From: Pandoraea aquatica
GTDB lineage: Bacteria; Pseudomonadota; Gammaproteobacteria; Burkholderiales; Burkholderiaceae
DNA length: 64,000 nucleotides
Direction: 5' to 3'
Assembly: GCF_902459565.1 (NCBI RefSeq)
Contig: NZ_CABPSN010000001.1
Span: forward strand, 186,001 to 250,000
Part shown: positions 1 through 64,000 of the stretch, one piece after another
Layout of the letters: the number at the start of each line of letters is the position of its first letter
How positions within the stretch are numbered: the stretch's first letter is position 1
Program-made: the position numbers and the translations under genes
Notes under the pieces: model-generated
The model's input: the letters and a program-made list of their open reading frames with translations, nothing else
Told to the model about the DNA's origin: nothing
Database searches by the model: none

Positions 1-1
1 G

Positions 2-433
2 TTCTACGCCGAGTGGGGCATCGATCCGTCGTACGCCCATGCGGGCGGCCTGCGTCCTCCCGTGCCCGAGACCTCACCACGCAAAGTCTTCCTGATGCAG
101 CGCAAGACCTCGAAGGTCGGCGACGGTCTGGGAAAAACCACCGGCTGGATTCACCGTACGTCGCTCAAACATCGCGGCGTGGAAATGATCCCGGGCGTGA
201 CCTATCGGGGTATCGACGACGAGGGGCTTCACGTCACCATTGACGATGCGCCGCATGTGCTGCCCGTTGATAACGTAGTTTTGTGCACGGGGCAGGAACC
301 GCTGCGGGAATTGGCTGATGGTTTGCAGGCCGCAGGCGTGCGTGTGCATGTCATCGGCGGGGCCGATGTGGCGGCGGAACTCGACGCAAAGCGCGCCATC
401 AAGCAAGGCACGGAGCTGGCGATCGACCTATAA
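2..433 (+). CDS. fadH: 2,4-dienoyl-CoA reductase (NADPH), C-terminal fragment
   Basis: The gene enters from the left edge, so only the last 143 residues are visible. They match the C-terminal NAD(P)H-binding part of the FadH/old-yellow-enzyme family. That enzyme reduces 2,4-dienoyl-CoA to enoyl-CoA during beta-oxidation of unsaturated fatty acids, using FMN, FAD and a 4Fe-4S cluster. Visible landmarks are the GKTTGWIHR stretch, the VLCTGQEP segment and the closing VIGGAD...DAKRAIKQG tail, which is typical of the FAD/NAD-binding end of the family. The flavin and iron-sulfur domains lie outside the window. The family assignment rests on recognised sequence; no operon partner is visible. Confidence 0.85.
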   Translation, partial: FYAEWGIDPSYAHAGGLRPPVPETSPRKVFLMQRKTSKVGDGLGKTTGWIHRTSLKHRGVEMIPGVTYRGIDDEGLHVTIDDAPHVLPVDNVVLCTGQEPLRELADGLQAAGVRVHVIGGADVAAELDAKRAIKQGTELAIDL

Positions 434-645
434 GTTTAGGGAGCTACACGGGGTGCGGCATACCGTTGTGCGACAATGGCACCTCGTGATTTCTGCCTTC
501 CATTGGCGGTTTTTGCGATGCCAAGCGTATGTGCCAAGTGCCGGGCACGACGTTTCCGAGGCATGCCCCGGATTGCCGCCGTCACGGGGCATCCGTCGCG
601 GCCTCAGTGGGACTCCGTACCGTGTGGCCGACGGTGTCATCGTCA

Positions 646-2457
646 ATGAAGCGCAAGTTACTTTCGGCCATTTCGCTCACGGGCCGTCTCCGGTTACAGA
701 ATCTCGCCATCGTCTGCGCCGTCGTCGTGCTTTGCAGCGGCCTGCTGTCTGTAGTGTGGGGAACGTACCGGCAGGCCAGTGACGCAGCGCTTGCGCTCGA
801 CGCCTTGCGCGCGACGTTGCTGGCGATGGAGAAAGCGTCTGCCGAGCGCGGACCCGCCAATGCCGTTCTGGGGGCGGACCTCCCGCTGCCTGCATCGTCT
901 GTCACCGCATTGCGCAACGCGCGCGAAGCAACCAACGAGCGACTTGAGGAACTGCTCTCGGCGTTGTCGTCGGACGACTGCAACCAATGCGCAAGCGGTC
1001 TGCGTGCTGTTGAGCGGGCACGGCTCGATCTCGCTGCGGCGAGTGCCAACGTCGATCTGTTGGTGCAGCGCCCGCGCGAACTGCGCAGCGACGCCTCTGT
1101 GCGCGATGCCGTCGAGCGCATGGTTCGCGTGATCGCGGACTTCACGCCCGTGGCGTCGTCGCGCATCGATATCGTGGCCCGCGGCGCACCGGGTGCACTG
1201 CATTACGTCATCCTCGCGCGGCTTGCGGCCGATCTCCGGGAGTACGCCGGACAACTCGGATCGCACTTCACCGCCGCACTCACTACCCGACAGACCCTGA
1301 CCGAAGCCGATCAGCGCGCCATCGAGCGCACGCTCGGCCGTATCGATCAGCTGCGCGACATGATCGGTGCGCGCGTGAACGAACCGCCGGAACTGGGCCC
1401 CGACACGTTGAGCGTCCTGAACGCTCAATACTTCGGGACAGGGCTGCATTACGTAGCGACGGTTCGCACGCTGGCGGCACAGCCGAAGCCGCCAGTGCTC
1501 ACGACGGCTGAGTTCGCCCGCCAGTATGTGCCGACGATGCGCGCCATCACCGATCTGCGCGACAGCATGCTGCGGCTTGCACAACGTAAGGTCGAGCAAC
1601 AACGTTCCACGGCGTTGCGATGGCTGATCCTGACATCGTTGGCGGAGACGGCGTTGGTATTCGTCATCATCGTCGCGATGCGCAACTTCCGGCGCACCGT
1701 GGTGCTGCCGTTCGAGTCCGCCACCCGCTTCGTCGACGAACTTGCACAGGGCAACCTCGATGCAACGGTGCCGGTCGACGGCGTTCCGATGAAGCGCTCG
1801 CAGGTACGTGCCGTGTTCGACGCGTTGCGTGTGCTGCGGTTGAACGCCGTCGAGCTGGTGCAGTTGCGCCGCGAGCGCGCGCGACTGGTCGGCGAGCTGG
1901 AGATGAGTTCGGATACCGATCCGCTCACGCGCCTGATGAACTGGCGCGCCTTCGAGCGTCAGGCGCAGGCGCTGTGCGCCATGCGCACGCCCGGCCACAT
2001 TGCGCTGATCAAGTTCGATATCGACAACTTCACGCAAATCAATGCCGCGTGGGGCCACAGCGTGGGCGACGACGTGCTGCGCCGTGTGGGTGCCGTCTGT
2101 TTGAACACCTGCCAACCGGGGGACGTCGTGGCGCGGCTCGGCTCCGATGCGTTTGTGATTCTGGCGCGCGTGCTCGACGAATCGCGCGCCCGGCAGTTCG
2201 CGGAATTGCTGCGCGGACGTATCGAAGCGACAACGCTTGCCTTGCCGAACGGAGAAAAGCTGACGCTGTCCGCCAGCTTTGGCATCGCGATGGCGGATCC
2301 CGCCACCTTCGACGCTTCCGTCGACGCTTCCGTCGACATTTCCATCGACCGCGCCGGCTCGCGCACCGGTGCCCCCGTGAGCGTGTCGGCCTTGCTGAGT
2401 CAGGCGGAACGCCAGTTGCACGCGGCGCGTCAGGCGAAGCGGCACGCCATCGACTGA
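646..2457 (+). CDS. Membrane GGDEF-domain protein with degenerate active-site motif
   Basis: A 603-residue inner-membrane protein. One N-terminal membrane segment (about residues 18-38) precedes a roughly 300-residue region likely to be periplasmic. A second membrane segment (about 325-345) is followed by a HAMP-like linker and a C-terminal GGDEF-type domain starting at the DPLTRLMNWRAF stretch. GGDEF domains make cyclic-di-GMP, but the signature here reads GSDAF (bases 2140-2154) instead of GG(D/E)EF, so catalysis is doubtful and a sensory or GTP-binding role is more likely. A short DASV-type tandem repeat sits in the domain. I chose the ATG at 646, just before a basic MKRK start and the first membrane segment; no good ribosome binding site is visible, and the frame stays open upstream to 529. 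Confidence 0.8.
   Translation: MKRKLLSAISLTGRLRLQNLAIVCAVVVLCSGLLSVVWGTYRQASDAALALDALRATLLAMEKASAERGPANAVLGADLPLPASSVTALRNAREATNERLEELLSALSSDDCNQCASGLRAVERARLDLAAASANVDLLVQRPRELRSDASVRDAVERMVRVIADFTPVASSRIDIVARGAPGALHYVILARLAADLREYAGQLGSHFTAALTTRQTLTEADQRAIERTLGRIDQLRDMIGARVNEPPELGPDTLSVLNAQYFGTGLHYVATVRTLAAQPKPPVLTTAEFARQYVPTMRAITDLRDSMLRLAQRKVEQQRSTALRWLILTSLAETALVFVIIVAMRNFRRTVVLPFESATRFVDELAQGNLDATVPVDGVPMKRSQVRAVFDALRVLRLNAVELVQLRRERARLVGELEMSSDTDPLTRLMNWRAFERQAQALCAMRTPGHIALIKFDIDNFTQINAAWGHSVGDDVLRRVGAVCLNTCQPGDVVARLGSDAFVILARVLDESRARQFAELLRGRIEATTLALPNGEKLTLSASFGIAMADPATFDASVDASVDISIDRAGSRTGAPVSVSALLSQAERQLHAARQAKRHAID
2311..2346 (+). repeat. 12-bp in-frame tandem repeat
   Basis: Two exact copies of a 12-base unit (gacgcttccgtc) at 2311-2334 are followed by a diverged third copy at 2335-2346. 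In the GGDEF-like protein they encode DASV-DASV-DISI. The unit is a multiple of three, so copy-number change would not break the frame. Confidence 0.8.
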
Positions 2458-2471
2458 CGGCAGGGCGTGCG

Positions 2472-2504
2472 GATGGGGGCGCGGCAACGACCGCACCCCC
2501 CATC
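2472..2504. terminator. Bidirectional hairpin between convergent genes
   Basis: A GATGGGGG/CCCCCATC stem (2472-2479 with 2497-2504) continues into a GCGG/CCGC inner stem around a short loop. It lies in the 55-bp gap between the convergent GGDEF and CoA-transferase genes. No T-tract follows on either side, so an intrinsic terminator is inferred from structure and position only. Confidence 0.5.
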
Positions 2505-2512
2505 GCAGACGA

Positions 2513-3991
2513 TTACGCCCACTGCGGCGTCGCGGTTCCCAGGGCCAGCGCGGGCAATGCCCAGTCGACGGGCGTGCCCACCACCGACATCGGCGTCGCA
2601 ACGCGCCGCACTGGCCCCCACGACGTGTCCTCGATGCGCGGCGACAGATCGTCTGTCGTCTCGGCGGCCAACGGTGGCGGTGCGTTCTCCGGCGTACGGT
2701 GCGTCACCAGCAAGCTGGCCGTTCTGGCCAGCGAAGCCTTCACCGAACTTCCGACGCCCTGCGTCTGACGAAGGGCCAGCGCGTGCACGGCCGCTGCGGC
2801 CATCAGGTATCCGGTCGCGTAATCGATGCCTTGTCCGGGCAAAGGGACCGGACGTTCGGCACCTGCGGCGCGCATTCCGGCATCGGCAATTCCCGCGCTC
2901 ATCTGCAGCAGACTGTCGAAGCCGCGTCGTGCGGACCACGGTCCTTGCCATCCGTAGGCGTCGAGCGAGACGTCGATCAAGGCCGGATTGAGTTCACGAC
3001 GTCGCGCGGCACCGAGTCCGAGATGTTCCAGTGCGTCTGGACGATAGCCGTGAACGACGATGTCTGCGTCCCGCAGCAATCGTTCGAGTGCTTCGCGCCC
3101 GTCGGCGTGCTTGAGGTCGAGCCGAGCGCAGCGTTTGCCGAGCACGACTTCGGGCACCGTGCCGGGCTCGTCCCAGCCGGGCGGGTCGATGCGTAACACC
3201 TGTGCACCGAACCCTGCAAGGAAACGAGTGGCCGTCGGCCCTGCGAGGATGCGTGTCAGATCCAGCACGCGAATGCCGCTCAGCGGCCGTTCGCGCATGG
3301 GCTGCCATGTGTCGCGTCGCGTGTTGTCTGCGCGTGCGGTGTCGAACGTCTCCCAATGCAACAAAGGTTCTTTGGCGACGGCCATTCCGTGCGGATGTTC
3401 ACGCCATTGCGAGAGCGAACGCATGGCGGCGGCGCAACCGCCTTGCGCCACGACGGCCGCTTCGAGCGCATCGGCCTGCCACGTCGAAACGATCCGCGCG
3501 ACGGCGTCTCTATCGGCGTCTACGCCCAGTACCGCCAGTGCGGCCGCCCGATGATGCGGGGCGTTGGTATGCAGTCGAATCCAGCCGTCGGCCGTCCGGT
3601 AGTCGCCTGCAATCGGATCCCACATAGGGGGCGAGGACCATCCCTGCGCGCGCAACGACGTCTGAAACCAGAACGACGACAGCCGCCGATCGACATTGAC
3701 TTGCGGCGCAACCGCGTGTGCGCCAAGACCGTAGTCACCTGACGCGCCTGTCGTGAGGCCCGCCACGGCGAGGGCCGCTGTGGCGATCGAGGCGGTCGCG
3801 AAATCGGTGTACGGAAATGTGCAGGGCAATGCACCGGTGCCGCTCAGCGTGAGATCGGTCTGCGCGCGCTTGCCGCCGTCGACGGCATGGCGCATTTCGC
3901 GCAGGTACGACGCGACCACACCGGTGTCTTCCGACAAGGGAAGCGCGAGACTGGATGTCGCGAGGGAAGTCTCTGAAACAGGGGAACGCAT
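2513..3991 (-). CDS. CoA-transferase family III (CaiB/BaiF/formyl-CoA transferase-like)
   Basis: A 492-residue cytoplasmic protein of the family III CoA-transferases, which move CoA between carboxylic acids. The recognisable core is RVLDLTRILAGPTATRFLAGFGAQVLRI, split here as VLDLTRILAGP and TRFLAGFGAQVLRID, followed by the LDLKHADGREALERLL region and the DVSLDAYGWQGPWSARRGFDSL segment. The start at 3991 is preceded by a GAGGA ribosome binding site six bases upstream. The gene diverges from an HTH-citrate synthase fusion across a 143-bp promoter region carrying a 19-bp palindrome, so the two probably act in one acyl-CoA pathway. The substrate acid cannot be told from sequence. Confidence 0.85.
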   Translation of the reverse strand: MRSPVSETSLATSSLALPLSEDTGVVASYLREMRHAVDGGKRAQTDLTLSGTGALPCTFPYTDFATASIATAALAVAGLTTGASGDYGLGAHAVAPQVNVDRRLSSFWFQTSLRAQGWSSPPMWDPIAGDYRTADGWIRLHTNAPHHRAAALAVLGVDADRDAVARIVSTWQADALEAAVVAQGGCAAAMRSLSQWREHPHGMAVAKEPLLHWETFDTARADNTRRDTWQPMRERPLSGIRVLDLTRILAGPTATRFLAGFGAQVLRIDPPGWDEPGTVPEVVLGKRCARLDLKHADGREALERLLRDADIVVHGYRPDALEHLGLGAARRRELNPALIDVSLDAYGWQGPWSARRGFDSLLQMSAGIADAGMRAAGAERPVPLPGQGIDYATGYLMAAAAVHALALRQTQGVGSSVKASLARTASLLVTHRTPENAPPPLAAETTDDLSPRIEDTSWGPVRRVATPMSVVGTPVDWALPALALGTATPQWA

Positions 3992-4089
3992 GGGAAGTCC
4001 TCGAACGATTCGATACGTGGCATCGCAATGAGTCGCGATGCAAGACTGCCGGCGCATTGAAGCTTAAGCCGATGGATTTTATTGTCAAT

Positions 4090-4108
4090 ATTGATTAACT
4101 TAATCAAT
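4090..4108. promoter_or_regulatory. 19-bp palindrome in divergent promoter
   Basis: The sequence ATTGATTAACTTAATCAAT is a perfect dyad about a single central base. It sits 27 bases before the ATG of the HTH-citrate synthase gene and 99 bases from the CoA-transferase start, in an AT-rich stretch. The HTH domain of the adjacent citrate-synthase fusion is the obvious candidate binder (inference). Confidence 0.6.
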
Positions 4109-4134
4109 CTGTTGGTCATCCACCGGTTTCGACG

Positions 4135-5346
4135 ATGCAATACTTCACTGCGAAACAAGCCGCCGAGCATCTCGGCGTGTCGCTCCAGACCCTCTACGCG
4201 TACGTCAGTCGTGGCCTGCTGCACGCCGAGCCCGGCAAGACGCATCGCGACCGTCGCTATCGCGCATCGGATGTGGAGCGTCTGGCGACGCAACGCACGC
4301 GCGGCCGCAAGCCGAAGGAGGTGGTCAAGGCCGCGCTCGACTGGGGCATGCCGGTACTGGAGTCTTCCATCACGTTGATCGAAGACGGACGGTGCTATTA
4401 CCGGGGACGCGACGCGTTGCAGATGGCGCAGACGGCCTCCGTCGAAGCCACGGCGGCGTGGTTGTGGCAGTGCGACGAGGCGTCTGCATTCGGCGACGAC
4501 GCAACCGCCTCCATCGAACACCTCACCGCCGACTGGCCGGTGATGTTGCTTGAACGGTATCGCGACCGGCGGGCCGAAGACGCATTGCTGCCTGCCTTCA
4601 CCGTTGCGAGCGACGACGCGTCCACCGCGATCTGGCAACGCGATCCCGTGCGTGTTGCGCAGGGCAGCGCCGCGTTGCTGCGTACGATGACGGCTTGCTT
4701 GCTGGGCACACTGCCTAGCCACGCGCCGATCCACGAACAATGTGCCGCCGCGTGGGGCGTGAAAGAGGCTGAAGGTGCTGACCTCATCCGCATGGCGCTG
4801 GTGTTATGCGCGGACCATGAGCTGAACGCATCGAGCTTCACGGCGCGCTGCGTGGCATCGACCGGCGCGAGCTTGCGGGCGGCCATCGTCGCGGGGCTTT
4901 CCGCGCTGACCGGCGGCCGTCATGGTGGCACCACCGCACGCAATGAAGCGATGTGGGACGAAGTCGGTGAGATCGATACCGCCGCGCGTATGCGCGAGCG
5001 ATTGGCGCGGGGGGAGAAGTTGCCCGGCTTCGGCCATCATCTCTATCCGGCGGGGGATGTGCGGGCGAGTGCGATGCTCGCGCGGGTGTTACCTGCGAAT
5101 CCCGCGTGGCAAACCATGATTGACTCGGCCGACGCGCTGATCGGCCAGCGCCCGTCGCTCGATTTCGCGCTCGTGGCGGTGCGCCGTCATCTTGAGTTGC
5201 CGGTCGGGGCCGCGTTCGGTCTCTTCGCGCTCGGGCGCACCATCGGCTGGATCGCGCACGCCCGCGAGCAGCGCGAGAGCACACAACTGATTCGTCCGCG
5301 TGCCGCCTATGTCGGCACGCGACCCGAAGAGTCGCCATCGATCTGA
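4135..5346 (+). CDS. HTH domain-citrate synthase family fusion protein
   Basis: A 403-residue protein with an N-terminal MerR/excisionase-type helix-turn-helix (about residues 1-50; TAKQAAEHLGVSLQTLYAYVSRG, with RRYRASDVERL as the wing) joined to a citrate-synthase-fold domain. The synthase part keeps recognisable active-site regions: LCADHELNASSFTARCVAS with its catalytic-region His, GGRHGGTTARNEAM, and LPGFGHHLYPAGDVRA. Citrate synthase condenses an acyl-CoA with an oxoacid, but the fusion suggests a metabolite-sensing autoregulator or a regulated variant. It is divergent from a CoA-transferase. It could be a pure regulator using the synthase fold to sense acyl-CoA; sequence alone does not decide. 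Confidence 0.85.
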   Translation: MQYFTAKQAAEHLGVSLQTLYAYVSRGLLHAEPGKTHRDRRYRASDVERLATQRTRGRKPKEVVKAALDWGMPVLESSITLIEDGRCYYRGRDALQMAQTASVEATAAWLWQCDEASAFGDDATASIEHLTADWPVMLLERYRDRRAEDALLPAFTVASDDASTAIWQRDPVRVAQGSAALLRTMTACLLGTLPSHAPIHEQCAAAWGVKEAEGADLIRMALVLCADHELNASSFTARCVASTGASLRAAIVAGLSALTGGRHGGTTARNEAMWDEVGEIDTAARMRERLARGEKLPGFGHHLYPAGDVRASAMLARVLPANPAWQTMIDSADALIGQRPSLDFALVAVRRHLELPVGAAFGLFALGRTIGWIAHAREQRESTQLIRPRAAYVGTRPEESPSI

Positions 5347-5376
5347 GCGACACCCGCGACCTCGCGCGGGCGTCGC
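5347..5376. terminator. Hairpin terminator between convergent genes
   Basis: A 12-bp stem with one mismatch (5347-5358 with 5365-5376) and a 6-base loop starts directly after the citrate-synthase stop codon and faces the 3' end of the PepSY gene. The position fits a bidirectional terminator, although no T-run is present. Confidence 0.55.
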
Positions 5377-5385
5377 CGAAGGGGA

Positions 5386-6963
5386 CTACGCCCCCGACCG
5401 TCGTCCGAACACCGCCCGGTCGCCGGCCCAGACGAGCGCCATCGTCGCGCCCATGAGCGGGAAGACGCAGCCGAGCGCCACCATACCTGCGGTCCATCCG
5501 CGCATCGGCGGACGCGTCTGCGGGCGCGACGGCGCACCGAGCGTTCCGAGCGTGAATGCGGGGCGTCGCATCCACCACATGATCGCGCCCGTCACCGCCA
5601 TGGCGAACAGGCCCATCGAAATCGCCGCGCACAGCCATTGATTGGCAACGCCGAAGTACCGGCCCATGTGCAGCGCGGTGCCGTATGAGACCGCCTGTGC
5701 GACGGCACCGTAAGCGTTGTAATCGATGTCGCGAAGCACGCGGCCGCTGTACTGATCGATGTGAATCGTGCGCTCGGCCTTCGGGTCGGCGGGGAAGTAC
5801 GACACGGTGTAGACGCCGTCCGGGCGCTTCGGTACGACGAGGCTGTAACCGCTTTGCGCCCCCATACGCGAGGCAATGGCCATCACGGCATCGACGGGCA
5901 ACGCACCTTCTGCGCGCAACCCGGCGGGCGACAGACCTGCGTCACCCGAAGCGCTGTGCCCGTTGTGGGCAGCATGTTCGTCGGCCTGTCCCTTGGTGTC
6001 CTGCGCCGCGTGGTTCATGCCCGGCATGTTCGCCGTCCCGGCCATCCCCGGCATTCCGGCCATGCCATCGGCACTGGCAGGCGGCGTGGACTGCGGGACC
6101 TGCGTGTTACCCACGGCCCACGGAATCTGGGCGATGGGCAGATCGTCCATCTTCATGGGCTTTACCGGCACTTGTGAGCGCACCGGTGCTTCGCCCCAGA
6201 CGCCGGGCGGCGAGCCCATGCCGATCTTCGACGTCAGCACCTTGAACTGTGCGCCCCACGAGCCGGACCACGGTAGCCCCGACAGCACGAACGCCAGCCC
6301 GCCGACGGCCAGCCACAGGCCCGCGACACCGTGCAGATTGCGCAGCAGCGGCCGCCCGCGCAACTGCAAACGCGGACGCAGCGCATTCGCCCACGTTGCC
6401 CCGGCACGCGGCCACCAGAGCGCGAGGCCGGTCACGAGCATGACAAGCGTCCAGCAGCCCGCCAGCTCCATGAGCAACTCGCCGGGCTTGCCCAGCATGA
6501 GCGAGCGATGCAGCGCGCGTGCCTGCGCCATCAGCCGGTGCTCGACGCTGAGTGTGCCGAGCACGGCACCGGTGTACGGATTCAGATAGACGCTCTCGCG
6601 CTCGCCACTGGGCAGACGGAAGATGAATTCTGCGCTGCGCGTCGGATCGCGATTGACTTCGACGGAGCTGATTTTCGCCCCTGAGGGCAGCGCCGCCGCT
6701 GCGCGCTCCATCAGCGTCTGCTCGGCCAGACGTGGCTCGCTGGACGCCGCGACGGTCAGCCGATCGTGATAAAGCCACGATTCGATCTGCGGCTGGAAGA
6801 CGTAAATCGTGCCGGTGATGGCGAGCACCATGAGCCAGGGCATCACGAAGAGACCGGCATAGAAGTGCCAGCGCCAGAGGGTGCGGTATTGACCGGCGGC
6901 GGCCGTCGGTTGCGCTTCACGCGTGTGAGGCGTCTGGGAGTACGGCGGATGAGAGGTCTGCAT
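5386..6963 (-). CDS. PepSY-associated transmembrane protein with Met/His-rich insert
   Basis: A 525-residue inner-membrane protein of the PepSY_TM family, often linked to iron or copper uptake and flavin/heme reductase-like roles. The first membrane helix (WHFYAGLFVMPWLMVLAITG, about residues 35-55) is followed by a PepSY segment, further helices near 190-215 and 245-265, and C-terminal helices near 465-525. Between the membrane parts lies a low-complexity stretch rich in Met, His and Gly (repeats of the type GMAGMPGMAG, then MNHAAQD and HAAHNGH), which suggests soft-metal binding. The downstream neighbour in coordinates is a DUF2946 protein that also has His/Met clusters. The start at 6963 has only a weak upstream ribosome binding site. 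Confidence 0.8.
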   Translation of the reverse strand: MQTSHPPYSQTPHTREAQPTAAAGQYRTLWRWHFYAGLFVMPWLMVLAITGTIYVFQPQIESWLYHDRLTVAASSEPRLAEQTLMERAAAALPSGAKISSVEVNRDPTRSAEFIFRLPSGERESVYLNPYTGAVLGTLSVEHRLMAQARALHRSLMLGKPGELLMELAGCWTLVMLVTGLALWWPRAGATWANALRPRLQLRGRPLLRNLHGVAGLWLAVGGLAFVLSGLPWSGSWGAQFKVLTSKIGMGSPPGVWGEAPVRSQVPVKPMKMDDLPIAQIPWAVGNTQVPQSTPPASADGMAGMPGMAGTANMPGMNHAAQDTKGQADEHAAHNGHSASGDAGLSPAGLRAEGALPVDAVMAIASRMGAQSGYSLVVPKRPDGVYTVSYFPADPKAERTIHIDQYSGRVLRDIDYNAYGAVAQAVSYGTALHMGRYFGVANQWLCAAISMGLFAMAVTGAIMWWMRRPAFTLGTLGAPSRPQTRPPMRGWTAGMVALGCVFPLMGATMALVWAGDRAVFGRRSGA

Positions 6964-7104
6964 GTTGCGACGATTCCGTCTCGTGTCGCCACTGCATGGC
7001 AGCGGCGCGCGCATGCCGCTGGCGCAAACGTCAGACAGGCATTGGGCGCGAATGAAGAGCGACACCGTCACCGGACGTGGCGAGGCATCGGACTGAACGC
7101 GAGA

Positions 7105-7542
7105 TCAGGAAATGGCAGGCGGGGCACGCGCAGGCGGCGTGTAGGCGAACTGAGTGTTCGACGGGACGGCCTTTGCAACCGGTCCGGCGCGTGCGATCCA
7201 TGCGAACGAGATCGCACCGGCGAGGGCGGGCATGACGAGCGGCGGATGATTGGCGAGCAGCGAACAGTAGCCGCAAAGGTCGCCCTGATTCTCATGCGCG
7301 GCATGTGACATGCCTGCGCCGTGCGTTGCGTCGCTGTCGTGACCATGGACCATCGCCGTCATTGTCATGACGGACGACGCGTGCGTTGCACCGTCGACCG
7401 TGCAGAACGCGGCGTCCAGCAAATGCGTCTGTCCGGCCCGATGCGCAGCGAGCCCCTGACTGACGATCGGCATGCAAATCGCCAGCCACATGGCGGCGAG
7501 GCCGAGCCATGCAGTGAGACGTTTGCGGGAAGACGATGTCAT
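7105..7542 (-). CDS. DUF2946 family membrane/exported protein
   Basis: A 145-residue protein with an N-terminal hydrophobic segment (about residues 10-30) that could be a signal peptide or anchor. It has a central His/Met-rich region and the family hallmark CGYCSLLANHPP around residues 90-102, then another hydrophobic helix. DUF2946 genes are frequently next to copper-responsive TonB receptors and PepSY proteins, and here the PepSY gene follows 141 bp downstream on the same strand. A role in copper or another metal is inferred from context and composition, not shown. Confidence 0.7.
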   Translation of the reverse strand: MTSSSRKRLTAWLGLAAMWLAICMPIVSQGLAAHRAGQTHLLDAAFCTVDGATHASSVMTMTAMVHGHDSDATHGAGMSHAAHENQGDLCGYCSLLANHPPLVMPALAGAISFAWIARAGPVAKAVPSNTQFAYTPPARAPPAIS

Positions 7543-7607
7543 GCGTCGAAGGGCCGTAGATTGCGGTGGGCTGGGGCGCTAAAGCCGGAATGCTATCACG
7601 CGAGGCG

Positions 7608-9062
7608 TCAGATCATGCCTGCCGTGAGTGCCTTGAGGGTCGCGGCCGCACGCGTCGAACAATCCAGCTTGCGGAAGATGCTCTCGACGTGGGTGCGCAC
7701 GGTGCTTGGACTCAGGGCCAGCGCACGGGCGGCTTCCTTGTTGCTCAGCCCTGCGCTGATTTGACGCAGTACGTCGATCTCACGCGGCGAGAGCAGCGAG
7801 GCGGTGCCCGATGGCGTCGCGCGCGGGCGTACCGTTTGCCCCTGCGACGTCGCGACGACCGCCGCCACGATTTCCGCGTCGAACTTTCCGGCGGCGGCTT
7901 CGCGTTCGATCAGGGCCGACGCCTCGTCGAACGAATGGGGCGGCCGCCACGGACGCGTCGCCAGCAATGCTTCGAACGCGACCGACGTGGCGAGCACACG
8001 TTGCGGTGTCGTCAGCGTCGAACCCTCCACGCCACGGAAGTACCCGCTGCCGTCCAGCCGCTCATAGGCGTAGGACGCAAGGTCGGCCACTTGCCGTAGT
8101 CCGTCGATCTGTTTGGCGGCACGCGCGCTCCAGTACGGTACGAGGCGCACCTTCTCCCATTGATCGGCGGACAGTTTGCCGTCCGTCTCCCAAAGCCGGT
8201 TCGGCAAGGCAGCGCGACCGATGCCGTGCAACAGGGCCGCCGAGTGCAATTGCGTCTGATCGTCTACGTCGAGCGCCAGGCTTTGCGCCGTGCGCGACGC
8301 CAGGTCGGCCGTGCGACGCGAGAATCCTGCGAGCCATGGGAGCTTGAGTTCCGTGACATCCGCAAGCAGCGAGAGCGGCACGTCGACCTGACGATCGGAC
8401 TCGGCGAGTTGCCATGTGCTGCTGTCGGGATCGGCGGCGTCCAGCGCATCCAGCCAACGGTTCGCCTGACGCAAGGCCGCGTCCACCAGCCGCGCGGGAT
8501 ATTTGGTGTCCGACTGACTGCGCAGGAAGGCGAGGGCGCTTTCGCGTCCGTGGGCGCGCGCCAGAATTTCGAGATCGCTGGCAACGTTGACGAAGAACAC
8601 CGTCTCGGGAATCGCATCGCCATCGCGCCCGGCGGGCATGCCTTTCCCGTCGAAGCGCTCGAAGACGTTGCGCAGCGCCTCGACCACGCGCGACGGCATG
8701 CCCATCGTCGCGGCGACGTCACCCGACACTTCGCAGTGAATCAGGGCCAACGGCACGATGAGCGATTGCGTTTGTGCGGAGAGCGGCGGCAGTGTCTGCG
8801 CCATCATGGCCTCTCGCGCGGCAACGTCGTCGCCCAGCAACTCGGCAAAGCCACCGGCGTTCGCCGTGCAGCCGGACCAGCGCAGCAGTGCTGTCGCGCG
8901 GGCATGATTCTGCGCATCGAGATCGGCACCGCATTCCTGCGCGAGCCAGCCTGCAAGGCAGGCGGCGCGGCGTGAGTGGTCGGTCGAGCGGCCCATGCTG
9001 AGATCGCCGATGAAGGCGAGTGCAAGAATCGCGTCGGTGAGGCCGGCGGTGCTCGATGACAT
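7608..9062 (-). CDS. HD-GYP-like protein with C-terminal LuxR-type HTH
   Basis: A 484-residue cytoplasmic regulator. A tandem HD-type region occupies most of the protein, and a LuxR/FixJ DNA-binding domain ends it (about residues 420-484: LLSPREIDVLRQISAGLSNKEAARAL, then SPSTVRTHVESIFRKL). The HD-GYP signatures are damaged: HD(I)GK reads HGIGR (residue 279 on) and HHERxDGxGYP reads YERLDGSGYF (residue 333 on). The phosphodiesterase metal site is therefore incomplete and the module probably senses a ligand rather than hydrolysing cyclic-di-GMP. I chose the ATG at 9062; a GTG at 9098 is an alternative, and neither has a clear ribosome binding site. It is divergent from an exported alpha/beta hydrolase. 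Confidence 0.8.
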   Translation of the reverse strand: MSSSTAGLTDAILALAFIGDLSMGRSTDHSRRAACLAGWLAQECGADLDAQNHARATALLRWSGCTANAGGFAELLGDDVAAREAMMAQTLPPLSAQTQSLIVPLALIHCEVSGDVAATMGMPSRVVEALRNVFERFDGKGMPAGRDGDAIPETVFFVNVASDLEILARAHGRESALAFLRSQSDTKYPARLVDAALRQANRWLDALDAADPDSSTWQLAESDRQVDVPLSLLADVTELKLPWLAGFSRRTADLASRTAQSLALDVDDQTQLHSAALLHGIGRAALPNRLWETDGKLSADQWEKVRLVPYWSARAAKQIDGLRQVADLASYAYERLDGSGYFRGVEGSTLTTPQRVLATSVAFEALLATRPWRPPHSFDEASALIEREAAAGKFDAEIVAAVVATSQGQTVRPRATPSGTASLLSPREIDVLRQISAGLSNKEAARALALSPSTVRTHVESIFRKLDCSTRAAATLKALTAGMI

Positions 9063-9219
9063 GGTGAACGTGGATGAGGGGCGCAAGGAAGGGGGCACTA
9101 TCGGTCAACGGGCGTCTCTATCGGTCGATCGTCCGATACCGGCACGAGCGCGAGACGACGACACTGGCAACCAGTCGAGCCAACCTCGTGGCTCGTTTTC
9201 CCGAATCAAGGAGATTTCG

Positions 9220-10002
9220 ATGAAACGCCATTCTACTCTCGCCACCATGTTGCTTAGCGCCGGTCTGCTGGGCGCTGCCGTTTCCGCACACGCCGCGCCT
9301 GCGGCCGCCGCCCGCGACGCCGCACCGTCCGTCGTGATCGTGCACGGCGCGTTCGCCGACGGTTCCGACTGGGCCAAGGTCGTCGGCATCCTTCAGGACA
9401 AGGGTGTCCACGTGACGGCAGTGCAGAACCCGCTTGACTCGCTCTCCGGTGACGTCGCAGCCGCCACGCGCGCCATCGACAATCAACCGGGTAAGGTCGT
9501 GCTCGTCGGCCATTCGTGGGGCGGCGCAGTCATCACCGAAGCCGGTAAGGACGACAAGGTCGCCAGCCTCGTCTACGTGTCCGCCTTCGCGCCGGACGCC
9601 GGTCAGTCGGTCGAAACGCTCTCGAAAGACCTGCCCAAGGCGCCGGGCATCGATCACATCGTGGCCGACGCCAGCGGGTGGCTGAGCCTGCCGCCGGCGG
9701 ACGTCGCCAAGTACTTCGCGCAGGACGTGCCCGCCAAGCAAGCCCGTGTGATGGCCGCGACGCAAGGCCCGATCAAGGGTTCGGCGTTCGGCGACAAGAT
9801 CACGGTCGCGTCGTGGCACCAGAAGCCGTCGTGGTTTGTGATCAGCCAGAACGACCGCATGATCAACCCGGAAGCCCAGCGCATCATGGCACGCACGATC
9901 GGTGCGAAGGTGACGGAGCTGCCGACGAGCCACGTGCCGCAGCAGTCGCGTCCGGCCGATGTGGCGAAGGTGATTCTCGACGCGGTCGCCAGCGTCAAGT
10001 AA
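9220..10002 (+). CDS. Exported alpha/beta hydrolase
   Basis: A 260-residue alpha/beta-fold hydrolase with a clear signal peptide (about residues 1-24, ending in VSAHA). The oxyanion-region motif IVHGAFADGSDW is near the start of the mature protein, the nucleophile elbow is GHSWGG, and a late SHVPQQ segment supplies the likely catalytic His. This subfamily includes uncharacterised esterase/haloperoxidase-like proteins; the substrate is unknown. The start at 9220 has a strong AAGGAG site eight bases upstream. A second, Tat-exported hydrolase lies 237 bp downstream, but a terminator-like hairpin separates them. Confidence 0.85.
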   Translation: MKRHSTLATMLLSAGLLGAAVSAHAAPAAAARDAAPSVVIVHGAFADGSDWAKVVGILQDKGVHVTAVQNPLDSLSGDVAAATRAIDNQPGKVVLVGHSWGGAVITEAGKDDKVASLVYVSAFAPDAGQSVETLSKDLPKAPGIDHIVADASGWLSLPPADVAKYFAQDVPAKQARVMAATQGPIKGSAFGDKITVASWHQKPSWFVISQNDRMINPEAQRIMARTIGAKVTELPTSHVPQQSRPADVAKVILDAVASVK

Positions 10003-10016
10003 GGCGTGAGGTTTGA

Positions 10017-10052
10017 GGGCGACGGGACGGCCAGAGCGCGGTTCCGTCGCCC
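10017..10052 (+). terminator. Hairpin after the first hydrolase
   Basis: A 9-bp perfect stem (GGGCGACGG with CCGTCGCCC) with an 18-base loop begins 14 bases past the stop codon. There is no immediate T-run, although a run of six T lies about 20 bases further on. Confidence 0.45.
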
Positions 10053-10098
10053 CGATCCACCCCCGAAAACGCAGTTTTTTGAATCCGTATGTGTCACT

Positions 10099-10122
10099 TG
10101 TCCGGCCAGATACATTCGGACA
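10099..10122. promoter_or_regulatory. Inverted repeat TGTCCG-N12-CGGACA
   Basis: Two perfect 6-base half-sites separated by 12 bases lie about 120 bp upstream of the Tat-exported hydrolase gene. Size and spacing resemble an operator, but no regulator can be named. The 237-bp gap otherwise holds only the hairpin at 10017-10052. Confidence 0.35.
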
Positions 10123-10239
10123 TAAACGACGATGAACTCCCCGATATAACTACGGGTAAGCGCTCGGCACGCACCGCAGGTGTGATGCAGGAGCTACCCC
10201 CGGCAGCCGCCGGAATATCACTCAGAGAGGTCATCAGTC

Positions 10240-11277
10240 ATGTCGGATCCGGTCAATCTTCGCCGTCGTCGTCTTCTTGGCACCACGCTCGCAGGCGTCA
10301 CGCTCGCCGAACTGGGGCTGTCGCAACTGGCTAACGCGGCATCTTCGACCGGTGCATCCGGCGCGGTCGGTGGACACACGTCGTTCGAAGCGATTCGTCA
10401 GATCGACGCGGGCGACCTGAACGTCGGTTACGCCGAAGCCGGACCGAAAAATGGCAAGGTCGTCATCCTGCTGCACGGCTGGCCGTACGACATTTACAGC
10501 TATGTTGACGTCGCGCCGCTGCTGGCCGCCGCCGGTTATCGCGTGATCGTGCCGTACCTGCGGGGTTATGGCACGACGCGTCTGCTCTCGGCCAGCGCCC
10601 CGCGTAACGGTCAACAAGCCGTGGTGGCGGCCGACATCATCGCCCTGATGGACGCGTTGAAGATCGATCAGGCCATTCTCGGCGGCTACGACTGGGGCGC
10701 ACGCACGGCGAACATCGTCGCGGCGCTCTGGCCCGAACGCGTGAAGGCGATGGTCTCCGTGAGCGGCTATCTGATCGGCAGTCAGGCGGGCAATGCCGTG
10801 CCGCTGCCGCCGCAAGCCGAACTGCAATGGTGGTATCAGTTCTACTTCGCGACCGAGCGTGGTGCGAAGGGCTACGCCGCCAATACCGACGCGTTCAACA
10901 AGCTGATCTGGCAACTGGCATCGCCGAAGTGGCAGTTCGACGACGCAACGTACGCGCGCTCGGCTGCTGCGTTCCACAACCCCGATCACGTGGATATCGT
11001 GATCCATAACTACCGCTGGCGTCTGGGTCTCGCACAAGGCGAGGCGCGGTTCGATGCACTGGAAAAGCGTCTGGCGACGGCACCTGCGATCACCGTACCC
11101 ACGATCACGATGGAAGGCGATGCCAACGGCGCGCCGCATCCGGCACCGGCCGCCTACGCGAAGAAGTTCACCGGCAAGTATCAGCACCGCGATATCGGCG
11201 GCGGCATCGGTCACAACCTGCCGCAGGAAGCCCCGAAGGCGTTCGCCGACGCGATTCTGGAAGTTGTCACACTGTAA
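10240..11277 (+). CDS. Tat-exported alpha/beta hydrolase (epoxide-hydrolase-like)
   Basis: A 345-residue alpha/beta hydrolase with a twin-arginine signal (NLRRRRLLGTT, residues 6-16, then a hydrophobic stretch ending near ANA). The mature protein has LLHGWPYDIYSY (oxyanion region), the PYLRGYG segment and the nucleophile elbow GGYDWGA with Asp as nucleophile, which places it closer to epoxide hydrolases and haloalkane dehalogenases than to serine esterases. A late GIGHNLPQE supplies the catalytic His. A GAGAGG ribosome binding site precedes the ATG. Substrate unknown; the active site is likely periplasmic. Confidence 0.85.
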   Translation: MSDPVNLRRRRLLGTTLAGVTLAELGLSQLANAASSTGASGAVGGHTSFEAIRQIDAGDLNVGYAEAGPKNGKVVILLHGWPYDIYSYVDVAPLLAAAGYRVIVPYLRGYGTTRLLSASAPRNGQQAVVAADIIALMDALKIDQAILGGYDWGARTANIVAALWPERVKAMVSVSGYLIGSQAGNAVPLPPQAELQWWYQFYFATERGAKGYAANTDAFNKLIWQLASPKWQFDDATYARSAAAFHNPDHVDIVIHNYRWRLGLAQGEARFDALEKRLATAPAITVPTITMEGDANGAPHPAPAAYAKKFTGKYQHRDIGGGIGHNLPQEAPKAFADAILEVVTL

Positions 11278-11285
11278 GCCGGTTT

Positions 11286-11325
11286 GGCTTCACCGTCTGC
11301 GCGATGGGGCGGTGACGGTGAAGCC
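11286..11325. terminator. Hairpin between convergent genes
   Basis: A perfect 12-bp inverted repeat (GGCTTCACCGTC with GACGGTGAAGCC) with a 16-base loop lies in the 66-bp gap between the convergent hydrolase and MetA-family genes. It has no T-run and is best read as a bidirectional terminator. Confidence 0.6.
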
Positions 11326-11343
11326 TGCGCGTACTGGTAGCGT

Positions 11344-12387
11344 TCAGAAAATCAGCGTCGCCGTCGCCATGAACGTCTTCGTGCTCTTGAGACGGTTCGT
11401 GGCAGTGATCGTCGGCACCCAGCGTGCCGAAAACGACAACGGGTGCTTGCCGTCGATCTTGGTGTCGTAGGTGACGATCGGCCCCAATGCGAAGTCATGC
11501 CCCCGGAAGCCATTGAGCTGATCGGCGGTCGGGCCGCTGTCGCTGCCCAACTGCTGGGTCGTCCCCATGACCAGCCCGACCCCCAGTCCGTTCGAAAACT
11601 TCTTCAGGCCCATGACGTCGAGCGTGAAGAGTGGGGCGTTCTGGTAGTTGGTCGCCGTGTTGCGGGTATAAAACTGCACGCCTGCGATGACGTCGAATTC
11701 CAGGCCGTAGGACGGCATGAACTTCGTGTAGGCGACCTGAGGAATGAACGTCCAGTTGTTCAGGCTCGGGTTCGCCAGCGCATTGGGATCGTAACGGCCG
11801 GTCGGTGCCCAGATTGCGACCGAGAACGACATGTGATCGGTCTGCGAGAAGTGGTAACCGGCGATGATCGGGGTGAAGGTGATGTCGAACAGATTCGACG
11901 CCGTCTGCGACGTCCCGAGCGAGTTGCCACGTCCGCCGCTCAGCGTCGCCGTTGTTTTGGTCCAAAGATAAGGCAGCGTGAAGCTCGACGCGAAGTTCCA
12001 CGCGCCCGTGTCTGTCTTCCACGTCTTCATCAGCGTGGCGAGCGTGAACGACAGTTCGCCGTTCAGCCCCAGCGACGTCGTGCCGGCAATTGGTGCCTGA
12101 CGGCTGCCGCCGATGTTCCCGTCGAAATAGATTTCCGCGATATTGACTGCCCAGATCGGCTCCGGTGAGACGACCCCAGCATTCGGCTGCACCCCGGTGC
12201 CGCTGACAGGACGCCCGAGGGCACCTTCTGTGGCGTTAGCGTGCGGTGTCGTGGCAGCAAGCGCGAAAAGTGTCGCGGCGAACGCCAGTGGTTTCCGGCA
12301 TCGCCGGTCACGCACGGCGGACGTGTTTTTAGTCGACGAAGCAGGCAAGAGGCGCGATGGCAGCATGTTGTTAGCGTCGAGTGTCAT
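11344..12387 (-). CDS. MetA-pathway phenol-degradation-type outer-membrane protein (SphA family)
   Basis: A 347-residue exported protein. After a long basic start, a hydrophobic signal region ends near residue 52 (ATTPHANA). The mature part reads as an outer-membrane beta-barrel of the PF13557 family, with alternating aromatic/hydrophobic strands such as WAVNIAEIYFDGN and a terminal aromatic residue (TATLIF). Such proteins are thought to pass hydrophobic compounds across the outer membrane. The ATG overlaps the stop of the upstream membrane/SpeE-like gene by four bases (ATGA), so the two are translationally coupled. Transport specificity is unknown. Confidence 0.75.
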   Translation of the reverse strand: MTLDANNMLPSRLLPASSTKNTSAVRDRRCRKPLAFAATLFALAATTPHANATEGALGRPVSGTGVQPNAGVVSPEPIWAVNIAEIYFDGNIGGSRQAPIAGTTSLGLNGELSFTLATLMKTWKTDTGAWNFASSFTLPYLWTKTTATLSGGRGNSLGTSQTASNLFDITFTPIIAGYHFSQTDHMSFSVAIWAPTGRYDPNALANPSLNNWTFIPQVAYTKFMPSYGLEFDVIAGVQFYTRNTATNYQNAPLFTLDVMGLKKFSNGLGVGLVMGTTQQLGSDSGPTADQLNGFRGHDFALGPIVTYDTKIDGKHPLSFSARWVPTITATNRLKSTKTFMATATLIF

Positions 12388-15050
12388 GGGCGGGAACGGC
12401 TGTCGGTGTCCTGGCGTTGTCCTGCGAACCAGCGGAAGTACGGGTTATCGGCCTCCAGTTGTAGTGCGGTCCCCAACTGGCGTGCCCAGGTGTTGCGGTC
12501 ACCGTCGAGGGCGGCCAGCGACGCACCGTAAAACGCCAGCAACGCCTGTCGCGACCGGGCGATCTCGGCGGTGAGCGCCTCGTCGGTGCCGGTCACAGGC
12601 GGTTCGCTTTGCAGTGCCAGCAGGTTGCGCAGCGTCGGGGCGAAGGCCTGACGTCCGACCCACGGCGCGTATTCGATGCGCGGATGGTCGTCGGTCACCG
12701 GTGCGGCATCTTCCACGTAGTACGCGAGTCCCGAGCGATCCGTCATCCATGTCGCCAGTAGCGCCCCCGGCGAATCGATGCCGACTTCCCGAAGCGATTG
12801 CGCCACGCCCGGCTGCGCGAAGCGCTGGCGAATCGAGGCGGCGTCGAGTACCAGCGGTGATTGGCCGCCGACGAGCAGCATTTCGTGCAGTTCGGTCGTC
12901 CAGAGGCTGGCGTGCGGGAAGACGGCAATGAAACTGGCGATGAGCGCCTTCGTTTCGGCTTCGTTCTGCGTAGGCAGCGGCAGCCATTGCGCGACAACGC
13001 CTCCGTCGTTCAGGCGTGACGATGCAAGCTTGTAGAAGTCGGTGGAGTAAAGGTTAGCGACCCCCGCAGCGCTCGGCGGCGGCGGTTCCAGCGTGATGAG
13101 ATCGTAGCGATCCGTACTGCGCAGCAGTTCGCGACGGCCGTCACGCACGCGAATGTCCATGCGCTTGTCGTCGGCCACACCGTAGTTGCCTTTGAAGTGG
13201 GACGACGCCTTGACCACCGCAGGCAGGAGTTCTGCCGTCACGCGGTGCGTGAGCCCCGGATATTGGAGCAGGGCACCGGCTGTTATGCCTGTGCCGAGGC
13301 CGATGACCAGCGCGCTTTGCGGCTGTGTCTTGGCGACGATGAGCGGTAGCAGCGCCTGAAGCCGCATGTAGCGCAGCGACGTCATGGCGTCACCCGAATT
13401 CGATACGCCTTGTATATAGAGACGCTCGAACCGGTTCGAACCGGTTGACTGACGTAGCACGGCGACCGTCGCCCCCCGGCCTTCTTCATAGAACGTCAGC
13501 TCGCCACCGCGTGCGTCGGTCAGCAAGGTCGCGAGCCGCTGCGGTGGCGTGGCGACGGTGGCGCTGCCCAGCAGCACAGCGAGTCCGATAACGGCCCCAC
13601 GCGCGACGTTCCCGACACCTGCACCGCGCCAGACGGCGACCAGTGCCACCACACACGCAATGCCCGCGAGCACGCCGAGCGTTCGCACCAGACCGAACGA
13701 CGGGACCAGCCAGAAGCCCGTCGCGAGCGAGCCGACGATGCCGCCCGCCGTGTTGAGCGCGACGACACGGCCGACGCCCTGACCGACGTAACCTGCGTCC
13801 ACCGCCAGACGCAATACGTAGGGAAAGGCTGCGCCGAGCAGCAGCGTTGGCAGGAAGACGATACCCAAACCAGCCACGAAAAAGCGTGCGCACATCGCGA
13901 GTGTGGCGCTTTGCGTCGTCGCATAGACCATGCTCGCGAGCTTGCCCTGAGCGACGAAAATCCAGTCGCCGAGCCCGTACAGCGTGACAGCGGCGACTAC
14001 GCCCGCACCCGCGATCAGCAGCGCGAATACGCCCCACGGATCGCGGGAACGCTCTACGCGTCGCGCCACAAGGGCGCTACCGAGCGTCAGCCCGCAGAGA
14101 TAGGTGGCGAGCACGATGGCAAAAGCAAACGCGCGGGTGCTCACGAATTGCACGATGGCTTGCGACCACATGACTTCGTAGCCGAGTGCGACACCACCGG
14201 CGACGGCGTACAACCAGAGCGCCAGCGTGCCCCGATGACGTGCAGACGATGCGGTAGCTTCGACTGTGTCCGCAGGACTTTCAACGCGCGCCGATGCCAC
14301 CGGCATCGTCGCAGACGTGCGTCGCGACGCCACGACCGCTGCCAGCGCCAAAAGAACGTTCAGCCCGGCCGCAGCACTCGCTGTGCCTTGCATGCCGAAC
14401 GACGGAATCAGCCAGAACGGTACCGCCAGCACGCCGACGACTGCGCCGATGGTATTGGCGGCGTACAGACGCGCCCCCGCATGCCCGATGTAGCCATCGA
14501 TTGCGCCACGCGAGCGCATGAGCACCGGAAGTGTGCCGCCCATGAAGACGGCGGGCATGCCGACAAGCACGAACGGCAACGCCCACGCGGCGAGCCCCAC
14601 ATGGGCTTCGAGCCAGGCGAAGGGCGCTGCGGCGCGCGCGAGGATCAGGGTGCTGACGATAGCCGTCAGGGCCACGGCAGCTTCGAGCGCGGCGTAGAGC
14701 CGCATCGGGTTGGCGACGCCGTCGGCGCGCCGTCCAAAGTACCAGCCGCCGAACGCGAGGCCGCCGAAGAAGGCGCTGATCGCGATGGACACGGCATGGA
14801 CTTCGACGCCCACGACGAGCGAGAGCTGCCGGATCCATACCATCTGGAAGACGAGCGCCGACGCCCCCGAGAGGACGAGCAACAACGCGGGCCATGCAAG
14901 CGAGGGCGCAGACGTGTTTGTCGGAAAGGTGGTGGCAGCAGGGGAATCGGGGGAAGCGGGTAAGGCAATAGCGGGCGACGCAGACGGCGATGCACCCTTG
15001 CGGCGGCCGCGAGGCGCAGGAATCGACGGAGAGGCCAGCAGATCGGTCAT
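12384..15050 (-). CDS. Membrane protein fused to spermidine-synthase-like domain
   Basis: An 888-residue protein. The N-terminal half has two blocks of multiple membrane helices (about residues 40-250 and 280-520), each beginning with a similar motif (ALVFQMVWIRQL and ALGYEVMWSQAI), which suggests an internal duplication. The C-terminal 370 residues resemble spermidine synthase: LVIGLGTGITAGALLQYPG is the SAM-type nucleotide-binding turn and IRVDGRR-type residues follow (RVRDGRREL). The acidic catalytic motif of true SpeE is replaced by ITLEPPPPSAAG, so polyamine synthesis is unlikely. The ATG at 15050 is preferred over an upstream TTG, though no strong ribosome binding site is seen. It follows the arylsulfatase gene after a hairpin. 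Confidence 0.8.
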   Translation of the reverse strand: MTDLLASPSIPAPRGRRKGASPSASPAIALPASPDSPAATTFPTNTSAPSLAWPALLLVLSGASALVFQMVWIRQLSLVVGVEVHAVSIAISAFFGGLAFGGWYFGRRADGVANPMRLYAALEAAVALTAIVSTLILARAAAPFAWLEAHVGLAAWALPFVLVGMPAVFMGGTLPVLMRSRGAIDGYIGHAGARLYAANTIGAVVGVLAVPFWLIPSFGMQGTASAAAGLNVLLALAAVVASRRTSATMPVASARVESPADTVEATASSARHRGTLALWLYAVAGGVALGYEVMWSQAIVQFVSTRAFAFAIVLATYLCGLTLGSALVARRVERSRDPWGVFALLIAGAGVVAAVTLYGLGDWIFVAQGKLASMVYATTQSATLAMCARFFVAGLGIVFLPTLLLGAAFPYVLRLAVDAGYVGQGVGRVVALNTAGGIVGSLATGFWLVPSFGLVRTLGVLAGIACVVALVAVWRGAGVGNVARGAVIGLAVLLGSATVATPPQRLATLLTDARGGELTFYEEGRGATVAVLRQSTGSNRFERLYIQGVSNSGDAMTSLRYMRLQALLPLIVAKTQPQSALVIGLGTGITAGALLQYPGLTHRVTAELLPAVVKASSHFKGNYGVADDKRMDIRVRDGRRELLRSTDRYDLITLEPPPPSAAGVANLYSTDFYKLASSRLNDGGVVAQWLPLPTQNEAETKALIASFIAVFPHASLWTTELHEMLLVGGQSPLVLDAASIRQRFAQPGVAQSLREVGIDSPGALLATWMTDRSGLAYYVEDAAPVTDDHPRIEYAPWVGRQAFAPTLRNLLALQSEPPVTGTDEALTAEIARSRQALLAFYGASLAALDGDRNTWARQLGTALQLEADNPYFRWFAGQRQDTDSRSRP

Positions 15051-15092
15051 GGCGCGCAGTAGAGGTCGGAGGTCAGTCGGGTGAAACAACCC

Positions 15093-15128
15093 CGCCGGGC
15101 CGGAGGGACTTCAGACTCCGGCACGGCG
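15093..15128 (-). terminator. Hairpin downstream of arylsulfatase gene
   Basis: A 13-bp stem with one mismatch (15116-15128 with 15093-15105) and a 10-base loop lies just past the sulfatase stop. It is followed on the minus strand by GGGTTGTTTC, a weak T-rich tail. It may terminate or attenuate transcription into the fusion gene. Confidence 0.5.
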
Positions 15129-15144
15129 AGGTCTACGGTCGGAC

Positions 15145-16761
15145 TTACTCCAGTCCGCGGTTCTTGAAAGACTGATCGATCTTCTTGTCGACCTGCTTGC
15201 GCACCTGATCGATGCTGAAGCTCGCAGGCCGCTGGCTCGGCGGATAGTCGACGAATGTCTGGAGGAATGCCGCCGCCTTCAGGGTGCCGTTCTCCACGAG
15301 ATAGACGTTCCGGGCAAGGAACTCGTTATACGAAGCCGAGGTGATGTCCGCTCGTTCGTATGGGTCCATTCGCAGGTTGTAGAGCTTTGGCAATCGCAGG
15401 CAGACGAACGGTTCCTGCCAGATGTTCAGATTGCCCGGCGCGCGCTGCTCGCAGAACACGACCTTCCAGTCGGCGTACCGCATGGCGACCAGTTCCCCGT
15501 CGTCATTGAAGTAATAGAACTCGTTACGCGCGCCCTTCGGCGCTTTGCCGGTGATGTACGGCAGTTGATTGAAACCGTCGAGGTGATTGCGGAACTTGGT
15601 TTTGTTGCCCTTGGGTGTCCAGCCCTTGAGCAATCGATCCTTCACGCCGTCGTCACCCGCTGCGGCGAGCAGCGTCGGGAACCAGTCGAGCCCCGAGAAG
15701 ATCTCGTTGGACACACTCCCTGGCTTGATCTTCCCTGGCCACCGAACCATCGCAGGCACCCGGAACGCGCCCTCCCAGTTGGAGTCCTTTTCGCTGCGGA
15801 ACGGCGTCATGGCCGAGTCAGGCCACGACCACATGTTCGGTCCGTTGTCCGTGGTGTAAATCACGATGGTGTTGTCGGCAATCTTCAGATCGTCGAGCAA
15901 CTTGAGCAGTTTGCCCACGTCCTGATCGTGCTCCCACATACCATCGGCGTATTCGTTACCGACCATGCCGCTCTTGCCCTTGAATTCAGGGCGTACGTGC
16001 GTGTAGATGTGCATGCGCGTGAAGTTCATCCAGACGAAGAAAGGCTTGCCCGCCTTGGCCTGCTTCTGAATGAACTCCGCTGCCCGGCCACCGGTTTCGT
16101 CGTCGATGGTCTCCATGCGCTTCTTGTTGAGCGGCCCGCTATCCTGCACCTTGCCGTCGGACGTGCTATGAATCACGCCACGCGGCGAGAAATTCTTGAC
16201 GAACGGATCGTTCGGGTCCTTCGGCCAGTACGGGCGCTCGGGTTCCTCTTCGGCGTTCAGGTGGTACAGGTTGCCGAAGAACTCGTCGAAGCCGTGTGCC
16301 GTCGGCAAGTATTCATTGCGGTCGCCGAGGTGATTCTTACCGAACTGAGCCGTCGCATAGCCGAGCGGCTTGAGTGCTTCGGCGATGGTGATGTCGGTCT
16401 TTTGCAGACCGGCAGCAGCCCCCGGTGCGCCGACCTTCGACAAGCCGGTGCGCAGCGGCGACTGCCCTGTGATGAACGAGGAGCGTCCCGCCGTACAACT
16501 ATTTTCGGCGTAGTAGTCGGTGAAGATCATGCCTTCCTTGGCGACCCGGTCGATATTCGGTGTGCGATAACCGACCAGCCCGTTGGAGTAGGCGCTGATA
16601 TTGCTTTGCCCGATATCGTCGCCAAAGATCACAAGGATGTTCGGGGGCTTGGTGCCGCTTTGCGCTGGCGCGTCGCCGGGCGCAACCAGCACGTACGCGG
16701 CCGTTACGGCGACCATCGCTGTGCTGGTAAAGCTGAAGACTCGTCTAAGTGAGAATGACAT
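15145..16761 (-). CDS. Periplasmic arylsulfatase (type I, formylglycine-dependent)
   Basis: A 538-residue sulfatase that would hydrolyse sulfate esters. A signal peptide (about residues 1-34, ending APAQS) directs it to the periplasm. The alkaline-phosphatase-fold start ILVIFGDDIGQSN supplies metal-binding Asp residues, and the sulfatase signature is CTAGR with Cys89 as the residue converted to formylglycine. Later motifs are IYTTDNGPNMWSW and WEGAFRVPAMVRWPG. The modifying enzyme is encoded two genes upstream in the same operon (17903-19156). The HAD lipoprotein gene ends 17 bp before this start, which has a GGAGA ribosome binding site. The natural substrate is unknown. Confidence 0.9.
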   Translation of the reverse strand: MSFSLRRVFSFTSTAMVAVTAAYVLVAPGDAPAQSGTKPPNILVIFGDDIGQSNISAYSNGLVGYRTPNIDRVAKEGMIFTDYYAENSCTAGRSSFITGQSPLRTGLSKVGAPGAAAGLQKTDITIAEALKPLGYATAQFGKNHLGDRNEYLPTAHGFDEFFGNLYHLNAEEEPERPYWPKDPNDPFVKNFSPRGVIHSTSDGKVQDSGPLNKKRMETIDDETGGRAAEFIQKQAKAGKPFFVWMNFTRMHIYTHVRPEFKGKSGMVGNEYADGMWEHDQDVGKLLKLLDDLKIADNTIVIYTTDNGPNMWSWPDSAMTPFRSEKDSNWEGAFRVPAMVRWPGKIKPGSVSNEIFSGLDWFPTLLAAAGDDGVKDRLLKGWTPKGNKTKFRNHLDGFNQLPYITGKAPKGARNEFYYFNDDGELVAMRYADWKVVFCEQRAPGNLNIWQEPFVCLRLPKLYNLRMDPYERADITSASYNEFLARNVYLVENGTLKAAAFLQTFVDYPPSQRPASFSIDQVRKQVDKKIDQSFKNRGLE

Positions 16762-16778
16762 CGTCGTCTCCGGTGAGG

Positions 16779-17837
16779 TCATTGGGAGGGAAGCGGGAAC
16801 ACGGTGGCCCAGTCGTCCTTCATGCTCACGACGGTCCAGCCTCGGGTGACGGCGGCGTCCCATGCGCGGTCGAGCCGGCCGATTTTCGATTGACGGTCGT
16901 AGGCGAATTCGCGGACAGCGTCGTCGTGATGCACGAGCAGCGCCAGATGCGGGCCCTTGCCGGTGGTGGTGTACTCAAGCATTTGCAGATCGCCGTCGGA
17001 GTTGCCGAACGCGAGAATCGGCTTGCGCCCGATGCGTCGGTAGATGCCGACCGGCTTGCCCGGACCGTCGTCGACGAAGTCGATCTTGGGCTGACGGATG
17101 AGCTGCCCCTGGCCGTCACGGCCTTCATACTTGAGGCCTTCATCGGTGCCGATGACCTGTTCGGGCGGCACGCCGTACACGCGTTCGACCCACGCGCGCA
17201 TGAACTGCGTTGTGCCGCCAGAGACGATGTAAGTCTTGAAGCCGTTCGCCCGCAGATACGTCAGCAGTTCGAGCTGCGGCTGAAACACCAGTGACGTATA
17301 GGGGCGATGCAACGTCGGGTGCTTTGCCGAGGCGAGCCATGCCTCGATGCGCGCGTCGTAGTCGTCGACGTTCATCCCGCTATTCGCCTGCGCGAGCAGT
17401 TCCAACAGGGGTTTCTTCTGTGCGCTCAGTTCGCGCAGATCACCGGCCATCAGCGCACGGAATGCGGGATTGTCTTTCCATTCCGGATGCGCCGCTGCCT
17501 GCGCTTTCACCTGATCGACCATGAAAACAAGCTGGAAGTACAGGGGTTGTTCGCTCCACAGCGTGCCGTCGTTATCGAACACGGCAATGCGTTCGGCCGG
17601 CGGGACATAGCTGGGTGCGCCGTCGCGGGTCACATCGGCCACGAAGCGCACGATGGTCTGCTTCGCCGCGCCGTCACGCCACGAGGGCAGGGCGTCGGTC
17701 GTGCGGGCAGACGACGATGCCGGTGCGGCGGCTTGCTGCTCAGGCGGCGTCGGCGTCTGTGTTGCGCAGGCCGCAAGCGACAGCGCCACCACGACGGCGG
17801 TCGCAGCCCGACAAAAACGCGAGCGAAGTCTTTCCAT
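16779..17837 (-). CDS. HAD-family phosphatase lipoprotein
   Basis: A 352-residue protein starting with a lipoprotein signal (hydrophobic AVVVALSLAAC, lipobox LAAC around residue 22). The HAD phosphatase motif I is FDNDGTLW, near residue 82, and motif III/IV residues appear in ILAFGNSDGDLQM. The fold suggests a periplasmic acid phosphatase related to phosphoserine-phosphatase-like HAD proteins. It sits between the formylglycine-generating enzyme and the arylsulfatase genes, so it may remove phosphate from sulfated substrates or products (inference). The start at 17837 follows an AAGGA site. The neighbouring same-strand genes are 65 and 17 bp away. Confidence 0.85.
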   Translation of the reverse strand: MERLRSRFCRAATAVVVALSLAACATQTPTPPEQQAAAPASSSARTTDALPSWRDGAAKQTIVRFVADVTRDGAPSYVPPAERIAVFDNDGTLWSEQPLYFQLVFMVDQVKAQAAAHPEWKDNPAFRALMAGDLRELSAQKKPLLELLAQANSGMNVDDYDARIEAWLASAKHPTLHRPYTSLVFQPQLELLTYLRANGFKTYIVSGGTTQFMRAWVERVYGVPPEQVIGTDEGLKYEGRDGQGQLIRQPKIDFVDDGPGKPVGIYRRIGRKPILAFGNSDGDLQMLEYTTTGKGPHLALLVHHDDAVREFAYDRQSKIGRLDRAWDAAVTRGWTVVSMKDDWATVFPLPSQ

Positions 17838-17902
17838 CCCCCAATCCTTGATCGTTGTAATGGTGCTAGTTCGTTGGCGTGAAGCAGTGAAGCGGTGAAG
17901 CG

Positions 17903-19156
17903 TCAGCGCGAAGGCGTTCCCGACGTCACCGACGCTAGCTTGTTCTCCGACGCCCGGCGCGACGCCTGCCACGCGCTTTCGTCCATCACCAGCCGGAAGC
18001 CGAGATGCGACATGCTGTTGTAGGGGTCGGTGCCGCGTCGCGCGCTCGGGCGATAGCTCAGGCAGTACGCTTCGTTACACAGGAACGAGCCACCGCGCGT
18101 TACGCGCTTGGGGGCCTGCACGGGCACGCCGGGATCGGCCGGATCCCATGAGTCGGACGGGCCGGTCGGGTTGTCCGCGAGCTTGCTGGCTGCTGCTTCG
18201 CGCCGGAATTGATCGGCGCGATACCAGTCGGCGACCCACTGCCAGGCGTTGCCCGTCATATCGGACAAGCCATATCCGTTCGGAGGGAACGTGCCGACCG
18301 GACTCGTGCCGACGGCGCCGCCGGCCTTCGGGTTGACGACAGGGAACGGTTGCGCCTGTTCGCCTTCCCAGACGTTGGCCATCTGCTTGCCGTTCGGTGC
18401 GAACGATTCGCCCCACGCGTAAGTGGCTTGTTCCAGTCCGCCACGTGCGGCGAATTCCCATTCGGCCTCGGTTGGCAGACGCTTGCCTGCCCACTTCGCA
18501 TAGGCCTGCGCATCTTCGAACGAGACTTGCACGACGGGGTGATCGTCTTTGCCCGCGATGCTGGTGTCCGGCCCACCCGGATGCCGCCAGTCCGCACCGG
18601 GCTCGAAACGCCACCAGCGTGAATAGTCCTGGAGCGGTACTGGCTTGTCGGTGCCGACGAACACCATCGCTCCGGCGACCAGTGCGCTTTCGGGCGGACG
18701 CGGCGTGCCCGGCGGCAACTGCACCCTGAGCGTCTCCCAATCCGGCTTGCGCTCGGCGGTCGTGACGTAGCCTGTCGCCGCAACGAAACGACGGAACTGC
18801 GCGTTCGTGACGTGATGCGCATCCATCCAGAAGCCGTGAACGCGCGCGGGATGGGCGGGCTTCTCGTTGGGCTGCGCCATGCGGCTGTCGCTGCCCATCA
18901 GGAATCCACCGCCGGGAATCCACGCCATGCCCTCGGGGCCACGGACGCCGTCGCCCATCACGACCTTGATATCGCGCGGGCTCGCAGCATCGTTGCGGGT
19001 CATCGCCCAGGACATCGCACCACCGGCCGCGACCGAGACGCCAAGCGCTGCCCCTGCCCACAGGAGGAACGTCCGGCGACCGCGCACCGGGGGCGATGCG
19101 GCGGGTGCTTTGCCGGATGAGGTGTCGTGTTGCGCGATTCGCTTGCGTCGTGACAT
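17903..19156 (-). CDS. Formylglycine-generating enzyme (sulfatase-modifying factor family)
   Basis: A 417-residue SUMF1/FGE-fold protein with an N-terminal basic stretch and a hydrophobic segment (about residues 30-52), placing the catalytic domain in the periplasm or membrane-anchored there. The domain begins at MAWIPGGGFLMGSD. The C-terminal active site RGGSFLCNEAYC has both cysteines of the aerobic copper-dependent FGE (Cys360 and Cys365), so it is probably an active enzyme that oxidises the sulfatase cysteine to formylglycine. Its likely client is the arylsulfatase encoded two genes downstream. A GGGAGC ribosome binding site supports the ATG at 19156. Confidence 0.88.
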   Translation of the reverse strand: MSRRKRIAQHDTSSGKAPAASPPVRGRRTFLLWAGAALGVSVAAGGAMSWAMTRNDAASPRDIKVVMGDGVRGPEGMAWIPGGGFLMGSDSRMAQPNEKPAHPARVHGFWMDAHHVTNAQFRRFVAATGYVTTAERKPDWETLRVQLPPGTPRPPESALVAGAMVFVGTDKPVPLQDYSRWWRFEPGADWRHPGGPDTSIAGKDDHPVVQVSFEDAQAYAKWAGKRLPTEAEWEFAARGGLEQATYAWGESFAPNGKQMANVWEGEQAQPFPVVNPKAGGAVGTSPVGTFPPNGYGLSDMTGNAWQWVADWYRADQFRREAAASKLADNPTGPSDSWDPADPGVPVQAPKRVTRGGSFLCNEAYCLSYRPSARRGTDPYNSMSHLGFRLVMDESAWQASRRASENKLASVTSGTPSR

Positions 19157-19426
19157 GTGCTGAAGCTCCCGCAATACGTGCTGGCGTATCCGGCCCTTTA
19201 TACGTGGGTATGCGCTAGGCAAACACCATCGCAATGGAAAGAGTGAATCGCCAGCCTGGTGTGGCTTAAAGACTATTATCTAATTTGTGTAAACTCAATT
19301 GAAATTTCTAATGCCGTTGGAAATTAATCTTTGACGCGATTCATTTGTTTGCTTAAGGTTTGTTGGGTGTTTGATTGAATCGTGAGTTGTCGAGTTATTT
19401 TTAAAGTAATTTAAATTATCGGTATT
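19157..19426. other. AT-rich divergent intergenic region
   Basis: These 270 bp separate the divergent sulfatase and MoxR/Bat operons. They are markedly AT-rich compared with everything around them, especially 19265-19440. I see no open frame of note, transposase remnant or clear dyad. It most likely holds both promoters. Confidence 0.6.
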
Positions 19427-20386
19427 ATGAAAAATACCATTATTGAATTCGAAAAACATATCGGCGATGCCGTTGTCGGGCAGGAGACGGTGGTGCGTCA
19501 AATCCTGATCGCGTTGCTTGCTGACGGGCACGTCCTTCTGGAAAGCCTGCCCGGGCTTGCTAAAACCCGCACGGTGAAAGCGATTGCGGCCCGTCTGGCG
19601 GTTACGATGCGTCGCATTCAATTCACGCCGGACCTGCTGCCATCGGATATCACGGGTGGCGAAACGCTGCTGCAATCGGGAACGGAACGTGTCCTTCAGT
19701 TTCAGCCCGGGCCGATCTTTGGCAATCTGATTCTTGCTGATGAAATTAACCGGGCACCCGCCAAGGTGCAGTCGGCATTGCTTGAGGCCATGGAGGAAAG
19801 GCAAGTGTCGGTGTCGGGAAAGACGCACGCAATGGCCGATCTCTTTATGGTGATGGCTACGCAGAATCCGATAGAGCAAGAAGGGACATATCCATTGCCG
19901 GAAGCACAAATGGATCGCTTTCTTTTAAAAATACTCATTACGTACCCGACGCCTGAAAGCGAGCAGGCGATGTTGCAACTGCTCAGAAAGGAGACGAAGC
20001 GGACTTCGTCTGCCGGCGGGACGTTGTCGCAGGAAGATGTCTTCGCCGCGCGACGCGAAATCGAAGACGTCAGCGTGTCGCCTGCGGTAGACGCGTACAT
20101 CGTCGCGCTGGTGAACGGCACGCGTCACGGGATCGCCAGCGATGCCGAGCTCTCCCGCTGGATCGACGTCGGCGCAAGTCCGCGCGGGGCCATCGGGCTC
20201 GACCGCGCCGCGCGCGTGCATGCGTGGTTGGAGGATCGCAATTTCGTGACGCCGGACGACGTGAGGGCGATCGTGCATCCGGTATTGCGCCATCGTCTGG
20301 TGCTGTCCTACGACGCGAACGCCGACGGCATCGACGCCGATCGCGTGGTCGACCGTCTGGTGGAAACGACGCCGGTACCCGCCTGA
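19427..20386 (+). CDS. moxR: MoxR-family AAA+ ATPase
   Basis: A 319-residue AAA+ ATPase of the MoxR group, which act as chaperones that help mature or assemble protein complexes. The Walker A region is the MoxR-type ESLPGLAKT (about residues 39-47) and Walker B is LILADEINRAP (about 102-112). The sensor/arginine region includes MATQNPIEQEGTYPLPEAQMDRF. It opens an operon with DUF58, DUF4381, two von Willebrand-type proteins and BatD, the usual partners. The start lies downstream of a low-GC promoter region; the following DUF58 gene begins 65 bp away. Confidence 0.93.
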   Translation: MKNTIIEFEKHIGDAVVGQETVVRQILIALLADGHVLLESLPGLAKTRTVKAIAARLAVTMRRIQFTPDLLPSDITGGETLLQSGTERVLQFQPGPIFGNLILADEINRAPAKVQSALLEAMEERQVSVSGKTHAMADLFMVMATQNPIEQEGTYPLPEAQMDRFLLKILITYPTPESEQAMLQLLRKETKRTSSAGGTLSQEDVFAARREIEDVSVSPAVDAYIVALVNGTRHGIASDAELSRWIDVGASPRGAIGLDRAARVHAWLEDRNFVTPDDVRAIVHPVLRHRLVLSYDANADGIDADRVVDRLVETTPVPA

Positions 20387-20451
20387 AATCACGAGCTTCG
20401 CGCGGAGCCAGCCGTTGCACCAGTAGCAGAACATCTTCGGGGAGCGTGCTC

Positions 20452-21444
20452 ATGACAGCATCGCCGCCATTGCCTGCCAGCCGTCGTGAAGTCCCCGTCG
20501 ACACGCTCGGGACGGTGCATGTCGACGTGCCGCATCTGATGCGGCTGCGGTTCCGCGCGCACGGACTGAGCTTCGTCGCGCCTGCACCGGTCAGGAGCGT
20601 GCTGTCGGGTAATCACGCATCGCGGCTACGTGGGCGAGGGCTGAATTTCGATGAAATTCGCGGCTACGTGCCGGGTGACGACATTCGACACATCGACTGG
20701 CGCGCATCGATGCGCGTGGCGAGGCCGCTGGTGCGTGCTTATACGGAAGAGCGCGACCGCCCCGTGCAGGTGGTCGTCGATCAGCGCATGAGCATGCATT
20801 TCGGATCGCAACGCGCGTTCAAGTCGGTCGTCGCGGCAGAGACGGCCGCTTTGGCGACATGGATGGGCTATGCGGCCGGCGATCGTGTAGGCGGCGTGGT
20901 CTTCAACGATGCGCGCATCGAGCGGGTGCGTCCCTTGCGAAGTCTGAGCCGGATCGCCCGGCTGTTCGGTGCCATCGCCGAAATGAATGCCGAATTGCGC
21001 GCGGACAGTCCGGTGCGGACCGACTACGCGCAGTTGAATCAGGCGCTGGGGCAGTTGCTGCATATGGCACCGCACGATCATCTGATCTGCATCGTGAGCG
21101 ACTTCGCCGGTGCCGACGCGCGCACACAGGCGTTGCTACGGCAACTGAGCGTGCACAACGATGTCGTCGCCGGACTGGTCTTCGACCCGCTATGGCAGCA
21201 CGTCGACGAGCGCAGTGCGCTGGTCGTGAGCGAAGGACATTTGCAGGTCGAGCTGCGCGTCGCGAATGAACGGGTGCGTACGCCTGTCGCCGCGTTTTTC
21301 AAGGGGCGTACCGCCGAGGTCGCGGAACTGCTGCGCACGAGCGGCGTGCCGTGGATGCCGCTCTCAAGCGCGCAAGCGGCAGTCGATCAGGTGCGCCGGT
21401 TGCTGGGGGCGCGTCATTCGGGCGTGCATGGAGGAGGACTGTGA
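20452..21444 (+). CDS. DUF58 domain protein
   Basis: A 330-residue protein with the DUF58 hallmark GRGLNFDEIRGYVPGDDIRHIDWRASMR around residues 62-90 (split here for reference as DEIRGYVPGDD and IDWRASMR), followed by a vWA-like fold (VQVVVDQRMSM). DUF58 proteins are routinely encoded next to MoxR ATPases and are thought to be their substrates or adaptors. The ATG follows a GGGGAG site. Its stop codon overlaps the GTG start of the next gene by four bases, indicating coupling. Confidence 0.9.
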   Translation: MTASPPLPASRREVPVDTLGTVHVDVPHLMRLRFRAHGLSFVAPAPVRSVLSGNHASRLRGRGLNFDEIRGYVPGDDIRHIDWRASMRVARPLVRAYTEERDRPVQVVVDQRMSMHFGSQRAFKSVVAAETAALATWMGYAAGDRVGGVVFNDARIERVRPLRSLSRIARLFGAIAEMNAELRADSPVRTDYAQLNQALGQLLHMAPHDHLICIVSDFAGADARTQALLRQLSVHNDVVAGLVFDPLWQHVDERSALVVSEGHLQVELRVANERVRTPVAAFFKGRTAEVAELLRTSGVPWMPLSSAQAAVDQVRRLLGARHSGVHGGGL

Positions 21445-22016
21445 GCACTACGTGGGTTCTTGCCCAGACAACCACCCCGGTCGCCAACGCGCCGAACGAC
21501 ATGCCAGACGACGTGCCGGAGACCATGGACGCCTCGCTGGCATTGACTGGCCTGGACGAACTACCGCTCCCGCCCCCCGCGTCGTACATGCCTCAGACGT
21601 GGGGATGGGGCGTGGTGGCACTGCTCGTGCTGCTCGGCATGGCGTGGTGCGGCTGGCGCGCATGGCGGCGATACCGTCGCGATCGATACCGCCGTTTGGC
21701 GCTGGCCGAACTCGAAACATTGGTGTCGATGACCCATGATCCCGCACGCCGCACGATGGCCGTCGCGTCGCTTGCCGCGTTGCTCAAGCGCACGGCGTTG
21801 GCCGCGTACCCAGGCGCGGGCGTCGGCCGTCTGCGCGGTGCCGCGTGGATCGACTTCCTGAACGGACATCGTGGCCGCTTCGTCGTGGCCGATGGTCATT
21901 ACCTGGCGATGGCCAGCTATGCACCGCGTGGCGTGGACGACACCCCGCAAAGCGACATCGACGCGCTGATGCAGCGCGCCCGTCAATGGATCCGTGATCA
22001 CCATGTGGAAGTTTGA
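21441..22016 (+). CDS. DUF4381 membrane protein of the MoxR/Bat operon
   Basis: A 191-residue protein with one membrane helix (about residues 54-74, GWGVVALLVLLGMAWCGW) followed by a basic segment (RRYRRDRYRRLAL) and a cytoplasmic domain with AAWIDFLNG, matching the DUF4381 family found with BatA/BatB. The start is GTG at 21441, which follows a strong GGAGGA site and overlaps the DUF58 stop. It overlaps the next gene's start by 14 bases. Probably a structural partner in the membrane complex; no enzymatic residues are evident. Confidence 0.85.
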   Translation: MSTTWVLAQTTTPVANAPNDMPDDVPETMDASLALTGLDELPLPPPASYMPQTWGWGVVALLVLLGMAWCGWRAWRRYRRDRYRRLALAELETLVSMTHDPARRTMAVASLAALLKRTALAAYPGAGVGRLRGAAWIDFLNGHRGRFVVADGHYLAMASYAPRGVDDTPQSDIDALMQRARQWIRDHHVEV

Positions 22017-23106
22017 GCTGCCGTGGATGCTGGCGTTGTTGCCGCTGCCGATACTGGTCGCGTGGCTCGTGCCGCCGTACCGGGCGATGGCGCTTGCGCT
22101 GCGCACGCCGTTTTTTCACGAGATGGCGGATGCCGCCGGTGAGCGCCCGTCACCGGGTGGTGTGCGTTTGCGGCGCAACTGGCTGCAATGGCTGCTGTTG
22201 CCGATTGTATGGTTTTTGGTGGTGGTGGCGGCGGCCCGTCCGGTGCATGTCGAAGCGCCGATTACGCACGAGACGCCGGCGCGCGACCTGATGCTCGCCA
22301 TCGATCTGTCTCAGTCGATGGGTACGACGGACTTCGTCAGCGCGTCCACGGGCGAGCGGACCGACCGGCTGACGGCGGTGAAACACGTGGTGGCCGACTT
22401 CATTGCGAAGCGGCGCGGCGACCGTATCGGACTGGTGGTGTTCGGCGACGCCGCATATCCACAAGCACCGCTCACGCTGGACCACGACAGCGTCATGATT
22501 CTGCTCGATCAGATGCAGATCGGTATGGCTGGCCCTCGCACAGCGATCGGCGACGCTATCGGGTTGACCGTCAAGCTGCTGGCCGATTCGAAAGCGGCTG
22601 AAAAGGTGCTAATTCTGCTGACGGACGGCAACGACACCGCCAGCAAGATTCCTCCGGATCAGGCCGCGCGCATCGCGAAGGAGCACGGGCTGGTGATTCA
22701 CACCATCGGCATTGGCGACGTCGACGCGACCGGTGAGGATCGTGTCGATCTGGCGGCCTTGCAGCGCATCTCCCATGCGACCGGCGGCCGGTCGTATCAG
22801 GCGTTCGGCCGCGAACAGGATCTGGCCGACGTCTACACGCAGCTCGACCGTCTGACACCCGAGCGCATCAAGCAGGAGGTCTACCGGCCGCAGACGGAGT
22901 ATTTCTGGATACCGCTGGGGCTGGCCTTGCTGATCGTGACGGCGTACCACCTGTGTGCATTGCTCGTCGCGATCATCCGCAGCACGGCCCGCAGAGGTGT
23001 GCAGGCGGACGGCGAGCGCAGCGACAGCCAGGCACCCGCACCGGCGAGCCTGCCGACATCCGAAGCGAAGCCCGAGGTCATGGCCGGAGCCACGCATGGA
23101 AATTGA
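22003..23106 (+). CDS. batA: BatA-like von Willebrand factor A membrane protein
   Basis: A 367-residue inner-membrane protein. Helices lie near residues 5-25 and 63-80, the vWA domain spans about 95-285, and a C-terminal helix lies near 305-330. The metal-ion-dependent adhesion site is intact: DLSQS with Asp101, Ser103 and Ser105, and a later LTDGND. BatA proteins are part of the Bat aerotolerance complex together with MoxR and BatD. I chose the ATG at 22003; a GTG at 21994 is the alternative. It overlaps both its neighbours. Confidence 0.88.
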   Translation: MWKFELPWMLALLPLPILVAWLVPPYRAMALALRTPFFHEMADAAGERPSPGGVRLRRNWLQWLLLPIVWFLVVVAAARPVHVEAPITHETPARDLMLAIDLSQSMGTTDFVSASTGERTDRLTAVKHVVADFIAKRRGDRIGLVVFGDAAYPQAPLTLDHDSVMILLDQMQIGMAGPRTAIGDAIGLTVKLLADSKAAEKVLILLTDGNDTASKIPPDQAARIAKEHGLVIHTIGIGDVDATGEDRVDLAALQRISHATGGRSYQAFGREQDLADVYTQLDRLTPERIKQEVYRPQTEYFWIPLGLALLIVTAYHLCALLVAIIRSTARRGVQADGERSDSQAPAPASLPTSEAKPEVMAGATHGN

Positions 23107-24784
23107 CCTGAGCGCGTTCCACTTTCTGCGTCCGCTCTGGTTGTGGCTGCTCGTGCCCGCCGCACTGTTGCCGCTGGTCTGGCGACGGCGCAACGACGTT
23201 CGCGCACGCTGGCGCAAATTCATCGCGCCAGCATTGCTGGAGCATTTGCTCGTTGGCGATACGCGGACGTATCGGCTTCAGCCGGTGCATACGCTGGCCA
23301 TGCTGCTGGCTGTCGGCGCGATGGCGGCGGCGGGGCCGACGTGGGAGCAGGTGCGGCCACCGTTCAGTCAGGACAAAGCACCGATGGTCATCGCGCTCGC
23401 CCTGAACCGTTCCATGGACGCCAACGACGTGCCGCCCACACGACTGGAGCGCGCGAAGGCAAAGGTGCTGGATATCGCGCGCTCGCGCAAAGGCGCACGC
23501 ACGGGGCTTGTCGTCTACGCCGGAACATCGCATCTGGTCGTACCGCCGACGGAGGACCCCGCGATGCTCGAACTCTATGTGCCTGCACTCGCCACCGGGC
23601 TGATGCCCAAGGACGGCAAGCGCATGGATCTGGCGCTCGACGTGGCCGAGCGACTGCTCGCGCACGATGCCGCGGCCGGCACTGTCGTGTTCATCGGAGA
23701 CGGTTTCGATGCGACGTCGCGCGAGGCCTTCATCGCAAAGGCGAAAGCCTCGAAGCAGCAACTGCTGTGGCTCGTGGCGGGCACGTCGAAGGGCGGTACC
23801 GTGCGCAATGCCGACGGCACTGTCGCCACCGACGCGAGCGGCGTGCCGGTGACTGCCGGATTCGATGCCGACGGCATCCGCACACTGGCAAGCGACGCGG
23901 GCATACCGCTGGCGAGCTTGCGCGCTGACGGCGACGACGTCGTCTGGGTGCAGCGCCGCGCGCAGACCTATCTCGCCGAGATGGACGAAGCGCATCGCGA
24001 GCCACGCTGGCAGGAAAACGGGTTCTGGCTGGTCGTCCCTTTGCTGTTGCTCGTGTTGCTGTCGTTCCGTCGTGGCTGGACGGTGAAGTGGTTGCCGGTC
24101 GTGGTGCTCTCGCTGGCGTTTGCGGCAACGCCGGATGTCGTTCGTGCCGCCGATACCGGCGATACAGCGCCCCAACACGATGGCTGGCGATGGATCGACG
24201 CTTTTGCAACGCGCGATCAACAGGGGCGCTGGTATTACGAACGAGGCGACTTCGCAACGGCCGCCGCGCGCTTCGAGGACTCGATGTGGAAAGGCCGTGC
24301 CCAATACGCGGCGAAGGACTACGGCGATGCGCTTGCCACGTTCTCGCAGATATTCACGCAGCAAAAAAGCGAGACAGCCGCGTTCTATATGGGCAACTCG
24401 CTGGCGCATCTGGGCGATTATGAGGGCGCGATCAAGGCCTACGAGATTGCGTTGAAGTTGCATCCGGGCTGGGCGGAGGCGACCGCAAACATCGCGCTGA
24501 TGAAGGATCTGCTCAAGGCCGACGAGCAGACGGAGGAAGCGCACCAGCAGCCCTCCCAGGGGCAGGACAAAGAAGATGCGAAAAAGGGGAAGGGCGCACA
24601 GCAGACGGTGGTGACGATGGCCCCGACGGAGGACGTCTGGATGCGAGGACTCAACACGTCGCCCGCCATGTTCCTGCGTCAGCGCTTCGAACAGGAGGCT
24701 GCTACGCCATCGGTTCCATCGGTTAGGCCCGTGGCGGCCGGGCCGTCAGCATCGGTCGGCGGTGCAAAGGCGGCCGTGCCATGA
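23096..24784 (+). CDS. BatB/BatC-like vWA-TPR fusion protein with degenerate MIDAS
   Basis: A 562-residue protein. Two N-terminal membrane helices flank a vWA-like domain (about residues 95-290), a further helix pair sits near 305-350, and then comes a TPR region (about 375-480; RWYYERGDFATAA, YMGNSLAHLGDYEGAIKAYEIAL). This joins in one chain what is split as BatB and BatC elsewhere. The metal site DxSxS reads AxNxS (Ala102, Asn104, Ser106), so metal-dependent ligand binding is probably lost, in contrast to BatA. It starts 11 bases inside batA and its stop overlaps the batD start. Confidence 0.85.
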   Translation: MEIDLSAFHFLRPLWLWLLVPAALLPLVWRRRNDVRARWRKFIAPALLEHLLVGDTRTYRLQPVHTLAMLLAVGAMAAAGPTWEQVRPPFSQDKAPMVIALALNRSMDANDVPPTRLERAKAKVLDIARSRKGARTGLVVYAGTSHLVVPPTEDPAMLELYVPALATGLMPKDGKRMDLALDVAERLLAHDAAAGTVVFIGDGFDATSREAFIAKAKASKQQLLWLVAGTSKGGTVRNADGTVATDASGVPVTAGFDADGIRTLASDAGIPLASLRADGDDVVWVQRRAQTYLAEMDEAHREPRWQENGFWLVVPLLLLVLLSFRRGWTVKWLPVVVLSLAFAATPDVVRAADTGDTAPQHDGWRWIDAFATRDQQGRWYYERGDFATAAARFEDSMWKGRAQYAAKDYGDALATFSQIFTQQKSETAAFYMGNSLAHLGDYEGAIKAYEIALKLHPGWAEATANIALMKDLLKADEQTEEAHQQPSQGQDKEDAKKGKGAQQTVVTMAPTEDVWMRGLNTSPAMFLRQRFEQEAATPSVPSVRPVAAGPSASVGGAKAAVP

Positions 24785-26208
24785 CAAAAATCATGCAGCA
24801 GGTCGTGCGGTGCTTGATGGTGCGGATCGCGAGTCTGGCCATCGGACCTTGGCTTTGTGCCACGTGCCTCGCCGTCACCGCAATAATCGCGCCGGGCGCG
24901 CACGCCGACGAACCGCCGAAGACGATGATTCGTGCGCATCTCGAACCGGCGGGCAATGTGGTCGCGGGCACGCAGGTGAAACTCGTCGTCGACATTCTGA
25001 CGACCACCTGGCTGAGCGACGCCCCCGACTGGCCGTTGTTCGACATGCCGGGCGCCATCGTCACGTTGCCGGACGAGCAGGCACGCAACCTCAGCGAGAC
25101 GATCGGCGACGAGCGTTGGTTCGGCGTGAGCCGCGCGTATCGCATTGCACCGCAGGCCGGGCAGCGATACACCGTGCCTTCGTTCGTGATCCATGTGCTA
25201 CCGGGCGGGGCAACGGGACCGGTCGCGCTGCACACGCCATCGCTTTCCTTCGTTGCCACGGTGCCACCGGGCGCGGAAGGCATGGCCGTATTCTTCCCGA
25301 CGAGTGGCCTGAACGTCAGCCAGAAGATCGAACCGTCGCCGTCGCATCTTCAGGTGGGTGACACCGTCACCCGCACCATCACCCAGCGCGCTACGGCGAC
25401 CGAAGCGATCCTGATTCCGCCTGCGCCATTGGTGGACGTGGACGGTCTCCAACGGTACATGCGACCCGCGCAGACGTCTGACGACCTGCAAGGCAGCCGG
25501 GGTCTCGTTGCCGGGGTGCGCACGGACTCGGCGATGTACGTGGTCAACCGGTCCGGTCATATCGAGCTGCCGGCCGTCGAGATCGAATGGTGGAACACCG
25601 CGGCGCACCGGCGCGAACACGTTTCGTTGCCAGCGATTTCCCTGAGCGCCCGGGGTGCCCATGAAACGCCGTTGTTCGAGATTCCGGTCGATGCCGTCGG
25701 CCGCGCGGCGCATCGAGTGATCGTGCTGAATCGTTCCGACTTGTGGATTGCAGGCGCGGGCCTCGCGTTCGTGTTCGCCCTCGTGTGGGTTGGTCCCCGG
25801 CTGCTAAGCGCCGCACGCGGTTCGCGGCAACGCATTGCCACCTGGCGTCGAACGATGACGACCGGGGAACCGCATGCGTGGCGGCAGTTGAAGCGTGCTG
25901 CACGAGGCACGTCATGGTCCGCGTTCGTGGGGGCGCTATACGCCTGGCTGGATCGCCGGGCGGATGCGCCGGGCGGGCTGACGATGGAAGGCTCGCAGGA
26001 CATGGTGGCGCTTCGTGGCGCGGTGTATGCGCGGTATGCACTCGGCGCGCCGCACGATGGCCCCGTCGATCCGCAACTCGCGCAGCGATTGAAAGTCGTC
26101 CGCAAGCAAATGATCCGAGCGTCGCGCCGGTCGTCCGCGTCGGACGATCTGCCGCCGTTGTACGCCCCGGTGCCGCCGCACCGCCCCAGCCGTCGCTCTC
26201 CCAATTGA
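24781..26208 (+). CDS. batD: BatD-like protein
   Basis: A 475-residue exported or membrane-anchored protein. A signal segment (about residues 10-40, ending GAHA) is followed by a beta-rich periplasmic part, a single membrane helix near residues 320-342, and a basic cytoplasmic tail. This is the architecture of BatD/BAT domain proteins that close MoxR-Bat operons. The ATG overlaps the previous stop (ATGA). The unknown gene at 26221 follows after 12 bp, so it is co-transcribed. Confidence 0.82.
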   Translation: MTKIMQQVVRCLMVRIASLAIGPWLCATCLAVTAIIAPGAHADEPPKTMIRAHLEPAGNVVAGTQVKLVVDILTTTWLSDAPDWPLFDMPGAIVTLPDEQARNLSETIGDERWFGVSRAYRIAPQAGQRYTVPSFVIHVLPGGATGPVALHTPSLSFVATVPPGAEGMAVFFPTSGLNVSQKIEPSPSHLQVGDTVTRTITQRATATEAILIPPAPLVDVDGLQRYMRPAQTSDDLQGSRGLVAGVRTDSAMYVVNRSGHIELPAVEIEWWNTAAHRREHVSLPAISLSARGAHETPLFEIPVDAVGRAAHRVIVLNRSDLWIAGAGLAFVFALVWVGPRLLSAARGSRQRIATWRRTMTTGEPHAWRQLKRAARGTSWSAFVGALYAWLDRRADAPGGLTMEGSQDMVALRGAVYARYALGAPHDGPVDPQLAQRLKVVRKQMIRASRRSSASDDLPPLYAPVPPHRPSRRSPN

Positions 26209-26220
26209 CGAGGAGCTCCG

Positions 26221-26883
26221 ATGCCACGTTCTTCCCCCCACTTCGACGATGTCACGCTGGGCGTACTTCACGCCGCCGCCCGACGGGCCAACGCAGCACA
26301 TCGCGAGTCGAACACGGCATTTCTCGACCAGTTCATTCGCGACGCCACCGGCGCAACGCATCGCCTGCACAGCGCACAAACTTACCTTCGCGTATTGGCG
26401 GGCGCGGGCATCGAGCGCTTGCCCAGTGCGGGCACGGTGCAGCGGGCGATTACGCGGGCACGGATCGGGCCGGGCGGCATTGCACCGGCGGGCGATGCGA
26501 TGCATCCCGGCATGCGTGCCGCTGAGCAGCAGACGCTGGCGCAGCACGTCGCGCGGGTCATGGCGCTGCTCAGCCCGGACGGCAGCGGACGCCCGGCAAT
26601 CGATCCGCCTGCGGATGCCCCGTTCGATGCGATGGATGCCTACCGGCGATTGCAGCGTCTGGAAGGAGAGAATCGCGCGTTGCGCGTGCGCGCAGAGGAA
26701 CTCACCGCCATGCTGATGGCGGCGCGTGTGGCGTTAGCCGAAGCGCTCAGCCATCACGGGCATCGTGAACGAGGGGAAGCGGGGAGTGGCGGGCGCATGT
26801 CCGATGCGCCCGGTGCCGAAACCCCGGGCGCAAGGGATAAACGGGACAAGTCAGACAAGCCGGGCAGGTCGCGTTACGACTGA
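26221..26883 (+). CDS. Unknown protein at the end of the Bat operon
   Basis: I do not recognise this 220-residue protein. It has no signal peptide or membrane helix. A helical region near residues 140-180 (YRRLQRLEGENRALRVRAEEL) looks like a coiled coil, and the C-terminal 40 residues are charged, Gly/Lys/Asp-rich and probably disordered. The ATG has a GAGGAG ribosome binding site and lies 12 bp after batD, so it belongs to that operon. Its last 10 bases overlap the 3' end of the convergent MORN gene. It may be a cytoplasmic accessory factor of the Bat complex (inference). Confidence 0.65.
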   Translation: MPRSSPHFDDVTLGVLHAAARRANAAHRESNTAFLDQFIRDATGATHRLHSAQTYLRVLAGAGIERLPSAGTVQRAITRARIGPGGIAPAGDAMHPGMRAAEQQTLAQHVARVMALLSPDGSGRPAIDPPADAPFDAMDAYRRLQRLEGENRALRVRAEELTAMLMAARVALAEALSHHGHRERGEAGSGGRMSDAPGAETPGARDKRDKSDKPGRSRYD

Positions 26884-28223
26884 CCCGGCGGCAGATAGCA
26901 CGTGCCGGTGAAGCGCGTGCCGTTCCACTGGATCTTGAGCGGCATGGCGGGCTCCTTGCACGAGAGCATTTGAAGCTCGCCGAACCGGTCGGCGTGCAGC
27001 GACGATTGCTGACCCGGGTTCAGGCCGTACATGCCGGAGTATTGCTTCTCGCACTGCGCCGTATCGCTTTCGCCCTTCAGGCTGGTCACGCACCAGGCGG
27101 TGTTCACGATGTAGCCGCATTTGTTGACGATGCCGGTCTCGTAGTCGTACCAACCACCCCAGCCACTCGCGCCGCGCTTTATGCGCACCTGCTCCATGCA
27201 GCCTTTGACGGGGGCGGTCGCCTTGCGTCCGGCAAACGGATCGTTGGACGAGGCACGTCCGCCCCCGGATCCTGCGCTTCCTACGCTGCCATTGCCTGCC
27301 GACGCCATCGTCGAGACCGGCTGCGCCATCGGCATGGTGCCGCCGCCAGACGATCCCGTTCCTGAAACCGCTTGTAGCGCGGTGGCGGCGGCCTGATATT
27401 GCGCGGCATTGCGTCCGCCACCACTGGCGACGCCTTGGGCGGCCGCGCCCAGCAGACCGGCAACGAACGAGAATACGCCGGGGCCGCTATCCGTCGATGC
27501 CGCCTTGGTTCGCACACCGTTGGAGTACGTCGCGATGAGTGTGCCGTCCGCCTCGCTGTCGGTTCCCTCGACGATCTTGCTGTTGACGAACTGACCGGCG
27601 CGAATCGAGCCGTCCTGTGCAAACACGATCACGCCGTTGCCGCTGAACTGGTTCTTCAGCCATCCGCCGCGATAGGTGTTGCCGTTAGTTTCCAACTGAT
27701 AGCCTTCGCCGGTCATGTCGCTGTCGATGAAGTCGCCTTCGTAGCGTTTGCCGCTGGCCCAGACATAGACACCCTTGCCGGTGCGCTTGCCCGCGATGAA
27801 GTCACCATCGTAGAAGTCGCCGTTGGGCCAGTAGTATTTTGCTTTGCCGGTGCGTCCGTCTGCGGCGAACGGTCCTTCGTAGCGATCGCCGGACGCCCAT
27901 GTATAGACGCCTACACCCCCGCGTTTGCCATTAACCATGGTGCCTTCGAAGCGCGCCGAGAAGGCGCCATTACGGCTCCACTCCTGGACCCCAGGGCCAT
28001 CGGCGATACCGCTCTTGTTGCACGGCCCGGTCCAGGTAGAGGTCCACTCAGGACGCTCCTCGGGCTTGGCGTCCGACCAGACCTTGCAGTGATTCGGGCC
28101 TTCCGCCTGAATGAATGCGCCTTCTTCGGCGTGTGCGTTGCCGATGACGACAAATAGTCCGACTGCGCTTGCGGCAGCCAGGGCGAGTTTTGCGCGATGG
28201 ATGCGCTTATATACGCGTGCCAT
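26874..28223 (-). CDS. Secreted MORN-repeat protein
   Basis: A 449-residue protein with a signal peptide (about residues 8-33, ending GNAHA). At least four MORN repeats follow, around residues 80-210 (examples: YEGPFAADGRTGKAKYYWPNG, cut here as YEGPFAADGR; YDGDFIAGKRTGKGVYVW; YEGDFIDSDMTGEGY; YRGGWLKNQFSGNGV). A Gly/Ser-rich linker leads to a Cys-containing C-terminal domain (cysteines in KGCMEQV, NKCGYI, AWCVTS, QCEKQY, LSCKEP, GTCYLP) that could form disulfides in the periplasm. Function unknown; MORN repeats usually bind lipids or scaffold proteins. GGGGGAAA lies just upstream of the ATG. Confidence 0.82.
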   Translation of the reverse strand: MARVYKRIHRAKLALAAASAVGLFVVIGNAHAEEGAFIQAEGPNHCKVWSDAKPEERPEWTSTWTGPCNKSGIADGPGVQEWSRNGAFSARFEGTMVNGKRGGVGVYTWASGDRYEGPFAADGRTGKAKYYWPNGDFYDGDFIAGKRTGKGVYVWASGKRYEGDFIDSDMTGEGYQLETNGNTYRGGWLKNQFSGNGVIVFAQDGSIRAGQFVNSKIVEGTDSEADGTLIATYSNGVRTKAASTDSGPGVFSFVAGLLGAAAQGVASGGGRNAAQYQAAATALQAVSGTGSSGGGTMPMAQPVSTMASAGNGSVGSAGSGGGRASSNDPFAGRKATAPVKGCMEQVRIKRGASGWGGWYDYETGIVNKCGYIVNTAWCVTSLKGESDTAQCEKQYSGMYGLNPGQQSSLHADRFGELQMLSCKEPAMPLKIQWNGTRFTGTCYLPPGQS

Positions 28224-28375
28224 GTTTTCCCCCTGTGTTTTTGTGGTGCTGTTTTGATAGGAGGATAGTCGTGCGCGAGCGTTCGCTTCATCATCCATTT
28301 GAGGGATGCTTGATTATTTGCGGCGCAAGCGCTTGAATCCGCTAATCCGTAACTCATTCCGGATCGACGACCCAT

Positions 28376-29134
28376 ATGGTGAATCGCCTGCTGCTGTGCG
28401 GCCTGCCTGTGCTGGCCCTATGCCTGACTTGTACCGCCATGGCGGCCGACGCACCGGCGTCCGGTGCTACGGCGGACATCGATAAAACGCTCACAAGCTG
28501 CCTTGCCGATCCCGAGAAGCAGTCGACCGGCGGGCAGGACGAGTGCATCGTGGATGCCACCCATGCATGGGACGCGCGTCTCAATACGACCTATCAATCG
28601 CTGCGCGACGCATTGCCGGAAACGGCGCGCCCGGCGTTGCTCGCGGCGCAGCGCGCATGGCTTGCGAGTCGGGACGCGGATCTGAAGCTCATCGAGGCCG
28701 TCTATGCCACCGTGCACGGCACGATGTATGCCCCGGCGAACGCCAACGACGTGATGCGGCTGACACAGCGTCGGGCACAGACGCTCGCACGGTATCGCGA
28801 CGACGTCTCGTTGGCCGCGTCGGAGGGCACAGGCCCGGCGTCTGCGAAGGTGGCCGGTCATGCTGGTCATGCCCAGAATGCCGAGGTCGACCGCTGGGGC
28901 CGTCGCATGATGCGCAGATTGCCGTCAGCGTCGGGCGGTGTCGTTAGAGCGTCGAATGAGAAGTGGCGTACGTTTGCGTCTGCCGAGAAGGGACTGATTG
29001 CCGTCGTGTGTCCGTCGGACGGCAATACAAGCGCTTCGAGCGCTCAGGCTTGTCGCAATGTGCAGGCGGCAAATGAGACGGCCGCCCGCGTGCAATGGCT
29101 CAAAGGGCTCGATGGGATGATCGGCGCGGACTGA
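28376..29134 (+). CDS. LprI/DUF1311-like exported protein
   Basis: A 252-residue protein with a signal peptide (about residues 1-23, ending TAMA). It then has a domain resembling DUF1311/LprI: paired cysteines in LTSCLADPEKQSTGGQDECIVDAT (cited as two cysteines about 18 residues apart), the YQSLRDALPETARPALLAAQRAWLASRDAD core, and a trailing Leu/Arg helix. Members of this family inhibit lysozyme in some bacteria; here that is only a possibility. The C-terminal half is extra and unrecognised. It is divergent from the MORN gene across 152 bp in which I see no clear operator. Confidence 0.75.
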   Translation: MVNRLLLCGLPVLALCLTCTAMAADAPASGATADIDKTLTSCLADPEKQSTGGQDECIVDATHAWDARLNTTYQSLRDALPETARPALLAAQRAWLASRDADLKLIEAVYATVHGTMYAPANANDVMRLTQRRAQTLARYRDDVSLAASEGTGPASAKVAGHAGHAQNAEVDRWGRRMMRRLPSASGGVVRASNEKWRTFASAEKGLIAVVCPSDGNTSASSAQACRNVQAANETAARVQWLKGLDGMIGAD

Positions 29135-29167
29135 TTTGTCCAGACCGTTCGAACGTGGCGTTCGGTG

Positions 29168-30046
29168 TCACTTGCGTCGGACGCGCACCAGCAGCCACGC
29201 CATGATGGCGGTGACAACAACTGTCGCGACAACCGCCTTCCAGACAGATCGGGTGGTGGCCCAAGTGCCGACGGCGACCGCCGCAAAGACTAGAATTGCC
29301 ACCCATTCCAGCGCCTTGTCGAGCGCGTTGGGATCCCGATACTGATGCTTCTCGACGGTGGGCGGGCGCTCTGTGACCGCCGGACGCGTGCGCGGTGCGC
29401 ATGCCGGGAAGGCTTCCACCAGCGACCGGCTCGGCCACGGGTTCACCTCGGCGCGCGGATTGCCAGTGCCGGTCGAGCGCCAGACGGCGTCGCTGTCGGC
29501 GACGCGGCGGAGGTCTTCGATCTCGTCGGCCAGTGCGGGTTGCACGTGTGTGCCGTGATCCAGCGCCGCAACCTGTTCCAGCTCGGTGGTCATCCACTCG
29601 GTGGCGTCGGTCACGTCGGGCAGGCCGCCGGTGCGCACGAGAATGAACCCGCCGTATGCCGTGCCGAGGTAATCGACGAAGGCGTCGAAGATCGCTCGGT
29701 AACGTTCCCCGAGCAGTTCGATGACGTGATCGCGCCGACGGGCGGCGCGTTCGAGCGCCAAGGTCTTTGTCGTCACCAGATAGGGGTACTTCGCATCCTT
29801 TTCCGCTTGCGTCGCACCTTCCAGAAACTCGTCGATTTCTACGGCGTCGTCGTCCGGGTCGAACTCGTCGATGACGTACGCAAAGTGAATGTCTTCGGCG
29901 GAAAAGAGGACTCGCCAGAACAGCGGGAGATAGGCGTTGGCTTCCAACGACGGGCCGTCGGCGGAGAAATACGTCTTCAGTTCGCCCTTACGGCCCTCCG
30001 GCATGCGTGGCCACGGCGGACTCTCGAGAAACACTGGATGTGACAT
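29168..30046 (-). CDS. Unknown protein with C-terminal membrane helices
   Basis: A 292-residue protein I do not recognise. The N-terminal 190 residues are soluble, acidic and aromatic-rich (LPLFWRVLFSAEDIHFAYVIDEFD). A Pro/Arg-rich linker leads to two C-terminal membrane helices (about residues 240-260 and 264-284), then a basic end, so it is probably tail-anchored with the main domain in the cytoplasm. The start at 30046 is chosen over an upstream in-frame codon because it gives the compact MSHPVF start; the ribosome binding site is weak. Immediate neighbours do not suggest a function. Confidence 0.6.
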   Translation of the reverse strand: MSHPVFLESPPWPRMPEGRKGELKTYFSADGPSLEANAYLPLFWRVLFSAEDIHFAYVIDEFDPDDDAVEIDEFLEGATQAEKDAKYPYLVTTKTLALERAARRRDHVIELLGERYRAIFDAFVDYLGTAYGGFILVRTGGLPDVTDATEWMTTELEQVAALDHGTHVQPALADEIEDLRRVADSDAVWRSTGTGNPRAEVNPWPSRSLVEAFPACAPRTRPAVTERPPTVEKHQYRDPNALDKALEWVAILVFAAVAVGTWATTRSVWKAVVATVVVTAIMAWLLVRVRRK

Positions 30047-30184
30047 TTCTTGAGCCTTCTGCTGAGTTGGTCGGTGCATCAGGAGGTGACACGCCGGGCG
30101 TTTCTGACCGAATCCGGCGAGCCGGGGAAATTCTGTCCGAAATGCCCGTGTTTGTCATCCATTTCAAGAACTGATGAATTTCCG

Positions 30185-31273
30185 TCATTCTGAATCTCGC
30201 GAGACTTGTTCGTACCAATGCTTCGAACGATTGACGGCACGAACGACGATGAGCATCAGCGGGACTTCGACCAGCACGCCGACGACTGTCGCCAATGCCG
30301 CGCCGGACCGTAGCCCGAACACGCTGATGGCCGTTGCGACCGCAAGTTCGAAGAAGTTGCTCGCCGCGATCAGGCTCGATGGGCCGGCCACGCAATGCGC
30401 AACGCCGAGTTTGCGATTCAACAGATAGGCGAGTCCGGCGTTCAACAGCACCTGAACCACGATGGGAATGGCGAGCAATCCGATCACCACGGGATTCGCG
30501 ACGATTGTGGCTCCCTGGAACGCGAACAAGAGGATGAGCGTCGCGAGCAATGCTGCCATGGAGAATGGCGCGGCAGCCGCCGCGACAGTGTCGAGTGTTT
30601 TGCGACTGCGTCTGAGTAAGACGCGACGCAATCCCTGTGCAATCGCCACGGGAATCAGGATATAGGCAAACACCGACACCACGAGCGTCTCCCACGGCAC
30701 GGTGATTGAGGACACGCCCAGCAGTAGCGCGACGATGGGCGCGAATGCGACAACCATGATGGTGTCGTTCAACGCGACCTGCGACAGTGTGAAGTACGCA
30801 TCGCCCCGGCAGAGCTGCGACCATACGAAAACCATCGCGGTGCAAGGTGCGGCGGCAAGCAGGATGAGGCCTGCGATATAGCTGTCGAGCGATTCCGCCG
30901 GCAACCACGTCGCGAAGAGATGACGGACGAACAGCCAGCCGAGAAGCGCCATCGAGAATGGCTTGACAAGCCAGTTGACCGCTACCGTGACCACGACACC
31001 GCGCCAGTGTTCCGTTACGCGCCTCAACGCGCCAAACTCGATTTTTAGCAGCATCGGCACAATCATCACCCAGATCAATGCGGCGACCACGATGTTGACG
31101 TGAGCGACTTCAAGCTGAGCCACGATGTCGGCCAGTCCAGGTGCTGTGTGCCCGATGAGCACGCCCACCGTCATACAAAGGAGCACCCAGATCGACAGAA
31201 ATCGCTCGAAGGCACGCATCGGCGTTGGCGTTGCGGCGCTATCGCCGAGCGTCTGATGAGATGCATCTGTCAT
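30185..31273 (-). CDS. acr3: ACR3-family arsenite efflux permease
   Basis: A 362-residue integral membrane protein with about ten helices. It carries the ACR3 landmark APCTAMVFVWSQLCRGD around residues 140-156, whose Cys is essential for arsenite transport in studied homologues. It exports As(III), the product of the arsenate reductase encoded immediately upstream. Its ATG overlaps the arsC stop by one base (TGATG) and has an AGGGGAC ribosome binding site, so the two are coupled. Regulation is expected through the ArsR operator in front of arsC. Confidence 0.92.
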   Translation of the reverse strand: MTDASHQTLGDSAATPTPMRAFERFLSIWVLLCMTVGVLIGHTAPGLADIVAQLEVAHVNIVVAALIWVMIVPMLLKIEFGALRRVTEHWRGVVVTVAVNWLVKPFSMALLGWLFVRHLFATWLPAESLDSYIAGLILLAAAPCTAMVFVWSQLCRGDAYFTLSQVALNDTIMVVAFAPIVALLLGVSSITVPWETLVVSVFAYILIPVAIAQGLRRVLLRRSRKTLDTVAAAAAPFSMAALLATLILLFAFQGATIVANPVVIGLLAIPIVVQVLLNAGLAYLLNRKLGVAHCVAGPSSLIAASNFFELAVATAISVFGLRSGAALATVVGVLVEVPLMLIVVRAVNRSKHWYEQVSRDSE

Positions 31274-31794
31274 CACTGTCCCCTGGCGCGCAGCCGGTTC
31301 GCCATTTCCTGAAGGCGTTGTTGTGCGTCTGCCGATTCGAGCTTGTCCAACGGGAGGTCGAGGAACAGTTCGATGCGCGTGCGAAGTTGCAGATACGTCT
31401 GAAGAAAGGCTTTGCGGACCTCGTCCGGATCGCCTTGTGTTTGCGACGGATCGGGCACACCCCAGTGTGCTTTGGCCGGATGCCCGGGCCAGATCGGGCA
31501 GGTTTCGCCGGCCGCGTTGTCGCAGACGGTGAAGATGAAGTCGATGCGCGGTGCGTCCGGTTGCGCGAACTCGTCCCACGACTTGCTTCGCATCGACGAT
31601 GTATCGATGCCGCGCGACGACAACAATTCCAACGCATGTGGATTCGGTTGTCCGGCTGGCTGGCTACCCGCGCTGTGCGCGACGAAGCGCTTGCTGCCGA
31701 GGTCGTTCAGAATGCCTTCGGCGAGAATCGAACGGGCGGAGTTGTGCGTGCAAAGGAACAGCACGTGGCGCTTTAGGGTGTCTGCTTGTATCAT
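31273..31794 (-). CDS. arsC: Arsenate reductase (LMW-phosphatase type)
   Basis: A 173-residue cytoplasmic enzyme that reduces arsenate to arsenite. The P-loop is VLFLCTHNSAR (CX5R with nucleophile Cys near residue 16), followed by SILAEGILN. A later Cys (FTVCDNAAGETCPIWPG) offers the resolving cysteines typical of this class. It is transcribed away from arsR across about 60 bp that hold an operator-like inverted repeat. The C-terminal 30 residues are a helical extension. The ATG has only a weak ribosome binding site. Confidence 0.92.
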   Translation of the reverse strand: MIQADTLKRHVLFLCTHNSARSILAEGILNDLGSKRFVAHSAGSQPAGQPNPHALELLSSRGIDTSSMRSKSWDEFAQPDAPRIDFIFTVCDNAAGETCPIWPGHPAKAHWGVPDPSQTQGDPDEVRKAFLQTYLQLRTRIELFLDLPLDKLESADAQQRLQEMANRLRARGQ

Positions 31795-31805
31795 TTGATC
31801 TAAAA

Positions 31806-31821
31806 TTCCAGAAATATAGAA
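31806..31821. promoter_or_regulatory. Candidate ArsR operator, arsC/arsR divergent promoter
   Basis: The repeat TTCCA-N6-TAGAA lies between the divergent arsC and arsR starts. The same layout with perfect symmetry occurs upstream of arsH at 33001-33018, which supports shared ArsR control. Confidence 0.55.
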
Positions 31822-31854
31822 ATAACGAGTCCGCGATGAATGCGGATGACCTCT

Positions 31855-32202
31855 ATGCCTGACGCTATGCAAACTGTTCTGAACGATACCGACGCCGTGA
31901 AGGCCCTTGCTGCATTGGCGCAAGGCAATCGACTTGCCGTGTTCCGGCTTCTGGTCGTTGCCGGGCCGGGCGGGCTGAGCGTCGGCAACATCGCCGAATC
32001 GCTGGGCCTCGCCAACGCCACACTGTCCTTCCACTTGAAAGAACTCGCAAACGCCGGGCTGATTACTGCACGGCAGGAAGGCCGGTACATCTACTACGCA
32101 GCGGCCATCGACAAGATGAATGCGCTGATCGGTTTCCTGACCGAAAACTGCTGTGGCGGAGTGCCAGGGCTGTGCGAGCCGGTGTCGCCGCGCAAGTGCT
32201 GA
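31855..32202 (+). CDS. arsR: ArsR-family metalloregulator
   Basis: A 115-residue winged-helix repressor. The HTH is LSVGNIAESLGLANATLSFHLKELANAGLI, seen here as IAESLGLANATLSFHLKEL, with the wing in REGRYIYYAA. Cysteines sit at the C-terminal end (ENCCGG, GLCE and the final Cys), a plausible As(III)-binding site unlike the classic ELCVC site on the recognition helix. I chose the ATG at 31855; in-frame ATGs at 31840, 31846 and 31870 are alternatives. It is divergent from arsC and convergent with arsH. Confidence 0.88.
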   Translation: MPDAMQTVLNDTDAVKALAALAQGNRLAVFRLLVVAGPGGLSVGNIAESLGLANATLSFHLKELANAGLITARQEGRYIYYAAAIDKMNALIGFLTENCCGGVPGLCEPVSPRKC

Positions 32203-32221
32203 TGTGACGACGACGGGCCCT

Positions 32222-32245
32222 GCCTCACCGGGCGTTCGGTGAGGC
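32222..32245. terminator. Hairpin at arsR/arsH 3' ends
   Basis: A perfect 9-bp stem (GCCTCACCG with CGGTGAGGC) with a 6-base loop lies 20 bases past the arsR stop, overlapping the last codons of arsH. It probably terminates arsR. Confidence 0.5.
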
Positions 32246-32974
32246 GCCGAGGGCGATGCTGGACAGATCCGTGACCGGATCCATCGGCGTTCCGGCTTCC
32301 ACGCGCTCGCTGTAACGATCGACCAGATAATCGCGCTTGCCGCGCAGCAGCAGCGTGAACTTCACTAGCTCCTCCATCACGTCGACGACGCGGTCGTAGT
32401 AGGCCGACGGCTTCATGCGACCCTCCTCGTCGAACTCCTGAAACGCTTTGGCCACCGACGACTGGTTCGGGATCGTGAACATTCGCATCCATCGGCCGAG
32501 CTGCCGCAATTGATTGACGGAGTTGAATGACTGCGATCCGCCACTGACCTGCATCACGGCGAGCGTGCGGCCTTGTGTCGGACGGATGCCGCCCATCGAG
32601 AGGGGAAGGTGGTCGATCTGATTCTTGATGACGGCGGAAATCGTGCCGTGCCGCTCCGGGCTGCACCAGACGTGGCCTTCGGACCAGAGCGACAGGTCAC
32701 GAAGTTCTCTGACTTTGGGATGGGGCTCGCCAGTCGTCTCGTCGGGCATCGGCAGACCGCGCGGATCGAAGATACGGACTTCTGCGCCCATCCGTGTGAG
32801 GAGTCGAGCCGCTTCCTCGGTGACCAGACGCGAGTAAGAGCGTTCGCGCAAGGAGCCGTACAACATCAGGATGCGAACCGGCGGATCGCCGCGCAGGCCG
32901 AGCCGGGTAGCGATGGTTTCGTCGAGATACTCCGGCTTCAAAGCAGCGGTCGTCTGAGGTGGCACGATTGACAT
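32225..32974 (-). CDS. arsH: ArsH NADPH-dependent FMN reductase
   Basis: A 249-residue flavoprotein of the ArsH family, which oxidises trivalent organoarsenicals and reduces quinones. It has the flavodoxin-like start [26 protein letters not shown] and the ArsH-typical segments [22 protein letters not shown] and [25 protein letters not shown] (cited in part: SPERHG, GGSQSFN). The ATG at 32974 is preferred because an upstream TTG at 33007 would overlap the operator palindrome. Regulated by ArsR through that site (inference). Confidence 0.92.
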
Positions 32975-33000
32975 GAGGGTCTTGAGCGTTTTGTTTGATG

Positions 33001-33018
33001 TTTCCAATAATATGGAAA
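33001..33018. promoter_or_regulatory. Candidate ArsR operator upstream of arsH
   Basis: TTTCCA-ATAATA-TGGAAA is a perfect inverted repeat 27 bp before the arsH ATG. It shares the TTCCA-N6-T(G/A)GAA layout with the site between arsC and arsR. Confidence 0.6.
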
Positions 33019-33152
33019 TATAGAATTCAACGCAAGCAATCCATTGAGCGGGCAGGGGTTTGTCAGTGGCTGGAGGGAAAGCGGAGGCGCCGATGCTGCG
33101 GAGGTCGTCGCCCGTGGTCAGCGTGAAGGCGCGTGTCGATTTCGTGCTGTTT

Positions 33153-33166
33153 ATTGCAAATGCAAT
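33153..33166. promoter_or_regulatory. 14-bp palindrome copy 1 upstream of GST gene
   Basis: ATTGCAAATGCAAT, with half-sites ATTGCA and TGCAAT around two central bases, is identical to a second copy at 33195-33208. The two start 42 bp apart, four helical turns, as expected for paired operators on one DNA face. Confidence 0.55.
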
Positions 33167-33194
33167 TGTCGGATGGCATCATCTCGTCAAATGA

Positions 33195-33208
33195 ATTGCA
33201 AATGCAAT
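33195..33208. promoter_or_regulatory. 14-bp palindrome copy 2 upstream of GST gene
   Basis: This is an exact repeat of the copy at 33153-33166. It ends 66 bp before the GST start, a position compatible with control of that promoter. The 300-bp gap between arsH and the GST gene holds these sites and the arsH operator, and no gene. Confidence 0.55.
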
Positions 33209-33274
33209 CGTATGAGGGGGAGCCTTTACGGTGCATTTGTATCTCTTCGACGGCACGACGATTGGACTATCGCA

Positions 33275-33928
33275 ATGACAATTCAGCTCTATGGCTTCTG
33301 GCGTTCCAACGCTGCGTTTCGCGTGAAGGTTGCGCTTGCACTGAAACAGCTCCCGTATGAGGAAATCGAGGTCGATATTCTCGCGGGACGGCAGTTCGAC
33401 ACCGATTACGCGGATGTCAACGCGGAGCGCGTGGTTCCGACCCTGGTGCACGACGGCCATCGTGTCTTTCAGTCGATGGCGATCATGGAGTATCTGGACG
33501 AGATTTTCCCCGAGCCGAGATTGATGCCGGTAGATGCACGAGACCGCGCGTATGTCCGTGCGGTCGCGCAGGTGCACGTGGCGGATTCACACCCGTTTGT
33601 CGTGCCGCGTGTTCGCAAGCATCTGGCGCAAACGTTCGGCGTAGGCACGGATGCCGTCGAGGCCTGGTGTGCGCATTGGGGGAGGGAAGGGCTGGCGACG
33701 TACGAGCGGATGCTGATGGTGCGCCCGGCGGCGCCGTTCGTCATCGGCGCGACACCCACGCTCGCGGACATCTGCATCGCCGGTCAGAGAATCATTGCCG
33801 ATCTGTATCAGGTCGACATGGACGAATTTCCGCGGGTGGCCGAATTGACGAAGCGCTGCTTCGAGATGCCGGAATTTGCCGAGGCGCATCCGTTCCGGCA
33901 ACCGGGGTATCGTGCGGTGGAGATTTAG
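33275..33928 (+). CDS. Glutathione S-transferase, zeta/maleylacetoacetate-isomerase-like
   Basis: A 217-residue GST with an N-terminal thioredoxin-like domain (residues 1-80; ERVVPTLVHDGHRVFQSMAIMEYLDEIFP) and an all-helical C-terminal domain. Overall order matches maleylacetoacetate isomerase, but the zeta-class active-site SSCS motif reads RSNAAFRV, so the catalytic Ser/Cys are not conserved and isomerase activity is doubtful. Paired palindromes in its promoter region suggest specific regulation. Its stop overlaps the 3' end of the convergent methyltransferase by four bases. Confidence 0.8.
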   Translation: MTIQLYGFWRSNAAFRVKVALALKQLPYEEIEVDILAGRQFDTDYADVNAERVVPTLVHDGHRVFQSMAIMEYLDEIFPEPRLMPVDARDRAYVRAVAQVHVADSHPFVVPRVRKHLAQTFGVGTDAVEAWCAHWGREGLATYERMLMVRPAAPFVIGATPTLADICIAGQRIIADLYQVDMDEFPRVAELTKRCFEMPEFAEAHPFRQPGYRAVEI

Positions 33929-34779
33929 GCTTCGGCGGGCGTGGCGGGTGCATCGGCGGTGAAGAAACGATCACGCATTTCTTCGAGCCCCAGCGACGCC
34001 AGCACACTTTCCAGACGCTCGGCGGGCCGACGACGCGGCAGATCCTTGTACTGGGCGATGATCAGTTCGTTTTTCATCGAGTGTTCCCAGCCGACCAGTT
34101 CGGTCACGCTGACCTGATAGCCATGGGCTTCGAGTTGCAGGCAGCGCAGCACGTTGGTGACCTGGCTGCCGAATTCGCGCGTGTGCAACGGGTGACGCCA
34201 GATTTCCGTCAGCGCGTTGCCGGCCAGTTGCTGGCCCTTGTGTTTGCGCAGTACGGCGGCGACTTCGGCCTGACAGCAAGGGACGAGCACGATGTGGCGG
34301 GCTTGCTTGGCGAGCGCAAAGCGGATGGCGTCGTCCGTTGCGGTATTGCAGGCGTGCAGTGCGGTGACGACGTCGACCGTTTCGGGCAATGCCGGCGAGG
34401 TAATCGAATCGGCGACGGACAGGTTCAGGAACGACATGCCCGGAAAGCCGAGGCGTTGCGCCAGCGCCGTGGAGGTCTTGACGAGTTCCTCACGGGTTTC
34501 GATCCCGAAGATATGCGAATCGTCTGCGAGCGCCTTGAAGAACAGGTCGTAGAGGATGAAGCCCAGATAGGACTTCCCGGCACCGTGATCGACGAGCGTC
34601 AGGCGGCCGTTGTCGTTCTTGACTTCCTGGAGCAGCGGCTCGATGAACTGAAACAGGTGATAGACCTGCTTGAGCTTGCGGCGGCTGTCCTGATTCATCT
34701 TGCCGTCGCGCGTCAGGATGTGGAGTTCCTTGAGCAGCTCGATGGACTGACCGGGACGGATTTCGTGGGTATTCGACAT
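33925..34779 (-). CDS. SAM-dependent methyltransferase (Methyltransf_32-like)
   Basis: A 284-residue class I methyltransferase. The SAM-binding motif is LTLVDHGAGKSYLGFILYDLF around residues 60-80 (key GAGKSY), followed by IFGIETREELV, and an acceptor-region motif VTALHACNTATDDAIRFAL. VLVPCCQAEVA is characteristic of the PF13679 group found in RNA- and small-molecule methylases. Substrate unknown. It lies 87 bp upstream in coordinates of the lipid operon, same strand, with an imperfect hairpin between them, so it may be its last transcribed gene. Confidence 0.75.
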   Translation of the reverse strand: MSNTHEIRPGQSIELLKELHILTRDGKMNQDSRRKLKQVYHLFQFIEPLLQEVKNDNGRLTLVDHGAGKSYLGFILYDLFFKALADDSHIFGIETREELVKTSTALAQRLGFPGMSFLNLSVADSITSPALPETVDVVTALHACNTATDDAIRFALAKQARHIVLVPCCQAEVAAVLRKHKGQQLAGNALTEIWRHPLHTREFGSQVTNVLRCLQLEAHGYQVSVTELVGWEHSMKNELIIAQYKDLPRRRPAERLESVLASLGLEEMRDRFFTADAPATPAEA

Positions 34780-34866
34780 GGGAAACTGAATAAGCTGCGG
34801 GAGGCAATGCCGCCCGGAAACCGATAGTTTACCGAAAATGGGGGGAATGCTCCCGATGTGACCGAG

Positions 34867-36078
34867 TCAGCCGTCGCGGGTGACCAGAAAGTGATTCACG
34901 TCGACGCGCCGTTCGTCGAACGCCGCTTCGCAATATTTCAGATATAGGCGCCACGTGCGGATGAACGATTCGTCGAATCCCTGTGCGAGGACCTCCTCGA
35001 TTCGGGACGAAAACGCTGCGTGCCACAGATTGAGTGTGCGTGCGTAGTCAGGGCCGAACGTCAGTGTCTCGCGGGCATGCAAGCCGCCGCTTCGCGCAGC
35101 GGCGACGAAGTGCGGCACGCTCGGCAGCATGCCGCCCGGAAAAATGAATTCCCGAATGAAGTCGCTGGATTCTCGATAGGCGTCGAACGCCTCGTCCGCA
35201 ATCGTGATGGTCTGGATCAACGCGCGGCCACCAGGGCGAAGGCGCTGCGCCAGTAGGCTGAAGAACGACGTCCAGTAGGCTTGCCCGACCGCCTCAAACA
35301 TTTCGATGGACACCACGGCATCGAACTGTCCCCGAACGTCACGGTAATCGGTGAGCGAGACGGTTGCCGCGTGCGCCAGACCGGCGTCGGCGATCCGGCG
35401 GCGCGCGAGCGCCAGTTGCTCCTGCGACAGCGTGATGCCGTGGACCGAAATGCCTTGCCGTGCCGCGTGCAGGGCAAATCCGCCCCAGCCGCACCCGATC
35501 TCCAGTACCTCGTCGCCAGAACGTAATCCAAGCGTATCGATAATGCGTTGGTACTTGGCGCACTGCGCGTCGGAGAGCGAGCGTTGCGTGTCGCCCTCAA
35601 ACAGCGCACTCGAATAAGTCCAGGTCGGGTCCAGCCACAGCCCGTAGAACCGGTTACCCAGATCGTAATGCGCATGAACGTTACGCTGGCTGCCCGTCCG
35701 TGAGTTCCGGCGCATCGCGTGCCGCAGGTGAAACCAGATCCGGCTCAATCGCGATCCGACGATCGGTCTTTCAATCGAGGACCGATTGCGTAGCGCCAGG
35801 CGCAGCAGTGCGGCGATGTCTGGTGTATCGACCCACCCCGAAATATAGGCTTCAGCAAAGCCGATATCGCCTGCGCGCAGGATCTGGCGACAGGCTCGCC
35901 AGTCGTGGATCTGAAGCGTGGCACCGGGCGAGTCGCTGGATTGACCGAAAACTTGTACCGAGCCGTCGGGTGTCACGAGTGTCAGATGGCCCGTGCGAAG
36001 ACGCTGCAATAGGGCACAGAATACGCGGGCACCCAGCGGGACTGTGGCGTGAGGGGAAAGAAGGCGAAGCAGGGTCAT
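34867..36078 (-). CDS. Cyclopropane-fatty-acyl-phospholipid synthase family methyltransferase (copy 1)
   Basis: A 403-residue SAM-dependent enzyme of the CFA synthase family, which methylates or cyclopropanates double bonds of membrane phospholipid acyl chains. It shows NVHAHYDLGNRFYGLWLDPTWTYSSALF (family substrate-site signature, cited as HYDLGNRFY), the SAM loop VLEIGCGWGGFALHAA and the late EFIFPGGMLPS. Its ATG overlaps the stop of the DUF1365 gene (ATGA). It is the last of six tightly linked lipid genes. With another homologue in the same operon, the product is unlikely to be ordinary cyclopropane fatty acid alone. Confidence 0.88.
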   Translation of the reverse strand: MTLLRLLSPHATVPLGARVFCALLQRLRTGHLTLVTPDGSVQVFGQSSDSPGATLQIHDWRACRQILRAGDIGFAEAYISGWVDTPDIAALLRLALRNRSSIERPIVGSRLSRIWFHLRHAMRRNSRTGSQRNVHAHYDLGNRFYGLWLDPTWTYSSALFEGDTQRSLSDAQCAKYQRIIDTLGLRSGDEVLEIGCGWGGFALHAARQGISVHGITLSQEQLALARRRIADAGLAHAATVSLTDYRDVRGQFDAVVSIEMFEAVGQAYWTSFFSLLAQRLRPGGRALIQTITIADEAFDAYRESSDFIREFIFPGGMLPSVPHFVAAARSGGLHARETLTFGPDYARTLNLWHAAFSSRIEEVLAQGFDESFIRTWRLYLKYCEAAFDERRVDVNHFLVTRDG

Positions 36079-36881
36079 GATCTGATTTCCTGATCGGAGG
36101 GCAACTTTCCGTGGAACGGCACGCCTTTGCGCCATAGTCGCAGTGCCTGCCAATGAATTCGAAAAACGACGCTCAGGGCATTGAGCGGCGCACCGAGCAT
36201 GGCCTTCAGTACTGCCACGCCGGTGAGTGGCTCGGCATGCATGCCGATGGCCGTTTGCAAGATCCGCTTGTCGTCCACGGAGTATTCGATGCAGACCGAC
36301 CACACCCGCCCGTGTCGGTTGACGCGAAACGCATACTGTCCTTCGATCCGGCAGAACGGGGAAACGTGAAATTCCTTGCGGCATTGGAGTGCGACATCGC
36401 CGCGAATGGGGGCCGCGCCCGGCGCGCACAGCAAGTAGCCGTGATGGTGGCCGAACGTGTTGTTCACATCCGCGTAGATCGCGCGCAGGTCCCCAGCGCG
36501 ATCGTGGCAATACCAGAAGCTCACCGGGTTGAACGCGTAACCGGCGATGCGCGGAATGGTTTGCAGCCAGATGACACCGTCGGCAGGAATCGCGGCCTCG
36601 GCGAGACGCTCACGCATCCACACGTCCAGCGAACGGCCGTCTCTCGGTCCGTAGTCGGCCGACTTCAGGCTCAGAAGGCGACATCGGTCCACGGCGAACC
36701 ACCAACGTACCAGCGTGTTCATTCGCGCAACATCACAAGAAATCTGAAACAAGGGGTATGTGAACCGGTGCGCTACGGGGTAAAGACGCTCGTGCATGAC
36801 GCGCCCTTTGAGCAGCCAGGCGGCCGGGGCGTTCGTCGGATCGGTCGCGTTGGTTCGGGCGGTCGGGGCGGTCGTATTCAT
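36075..36881 (-). CDS. DUF1365 family protein
   Basis: A 268-residue protein of the DUF1365 family, whose function is unknown but which is regularly encoded between an FAD oxidase and a CFA synthase. Visible family stretches are HRFTYPLFQISCDV, the FNPVSFWYCHDRAGDLRAIYADVNNTFG core (key FNPVSFWYC), and KEFHVSPF. Overlaps of four bases on both sides (with the FAD enzyme and the CFA synthase) show it is coupled to them. A role in making or handling modified fatty acids is inferred from context. Confidence 0.85.
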   Translation of the reverse strand: MNTTAPTARTNATDPTNAPAAWLLKGRVMHERLYPVAHRFTYPLFQISCDVARMNTLVRWWFAVDRCRLLSLKSADYGPRDGRSLDVWMRERLAEAAIPADGVIWLQTIPRIAGYAFNPVSFWYCHDRAGDLRAIYADVNNTFGHHHGYLLCAPGAAPIRGDVALQCRKEFHVSPFCRIEGQYAFRVNRHGRVWSVCIEYSVDDKRILQTAIGMHAEPLTGVAVLKAMLGAPLNALSVVFRIHWQALRLWRKGVPFHGKLPSDQEIRS

Positions 36882-38179
36882 AGGGAGGCCCACGGCGGCA
36901 GAACATCGAAATCGCGAGCGACACGCAGCGCGGATTTGAGGCCATCCTCGTGAAACCCATAACCGCTCCACGCCCCAGCGAACCAGGTGCGCCGACGGCC
37001 CTGCAACGCCGGAAGTTGCAACTGTGCGTCCACTGCGGCGAGATCGAGTAGCGGATGTTCGTAGGCATATCGGCCGAGCACCGTGGACGGCGAGGGCTCC
37101 CGTACCGGGTTGAGCGTCACGACAACTGGCGTGCTGAATGGCAGGGCCTGGAGCTGATTGATCAGGTAGCTCACGCAAACGGCGGGGGCGTCGGCGGTCG
37201 CGCGGCTCGTATGGCTCACATAATTCCAGGCCGACCACACGCGTCGGCTTCGGGGGAGCAACGTCGCGTCGGTGTGGAGCACGGCAATGTTGGGCTGATA
37301 GCGCACGCTGCCGAGTACGCGGTGTTCCTCGGGGTCGGCGTCTGCAAGCAAACGAAGACTCGTCGGCGTATGGCTTGCCATCACCACCGCGTCGAAGCGT
37401 TCGGTCTGTGCGTCGCCAAAACGGATCGTCACGCCATTGCTGTCGCGCGCCACTTGCCTCACCGGCGTGCGCAGTCGAACGTCCTCCAGCGTGGCGGTAA
37501 TACGCCTGACGTACTCGCGGCCGCCACCGGCGACCGTGCGCCATTGCGGTCGATCCCGAATTTGCAGCAGGGCGTGATTCAGACAAAACCGCAGGAAGGT
37601 GACCGCCGGAAATCGCAGAATATCGCTCGCGCGGCTTGACCAGATTGACGCCGCCATGGGCAACAGGTAGTGCTGCTGAAACGGCTGCCCATACCCATGC
37701 GCGAGCAGCAGTTCGCCGACAGACTGCCGTTCGCTCGATGCGCTCTCGAGATGTCGTTGCGCCGCGGCATTGAATCGCACGATGTCACGCAGCATGCCGA
37801 GAAAACTCGGCGAACAGAGGTTCCTGCGTTGCGCGAAGACGGTATTCAAATTGGTCCCCGCCCACTCGAGCGCGCCGCTGCCGATGGAGACGGAGAACGA
37901 CATGTCGCTGGCGATGGACCGCACGCCAAGCTCGTCGAAGAGTGCGATGAGGTTCGGATAAGTGCGCTCGTTGAACACGAGAAAGCCCGTGTCGACGGGC
38001 GCGTGCCTGCCGTCGAGCTCGACATCGACGGTGTTGGTGTGGCCGCCCGCGTATTCGCCCGCCTCGAATACCGTCACCCGATGCTTGCGCGCAAGCAGAT
38101 AGGCGCTCGCCAGCCCAGAGATCCCTGCGCCGATCACCGCAATTCGTTGGCCAGGAGGCAGAACCGTCGTTGGACTCAT
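36878..38179 (-). CDS. FAD-dependent amine-oxidase-fold oxidoreductase
   Basis: A 433-residue flavoprotein. The Rossmann start is RIAVIGAGISGLASAYLLA (residues 12-30), with the EAGEYAGGHTNTV stretch contacting FAD and a late FAGAWSGYGFHEDGLKSAL. It belongs to the NAD/FAD-binding proteins that accompany DUF1365 and CFA synthase genes and likely desaturates or oxidises acyl chains. It is the third enzyme of the operon; the lipocalin gene ends 15 bp upstream and the DUF1365 start overlaps its stop. Confidence 0.87.
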   Translation of the reverse strand: MSPTTVLPPGQRIAVIGAGISGLASAYLLARKHRVTVFEAGEYAGGHTNTVDVELDGRHAPVDTGFLVFNERTYPNLIALFDELGVRSIASDMSFSVSIGSGALEWAGTNLNTVFAQRRNLCSPSFLGMLRDIVRFNAAAQRHLESASSERQSVGELLLAHGYGQPFQQHYLLPMAASIWSSRASDILRFPAVTFLRFCLNHALLQIRDRPQWRTVAGGGREYVRRITATLEDVRLRTPVRQVARDSNGVTIRFGDAQTERFDAVVMASHTPTSLRLLADADPEEHRVLGSVRYQPNIAVLHTDATLLPRSRRVWSAWNYVSHTSRATADAPAVCVSYLINQLQALPFSTPVVVTLNPVREPSPSTVLGRYAYEHPLLDLAAVDAQLQLPALQGRRRTWFAGAWSGYGFHEDGLKSALRVARDFDVLPPWASL

Positions 38180-38194
38180 TGCACGATCTCTCCG

Positions 38195-38788
38195 TCAGTC
38201 GGATCCGTTGGATGGGGCAAAGCCGGGCTTCCCGAGTTGCTCCGGCAACTGCGGCACGCGTCGAAAGCGCGATGTGTCGTAGCCCATGGCCGATAAGCGC
38301 ATCAGTAGCGAGCGATACGTTGCGTCGTCCATCGTTGGGGTCCGCGAAAATATCCAGCCCAGCGATTTGTCCGGATAGCCGAGTAGCGTGTAGCGGTAAT
38401 CCGGGTCCACGTACAAGGTGAGTTGTGAGACATAGATCGGCCAGAAGAGCCGCACCCGCCAATGGCCGCCGCCGCTGCCGGGCACGACGCTGTCGACGAA
38501 TTGGTAGTGACTCTCGGGTTGGTCGAACCCGCCTTTGCGACCGTAGAAGTGATCGTCGATACGCCCGTCTTCGCGCAGCGTCCACTCGGCCCGGCTGGCG
38601 ACGAAATCGCGCTCGGCGAAATAAGGAATATTGGCAATGACATACCAACGGCCCATATAGCGTGGCAAATCGACCGCAGCGACCTTGAGCGGCACGTCGG
38701 CGAGCGGATTCGGGTTGGGCTGAGAGCCGGAGCAACCGGTCAGCGCCGCGAAGACGAGTGCCGCGCCTGCGGCCGAATGTCGAATCAC
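38195..38788 (-). CDS. Lipocalin lipoprotein (Blc-like)
   Basis: A 197-residue outer-membrane-type lipoprotein: signal with lipobox LTGC near residue 19, then the lipocalin motif YMGRWYVIANIPYFAERDF and a C-terminal GYPDKSLGWIFSRTP. Lipocalins bind fatty acids and lyso-phospholipids, fitting the lipid operon. The start is GTG at 38788, chosen because GGAGG lies seven bases upstream; it overlaps the CFA copy 2 stop by four bases (GTGA). Confidence 0.87.
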   Translation of the reverse strand: MIRHSAAGAALVFAALTGCSGSQPNPNPLADVPLKVAAVDLPRYMGRWYVIANIPYFAERDFVASRAEWTLREDGRIDDHFYGRKGGFDQPESHYQFVDSVVPGSGGGHWRVRLFWPIYVSQLTLYVDPDYRYTLLGYPDKSLGWIFSRTPTMDDATYRSLLMRLSAMGYDTSRFRRVPQLPEQLGKPGFAPSNGSD

Positions 38789-39900
38789 GGCGTGCCTCCG
38801 ACGGTCGTTCCACGCTTTTCGAACAGGTAATGGCCCACGCCCCACGCTTGGCCCCGGGCGTAGCCGAACAGCTCCGCGACAGCCATGTAGAACATGCGCC
38901 AGCGCTGAAATTGCAGACGAGCCTGCGCCCCGTAGGCCGCCTCCAGCAGCGGCATCGTCTTCGTCTTGGAGGCGTCGAGCGCGTCGCCCCAATCGTTGGC
39001 CGTGCGCGCGTAGTGCTGCCCATCGACCCACCACCGGTCGGTCAGGCGTAGGTCGTCCTGGAAGTGAAGCAGCAGGTCGGCGCTCGGCATGGTGCCGCCG
39101 GTAAAGAAATGCCGCGACATCCAGTCGGAGCCGTCCCGATCCTGGAAGTGATAGGCCAGATAGCGATGCGCGAAGATATGCACGAACAACATTCCCCGAT
39201 CGTCGAGCCAGTGCGCGATCTTCTGCATCAACGCACCGTAATTCTTCATGTGCTCGAACATCTCGATGGAAAGGACGCGGTCGAAGTGCGCAGGGACGTC
39301 GTCGGAGAAATCGAAGTCGGCGACGTTGCCCGTCACAATCCGAAGGTTGCGCAGCCCTCGTTTTGCGGCCGTCGCTTCGATGAACCGTCGTTGGCCGTGG
39401 GAATTGGAGAGCCCGACGATTTGTGCGCCGGGGTACCGCTCGGCCAGCCACAGCGCGAGCGATCCCCATCCGCAGCCGAGATCGAGGATGCGTTGTCCGT
39501 CGGCGAGCTGTGCGCGCTCGGCATAACGCGCCAACATCGCCCGTTCGGCCTGTTCCAGCGTTGTCTCCTCGTGTTCGTAATAGCAGCAGGAGTACTTCAT
39601 CGCAGGACCAAGGTGCGCCTGGAAAAATTCGCTCGGCACCTCGTAGTGCTGTGCATTGGCGTCCTGAGATGCAATGGCAATAGGACTCGCGCGCAGTTCT
39701 TTCACGAGCGCCGCCAGCGCCGACACGCTGTGTTCAACGTGGGACGCGTGCTCCTGCCTGAGCCGTTGGCGTATCAATCGGCGCATTCCGGCGCGCAACA
39801 GCGCGCCGGGCACCACACCCGACTCACAAAGCCGGATCAATCCCGATGGTTCGGCAGCGCTGGGGCTGATCGAAGGCGGCTGCGTAAGAGAGACAGTCAT
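38785..39900 (-). CDS. CFA synthase family methyltransferase (copy 2)
   Basis: A 371-residue SAM-dependent methyltransferase. It has the substrate-site stretch NAQHYEVPSEFFQAHLGPAMKYSCCYYE (key HYEVPSEFF), the SAM loop ILDLGCGWGSLALWLAE, and the MFEHMKNY and FTGGTMPS motifs. It is clearly paralogous in fold to the copy at 34867-36078 but differs in the acceptor region, suggesting the two act at different steps. It is coupled to the lipocalin gene downstream and lies 39 bp after the DUF1295 gene. Confidence 0.87.
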   Translation of the reverse strand: MTVSLTQPPSISPSAAEPSGLIRLCESGVVPGALLRAGMRRLIRQRLRQEHASHVEHSVSALAALVKELRASPIAIASQDANAQHYEVPSEFFQAHLGPAMKYSCCYYEHEETTLEQAERAMLARYAERAQLADGQRILDLGCGWGSLALWLAERYPGAQIVGLSNSHGQRRFIEATAAKRGLRNLRIVTGNVADFDFSDDVPAHFDRVLSIEMFEHMKNYGALMQKIAHWLDDRGMLFVHIFAHRYLAYHFQDRDGSDWMSRHFFTGGTMPSADLLLHFQDDLRLTDRWWVDGQHYARTANDWGDALDASKTKTMPLLEAAYGAQARLQFQRWRMFYMAVAELFGYARGQAWGVGHYLFEKRGTTVGGTP

Positions 39901-39939
39901 AGTGTCGTGCTCCGGGCATGCGGATGTTGATCAAGCCGA

Positions 39940-40731
39940 TTACGGCTGGCGAGAGGCTTTCGGCGGCCAGGGGACCAACGAACTGGTGGTATTCATGTAC
40001 TCCCGGTAGGCCGGGCGGGTGGCCATCAGGTGCGCCTCCAGTAGCGGGATGCCCGACACCTTGAGCAGCAGCCATGCCATGAGGAGCGGGGGAAAAAGCG
40101 TTGTCCATCCCCAAGGAGCCGAGATGGAGAGCGCGGCGTAGCTGCACCAGTGCAGGCATTCGAAGAAATAATTGGGGTGACGCGAGTACCGCCACCAGCC
40201 TGCGCGGCAGACCTGTTCCCGATGTGCGGGATCGGATACGAAGCTGCGCAACTGGTGATCGGCAGTCGTCTCTCCTGCGATCGCACTCGCCCAGACGAGC
40301 GCCGCGACGCCCATATTCAGAGGGGAGGGGGCCTGTGCACTGAATGCCGGTACAAAAAACGCGACCGCGAGCAACATTGCAATCACGCCCTGGAGTTGGA
40401 AGAACCAGAACATGTTGCGGTCGGCCGCCGCCGCCCATCGTTCTCGGAAGGCCCGGTAGCGTGCGTCTTCCGGCTTGCCCCAATTTCTACGCCACAGATG
40501 CATGGCCAAGCGCGCACCCCAGACGCCACCGGCCACACCGACGAATATCCGGTTGAGCGCATCCCCGGTGCCCCGTAACGCCACGAAAATGGCCACTGCG
40601 GCCAGTGCGGCAGCCCAGATGGGATCGACCATGCCTGCGTTTTTCGTCCGTTTCTGCAATAACCAGGCCAATGCGAAGGTGATGATCAGTCCGCATAGGG
40701 TTATCACGGCAGTCGTTAGCATCGGTGACAT
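39940..40731 (-). CDS. DUF1295 membrane protein (steroid-reductase/ICMT-like)
   Basis: A 263-residue inner-membrane protein with about six helices. The DUF1295 signature is CRAGWWRYSRHPNYFFECLHWCSYA around residues 175-200 (key RYSRHPNYF), which binds NADPH or SAM in relatives. It is the first gene of the lipid operon in transcription order and probably reduces or modifies an acyl or isoprenoid chain. I chose the ATG at 40731, followed by a second ATG nine bases in; the ribosome binding site is close (GGAA). Confidence 0.82.
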   Translation of the reverse strand: MSPMLTTAVITLCGLIITFALAWLLQKRTKNAGMVDPIWAAALAAVAIFVALRGTGDALNRIFVGVAGGVWGARLAMHLWRRNWGKPEDARYRAFRERWAAAADRNMFWFFQLQGVIAMLLAVAFFVPAFSAQAPSPLNMGVAALVWASAIAGETTADHQLRSFVSDPAHREQVCRAGWWRYSRHPNYFFECLHWCSYAALSISAPWGWTTLFPPLLMAWLLLKVSGIPLLEAHLMATRPAYREYMNTTSSLVPWPPKASRQP

Positions 40732-40992
40732 TTCCGGCCGGTGAGTGTCGTTGCGATGTATACGAAGAAAGGGCGTCGCCGGATGCACATTTGACGCTTT
40801 TTTTTGAATTCGGCGGTCGTCGCGCCGTGTGCCCGGCACGGGCACCGGGAGCAAGCAGCCCTCGTGGTCGACGACCGGGGGGCAGGGCATTGGGCTTGTG
40901 GAGGCGGATGAGGGATAATGGGCGCAGGTCGATGGCAGATCAGGGTGCAAAACGATCGCCGTCGCACCGACGTGTTAACTCAGAGATTTCCT

Positions 40993-41643
40993 ATGCGTGA
41001 CATCATTGACGGCTTCCTGCGTTTCCAGCGGGAGGCCTTTCCTCAGCGCGTCGAGCTTTTCAAGCGACTTGCCACGAGTCAGAACCCCAAAGCCCTCTTT
41101 GTGACTTGTTCGGATAGCCGTGTCGTTCCGGAGCTGCTCACGCAGCGCGAGCCCGGCGAGCTATTCGTCATTCGCAATGCCGGCAACATCGTTCCGTCAT
41201 ACGGACCGGAGCCGGGAGGCGTTTCCGCCACAGTCGAATATGCGGTTTCGGTACTGGGTGTACAGGACATTGTGATCTGCGGCCACTCGGACTGTGGTGC
41301 GATGGGCGCGATTTCACGCTGCACCTGCCTCGACCACATGCCTGCGGTGGCCAACTGGCTACGTCACGCCGACGCGGCGAAGGCAATCAATGCCGCGCAT
41401 TCCTACGACACGCCCGGTGCGAAGCTCGACGGGCTGGTCAGGGAGAACGTGATTGCCCAGTTGGCGAACATTCGCACGCATCCGTCGGTGGCCCTTGCGC
41501 TTGAGCAGGGCCGTATGAACCTGCATGGATGGGTGTACGACATCGAAACCGGCGGCATCGACGCGCTTGACGGTGAGACCCGCAAGTTCGTCCCGCTGGC
41601 CGACTCGCCGAATACGGTGGCCGTCGCGTCTCGCATTCGATAA
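40993..41643 (+). CDS. Beta-class carbonic anhydrase
   Basis: A 216-residue enzyme that hydrates CO2 to bicarbonate. The zinc ligands are visible: VTCSDSRV gives Cys and the Asp-Arg dyad (about residues 38-44), and [11 protein letters not shown] gives His and Cys (about 98-106). AGNIVPSYG is also typical. Length and motif order match the CynT/Can type. The 261-bp region upstream, divergent from the lipid operon, shows no clear operator. It stands alone in its unit, ending at a strong hairpin. Confidence 0.93.
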
Positions 41644-41651
41644 TGAGAGAC

Positions 41652-41681
41652 GTTGCGCAGCGTTGTTCGACGCTGCGCAAC
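41652..41681. terminator. Strong hairpin between convergent genes
   Basis: A perfect 12-bp stem (GTTGCGCAGCGT with ACGCTGCGCAAC) and 6-base loop, eight bases past the carbonic anhydrase stop and 32 before the ABC ATPase stop. It probably works in both directions. Confidence 0.65.
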
Positions 41682-41713
41682 CCCCAAGTCGGTACGAATT
41701 GGCGCGACGCGGT

Positions 41714-42451
41714 TCAGCGCAACACGCTGCTGAGAAACTGCTGCGTTCGCGCTTCCTTCGGCGCGCCGAAAATCTCGGCGGGAGAGCCGCTCTCGACGAT
41801 TCGCCCATGGTCGAAGAAGATGACCCGATCGGCGACCTCCCGGGCAAAGGCCATCTCATGCGTGACGACGATCATCGTCATGCCGTCGCGTGCCAGATCG
41901 CGCATCACGCCCAGCACTTCGCCTACGGTTTCCGGATCGAGCGCAGAAGTCGGTTCGTCGAACAGCATGAGCTTCGGCTTCATCGCCAGCGCCCGCACGA
42001 TTGCGACACGCTGCTGCTGCCCGCCAGAGAGCGATACTGGATAAGCGTTCGCCTTGTGCCCCAGCCCGACGCGCTCCAGCAGTGCATGCGCGGTCCGCTC
42101 GGCGTCGGCCTGCGTCATTCGTCCCAGCTTGACCGGTGCCAGCGTGATGTTGCGCAAAATGGTCAGGTGCGGGAATAACGTGTAATCCTGAAACACCATG
42201 CCCACATCCTCGCGCAGCCGCGCCATCGCCCGATGGTCGCGCACGTTGGTGGCGGCGTCGCCGAGCGTCACCGTGCCGTCGGTCGGCGTCTCGAGACTGT
42301 TCAGGCAGCGGATCAGCGTCGATTTTCCCGATCCGCTCGGTCCGATGACGACCACTACCTGTCCTGGATAGACGTCGAGGTCCACGCCGTTGACCACCTG
42401 ATGCGGACCGAAATGCTTACGGAGTCCGCGAATCGAGAGCAGCGCGTTCAT
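41714..42451 (-). CDS. Polar amino-acid ABC transporter ATPase
   Basis: A 245-residue nucleotide-binding subunit. Walker A is GPSGSGKST (about residues 36-44), the Q-loop is [12 protein letters not shown], the ABC signature is LSGGQQQR and Walker B is [14 protein letters not shown]. It belongs to the GlnQ/HisP group for polar amino acids. Its ATG overlaps the stop of the lyase gene by four bases, so transport and lyase are coupled. The permeases and binding protein are upstream in the same operon. Confidence 0.93.
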
Positions 42452-43953
42452 TGCAGTCCCGCCAGCGCGCGGGTGGCACTTTGCAGTGCCTGCCGGGCAT
42501 CCGCCAGACGGGTGTGCCATCCGGCGAGGGTCGTGCGGGCGTCGTCGAGCCTGACCTGCGCGTCTTCCAGGTGCGCGCGCAGGGTTTGCGGGTTCGGGCT
42601 GCCCGCCGACGCTCGCCCGGCGACATTGCTTGCCGGGTCCAGACAGGCACGTACCGAGGCGGCGTCAATGCCCAGCGGCGCACCGAGCTGCTCGCGCGCC
42701 GCGGCTTCGACCATGGCGACATCGATCCTGTCGGCCGGCACGCCTTGGTCCATCGCGCTGCGCACCACCGACCCGACGACATGATGCGCGGCCCGGAAGG
42801 AGAGGTCGTGTTCGCGCACCATATGGTCTGCCAGCGCGGTCGCAGTCGAGAAGTCTTCGGCGGCTAGTCGGCCTGCACGCGACGCGACCGGTCGCGCCGT
42901 GCGCAGCACGAGTTCGAGCAGTTGCAGGCAGCGGATGGCCTCGCGCGCAGTGTCCCAGAAGCCCTGGGTGCCTTCGCGACTGGCGTCGCCGGAGTGGGTA
43001 AAGTTCGTACCCTTGATAGCCATCGCGCTGGCCATCAGTGCGGCGACGATCTGTCCGGTGCGTCCTTTCAGATACTCGAGCACGACGGGATTCTTCTTCT
43101 GGGGCATGATGCTCGACGTCGTGGCGACACTGTCCGGGAATTCAATCAGCCCAAATTCGTGCGTGGTCCACACGAAGTAGTCTTGCGCGACGCGGCTCCA
43201 CAGCACCGCGAGCAGGCTCAGGTCGGCAATGCTCTCCAGAACGAAGTCGCGCGAGCCCACAGCATCGAGCGCATTGTCCACGAACGTATCGAAGCCAAGC
43301 AGGTCGGCGGTGCGCTGACGGTCGATCGCGAACGGTGTGCCAGCGAACGCTGCGGCCCCGAGCGGGGAGACGTTCATGTTCGTGAGTGTATCCATGAGGC
43401 GACGGGTGTCGCGCTCAAGGGCCTGTGCGACCCCTGCGAGATAGAACCCGTAGGTGATCGGTTGCGCCGGTTGCAAATGGGTGTATCCGGGCATGACGAT
43501 GTCCGCGTGATGGGCGGCTTGCACCAACGCCGTTTCGCGCACGCGCAACAGGGCGTCGACAAGATCGAGCAGCACGGCGCGTCCGCGCAGACGGTCGAGC
43601 GTTGCAAGAATGTCGTTGCGGCTTCGCCCCGTGTGCATCCGTCCGCCGACGTCGGCCCCGACGTTGTCCATCAAATGCGCTTCGTAATTGAAATAGCTGT
43701 CTTCCCGGCTCGGATCGAGCGGTACGGCACCCGGGCCTGCGTCCTCCATCGCGAGAATGCCGCGCGCCAGTGCCGACGCATGTTCGGGACGAATTAGCCC
43801 TTGTTCGGCCAGCATCACGACATGTGCCTTGTTGATGTCGCCAAGCGGGACGAAGGTTTCGTCGAAACCGTCGAGGCGAGGTTTGAAGATGATGTCGTTG
43901 ACTTCGGGCGCGGCGGCTTCGGTGAGCCGACGACTGACTTTGGAGGTGGACAT
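42448..43953 (-). CDS. Argininosuccinate-lyase-family enzyme in ABC transporter operon
   Basis: A 501-residue member of the fumarase/aspartase superfamily. The signature is [11 protein letters not shown] around residues 280-290. [10 protein letters not shown] and [11 protein letters not shown] mark the argininosuccinate-lyase branch, which releases fumarate from an N-substituted aspartate. It is longer than usual, with an Ala/Arg/Leu-rich, coiled-coil-like C-terminal tail of about 50 residues. Sitting between transporter genes rather than arg genes, it more likely cleaves an imported N-(1,2-dicarboxyethyl) compound, such as argininosuccinate or an aminopolycarboxylate (inference). An AAGG site precedes the ATG. 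Confidence 0.85.
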
Positions 43954-43955
43954 GT

Positions 43956-44642
43956 TCAGCCTTGTTGGGGGAAAGAACGAACGGGATCGCGTTGCAGGCG
44001 TCGTTCGAGGTAACGGGACAGCGCGCTCAGTGCCGAGCAAACGATGAAATAGACGATGAGAACGAAACCGTAGACTTCGAAAGCCGGATTGCGGCCCTGC
44101 ATGACGGTGACGCGCTCGATGATGTTCTGATTGATCTTGAGGAACTCGCTCACGCCGATCAGTGCGCCGAGCGAAGTCGACTGGACCAGCAGCGTGAGCA
44201 GTCCTGTATAGGCGGGCAGAATTGCGCCAACCGATTGTGGGCCGATCACGTAGCGGTAGATCTGCCAGCGGCGCAGACCGAGGGCAGCGGCGCTTTTCCA
44301 TTGGTGCGGGGGAACGGACAGGATGCCGCCGGAGACGACGACCGTCCCGTTGGCACCGCCCCATAGCGACAACCCGACGGTGGCCGCAACGAACGGGCTG
44401 AGATCCAGACCGAACATCGGGGCGACGAAGAAAACGCAGAACACATTGACGATCAGCGGAATCGAGCGAAACAGTTCGACGTAGCCGTGGATCGTCGCCT
44501 TGAGCCAGCGTGAGGGCAGGGTTGCCAGCACCCCCAGCAGCAAAGATATCGCCGTCGTGCACAACAGGACTGTCCCGGCAAGGGCCAGTGTCATGCCCAA
44601 CCCTTTGGCGATCAGCAACCAGTTTTCCAGAATGACGTGCAT
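43956..44642 (-). CDS. Polar amino-acid ABC transporter permease 1
   Basis: A 228-residue inner-membrane permease with about five helices. The HisM/GlnP-type features are VELFRSIPLIVNVF and the EAA-like loop AAALGLRRWQIYRYVIGPQS. It ends two bases before the lyase start region. With the second permease (14 bp upstream in transcription) it forms the membrane channel for a polar amino-acid-type solute. Confidence 0.9.
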   Translation of the reverse strand: MHVILENWLLIAKGLGMTLALAGTVLLCTTAISLLLGVLATLPSRWLKATIHGYVELFRSIPLIVNVFCVFFVAPMFGLDLSPFVAATVGLSLWGGANGTVVVSGGILSVPPHQWKSAAALGLRRWQIYRYVIGPQSVGAILPAYTGLLTLLVQSTSLGALIGVSEFLKINQNIIERVTVMQGRNPAFEVYGFVLIVYFIVCSALSALSRYLERRLQRDPVRSFPQQG

Positions 44643-44656
44643 GGTGGGCAAGCGCC

Positions 44657-45322
44657 TCAATGAGTGCGAAACGGTCGTTGCATCCAGGCGGACAGCCGGT
44701 GCGCGAGCAGAGCAAGCACGGCGACCATGCACAGGTACAGCACGAGGATTGCGCCGAACATCTCAAGTGGGCGGAAATCTGTCGCGATGCGGTCGACGGC
44801 GACGAACGTCAGTTCCATGAGTCCGATGGCCTGCAAGTACGAGGAGTTCTTGAGCAGCGAGATCGCAGTGTTGAGCATGCCGGGCAGCGCATGACGCAAG
44901 GCGATCGGCAATGCGATGAGCGTGAAGTAATGCCACGGACGCAGCGACAGGGCGTGACACGACTCGTACATTCGACGTCCAACGCTTGCCATGCCACCGC
45001 GCAGATTCTCGATCTGGTACGCGCCTGCCCACAAGGAGAGGCAAACTACGCCTGAAGTGAACAGCGACAGGCCGAGGCCGATGGCCGGGAGTCCATAAAA
45101 GATGAAAAACAGCTGCACCAGAATCGGTGTGTTGCGCATCAATTCCACGTACCCGGTGACGATCTGCGAGAGCACCGGCACGCGAAAGAGGCGAACGGCG
45201 CAGCCGGCGATGCCGATCAACGCGGAGCAGACAATGGCAATGACCGACACTTCCAGCGTCATCAGCGCTCCGCGCCAGAGCGCGGGCCATTGCGCAAGCA
45301 AGTAGGCGACGTCGAAATCCAT
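44657..45322 (-). CDS. Polar amino-acid ABC transporter permease 2
   Basis: A 221-residue permease: VELMRNTPILVQLFFIFYGLP is the conserved permease segment (key RNTPILVQ), and the EAA-like loop is ALSLRPWHYFTLIALPIALR. It starts 13 bp after the binding-protein gene and pairs with permease 1. Helix count and length fit the His/Glu/Gln family. Confidence 0.9.
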   Translation of the reverse strand: MDFDVAYLLAQWPALWRGALMTLEVSVIAIVCSALIGIAGCAVRLFRVPVLSQIVTGYVELMRNTPILVQLFFIFYGLPAIGLGLSLFTSGVVCLSLWAGAYQIENLRGGMASVGRRMYESCHALSLRPWHYFTLIALPIALRHALPGMLNTAISLLKNSSYLQAIGLMELTFVAVDRIATDFRPLEMFGAILVLYLCMVAVLALLAHRLSAWMQRPFRTH

Positions 45323-45335
45323 GGTCGGCGCCCGC

Positions 45336-46199
45336 TTACAGCGTTTCCTTCGGACGTCCCTGCTGGAACACCGACAGGTAATAGCTGCGAATCGATTCCG
45401 GTACGTTGAGCTTGACCCATTGCACGAATCGGCCTTCGTAGCGCATGCGGGCAATGGTTGCCGACAGGTAGTCGCGCCAGGCGGCTTCGTTCTTGCGCAC
45501 CCCGATGGCGGCGTCCGAAATCTGGAAGTACTGACCCAGCAGCTTGGCCTGTGGATCCTGCGCGGCGGCGACGACGAGCGTGGCGGCGTCGTGCGTGTAG
45601 GCATCCGCGCGCCCCTGACGGAAGGTTTGCATGGCGTCGGCGGCGGTGTTCAGGCGCAGCATTTTCACGTCCGGCATGTGGTCCTCGAACCACTTGGCCT
45701 GCACCGAGCCTTTGAGGGCGACGAGGGTCTTTCCCTTGAGGTCTGCGATGGAGTTGATGCCGCTGTCGCGACGAACCACGACGTCGCTCGCGCCCCAGCG
45801 ATAGGGCTGTGTGAAGTCGATCACGCGGGCACGCTCGGGCGAAACGCCCAGCGTGGCAATCAGCAAATCGACCTTTCGGCCGAGGAGTTGAGGCACGCGA
45901 TTCTCTGCGGTCACGCAGGTGAAGACGGCCTTGTCCTTGCTGCCGAGCGCCCATTCGGCGATCTGACGCCCCATTTCAACTTCTACACCGGCGAATGCCC
46001 CGCTGCCGTCCTGATAGCCATAAGGCGGTTGATCGCAACGCACGCCGATACGCAATTGGTTCTGTGCCTTGATTTCAGCCGGGACCGGAGGCAGGTCGCC
46101 CGGCGCGGCACTCGCCTGACGGATGGTCAGGGTTGTCAGGGCGAGCACGGCGGAGGCGGCCGCTAGGGCGGTAACGAACAAACGTGGCAGGCGTGACAT
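45336..46199 (-). CDS. Periplasmic amino-acid-type substrate-binding protein
   Basis: A 287-residue family 3 solute-binding protein with a signal peptide (about residues 1-32, ending RQASA). The binding lobe shows LRIGVRCDQPPYGYQDGSGAFAGVEVEMGRQIA (key PPYGYQD), DLLIATLGVSPERARVIDFTQPY and the hinge region. It leads the transporter-lyase operon. Ligand specificity cannot be read directly; the lyase gene suggests an N-substituted aspartate derivative. Confidence 0.9.
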   Translation of the reverse strand: MSRLPRLFVTALAAASAVLALTTLTIRQASAAPGDLPPVPAEIKAQNQLRIGVRCDQPPYGYQDGSGAFAGVEVEMGRQIAEWALGSKDKAVFTCVTAENRVPQLLGRKVDLLIATLGVSPERARVIDFTQPYRWGASDVVVRRDSGINSIADLKGKTLVALKGSVQAKWFEDHMPDVKMLRLNTAADAMQTFRQGRADAYTHDAATLVVAAAQDPQAKLLGQYFQISDAAIGVRKNEAAWRDYLSATIARMRYEGRFVQWVKLNVPESIRSYYLSVFQQGRPKETL

Positions 46200-46432
46200 C
46201 GATGGCTCCTGAAGTTAAGACGGGCGGTTGGAACACCTGAGCGGCCGCACGCCGGGACACGGGAAATGTTTGCCCTACGGCGCACGGACGGGATACGAAT
46301 GACTGTAGTCGGGTGTGGGCATTCTTAAAAATCACAATAAAATACGGTGCTATACATTTTTGATATGGCCTGTGTCGACGATGAGGATGTCGATAGGGGG
46401 CTGACAGGCGATCATGCCGGGGGAGGGGGTCG

Positions 46433-47332
46433 ATGAAATTCAAGCAGGTAGAGGCGTTTCGGGCGGTGATTCAGACCGGGTCCATGACGGCCGCTGCGGA
46501 GGCGCTGCATACGTCGCAACCGAACATCAGCCGATTGATCGGGCAGTTGGAGCAGAGCGCCGGTTTTCGTCTGTTCGAGCGGATCAGCGGACGCTTGCAA
46601 CTGACCGACGAGGGCGCAGAACTGTTTCGCGACGTCGAGCGCGCGTTTGTGAGCTTGAAAAGTCTGGAGGACTCGGCGCAACAGATTCGCCGTTCCGGCA
46701 CGGGCCGTTTGCGCGTGGGGGCCGTGCCGTCCATTGCGTTGACGCAGATGCCTGAAGCGATCCGGCGGTTCAGGCAAGCGCATCCGGGGGTGGCGGTCTC
46801 GCTACTGACAAACGATTCGCCGCGTGTGGCTTATTGGGTCGCATCGCAGTTTTGCGATTTGGGGGTGACGTCGTACGTTAGCCGGGATGTCTCCGGCATC
46901 GAAGCGACGAAGATTAGCGAGGTTGCGGGCGTATGCGCGTTCCCTGTGGGGCATCGGTTGAGGGGGGTGGATGTAGTGACGCCTGCCGATCTCGAGTACG
47001 AGCCGTTCATCGCACTGTCGTTGGTGGACGGCACTCGCATGAAAATCGACCAGCGCTTTCGTGAGGCCGGTGTGGAGCTAAGGCACAAAGAACTTGAAAC
47101 GCCATATGAAGCGACGGTGTGTGCCATGGTGGCCAGCGGACTGGGCGTGAGCATCGTAAGCCGTTCGGTCGCCCAGGCATACGTCGGCCGTGGACTTGAG
47201 TATCGACCGTTCGCTCCCGATGTGCTGTTCGCCACGCATCTGTTGCGCGCGGAACATGTGCCGCACAGTTTGCTGGCCCAACGCTTTGCTGCCACGCTGC
47301 TCGAAGTCGTCGAAGGGACGGCGTTGGGGTGA
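46433..47332 (+). CDS. LysR-type regulator of the transporter-lyase operon
   Basis: A 299-residue LysR protein with an N-terminal HTH (FKQVEAFRAVIQTGSMTAAAEALHTSQPNISRLIGQLE, cited as MTAAAEALHTSQPNISRLI) and a C-terminal effector domain (LRVGAVPSIAL). It is divergent from the binding-protein gene across 233 bp whose proximal end is AT-rich (46320-46370), the usual place for LysR control of a divergent operon. A very strong GGGGGAGGG site precedes the ATG. Confidence 0.88.
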   Translation: MKFKQVEAFRAVIQTGSMTAAAEALHTSQPNISRLIGQLEQSAGFRLFERISGRLQLTDEGAELFRDVERAFVSLKSLEDSAQQIRRSGTGRLRVGAVPSIALTQMPEAIRRFRQAHPGVAVSLLTNDSPRVAYWVASQFCDLGVTSYVSRDVSGIEATKISEVAGVCAFPVGHRLRGVDVVTPADLEYEPFIALSLVDGTRMKIDQRFREAGVELRHKELETPYEATVCAMVASGLGVSIVSRSVAQAYVGRGLEYRPFAPDVLFATHLLRAEHVPHSLLAQRFAATLLEVVEGTALG

Positions 47333-47407
47333 TGGAAACGCCACGCCAACTCAAACTTGAGCTGAAGTTAAAGGTATCCCCCCAGCCTTGCCGATATTTA
47401 ATATTCG

Positions 47408-47423
47408 CATAATGTACATTATG
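47408..47423. promoter_or_regulatory. Perfect 16-bp palindrome upstream of GDSL hydrolase
   Basis: CATAATGTACATTATG is a perfect dyad in the 237-bp gap between the LysR and GDSL genes, inside an AT-rich patch. It looks like an operator for a dimeric regulator; which one is unknown. The rest of the gap shows no gene. Confidence 0.5.
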
Positions 47424-47569
47424 TTAAATGATGTGTGCATGGATGTTTGCCTAATCTTCCCTATGTGCCTGAATCGACAGCAGAAAGCCACGGCAACGAC
47501 ATAGTGTGCACCGTGAAAGCATGGGAGATCGGTTAAGATCGGCGTCCCGGTTTCTCACCACACTGTTTG

Positions 47570-48292
47570 ATGCTGAACCTGTACAAGATCACGCTTGGTC
47601 CGATTCTCCTGGCGCAGGCCCGATGGCTGAGGCGCACTGCTCTGCGCCTGCCCGAGGCTGCGGGGCCGCGCGAAGGTGTCGAGGGAGACCCGCTTCATTC
47701 GGGGGAACCGTTGCGTATCCTCGTGGTGGGCGATTCGTCCGCTGCCGGGGTTGGTGTCGATGCGCAAGCCGACGCGCTCGCCCAGCCGGTCGCCAAGCTG
47801 TTAGCCGCCCGTACGGGGCGACGTGTGGCGTGGCAATTGGTGGCGAAATCCGGAATGAACACGAGTGAAGCCCTGGTGATGCTGGCCAACCGCGAATTGC
47901 CGCGCGCCGATTATCTGGTGACGGCGCTGGGGACGAACGATGTAACGTCGCAACGCAAACCGTCACAATTCCTCGCTGATTACACTGCGCTGGTGGACAC
48001 GCTGCGCAAGCGCACCGGGGCTGCCGGACTGGTGGTGACCGGGCTGCCGCCGCTGCACATTCTGCCTGCGGCTCCCCATCCACTGCGCTGGTACCTCGGC
48101 CGTTACGCGAAGCGTCTTGACGGGCTCCTGATCGATTGGATCGAACGAGATCCCGCAGCCCGTTACGTATCGCTGGCGTGGGCGGCGAAACCGCAAGACA
48201 TGGCGCGGGACAAGTATCATCCCGGCCCCGGACAGTACCGCGAATGGGTTGAGTACGTCGTCGGCAAGATTCAATCGCTGATGCCGTCGTAA
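47570..48292 (+). CDS. SGNH/GDSL-family hydrolase
   Basis: A 240-residue SGNH hydrolase. Block I is ILVVGDSSAAGVGVD (nucleophile Ser near residue 54), block III is ALGTND, and the C-terminal catalytic dyad is in DKYHPG. Such enzymes cleave acyl or acetyl esters. The N-terminal stretch (about residues 8-26) is mildly hydrophobic and may anchor it. The ATG at 47570 follows an in-frame TTG; neither has a strong ribosome binding site. Confidence 0.85.
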   Translation: MLNLYKITLGPILLAQARWLRRTALRLPEAAGPREGVEGDPLHSGEPLRILVVGDSSAAGVGVDAQADALAQPVAKLLAARTGRRVAWQLVAKSGMNTSEALVMLANRELPRADYLVTALGTNDVTSQRKPSQFLADYTALVDTLRKRTGAAGLVVTGLPPLHILPAAPHPLRWYLGRYAKRLDGLLIDWIERDPAARYVSLAWAAKPQDMARDKYHPGPGQYREWVEYVVGKIQSLMPS

Positions 48293-48353
48293 CAAGGACT
48301 AAGTCCTGGGCAGACGACGAGTACCTCCCCGGCGCGAACGATCCGGGCGGTAA

Positions 48354-49424
48354 TCAGCATTCGATGGCACTTCCCGGAACCACTGATGGGGGAGCCTGAA
48401 GATCACACGAAGACGAAAGAAAATCGGCATCGCGGTGCTCCCCTGCATTCTTGGCATCTTCAACGGACATCGCAGCGGAAAAGCAGACGCCGTTCTTTGC
48501 TGCCGTGATTTCCGCAAGAATCGACACTGCAATTTCGGCGGGCGATTTGCTTCCGATGTACAAGCCTGCCGGGCCGCGTAGACGTGCGACTTCATGCGTT
48601 GTCAGGTCGAACTGCAACAGTCGCTGCCGTCGCGCTGCGTTGTTTCTTCGTGATCCGAGCGCGCCGATATAAAACGCCGGTGTGCGTAGCGCTTCCATCA
48701 GCGCGAGATCGTCCAGCTTCGGATCATGTGTCAACGCAATCACGGCCGCCCGGCTATCCAGGCGCATCGACACCACGACGTCGTCGGGCATTTCACGCGT
48801 GAGCGTCACGCCCTCGACGTGCCAATTGTCGGCATATTCTTCGCGCGGATCGCACACGATCACCTGATAATCGAGACCGGTTGCGATCTGGCAAAAGAAG
48901 CGCGAAAGCTGCCCTGCCCCAATGACGAGCAAGCGATAACGCGGGCCGTGCACGGTTGTTAAGGTGTCGCCGTCGAAATGGACGCCCTCCTTCACTGGCG
49001 CTGCGCAGATCTCCGTGTTGCCGGTGTGCATATCCAGCGTGCGTGCGACGAGCTTTTGTTGTAGCACGGCGCACAGCAACTCCCGAATTCGGCTGCGCTT
49101 CGAGACTGGTTCGAGGGCGAGCCGTATCGTCCCGCCGCAGGGCAGCCCGAAGCGGTGAGCTTCGTCTGCGCTGATGCCGTACTCCACAATCTCGGGCGAT
49201 TCGAGATGAATGCCGTTACGCCGGACGCGGTCAATAAGGTCGTCTTCGATGCATCCCCCGGAGACCGAACCGACTACGCGTCCATCGTCACGAATGCACA
49301 ACATGGCGCCCTCCGGGCGCGGCGACGACCCCCACGTCTTGATGACCGTGACGAGCAAGGTGCGTCGACTATCGTCGATCCAATCCGCGCATTGCGTCAG
49401 CACTTCAATATCTTCGCTATTCAT
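48354..49424 (-). CDS. xdhC: XdhC-family molybdenum-cofactor insertion chaperone
   Basis: A 356-residue protein of the XdhC/CoxI family, which loads sulfurated molybdenum cofactor onto xanthine-dehydrogenase-type enzymes. It shows the N-terminal VTVIKTWGSSPRPEGAML and GSVSGGCIEDDLI and the C-terminal Rossmann part RLLVIGAGQLSRFFCQIA and YIGALGSRRN. It lies 21 bp after an MFS gene under the MarR-linked promoter, on the same strand as the molybdenum hydroxylase genes at 57801-62265, its likely client. Confidence 0.88.
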   Translation of the reverse strand: MNSEDIEVLTQCADWIDDSRRTLLVTVIKTWGSSPRPEGAMLCIRDDGRVVGSVSGGCIEDDLIDRVRRNGIHLESPEIVEYGISADEAHRFGLPCGGTIRLALEPVSKRSRIRELLCAVLQQKLVARTLDMHTGNTEICAAPVKEGVHFDGDTLTTVHGPRYRLLVIGAGQLSRFFCQIATGLDYQVIVCDPREEYADNWHVEGVTLTREMPDDVVVSMRLDSRAAVIALTHDPKLDDLALMEALRTPAFYIGALGSRRNNAARRQRLLQFDLTTHEVARLRGPAGLYIGSKSPAEIAVSILAEITAAKNGVCFSAAMSVEDAKNAGEHRDADFLSSSCDLQAPPSVVPGSAIEC

Positions 49425-49445
49425 GGTCGTCTCCGCGCCTGACGT

Positions 49446-50768
49446 TCAATGCTGCACGCCTAACCGTTCGTGATCAGGCGCACGCCAGACCAGCCCGATC
49501 AGCAAACCGAGCACACAAAGCGCAGCGATATACCAGGCGGGTGCCATGGTCAGCCCCTGCTTTCCGACGAGAAATGCCGCAATCGCCGGTGCCGTGCCAC
49601 CGAATACGGCATACGCGGTGTTGTACGACAGTGCAAATCCCGTAAAGCGAACCTCAGCCGGGAAACTCTTGACGATGATGTAGGGCCCGAGGGTAATCGT
49701 GCCGATCAGGAATCCGCCGGCGATATAGAGCGGCCACACGAGCTGGCTCGTCGAACCCAGCGACATGTAGAACGCGGCCGTCACCACGAGCATCGCAAGA
49801 CTGCCCAGCGCATAAGCCCGTCCCCCGCCAATCTTGTCAGCCGCCCATCCCGCGAACGTGCTACCGATAATCAGGCCGAAGATCGACCACGAGTTGTTGG
49901 CGAACACCTCCTTCGGTGCCAGATGGAACTGTGTTTGCAGATACGTCGGGGTGTACAGAAAATAGACGACGAAGATGCCCGAGAACACCCACGTCGCAAG
50001 CAGGCCAAACACCAGCGCCTTGCGGTGCTGTTTCAACACGATAGCCAGCGGCAGACGGGCGTCGGCCTCACGTTTGGCGCGCATCGCTTCGAACACCGGC
50101 GTTTCCTGGAGATAACGACGCAGGTAGACCGAAATCAGACCGAAAACACCGCCGGCGATGAACGGAAGACGCCAGCCCCACGTCTTCAGGCTTTCCGGGT
50201 CCATGTTGCCGATGAGAAACTTGGCGCTCAGAGCCCCCAGCAAGATGCCCGTACAAAGTCCCGACATCAGCAGCCCGCAGGCGAGGCCCACGCGATCGCG
50301 GCGCACGTGTTCGGCGCAGAAAATCCACGCGCCGGGCACTTCGCCGCCGACCGACAGGCCTTGAAGCACGCGACACAGAAGGAACAGCAGCGGTGCCACG
50401 AGTCCGATCATCGCGTAACTCGGCAGCAAACCGATCAACAGCGTCGGGGCGGCCATCAGAAACAGGCTGAGTGCAAACATCTTCTTTCGCCCGATCCGGT
50501 CGCCGAAGTGCGCGAAGAAGATGCCGCCAATCGGCCGGACGAGATAACCGGCGGCGAAAATACAGAACACCTCCAGTTGCGCAAGCCACTCAGGTGTTTG
50601 CGGTGGGAAGAATACGGTCGCAAGTAACTTCGTGAAGAAGACGGCAACAATGAAGTCGTAATACTCCAGAGCGCCACCAAGCGACGCCAGCATCAGCGTC
50701 TTGATATCGCCCATCGACATTGCACGTCCACTTGAGACAGCCTTGATCGGGACTGGGGTAGAGGTCAT
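49446..50768 (-). CDS. MFS transporter, metabolite:H+ symporter type (1)
   Basis: A 440-residue transporter with about 12 helices. The MHS-type start is GGALEYYDFIVAVFF, and the MFS loop motif is GDRIGRKKMF around residues 90-99. It probably takes up the pyridine carboxylate or a related organic acid. Two TCAG-N4-CTGA palindromes lie in the 329-bp region between this gene and the divergent MarR gene, and xdhC follows 21 bp downstream, so transporter and chaperone form an operon controlled by that regulator (inference). Confidence 0.87.
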   Translation of the reverse strand: MTSTPVPIKAVSSGRAMSMGDIKTLMLASLGGALEYYDFIVAVFFTKLLATVFFPPQTPEWLAQLEVFCIFAAGYLVRPIGGIFFAHFGDRIGRKKMFALSLFLMAAPTLLIGLLPSYAMIGLVAPLLFLLCRVLQGLSVGGEVPGAWIFCAEHVRRDRVGLACGLLMSGLCTGILLGALSAKFLIGNMDPESLKTWGWRLPFIAGGVFGLISVYLRRYLQETPVFEAMRAKREADARLPLAIVLKQHRKALVFGLLATWVFSGIFVVYFLYTPTYLQTQFHLAPKEVFANNSWSIFGLIIGSTFAGWAADKIGGGRAYALGSLAMLVVTAAFYMSLGSTSQLVWPLYIAGGFLIGTITLGPYIIVKSFPAEVRFTGFALSYNTAYAVFGGTAPAIAAFLVGKQGLTMAPAWYIAALCVLGLLIGLVWRAPDHERLGVQH

Positions 50769-50831
50769 TCGTTTGCTCCAAACTCTGCGGGTTTACCGGT
50801 TTTTGAAAATTCCGCGTGACCTCCTCATCTA

Positions 50832-50845
50832 ATCAGTGCACTGAT
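50832..50845. promoter_or_regulatory. Candidate MarR operator 1
   Basis: ATCAGTGCACTGAT is a perfect 14-bp palindrome, 64 bp upstream of the MFS start. It shares the core TCAG-N4-CTGA with sites at 50922 and 57744. Confidence 0.65.
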
Positions 50846-50921
50846 AGAATGGGGGTCATTCTGGTTTGCATATGGCGGCAGTCGTACCTGCTACGCCACC
50901 AAAAAGGGTTACTGAATTATT

Positions 50922-50937
50922 TGTCAGTATGCTGACA
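50922..50937. promoter_or_regulatory. Candidate MarR operator 2
   Basis: TGTCAGTATGCTGACA is a near-perfect palindrome with the same TCAG-N4-CTGA core, between the MFS and MarR genes. Confidence 0.6.
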
Positions 50938-51097
50938 GAATGCTTTTTATCGTGACAAAATCAGGAACGCAATAGGTGTCTTGTCCGGATCAGTAAAAGT
51001 CCCTAGCTCGCGCTGCATCATGCAGATTTCGTGCCATATGTGACACCGTTCGGCAAGATGGTTAGACTCTATCAACCCCCTAATTCACTATTTCACA

Positions 51098-51601
51098 ATG
51101 AGCACGGCCGCCAAAGAAACCACGAGTACTGAGGGCGTTATCGAAACGGGACATCTCTGGCAACGTCCAGGATTCCTGATCCGCCGACTCAACCAGATTC
51201 ACATCGCCCTCTTCTTCGAAAGCTGCAAGGACTTTTCCATCACGCCCGTTCAATACGGGTTGCTCACTACGCTTAGCGAACACCCCAATCTCGATCAGAC
51301 GTCGCTATGCGCGGAGGTCGGTGTCGATCGCACGACGATGGCCGATGTCCTGCGCCGTCTCGAAGAGCGAGGTTTGGTCAAGCGAACACCGAGCGCAAGC
51401 GACGGACGCGTCAAGATCGCCAACATCACCGCACGGGGCCGCGCGATCATGCGAGACATGTACGCGAGCATGCGTGAGGCTCAAGTTCAGTTTCTCGCGC
51501 CGCTGGAGGAAAAGGATCAGGCCACATTCATCCGGTTAATGATGCAACTGGTGGAAGGCAATAACCAGTACGGTCGCACCTCGCTCAATCACTTCGACTG
51601 A
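51098..51601 (+). CDS. picR: MarR-family repressor of the pyridine-catabolic locus
   Basis: A 167-residue winged-helix regulator. The recognition region is LDQTSLCAEVGVDRTTMADVLRRLEERGLV with wing RTPSASDGRVKIANIT, as usual for MarR. It is divergent from an MFS-xdhC unit and next to the catabolic operon, whose upstream region shares its TCAG-N4-CTGA palindromes. By analogy with picolinate (PicR) and nicotinate (NicR) regulators, it likely represses until an aromatic intermediate binds. The symbol reflects context and is the least certain part. Confidence 0.8.
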   Translation: MSTAAKETTSTEGVIETGHLWQRPGFLIRRLNQIHIALFFESCKDFSITPVQYGLLTTLSEHPNLDQTSLCAEVGVDRTTMADVLRRLEERGLVKRTPSASDGRVKIANITARGRAIMRDMYASMREAQVQFLAPLEEKDQATFIRLMMQLVEGNNQYGRTSLNHFD

Positions 51602-51611
51602 CACTACGGCA

Positions 51612-51645
51612 GCAGGCGAGCCGCAGTCTCCCACGGCTCCCCTGC
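51612..51645. terminator. Hairpin between convergent MarR and MFS genes
   Basis: Paired GCAGG/CCTGC and GAGCCG/CGGCTC stems form a long imperfect hairpin in the 73-bp gap. It is plausibly bidirectional; no T-run is seen. Confidence 0.5.
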
Positions 51646-51674
51646 ACACCTTATCGATGGTGCTATTCGTCAGG

Positions 51675-53270
51675 TCACACCGTAATGTCGCGCCGGAACG
51701 TCTCGGGAACAAAGAGCACGCCGACGACGAACGATAGCGCGGCAATGGCGATCGGATACCACAGCCCGAAATAGACATTACCGGCCGCCACCGACATGGC
51801 GGATACCACGAAGGGCAACATTCCGCCGAACCAGCCCGACCCGAGATGGAACGGGAGCGACAACGACGTATAGCGAATGCGCGCAGGGAACAGTTCGACC
51901 ATAAACGCCGCCATCGGTCCATAGACCATCGCCAGAAAGAGCAGAAGCACCCACATCAACAACACGACCATCGGGGCGTTGATGGATGCCGGATCGGCGT
52001 GCTTCGTCCACCCCATTGCCGTCAGCGCGCTTTCCAGCGCGTGTCGCTCACTCCCCTGCACTTCTACGCGGCCAATGACGGTTCTCACCGGTTCACCGGC
52101 TTTCTGGTGGGCCTGGACGTACGACACACCCGACGCCGACAGGAACTCCCTCACGCGATCGCACTCGGTGCGCGCAGAGGAAAACAACGAGAATTGACAA
52201 TCGCTGGCGTAGATCGTGACGGTCGTATTTTTCTGGAATGCTTCGAGTTGTGGATTCGCGTAGTGGGTCAAGGCCCGGAAAATCGGCTGGGTGGTCAACG
52301 CGAGCAAGAGGCACGCGCTCATCATGATCCATTTGCGCCCGATGCGATCCGATAACCAACCGAACAGAACGTAGAACGGGAACACGCAGACGAGTGCAAT
52401 CGCCAGATACAGATTGACGGCGTTGGGGGCGACCTTCAGCGTGTTCTGCAAGAAGTACATGGCGTAAAAGTGCCCCGTGCCGAAAATCACGCCGACACCC
52501 GACGCCGTACTGAACAGCATGATCAGCACGTACTTCAGGTTTCCCCAATTGCCGAAACTCTCGCTGACCGGCGATCTCGACAGGTTGCCTGCGTGCTTCA
52601 TCTGTTCAAACGTGGGCGACTCCGCCAGCCGGGTGCGCAGATAGACCGACACGATCAACAGCACGGTCGACACCAGGAACGGTATCCGCCATCCCCACGA
52701 CTGAAAGGCAACCTCGTCTACGAGCGCGCGCGATACGCCCACCACTGCGATCGACGAAAGCAGTCCAAGGGTTGCCGTCGTTTGAAGCGAGCTCGTGTAG
52801 AAGCCCCGTTTGGACGGCGGTGAATGCTCGGCGAGATAGGTCGCTGCGCCCCCTGTCTCTCCCCCCAGCGCGAAGCCTTGCAACAACCGCAGACTGACGA
52901 GCAGTACCGGCGCAAGCATGCCGATCTGCTCATAGGACGGCAATAGGCCAACGCCAATTGTCGCCACCCCCATCAACACGATGGTGGCCATGAACGTGTA
53001 CTTCCGCCCGATCCGGTCGCCGAGTCGGCCGAAGAACAGCGCGCCGAGCGGTCTGACGAGAAATCCTGCGCCAAAGGTGGCAAGACTGGCGAGGAAGGCC
53101 GTAGTTTCGTTTCCGCTCGGGAAGAACAGCGCACCGAAGACCCCGGCCAGCGCCGCGTAGACATAAAAGTCGTACCACTCCAGCAATGCGCCGAATGACG
53201 ACGCGAAGATCAACACAAACTGATGGCGCGTCACAATCGCGCGCGATGCGGGGGATGTCATCGTATTCAT
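51675..53270 (-). CDS. MFS transporter, metabolite:H+ symporter type (2)
   Basis: A 531-residue transporter with about 12 helices: SFGALLEWYDFYVYAALAGVF marks the MHS family, and GDRIGRKYTFM is the MFS loop. A roughly 100-residue hydrophilic insert (about residues 325-425, with two cysteines) separates late helices, making it longer than transporter 1. It is the last gene of the catabolic operon, 85 bp beyond the maleamate amidase gene. Likely carries the pyridine carboxylate or a dicarboxylate product. Confidence 0.87.
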   Translation of the reverse strand: MNTMTSPASRAIVTRHQFVLIFASSFGALLEWYDFYVYAALAGVFGALFFPSGNETTAFLASLATFGAGFLVRPLGALFFGRLGDRIGRKYTFMATIVLMGVATIGVGLLPSYEQIGMLAPVLLVSLRLLQGFALGGETGGAATYLAEHSPPSKRGFYTSSLQTTATLGLLSSIAVVGVSRALVDEVAFQSWGWRIPFLVSTVLLIVSVYLRTRLAESPTFEQMKHAGNLSRSPVSESFGNWGNLKYVLIMLFSTASGVGVIFGTGHFYAMYFLQNTLKVAPNAVNLYLAIALVCVFPFYVLFGWLSDRIGRKWIMMSACLLLALTTQPIFRALTHYANPQLEAFQKNTTVTIYASDCQFSLFSSARTECDRVREFLSASGVSYVQAHQKAGEPVRTVIGRVEVQGSERHALESALTAMGWTKHADPASINAPMVVLLMWVLLLFLAMVYGPMAAFMVELFPARIRYTSLSLPFHLGSGWFGGMLPFVVSAMSVAAGNVYFGLWYPIAIAALSFVVGVLFVPETFRRDITV

Positions 53271-53355
53271 TGTTGGCCCCAAGGCTACGCCCGTCTGTCA
53301 GCCACGCCGAATGCGAACGTCACGTGCCCGGGCATCGGCGCGACCCATGACAACG

Positions 53356-53988
53356 TTAGCGAGCGGACAGGTCTCCGAGAAGGTTCATTGCGGCATCTCG
53401 CGGCAATACGACGGCATATTTCTGCGCCATGTCGAACAGATTCGCCTCGTGTGGTGCAATGGCACGGTCGCCAACGCAGTCACTCAGGACAAAAGGGCGA
53501 AATCCGTACTGCATTGCATCCACGACCGATGCCCGCACGCACCCGCTGGTCACCGCACCGGCGACCACCAGTGTTTGTACGCCGCGTTGCGCCAGCCAGG
53601 CGGCAAGCGACGTGCCAAAGAACGCAGACGGAACGGTCTTCCTCACGATCAGTTCGCCATCGGCAGGTGCAAGCTCCGGCACGATCGCGCTGTCATGCCC
53701 GCGTTCGACCAGCTTGAGCATGCCCGGCACCTTTTCCGTAAAGATGTTGTGATCCGCCCCGTCGTCGGCAAACACAATGCGCGTGTGGGCTACGGGCCAT
53801 TTTCGTTCCCGCGCGAACGCCAGCAGCGGCACCGTGTTGTCGATGGCCTGCCGAATATTCCCCCCGCCGAATACTTCAGGGTTCGCGAAGCCGTTGACGA
53901 AGTCCACGATCAGCAGGCCCACAGGCGCTTTGGGTTGCAACGGGCTTCCGAAGCTCTGGCGTTGATAGGTTTCCAGGTCGTTACTCAT
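53356..53988 (-). CDS. nicF: Maleamate amidohydrolase (isochorismatase family)
   Basis: A 210-residue cysteine hydrolase. The catalytic triad is visible as Asp29 in LLIVDFVNGF, the Lys in IVRKTVPSAFFGT and the nucleophile Cys in VAGAVTSGCVRAS. In this gene context it is the maleamate amidase (NicF/PicF) that gives maleate plus ammonia. An AAGGAAG site precedes the ATG. The dioxygenase gene ends one base before it, so the two are coupled. Confidence 0.85.
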   Translation of the reverse strand: MSNDLETYQRQSFGSPLQPKAPVGLLIVDFVNGFANPEVFGGGNIRQAIDNTVPLLAFARERKWPVAHTRIVFADDGADHNIFTEKVPGMLKLVERGHDSAIVPELAPADGELIVRKTVPSAFFGTSLAAWLAQRGVQTLVVAGAVTSGCVRASVVDAMQYGFRPFVLSDCVGDRAIAPHEANLFDMAQKYAVVLPRDAAMNLLGDLSAR

Positions 53989-53989
53989 T

Positions 53990-55030
53990 TCAATGGCTTC
54001 CTTTGACGACGCAGCCGTTGCGAACCACGGCCTCACCGTCCAGATAGACGTCACAATGGCGCAGTGGGATATCGATATGACAGGTGGTTGTGCGGCTTCC
54101 GCCGGCTTCGTTATTCGGGCCGAGGGAGAAAAGGAAGTTGCCCTCGAACGCCCGCGCGTCCATGCCGATGGTTTGCTCTCGATCGTATAGACCGAGTGTC
54201 GACCAGTGCGCGCGAGGTTGCAGCCCCCAGCCGATGTGCGAGATGGCATACGCCTGGTCGTCCCTGAACGTCGCCATGTACTCGGACAGCAGTTGCGCAT
54301 CCACACCCCCTTCGATTCGGGTGGCGAAACCGTTCTCCACCGTCAGCTCGATAGGGTCGTTCACGTAGCTCTTTTGCGGCAGCAGAATGTCGCCGCGGTC
54401 GATGACGATGCGACCGTACGCCTGACCGTCGTTCGGGAACGTGAGCGCAAAGCCGCTCGGCCAGTGATCCCACCGTCCCGGCTCGTCCACGAAGCCATAC
54501 TCGGCGATCGGGTGAAACTCCCCAAGCGGACAATGAAAATCGGTTCCGGCGGCCGACACGATATGCATCTCACGTGCCCTGCCGATTCGGGCCTGTGCAG
54601 CCAGCACGCGTTCGCGATCTTCCAGCGTCGGCACGAGCCGTGTCAGGACTTCGGGCGGCTCCACGGCCAGCAGAATCTTGGTGCCCCCTTTCAGAATGTC
54701 CAGTTGCTCCGGCGAGAACAGCAACGTCATCAGGTCCAGCACCAGATCGCTTTCCTTCAACGCGGCAATCGCCGCTCGATTGCCGGTGAGCGGGGTCGTG
54801 CCCAGGTAAGCCAACGGGTCGCGACTCAGTGCCTTCTCGCCGTTGACAGGCGGGAGGTCGAGCCGGTTGACGACGGCACCGAGCGCTTGCGTCGCGATGA
54901 GTGCCGTCGACAAGGTCTGCGCATGGGTATTGGCGCTCGTCAGAATCGTGACGGTTTGGCCTGCCTCAAGGCGAGACAGCTTCAGGACACGCGTCCAGGC
55001 GTCCACCATTTGAAAATCACTTACGGGCAT
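53990..55030 (-). CDS. nicX: 2,5-dihydroxypyridine 5,6-dioxygenase
   Basis: A 346-residue enzyme of the NicX/PicD family, related in fold to aminopeptidases. It opens the 2,5-dihydroxypyridine ring to N-formylmaleamate with Fe(II) and O2. The family's metal ligands are plausibly the His in AISHIGWG and the His and Asp of TTCHIDIP. The start at 55030 has a GGGAGGG ribosome binding site. It sits between the deformylase (34 bp upstream) and the maleamate amidase, in the order expected for consecutive pathway steps. Confidence 0.88.
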   Translation of the reverse strand: MPVSDFQMVDAWTRVLKLSRLEAGQTVTILTSANTHAQTLSTALIATQALGAVVNRLDLPPVNGEKALSRDPLAYLGTTPLTGNRAAIAALKESDLVLDLMTLLFSPEQLDILKGGTKILLAVEPPEVLTRLVPTLEDRERVLAAQARIGRAREMHIVSAAGTDFHCPLGEFHPIAEYGFVDEPGRWDHWPSGFALTFPNDGQAYGRIVIDRGDILLPQKSYVNDPIELTVENGFATRIEGGVDAQLLSEYMATFRDDQAYAISHIGWGLQPRAHWSTLGLYDREQTIGMDARAFEGNFLFSLGPNNEAGGSRTTTCHIDIPLRHCDVYLDGEAVVRNGCVVKGSH

Positions 55031-55064
55031 GATGCCCTCCCTCGAATTTCGTTCAGACCGTTGT

Positions 55065-55904
55065 TCAGATCGTTGGCAGCGGCGCACCGAGAAAACTGCC
55101 GAATGCCTGATAAAAGCCCGGCTCGTTGTCCCACGGGATCATGTGCCCGGCGTCGGCCACCCTGACATGCACGACCTGAGGCGCTAGTCCCTGGATCTCC
55201 TCGACATCGGCATCCAGGACGACGTCGCCTCGCGCGGCGGTCATCAACATCAGGGGAATCGCCAGAGACGGCAGGTTCACGTGAATGTCGTCGGTATGAA
55301 AGCCGTCAAAGCTCTCGCGAATGGCGCGTTCGTCGCACGTGTGGAGCCATTCCGCCCGCAACTGCAATTGGGCCTCGGTCCAGGTCGGGCAGAATTCGCG
55401 CATCGCTTGCGCGTCCATACCGTGCCTTGCCAACGCCATGGAATCGACGTACCAGGGCAGCTTTGACGGATAGGCGCGACGCCCAGGGCCCGAGACCGGC
55501 GGATCGACGGCGACCAGACGGGCAAGCCCCTCGGGTCTATCGGCGGCGGCGCGAACGCCGATGCGTGCCCCCATGGAATGCCCCACCACGCTGTACCGCT
55601 TGAGACCAAGGCCGGCGGCGAAGGCGACGAGGTCGGCAGCCTGAGCGTCGAGACTGTAGTCGAGCGTTTCGGATGCCGACGACAGGCCGCGCCCGCGAAC
55701 ATCGAGGACGTAGGTATCGAACGCCTTGCCGAACGTTTCGCCGACGAAGCCCCAGGTGATGGCGGGACTCGTGATCCCCGGCACGATAATCACCGGATCG
55801 CGAGTCGCGCGCGCACCATCGTTACCACCGTAGCGAAGGTAGTGCTGGCGTATGCCGTTTGCGTGGACGTTGCCGCCGTAGAGAAATGTGGATCGTTGAC
55901 TCAT
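55065..55904 (-). CDS. nicD: N-formylmaleamate deformylase (alpha/beta hydrolase)
   Basis: A 279-residue alpha/beta hydrolase: PVIIVPGITSPAITWGF is the oxyanion region, VVGHSMGARIG the nucleophile elbow and ADAGHMIPWD the His region. Between dihydroxypyridine dioxygenase and maleate isomerase genes it fits NicD/PicE, which removes formate from N-formylmaleamate. I chose the ATG at 55904 because GGAG lies seven bases upstream; an ATG at 55925 lacks a site at proper spacing. Confidence 0.85.
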   Translation of the reverse strand: MSQRSTFLYGGNVHANGIRQHYLRYGGNDGARATRDPVIIVPGITSPAITWGFVGETFGKAFDTYVLDVRGRGLSSASETLDYSLDAQAADLVAFAAGLGLKRYSVVGHSMGARIGVRAAADRPEGLARLVAVDPPVSGPGRRAYPSKLPWYVDSMALARHGMDAQAMREFCPTWTEAQLQLRAEWLHTCDERAIRESFDGFHTDDIHVNLPSLAIPLMLMTAARGDVVLDADVEEIQGLAPQVVHVRVADAGHMIPWDNEPGFYQAFGSFLGAPLPTI

Positions 55905-55967
55905 CTGTTGCTCCAGTGCTTCCATCCTTCAATCAGCCCGCTCAGTAGGAACAGTCAATGAGCCCGC

Positions 55968-56717
55968 TCAATAAGCCCCGGACAGCAGCGCGCCGGCACC
56001 GGGGACGACAGGCTCCAGATCCAGCGTCTTCAGCATCGCGTAAGTCGTGGCGATTGCTGCCGTGATCACGGGCTTGCCGGTCATCGCTTCGACCTTGGCG
56101 ACCGCGGGCAGCGACGGCATCTGAACGCACGCGGACAGCACGATGGCATCTGCCTCCTGGTAGCGCAGCGTCTTGACGATGTCAGGCAGACGGCTGGGAT
56201 CGTGGCGACCGACGTCGAGGTTGTCGGGGATCTCGAGGGCGCGATAGTCGATGACCTCGTAGCCTTCGTTGCGGATGTAATCCACGACCAGTTCCGTCAG
56301 CGGCTTCATGTAAGGCGCCACGACGACGATACGTTTCGCGCCGATCACCTTGAGGGCATCGACCAGTGCACCGGCGCTGGTGATCACCGGGGCTGCGCCG
56401 CCGTTCTCGGCGGTGTGCTCGGCAAGGCGCTTCTGAGACACACGGTGGTAGCCGTGCCCCATGGCCATGATGGCGACGAGGCACGCGTAGCCCAGCACAT
56501 CCACGCGCGCGTCGGATAGCTCCACGGCGCAGCGGTCGGACTCGGCGTCCATGGCGGCCAGTTCTTCTTTGACGACCTTCTTCATGCGCATGCGACTGGA
56601 GTGAAACGTGAAACGCTCAGGTCGGATGTTCTGCCGGGCAAGCAACATTGCCGGGATCTCTGTCTCCATCGTGGTGTTGGAACTCGGCACAATCTGGCCA
56701 ATGCGGAAATTTTTCAT
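55968..56717 (-). CDS. nicE: Maleate cis-trans isomerase
   Basis: A 249-residue Asp/Glu-racemase-fold enzyme that isomerises maleate to fumarate. Both active-site cysteines are present: Cys79 in GYACLV and Cys197 in LSACVQMPSL. SSNTTMETE at the N-terminus is typical. It delivers the pathway's product to the TCA cycle. Located between the decarboxylase (45 bp upstream) and deformylase genes of the same operon. Confidence 0.9.
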   Translation of the reverse strand: MKNFRIGQIVPSSNTTMETEIPAMLLARQNIRPERFTFHSSRMRMKKVVKEELAAMDAESDRCAVELSDARVDVLGYACLVAIMAMGHGYHRVSQKRLAEHTAENGGAAPVITSAGALVDALKVIGAKRIVVVAPYMKPLTELVVDYIRNEGYEVIDYRALEIPDNLDVGRHDPSRLPDIVKTLRYQEADAIVLSACVQMPSLPAVAKVEAMTGKPVITAAIATTYAMLKTLDLEPVVPGAGALLSGAY

Positions 56718-56762
56718 GGGGCGGCTCCGGGAGCGAAAGTAGATGACGAGGCAGGTGTTGGA

Positions 56763-57728
56763 TTACAGGCGAAAGAGACGCTCGGCGTTACCGTGGCAAA
56801 CGAGCTTGCGCACGTCTTCGTCGAGCGGCGCTTCTTCGATGAACCGGGCGGCGATTTCGGTGGATTCGTAGGGGTAGTCCACCGAAAACAGCACGGCTTG
56901 CGGCCCCATCTCGCCAATGGCACCCGCCAGCGCAGCTGAAGAACACACGCCGGAAGTGGTAATGACGATGTTCGTGCCGATGTAGGCGGACGGCGCCTGC
57001 TTCAGTTCGACGCCATGCGAGTAGACGGCGAACCGGCTGTCGAATCGCCACCGCAGGAACGGAATGCCCTCGCCCATATGGCCCAGAATCAGCTTGACGC
57101 CCGGGAAACGGTCGAAGACACCACCGAACAGCAACCGCAGCGCGTGACTCGCCGTCTCCACACCCCACCCCCACGTTGCGCCGAGAAGTTCGGGATGGCC
57201 TTCCAGTACGCGCGGGTGGGCAAAGGCATCCGTCGGATGCAAGTACAGCGGGACGTCCAGGTCCTGCAGCGTGGCCCAGAAGTCGTCGTAGGCACGGTCG
57301 TCGTAATACCTGCCGTGCGTGTGACCGTTGACCAGCGCGCCTTTGAACCCCAGCGTATTCACGGTGCGTGTCAGCTCGCGTGCAGCGACTTTGGCGTCGT
57401 GCATCGGCAGCGTGGCGAAGCCGCCGAACCGCGTCGGATGACGTCCGATCTGCTCCGCCAGAAAATCGTTACTCATCTGTGCGAGCGATGTGGCCTGCCC
57501 GGCGTCGGTCTCACCCTGCACGCTCGGTCCGGTTTGCGACAGGATCGTGTAGTCGATGCCGGCGCGATCCATTTCCTGGAGGCGCAACCCATCGAAATCG
57601 GCGAGCCGCGCGCCAAGATCGCGCAGGACTTCGGGCGCAATATGCTGCGTGAATGCCTTCGAATAGTTCGGGAATCCCGGCGTTGTGAAATGCTCTTCGA
57701 GCGCGATCTTGCGAATTCGGTCGTTCAT
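56763..57728 (-). CDS. picC: Amidohydrolase-2 decarboxylase, probable 3,6-dihydroxypicolinate decarboxylase
   Basis: A 321-residue metal-dependent decarboxylase of the amidohydrolase-2/gamma-resorcylate decarboxylase type. Metal-site motifs are ALEEH near the N-terminus, LYLHPTD, ILGHMGEG and the Asp in FSVDYPYE. With a 2,5-dihydroxypyridine dioxygenase in the operon, the best fit is removal of CO2 from 3,6-dihydroxypicolinate (PicC). I chose the ATG at 57728, which has GGAGC eight bases upstream; an in-frame ATG at 57740 has none. A candidate MarR operator lies 15 bp upstream. Confidence 0.82.
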   Translation of the reverse strand: MNDRIRKIALEEHFTTPGFPNYSKAFTQHIAPEVLRDLGARLADFDGLRLQEMDRAGIDYTILSQTGPSVQGETDAGQATSLAQMSNDFLAEQIGRHPTRFGGFATLPMHDAKVAARELTRTVNTLGFKGALVNGHTHGRYYDDRAYDDFWATLQDLDVPLYLHPTDAFAHPRVLEGHPELLGATWGWGVETASHALRLLFGGVFDRFPGVKLILGHMGEGIPFLRWRFDSRFAVYSHGVELKQAPSAYIGTNIVITTSGVCSSAALAGAIGEMGPQAVLFSVDYPYESTEIAARFIEEAPLDEDVRKLVCHGNAERLFRL

Positions 57729-57743
57729 GTACAGCTCCATTTA

Positions 57744-57757
57744 ATCAGTGTACTGAT
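57744..57757. promoter_or_regulatory. Candidate MarR operator 3, upstream of the decarboxylase gene
   Basis: ATCAGTGTACTGAT is a near-perfect palindrome with the TCAG-N4-CTGA core shared by the two sites next to the MarR gene about 7 kb away. It suggests an internal promoter starting the picC-to-MFS part of the operon. Confidence 0.65.
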
Positions 57758-57765
57758 AATGTGTC

Positions 57766-57789
57766 GGCGATAGCCGTATCGCTATCGCC
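57766..57789 (-). terminator. Hairpin between hydroxylase and decarboxylase genes
   Basis: A perfect 9-bp stem (GGCGATAGC/GCTATCGCC) with a 6-base loop lies 11 bp past the small-subunit stop and directly before the operator at 57744. It has no T-run; it may attenuate read-through or protect the upstream mRNA. Confidence 0.45.
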
Positions 57790-57800
57790 CTATCCGCTAA

Positions 57801-59006
57801 TCAGTCAGCCTTGCCGAACAGACGGCGGATACGTCCCCAGATCACACTCCACACGAGACTTCCCACGTTGAACTTCGTCTGGTCCGTGGCGGCTTCGGGG
57901 GCTGCATTGCCGCCGAGCTGCGCGGTAATACGTGCACCGAAGTCGGCGATCATCCGGCGGACGAAATCCTTGACCAGTCCCGAGCGCGAGAACTGTGCCA
58001 AGGGGCCCTGAAGCATGTACTCCAGCGTGACGGCGACGCGCGTCTGGGTGCCGCCGCCTTCCGGTGTGAGCGTGTAGGTGACGTCGCCATTGGCGCGCGA
58101 ACGGCTGATGTTGTCCTGCCCGGCACCGCGCATGACGGCCCGATGGGCGGTATCGTCGCGATCCAGTCGAGCAGCGCCGGCGAAGTTGGCGGACATCGGC
58201 CCGAATTTGATGGCGATCTTGCCCTTGACCGATTCGCCGTCGTGATCGATGAGCTCCGCACCCGGCAAACAAGCCGTCACTGATGGCAGGTCGCCCATGA
58301 ATGCCCACACCTTCTCGAGCGGGAACGGCACGACGAAGCTGTCGTCGATGGCCGTCCAGCCCTTGCGTTGGGTTTCCGTGGCCGGTTCGTTGCGCGCCGC
58401 CGCGACGGCGACCGTTGCGGCAGGCGTCACTGCATCGCCCGCGTTGGCCGCATTGGCAGTGAACGTCTGGAAAGCCGCCGGCGTCGACACGACCTGTTCT
58501 CGCCGGGTCTCGGGCGCCACATCACGCGCCGCAATCGGGTTGTCTCGCAGGTCCTGCAGGACGGCCTGGATCGACGCCACAATGCCCATGTATCCAGTGC
58601 AGCGGCAAAGATTGCCAGAGAGTTCCAGACGAATGCGCGCCTCGTCCGCATCGGGAAAGCGAAGAATGATGTCCCGTGCGGTGATCAGCATGCCGGGCGT
58701 GCAATAACCACATTGAAGGCCGTGATGAATCGAGAACGAGTGGCGGATGCGGCGCATCAGCTCGTCGTTGTCGAAACCTTCGATCGTGCGTACTTGCTGT
58801 TGCTCGCAAGCCAGCGCAAACGTGATGCACGACCGAACGGGCATATCGTCGACGAGCACGGTGCATGCACCGCACACGCCGTGCTCGCAGCCCAGGTGCG
58901 TGCCGGTCAGGTGCTGGGTCTCGCGCAGAAAATCGCCCAGATGCACGCGAGGCTCGACCTCTGTGCGTACGGCACGATCGTTGATGGTGAGTTCGATGAC
59001 TGACAT
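57801..59006 (-). CDS. Molybdenum hydroxylase 2Fe-2S subunit fused to CoxG/SRPBCC domain
   Basis: A 401-residue two-part protein. Residues 1-160 are the small iron-sulfur subunit, with cysteine clusters CEHGVCGAC (plant-type 2Fe-2S) and CGYCTPGM...CRCTGY (second cluster). After an Ala/Thr-rich linker, residues 215-370 are a CoxG-type SRPBCC domain (FPLEKVWAFMGDLPSVTACLPGAELI), and the C-terminus is short, hydrophobic and basic. Elsewhere these two parts are separate genes. It passes electrons from the molybdenum site and, through CoxG, may tether the enzyme to the membrane. Likely hydroxylates picolinate at C6. Confidence 0.87.
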   Translation of the reverse strand: MSVIELTINDRAVRTEVEPRVHLGDFLRETQHLTGTHLGCEHGVCGACTVLVDDMPVRSCITFALACEQQQVRTIEGFDNDELMRRIRHSFSIHHGLQCGYCTPGMLITARDIILRFPDADEARIRLELSGNLCRCTGYMGIVASIQAVLQDLRDNPIAARDVAPETRREQVVSTPAAFQTFTANAANAGDAVTPAATVAVAAARNEPATETQRKGWTAIDDSFVVPFPLEKVWAFMGDLPSVTACLPGAELIDHDGESVKGKIAIKFGPMSANFAGAARLDRDDTAHRAVMRGAGQDNISRSRANGDVTYTLTPEGGGTQTRVAVTLEYMLQGPLAQFSRSGLVKDFVRRMIADFGARITAQLGGNAAPEAATDQTKFNVGSLVWSVIWGRIRRLFGKAD

Positions 59007-59032
59007 GGGGGTTCGCTATTCTATGGATCTTG

Positions 59033-59860
59033 CTAATTGCCGAGGGCTTGCGCCAGGCAGCGATTGAGCGCTGCGGTATGCATCTTTCTGTCGATACCAT
59101 CGGCATTGGGCATGGCACCGGCAACGGCAGATTCGAGCGCCTGTTGCGTCGCAGCGCTGGGGCCTTTTTGCGCGATGCTGGCGGCTAACTCGTTCAATGC
59201 GACGGGGGGACCGTCCAACGCCCCCAGAACGACGCGCGCCAGACCGCTTGGCGCGTCGAACACGGCCGCGGCACTCGCGTGCGCAAACTCGCCGGTTTTC
59301 CGACAGAGCTTGTGATATCCCCAATGCATCGAGGCCGACAGCTTAGGCAACAGCACGGCGGTCACGATCTCCCCGTCATCCAGCAGCGTAGTGAAAGCCC
59401 CCTGCATGAAATCGGCAGCCCGGACGATACGGGTTGCGCCGGCACGGGACAATTCCAGCCGGGCATCGAGCGCGGACAATGCGAGTGGCCAGTCGGCAGC
59501 GGGATCGGCATGCGCGAGACTTCCCCCAATCGTTCCACGGTTGCGGATCGCCCGGTAAGCGATTCCGCCCGCGACATACTGAAGATACGCGTGCCTGAGC
59601 AGCGGAAACTTGCCGTCTTCGATTTCGGCATGCGTGACGGCAGCCCCGACGCGAATCGCATCGTTCGTCTCCACCACACCGCGCAGTTCGTCCAGACGAG
59701 ACAGGTCGATGATTCTTGCGGGTCTCGCAAGACGCAGATTGAGCATGGGCCCCATCGACTGACTGCCCGAAATCGGCTTGGTACCGCCGTCTGCCTGCAG
59801 CTCGGCCAGTGCCTCCGACAGATTTGCTTTCCTCACATAGTCAAAGCGGGCCGCTTTCAT
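59033..59860 (-). CDS. Molybdenum hydroxylase FAD-binding subunit (CoxM-like)
   Basis: A 275-residue medium subunit. FAD-binding stretches are ISGSQSMGPMLNLRLARP and RNRGTIGGSLAHADPAADWP (key GTIGGSLAHADP). It accepts electrons from the iron-sulfur subunit. Its ATG overlaps the stop of the large-subunit gene by four bases, and the small-subunit gene starts 26 bp on, the usual tight large-medium-small arrangement. Confidence 0.9.
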   Translation of the reverse strand: MKAARFDYVRKANLSEALAELQADGGTKPISGSQSMGPMLNLRLARPARIIDLSRLDELRGVVETNDAIRVGAAVTHAEIEDGKFPLLRHAYLQYVAGGIAYRAIRNRGTIGGSLAHADPAADWPLALSALDARLELSRAGATRIVRAADFMQGAFTTLLDDGEIVTAVLLPKLSASMHWGYHKLCRKTGEFAHASAAAVFDAPSGLARVVLGALDGPPVALNELAASIAQKGPSAATQQALESAVAGAMPNADGIDRKMHTAALNRCLAQALGN

Positions 59861-62265
59861 TCGACCTCCTCGTGTTGCAAGGCCTGTTTGGCCGGCACGC
59901 CCTTTTGGGCTTTCGCGGCTTCGATGGCGGACAGCAGACGTCTCGGCGTCAATGGCGTTTCCGACACGGTGGCACCCAACGGACGCAATGCATCGTTGAC
60001 CGCATTGAATAGTGCCGCAGGTGGCGCAATGGCACCGCCCTCCCCCACGCCTTTCGCGCCGAACTCCGTGTACGGCGACGGCGTTTCCATGTGAATAATT
60101 TTCAGACGAGGCAACTCGGTCGGGCCGGGCAGCATGTAGTCGGCCAGCGTGGACGTCAGCGGCTGCGCGTTCTCGTCGTACAGCGTCTCCTCGAACAGCG
60201 CGGTACCAATCCCTTGTGCCGTGCCACCGATGGTTTGACCTTCCACGACCATCGGATTGATCATCCGGCCGCAGTCTTCCACGATGACGTAGTCGAGAAT
60301 CTCCACATGACCGGTTTCGGTATCGACGGCGACGGCCGCCGCGTGGGTGGCGTAGCTGAACGCTCCGGTATCCACCTTCGGTTTGAATCCCTGAGTCGCT
60401 TCCAGTCCCGCAAGATCGACGCCTTTGGGCAGACGCTCCGGGCGCAGGTACCAGGCCATCGCAACGTCCGTCAGCGGGATTCGTCCCTTTGCACCGACCA
60501 CTTCTCCGTGCTCGAAGCGTACGGCGCTTTCATCTTCCTGCAAGAGATGAGCGCCGATTTTGACGATGCGCGGCACCAGTTCCCGGCACGTTGCGGCGAC
60601 TGCACCACCGGCCATCACGATGCTGCGCGATGCATAGGTGCCGGTCGAGAACGGCGTGAGCGCCGTATCGCCGTGAACGACCTTGATCTTGGCGACGGGC
60701 ACGCCGAGGATCTCATTGGCAATTTGCGCCAGCGTCGTCTCCATGCCTTGACCGTGCGAGTGGATACCGGCACGCACTTCGAGCCCGCCGTCGGCCGTCA
60801 CGCGCACCGTGGCCAGATCGTATCCGGGCACGATGGGCAAACCCCACGACGCGAACACGGCCGTGCCGTGCGCCGATTGCTCGGTGAAGGTTGCAAAGCC
60901 AATGCCGACCAGCCGGCCGTCCTTTTCCCCCTGCTTCTGGCGCTCGCGCCATTGCGCCACATCCAGTTGATCGACGGCGCGCTTCAGGCTCTCCTGGAAA
61001 TCGCCGCTGTCGTAGTGCTTCTTCACGACGTTGGTATAGGGCATGTCCTGCCCGCGCACGAGGTTGTCGTAGCGAACTTCCCACGCCTCGCGGCCGACGG
61101 CACGGGCAATCGCGTCCATCGTCAGCTCGATAGCGAAGCACACGCCCGTGCGCGCCACGCCACGATACGGCAGGAACCCCGGTTTGTTGGTCGCGGCACA
61201 CTGCGTTTGGCAGCGATACCCTCGGAAGTCATACGGCCCCGGAAGATTGCCGAGTGCCTGTCCGGTTTCGAGGCCAATCGTGAACGGCCAGGCGGAATAG
61301 GCACCGCCGTCGATCAGGAGCTGCGCGTCGAGCGCCAATAGCCGACCTGTCGTGTCGGCGTACGCCGTCAGTTCGTAGTGATGCTGGCGGGTATTGGCAC
61401 CCGCAATCAGGTGTTCGCGACGGTCTTCGATGAAGCGAAAGGGTTTCTTGTACGTTAACGCAAGCCATGCGATGCACAGCTCTTCCTGCTGCAAGACACA
61501 CTTGTAGCCGAACGCACCGCCCACGTCGGGGGAGATCACACGCACCTGCGCGTGGTCGATGCCCAGACACTGCGCGAGCACCGTGCGAATCATGTGCGGC
61601 ACTTGCGTCGACGTAATCACGACAAGCTGCGAATGAGGGTGGTCCCAATAGGCGAGAACAGCCTTACCTTCCATCGGCACCATGCATTGACGCGCCAGAT
61701 CGACCTTCTGCTTGACGACGACCGGCGCGCCTTCGGCATGGGCGGCAAAGTCGACGTCGGCCGTCAGATCCAGAAACAGATTGTTGTCCCAGTGGTCGTG
61801 GACCCGGACGTCGGTTCGATCACGCGCTGTGAACGCGTTGGCGAATGCCGGGAGTTCCTCCAGATCGAGCGCCACTTCCTCCGCGATATCCTCCGCCTCG
61901 GCGCGCGTCGGGGCGAAGCACATCGCGACCGGCTCGCCGACGAAGCGGACCTTTTCCGAAGCCAGCGGCGGATGCGACGACGACTTGTAGGTAGGCAGAC
62001 TGGAATCCGCCACGATATCGGTGGCGCTCGTCATATCGCCACGCACGATCACCTGGCGCTCATACTGCTGCGGCTTGCCGATATGCGAAATGCGCGCATG
62101 GGCAACGGGGCTGCGCAGAAACGCCACTTCCTGAAGGTCGGGGAAAACGTAGTCCGCGACAAAACGCCCTTTCCCATGAAGATGCCGCTCATCCTCACGC
62201 CGACGGACACGCGCGCCAACGCCGCCGTTCTCGACTGGCGATTCGTAGTGGTCTGTGTGGCTCAT
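59857..62265 (-). CDS. Molybdenum hydroxylase large (Mo-cofactor) subunit
   Basis: An 802-residue subunit of the xanthine dehydrogenase/CO dehydrogenase superfamily. Landmarks are the N-terminal GRFVADYVFPDLQEVAFLRSPVAHARI region, ISPDVGGAFGYKC (Mo-cofactor contact), the YRGVARTGVCFAIE segment and the catalytic Glu in GAKGVGEGGAIAPP. With its two partner subunits it would hydroxylate the pyridine ring using water. Substrate assignment to picolinate rests on the rest of the operon; other N-heterocycles remain possible. Requires a matured cofactor, consistent with xdhC at 48354. Confidence 0.9.
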   Translation of the reverse strand: MSHTDHYESPVENGGVGARVRRREDERHLHGKGRFVADYVFPDLQEVAFLRSPVAHARISHIGKPQQYERQVIVRGDMTSATDIVADSSLPTYKSSSHPPLASEKVRFVGEPVAMCFAPTRAEAEDIAEEVALDLEELPAFANAFTARDRTDVRVHDHWDNNLFLDLTADVDFAAHAEGAPVVVKQKVDLARQCMVPMEGKAVLAYWDHPHSQLVVITSTQVPHMIRTVLAQCLGIDHAQVRVISPDVGGAFGYKCVLQQEELCIAWLALTYKKPFRFIEDRREHLIAGANTRQHHYELTAYADTTGRLLALDAQLLIDGGAYSAWPFTIGLETGQALGNLPGPYDFRGYRCQTQCAATNKPGFLPYRGVARTGVCFAIELTMDAIARAVGREAWEVRYDNLVRGQDMPYTNVVKKHYDSGDFQESLKRAVDQLDVAQWRERQKQGEKDGRLVGIGFATFTEQSAHGTAVFASWGLPIVPGYDLATVRVTADGGLEVRAGIHSHGQGMETTLAQIANEILGVPVAKIKVVHGDTALTPFSTGTYASRSIVMAGGAVAATCRELVPRIVKIGAHLLQEDESAVRFEHGEVVGAKGRIPLTDVAMAWYLRPERLPKGVDLAGLEATQGFKPKVDTGAFSYATHAAAVAVDTETGHVEILDYVIVEDCGRMINPMVVEGQTIGGTAQGIGTALFEETLYDENAQPLTSTLADYMLPGPTELPRLKIIHMETPSPYTEFGAKGVGEGGAIAPPAALFNAVNDALRPLGATVSETPLTPRRLLSAIEAAKAQKGVPAKQALQHEEVE

Positions 62266-62308
62266 TGCGTCTTCTCTCTCATGAACTTCCTGTGCATCGC
62301 GCTCCGGG

Positions 62309-62821
62309 TCATACCGGGTATGCGAGATCGTTGGCGATCATCGCGGTGTCGTAGACGGCCTGGCGCTCCTTGAGCAGCAAGATATTGCCATTACGCGCGA
62401 AGCGATCAAAAAGGCGACCCGCCTGATGCAGCGTCGTCGCACCCTCGACGAGGGTCTGAAGCAACATATAGTTGCTTTGCGCGACGATCTCCTCGTCATC
62501 CGCGCTCAGAATGCGAACGTTCGAGACGAAGTGCAGCATGCTGCGTGGTGCGAACATTTGCGTGCGGGAAATCGCCACCGCCCGGTCGTGCAGCATGTCT
62601 CTGCCTTCCGCATACACGAGGCCCACGGGCAAACCACAGGTGGCGTTCTCCAGTTCCGTCACGCGGTAAATGCAATTCTCCGTAAAGAACTCCGGCCAAC
62701 GCTCGATGTCTCCGCCGTCGACGACAGCGCAGTATTCCGCGTGAAAATCCTCAACGGCAGCGCGAGCGATCAGGGCTGCGTCGTGCGCGACGTGCTTCTT
62801 TTCGAAACCTGGCAGTAGCAT
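62309..62821 (-). CDS. Ring-hydroxylating dioxygenase beta subunit
   Basis: A 170-residue SnoaL-like small subunit (EDFHAEYCAVVDGGDIERWPEFFTENCIYRV, key WPEFFTENCIY) that structurally supports Rieske oxygenase alpha subunits. Its ATG directly follows the alpha-subunit stop with no gap. The gene for the molybdenum large subunit begins 43 bp further on, tying the oxygenase to the pyridine pathway. Confidence 0.88.
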   Translation of the reverse strand: MLLPGFEKKHVAHDAALIARAAVEDFHAEYCAVVDGGDIERWPEFFTENCIYRVTELENATCGLPVGLVYAEGRDMLHDRAVAISRTQMFAPRSMLHFVSNVRILSADDEEIVAQSNYMLLQTLVEGATTLHQAGRLFDRFARNGNILLLKERQAVYDTAMIANDLAYPV

Positions 62822-64000
62822 TCAGAACCCCATGACTTCGCGATAGTGTTTGTACATTGACCGGATGGCCGCTTCGGAAATGAGGTTGTCCGCTGTGCCG
62901 ATCTTGTCCGCGTCGAGCTTGATGACGCTACGGTCCGTCACCGACCGGCGCACGCCCTCCTGGACGAACTTCATCGCTTCGTTGTCCTCCAGCCCGAGGA
63001 AACCCGACGGTCCCATCAGGTTGCCCTGACGCAGGCGGTGACGCACCATGTCCTCGGAATCGTCTTCGTAGCCGAACATGGTCCACAGCATGATCATGCT
63101 GTTCGGGCCGTTAGGCACGATGTGCCGGATGCCCAGCGTATTCATTTCGCGTTGCACGATCAGATTCGGCCAGATCGTCTGCATCGTGACCGACCACTCC
63201 GAATCGAACTCCTTGACGAATTCCAGGAAGCGCTCGTCGCGCAGCATCATCCCTTCATGGAACGAGCGCATCTCCTTTTTCTTGTCTTCATCGACGCTCG
63301 CGTAAAGCGAATCGCTCTTCGCCGACGCCATCGTGCCGTGAATGCCGTATTTGCTGTCGGCGATCATCGCCGAGCGGTTGCCTGCCACGAGCAAGCCGAA
63401 AACGACCAGGAACGAGTGCAGAAGGGTCGCGTGGTACGGGTCCTTGAGATTCTCGTGGTACATCTTCCAGTTGCACGGCAACTCGTTCTTGTAGAAGCCG
63501 AGAATGCGCAGCTTTTTGCCGTTGAATACGGCATCGAAATCCCGAAGAATCTCCGGCGTAAGGTACTCCGCCAGCGGCTCCATGTCGTGGACGAACGACG
63601 CGAAGACCACGCCGTTACGCGTGGCGACCGCGAGCTTGCGCAGGCCGTGATCTTCGGCACGGAAGTCTTTCGGCATCCCGCCGAGCTTGTTTACACCCCG
63701 ACGAAAGGGCACGCCTTGCAGATTGCCCTTCAGATCGTATGACCACTGGTGATAGGGGCAAACGAATTCCGTGTTGTTGCCGCGACTATGTCGGCAGAAT
63801 TCGGCACCGCGATGCGCGCATCGATTCTCGAAGACATGGATCGAGCCGTCCTCTGCGCGCGATACGACCACCGGCGTCGGGCCTACGTACGAGCGCTTGT
63901 AATCGCCGGTGTTCGGAACTTCGGCCTCAAGCGCCACGAAGTTCCACGTGCGGCCATGGAAGATTCGGTCGACTTCGCGGGCATACACCGATTCGCTCGT
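62822..64000 (-). CDS. Rieske ring-hydroxylating oxygenase alpha subunit (5' end outside window)
   Basis: At least 392 residues; the open frame runs through the right edge and the true start is not visible. The Rieske cluster ligands are CAHRGAEFC...CPYHQWSYD (CxH and CxxH). The mononuclear iron site is in NWKMYHENLKDPYHATLLH (two His), and the anthranilate-dioxygenase-like N-terminus RIFHGRTWNFVALE is present. In the picolinate model it hydroxylates 6-hydroxypicolinate at C3. Ferredoxin and reductase partners are not in the window and may lie just beyond it. Confidence 0.88.
   Translation of the reverse strand, partial: TSESVYAREVDRIFHGRTWNFVALEAEVPNTGDYKRSYVGPTPVVVSRAEDGSIHVFENRCAHRGAEFCRHSRGNNTEFVCPYHQWSYDLKGNLQGVPFRRGVNKLGGMPKDFRAEDHGLRKLAVATRNGVVFASFVHDMEPLAEYLTPEILRDFDAVFNGKKLRILGFYKNELPCNWKMYHENLKDPYHATLLHSFLVVFGLLVAGNRSAMIADSKYGIHGTMASAKSDSLYASVDEDKKKEMRSFHEGMMLRDERFLEFVKEFDSEWSVTMQTIWPNLIVQREMNTLGIRHIVPNGPNSMIMLWTMFGYEDDSEDMVRHRLRQGNLMGPSGFLGLEDNEAMKFVQEGVRRSVTDRSVIKLDADKIGTADNLISEAAIRSMYKHYREVMGF

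Follow-up and report, generated by a model that had tools for sequence, protein, structure and literature searches.

Which compound is broken down by the catabolic genes at positions 48354-64000 of the window, the whole 64,000-nucleotide stretch of a Pandoraea genome analysed here? The locus, which continues past 64000, is very probably a complete pic (picolinic acid) cluster, through which picolinic acid would be used as a source of carbon and nitrogen. Homology and synteny suggest picolinate as the substrate, and the route via 6-hydroxypicolinate and 3,6-dihydroxypicolinate, proposed in an earlier sequence-only reading of this DNA, is the best reading and is supported by the evidence below. 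The pathway is of a kind already known; as PMC10142695 sets out, it was described in Alcaligenes faecalis JQ135, and the earlier reading, too, had attributed the Pic pathway to Alcaligenes. The present analysis adds Pandoraea to the carriers of a full set of pic genes.

Gene Content and Proposed Route

The genes are arranged on the minus strand in the order B3-B4-B1-B2-A(L,M,S)-C-G-E-D-F-T1 (Table 1). All pic genes are intact open reading frames whose domain content, determined by Pfam scan, is consistent with their assignment; PicD, which has no Pfam match, takes its name from its solved relative. A gene can be assigned to each step of the Pic route as published (PicA L/M/S, PicB1-B4, PicC, PicG, PicE, PicD, and PicF), and accessory genes encode a regulator of the MarR family, an XdhC protein, and two transporters of the MFS type. 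The sequence-only reading had listed the Rieske, molybdenum hydroxylase, decarboxylase, isomerase, deformylase, dioxygenase, amidase, and MFS genes in this order, along with a dedicated regulator, transporters, and a cofactor chaperone, and all of them were found. It had called the cluster apparently near-complete; the cluster runs past 64000, where the ferredoxin and reductase genes that it had proposed to look for are located, and each published step is covered. The open reading frame of picB1 itself starts 114 bases beyond the window end. No NCBIfam model reached its cut-off for any scanned gene (for two proteins, among the 25 matches listed), and the substrates of PicA and PicB were assigned by synteny and relatives, in place of a dedicated model. 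A scan for tRNA genes, which could mark an island edge, detected none in either the window or locus L005.

Table 1. Features of the pic cluster and its accessory genes (window positions; values are match E-values)
Feature	Position	Strand	Remarks
PicR-type operator (predicted)	65697-65708		before picB3, beyond window end
picB3, Rieske ferredoxin	65371-65676	minus	beyond window end
picB4, reductase	64132-65355	minus	beyond window end
picB1, Rieske oxygenase alpha	62822-64114 (window part 62822-64000)	minus	Rieske, Ring_hydroxyl_A; putative 6-hydroxypicolinate 3-monooxygenase
picB2, oxygenase beta	62309-62821	minus	Ring_hydroxyl_B 1.7e-10
picA large subunit (molybdopterin)	59857-62265	minus	MoCoBD_1/2; putative picolinate 6-dehydrogenase
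picA medium subunit (FAD)	59033-59860	minus	FAD_binding_5 9.9e-45
picA small subunit	57801-59006	minus	Fer2, Fer2_2, COXG
9-bp hairpin	57766-57789	minus	between picA-S and picC; without T tract
PicR-type operator (predicted)	57745-57756		in front of picC
picC, 3,6-dihydroxypicolinate decarboxylase	56763-57740	minus	Amidohydro_2; start likely at 57728, after GGAG
picG, maleate isomerase	55968-56717	minus	4fq7 'Maleate cis-trans isomerase' 1.3e-111
picE, N-formylmaleamate deformylase	55065-55925	minus	4l0c 'Deformylase' 1.3e-89
picD, 2,5-dihydroxypyridine 5,6-dioxygenase	53990-55030	minus	7cn3 2.3e-123
picF, maleamate amidase	53356-53988	minus	3ot4 'Putative isochorismatase' 4.6e-90
T1, metabolite:H+ symporter-type MFS transporter	51675-53282	minus	TIGR00883 2e-103, below cut-off
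picR, MarR-family regulator	51098-51601	plus	MarR 3.3e-15
PicR-type operator (predicted)	50924-50935		picR/T2 divergent region
PicR-type operator (predicted)	50833-50844		picR/T2 divergent region, T2 side
T2, metabolite:H+ symporter-type MFS transporter	49446-50768	minus	TIGR00883 1e-92, below cut-off
xdhC-like Mo-enzyme maturation factor	48354-49424	minus	XdhC_C 5.6e-37

Judging from relatives of these proteins, picolinate would be imported by T1 and/or T2 and hydroxylated at C6 by PicA (Mo/FAD/2Fe-2S), perhaps matured with XdhC, giving 6-hydroxypicolinate. The oxygenase, ferredoxin, and reductase components of PicB1-B4 would then hydroxylate C3, and PicC would decarboxylate 3,6-dihydroxypicolinate to 2,5-dihydroxypyridine. 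PicD would open the ring, after which PicE would remove formate, PicF would remove ammonia, and PicG would convert maleate to fumarate. PicR may repress the system until released by a pathway compound. Of the four sites from which it would act, two lie between picR and T2-xdhC, and the units B3-B4-B1-B2-A and C-G-E-D-F-T1 are each preceded by one.

The Decarboxylase PicC

PicC is 98% identical to its counterpart in Pandoraea anapnoica and 79-81% identical to those in the listed loci of Caballeronia, Paraburkholderia, and Chitinasiproducens. Together with fitting matches to solved structures, the picolinate route is supported by 69% identity to PicC of three Alcaligenes loci, including A. faecalis AU14, and by 66-69% identity in eight Bordetella loci, a range that leaves aside two MAG contigs labelled Bordetella (80% and 42%) and strain RB50, which lies outside the comparison. 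The B. bronchiseptica enzyme was assayed and decarboxylates 3,6-dihydroxypicolinate, with mutants identifying His163 and His216 as essential (PMC10142695). These residues in two 320-residue Bordetella PicC proteins correspond to His168 and His221 here, which are invariant (81/81 and 80/80). A search of the genome for another copy of the pathway gave only remote PicC relatives, at 27-34% identity. The hairpin upstream of picC is a possible transcript boundary; the fold z-score of -4.16 was obtained for 57741-57815, a stretch that also includes the operator palindrome.

Conservation Across Genomes

We kept 80 related loci, 55 of which carry PicC at no less than 60% identity. Each of these 55 also contains at least one of picB1, picA-L, picD, and picE, and the cluster is therefore no chance assembly. 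The individual counts are 45 for B1, 45 for A-L, 47 for D, 48 for E, 42 for R, and 28 for PicG, with many of the 55 loci ending at the limit of the sampled stretch or contig. The gene order is shared by 13 loci (another Pandoraea, Caballeronia, Paraburkholderia, Chitinasiproducens, and B. peredens), and rearranged versions occur in Alcaligenes, Bordetella, and others. For locus L006, gene picking by longest open reading frame apparently gave genes in the wrong frame, and these picks were left out. Comparison within the genus gave an identity of 93% over block 48452-65783 for one other Pandoraea and of 83-84% for a third, and the immediate flanks of the block differ in both.

The upper pathway could in principle start elsewhere. 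The molybdenum hydroxylase might act on a hydroxylated picolinate, for example by 6-hydroxylation of 3-hydroxypicolinate, with entry at 3,6-dihydroxypicolinate and PicC onward. The degradation of 3-hydroxypicolinate in Alcaligenes proceeds through 3,6-dihydroxypicolinate and PicC. In one locus (L060), moreover, picC directly follows a different set of molybdenum hydroxylase genes (L 34%, M 29%, CoxG as a separate gene), and PicC can thus be supplied by other entry enzymes. However, the complete Rieske system present here would be superfluous on such a route, and picA-L and picB1 occur together in 39 of the 55 loci (one of the two in 12, neither in 4). We regard this alternative as improbable beside the picolinate route.

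The Lower Pathway and the Nicotinate Alternative

Matches to solved structures (Table 1) account for a lower pathway from ring opening to fumarate by PicD, PicE, PicF, and PicG, in line with the earlier proposal that the lower half follows the known Nic/Pic route. The protein matched by PicF, 3ot4, is annotated as a putative isochorismatase, and we take it to be a maleamate amidase. The strict PicD motif SHIGWG + CHxDxP is found in 40 of 48 relatives. The solved proteins presumably come from nic/hpo (nicotinate/nicotine) clusters, which thus resemble the Pandoraea locus in the lower pathway; they differ in the upper one, where the Pandoraea cluster combines a molybdenum hydroxylase, a Rieske system, and a decarboxylase, with no flavin monooxygenase.

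Could the locus then be a nicotinate (Nic) cluster, with picC and picB as passengers? The lower genes G-E-D-F are indeed of a kind common to nicotinate degradation (PMC10142695; solved matches). Yet a NicC-type flavin monooxygenase was absent among the cluster genes scanned, as the sequence-only reading had observed, while the cluster does encode a Rieske system and a decarboxylase of the PicC class. One Bordetella carries separate pic and nic clusters with identical lower genes (PMC10142695), and the only other PicD-like match in the Pandoraea genome (40%) lies on another contig, near kynurenine-pathway-like genes. All this makes a nicotinate cluster very improbable.

The Rieske System

The picolinate reading assigns C3 hydroxylation to a four-component system, of which B1 and B2 lie inside the window and B3 and B4 past its end; its activity as a 6-hydroxypicolinate oxygenase is predicted. 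The cluster and iron ligand motifs of PicB1 are retained in 46/46 relatives. A single PicB1 relative (49%) is encoded on another contig; a 386-residue piece of it, without the N-terminus, scores 362.6 bits against AndAc, below the cut-off. That PicB itself might be an anthranilate 1,2-dioxygenase (AndA type) next to a shorter pyridine pathway is hardly credible: AndAc, AndAd, and AndAb are the top NCBIfam matches for B1, B2, and B3, but they score below the curated cut-offs (AndAc 431.7 against 750 bits), the nearest solved protein to PicB1 is salicylate 5-hydroxylase (7c8z, 1.7e-129), and the Rieske genes travel with picC and picA.

Transporters, XdhC, and Regulation

The variations peculiar to this locus, anticipated in the sequence-only reading, concern gene order, transporters, and XdhC. 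A close T1 homologue follows picF in 12 of the 80 loci (in L016 the T1 query hits T2 only), and T2 homologues are found in 13. XdhC occurs in just 3 of the 80 and may therefore serve other molybdenum enzymes. Nearly the whole gene lies within the block common to the two other Pandoraea genomes, a pattern indicating that xdhC is co-inherited with pic in this genus.

As described in PMC10142695, JQ135 has the same enzymes, PicA, PicB1-4, and PicC to PicG, and the same regulator, PicR, with picG at a distance there, whereas in Pandoraea it lies inside the cluster. B. bronchiseptica RB50 resembles Pandoraea in having picG between picC and picE, the picGEDF order, and matching essential PicC histidines; it differs in the divergent arrangement of picT and picB and in having two genes between picR and picC (PMC10142695). 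In Alcaligenes sp. SORT26 (L073), B is on the strand opposite A and C-E-D-F, while all are on one strand in Pandoraea, and the gene divergent from picB3 encodes a DctP-type (TRAP) binding protein; Pandoraea has two MFS transporters.

PicR has a MarR domain, and copies of the palindrome TCAG-YRYR-CTGA stand before its own and other transcription units: one precedes picB3, another precedes picC, and two lie between picR and T2. For JQ135, TCAG-N4-CTNN has reportedly been given as the form of the PicR site; here, sequence comparison suggests that the palindromes are operators, and PicR binding is predicted. Three copies lie in the window against 0.12 expected, four of the nine genome copies are at this cluster, and 83 were counted in 1.06 Mb of the 55 pic loci versus 1 in 0.36 Mb of the 25 other loci. 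Not every locus has the palindrome: of the 55 scanned, 17 are without TCAG-N4-CTGA and 19 without TCAG-YRYR-CTGA. The resulting four-site operator map is directly testable.

The CoxG Domain of PicA

By Pfam domains and homologues in pic loci, PicA is a three-subunit molybdenum hydroxylase, the large subunit of which best matches quinoline 2-oxidoreductase among solved proteins (1t3q, 6.7e-134). According to alignment and a structural model, the small subunit consists of 2Fe-2S domains (residues 1-155), a flexible linker, a CoxG domain (216-365), and a basic C-terminal helix (381-397), the last modelled at low confidence; the C-terminal tail is positively charged in 33/33 cases. The C-terminus of CoxG is lipid-anchoring, a role that this tail might conceivably share. 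The model matches the CO dehydrogenase small subunit 8uem_C and CoxG 8uds. The CoxG domain, which has the SRPBCC fold, resembles 8uds by sequence (3.3e-22) and by model (TM 0.91 by target length, rmsd 1.8). The fusion had gone unmentioned in the sequence-only reading.

This fusion is present in 38 of 39 relatives examined, the exception having CoxG as a separate gene nearby. Counted by locus, it occurs in 32 of 33 with any hit to the iron-sulfur part, L060 being the exception, and in 32/32 when only hits covering more than half of the query are taken. Alcaligenes sp. SORT26 and A. pakistanensis likewise encode PicA-type small subunits fused to CoxG (52-54% identical).

For CO dehydrogenase, CoxG has been described as anchoring the enzyme to the membrane or as carrying quinone, and PicA may therefore feed electrons into the respiratory chain at the membrane. 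In aerobic CO dehydrogenase (CoxM/S/L), CoxG is separate, whereas in PicA it forms one polypeptide with the small subunit; no Cu-Mo site is claimed for PicA. By this analogy, the fused CoxG most likely holds PicA at the membrane. More tentatively, with the chances put at a little under even, PicA might be a self-anchoring respiratory enzyme in which the tethered CoxG attaches to the membrane and there carries or encounters quinone. Electrons from ring hydroxylation would then pass straight to the respiratory chain, with neither NAD nor any soluble carrier as acceptor.

Because the pathway is known, the value of the locus in this respect is modest; its gene order is common to Burkholderiaceae relatives. 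The CoxG fusion is more useful, as it predicts the location and electron acceptor of PicA, which homology to soluble molybdenum hydroxylases does not suggest. If the prediction is true, a pyridine-degrading enzyme would have incorporated the CoxG mechanism of CO dehydrogenase, as a near-constant part of pic clusters.

Gene content and identity of the enzymes

The sequence-only reading had described an apparently near-complete picolinate degradation (pic) locus with a dedicated regulator, transporters and a cofactor chaperone, and all of these accessory genes are present, as a MarR-family gene (picR), two MFS transporters (T1 and T2) and an xdhC-like gene. The sequence past position 64000, where ferredoxin and reductase genes were to be sought, contains picB3 and picB4, which fit these two functions. 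The window corresponds to G000:C1:186001-250000, G000 being its own genome of 5.96 Mb in 17 contigs.

Genes of the pic locus in window coordinates, with domains and closest solved relatives of their products (L005, locus spanning the window end)
Gene	Position	Strand	Domains	Closest solved relative
picB3	65371-65676 (L005:6371-6676), beyond window end	minus	Rieske (8.7e-19)	
picB4	64132-65355 (L005:5132-6355), beyond window end	minus	Pyr_redox_2, Reductase_C	
picB1	62822-64114	minus		salicylate 5-hydroxylase
picB2	62309-62821	minus		
picA large subunit	59857-62265	minus		quinoline 2-oxidoreductase
picA medium subunit	59033-59860	minus		
picA small subunit	57801-59006	minus		
picC	56763-57728 or -57740	minus		amidohydrolase/gamma-resorcylate decarboxylase
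picG	55968-56717	minus		maleate cis-trans isomerase
picE	55065-55925	minus		a deformylase
picD	53990-55030	minus		2,5-dihydroxypyridine 5,6-dioxygenase
picF	53356-53988	minus		'putative isochorismatase'
T1, MFS transporter	51675-53282	minus		
picR, MarR gene	51098-51601	plus		
T2, second MFS	49446-50768	minus		
xdhC-like gene	48354-49424	minus		

Among the matches listed, no NCBIfam model reached its cut-off for any gene scanned, and the gene names therefore rest on synteny and solved relatives. The 'putative isochorismatase' matched by PicF is a maleamate amidase. The Rieske and iron ligand motifs of PicB1 are kept in all 46 relatives. According to PMC10142695, His163 and His216 are essential in an assayed Bordetella PicC; their counterparts in the window, His168 and His221, are invariant in 81/81 and 80/80 sequences, the numbering being taken from two other 320-aa Bordetella PicC proteins and not from RB50's own sequence.

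From picB3 to picF, intergenic gaps range from -4 to 72 bases, while picF and T1 are separated by 85 bases. Because the widest of the picB3-to-picF gaps, between the picA small subunit and picC, holds both a palindrome and a hairpin, the genes from picB3 to T1 are likely arranged as two transcription units.

Two other genes were noted in this genome. On contig C5 (302001-318000), a 40% PicD-like protein is encoded together with an alpha/beta hydrolase and an AMP-ligase-like protein (L093:6706-8621), with neighbors which, by our reading of the genes, resemble the kynurenine pathway (kynB, kynU, kynA); this set may represent a separate ring-opening route. At 42448-44766 in the window, a 772-aa ORF has an argininosuccinate lyase-like domain that starts only at residue 319; the residues preceding it match nothing in Pfam.

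Gene order among relatives

A PicC scan, with one genome per species, yielded 136 confirmed loci; the 80 best were retained and searched with each window gene. PicC shares 98% identity with its counterparts in Pandoraea anapnoica LMG 31117 (L013) and in G001, a genome of the same genus. Identity is at least 60% in 55 of the 80 loci, all of which carry at least one of picB1, picA-L (large subunit), picD and picE. Among the remaining 25, one further pic locus is L058, whose PicC reaches 60% after rounding; a 30% picB4 is the sole match in L068, and in 23 no pic partner was found within the stretch examined. In the set of 55, picA-L and picB1 occur together in 39 loci, picB1 alone in 6, picA-L alone in 6 and neither in 4.

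The order B3-B4-B1-B2-A(L,M,S)-C-G-E-D-F, followed by R and T2, is found in 13 loci (L013-L017, L019-L022, L043, L048, L057 and L081), with T1 between F and R in all except L016. In contrast, Alcaligenes, Bordetella, Pusillimonas, Advenella, Variovorax and alphaproteobacterial loci have their pic genes arranged differently. In the 21 kb examined of Alcaligenes faecalis AU14 (L027), R, C and E are the only pic genes seen; picD and picF are absent from the positions they occupy in A. pakistanensis (L029), which suggests a rearranged or reduced cluster. A published paper, by its title, deals with pic in A. faecalis JQ135. In Alcaligenes sp. SORT26 (L073:18858-19958), the gene divergent from picB3 encodes a DctP-type TRAP binding protein, and picolinate uptake may thus depend on different transporter types in different lineages.

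Distribution and flanking regions

PicC was detected in 3 of 32 genomes of the genus (E <= 1e-100), including the window's own, and in 11 of 200 drawn from the family (E <= 1e-120), including those three. The match to G001 covers 48452-65783 at 93%, with nothing on the left until 37843; on the right the match begins again at 74254, leaving about 8.5 kb that is present here and absent in G001. Another genome, G027, matches at 48445-65769 (83-84%), its sole match within the 40 kb compared. Since both matches cover about this span and the immediate flanks differ, the co-inherited unit is an accessory block extending approximately from xdhC to picB3. The GDSL gene adjoining xdhC occurs in 1 of the 32 genus genomes (E <= 1e-60).

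Inside the 8.5 kb missing at this place in G001, two genes occupy L005:6800-11770 (window scale 65800-70770). One is short-chain fatty acid transporter-like and the other encodes a 1160-aa protein that fuses a molybdopterin oxidoreductase with a ferredoxin-NAD reductase and a 2Fe-2S ferredoxin; a LysR gene stands at 70912-71829. Relatives at 57-58% occur elsewhere in 15 of the 32 genus genomes, the window's own included.

CoxG domain fused to the PicA small subunit

The PicA small subunit carries 2Fe-2S domains within residues 1-155, and its CoxG domain spans about 216-365. Its structure model (33 sequences; mean pLDDT 73, pTM 0.46) has 10-residue mean pLDDT values of 73-95 over residues 221-370 and below 50 in the linker (162-212). 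Structures resembling the model are the small subunit of CO dehydrogenase (8uem_C) and Mycobacterium smegmatis CoxG (8uds, 'minus lipid anchoring C-terminus'). The CoxG match has a TM of 0.91 by target length, an rmsd of 1.8 and 33% identity, and sequence alone also finds it (3.3e-22). A final C-terminal helix (381-397) is modeled with low confidence; the last 22 residues have a net charge of +2 to +6 in 33/33 sequences, and their best 18-residue moment lies at the 64th-100th percentile of the same protein (33 sequences).

The iron-sulfur part was matched in 33 loci, and in 32 of these CoxG is fused in frame. The exception, a Comamonadaceae MAG (L060, 3144-7317), instead encodes another Mo hydroxylase (its L subunit 34% and its M subunit 29% identical), with a separate CoxG-like stretch, immediately ahead of picC-E-D-F-G; this hydroxylase may be an alternative way into that lower pathway. 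Whole-genome searches for 6 of the 24 loci where the small subunit was unseen gave a fused best match in 6/6, five just past the end of the examined stretch and the A. pakistanensis one not. Since one of these genomes encodes a second fused protein (46%), the fusion may not be confined to pic; the four other small-subunit-like hits in the window genome match the iron-sulfur part only. The SORT26 genome also holds an unfused version of the pairing (G209:C1:2144472-2147796), in which a second hit for the Mo small subunit lies about 3 kb from a CoxG-like hit.

CoxG is cited as a quinone-binding protein passing electrons to the respiratory chain (PMC13240472). According to PMC11962113, an archaeal glycerol-3-phosphate dehydrogenase is anchored by CoxG-like proteins but reacts with quinone independently of them, so that anchoring is favored over electron transfer as their function. 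A comparable role was proposed for an Ensifer 3-hydroxypyridine dehydrogenase; the idea of CoxG serving a pyridine-ring dehydrogenase is therefore not new. By analogy, the role known elsewhere may apply to PicA. Among the matches listed, no title or abstract opening names a fused CoxG in pyridine hydroxylases; given that scope, we do not claim the fusion as unreported.

Candidate regulatory sites

When aligned, the region between picR and T2 (14 sequences) and the one upstream of picB3 (15) revealed a few promoter-like blocks and a conserved palindrome, TCAG-YRYR-CTGA, a candidate PicR operator. It occurs three times in the window against 0.12 expected (at least three in 0/100 shuffles) and nine times genome-wide, compared with three for the reversed control pattern. 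Four copies lie in the pic locus: one before picB3 (65697-65708), directly downstream of a promoter-like TTGACG-17-TAAAGT (65716-65744; 1 found, 0.3 expected in shuffles), one before picC and two between picR and T2. Across relatives, 83 copies were counted in 1.06 Mb of 55 loci with any picB1, picA-L or picD hit (relative to the PicC-based set, L058 in and L027 out), versus 1 in 0.36 Mb of the 25 others. Counting against this role, TCAG-N4-CTGA is absent from 17 of the 55, including both Ramlibacter, all three Pseudacidovorax and most alphaproteobacterial loci.

Standing of the locus

The picolinate pathway and this type of cluster are already known, and a wide distribution of the cluster across alpha-, beta- and gammaproteobacteria has been predicted (PMC10142695); neither Pandoraea nor Caballeronia is named in that paper. 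Two papers listed for picolinic acid with Pandoraea concern other subjects, judged by title. What this locus adds is a Burkholderiaceae gene order, a transporter pair of its own and an idea, open to testing, on the electron acceptor of PicA.
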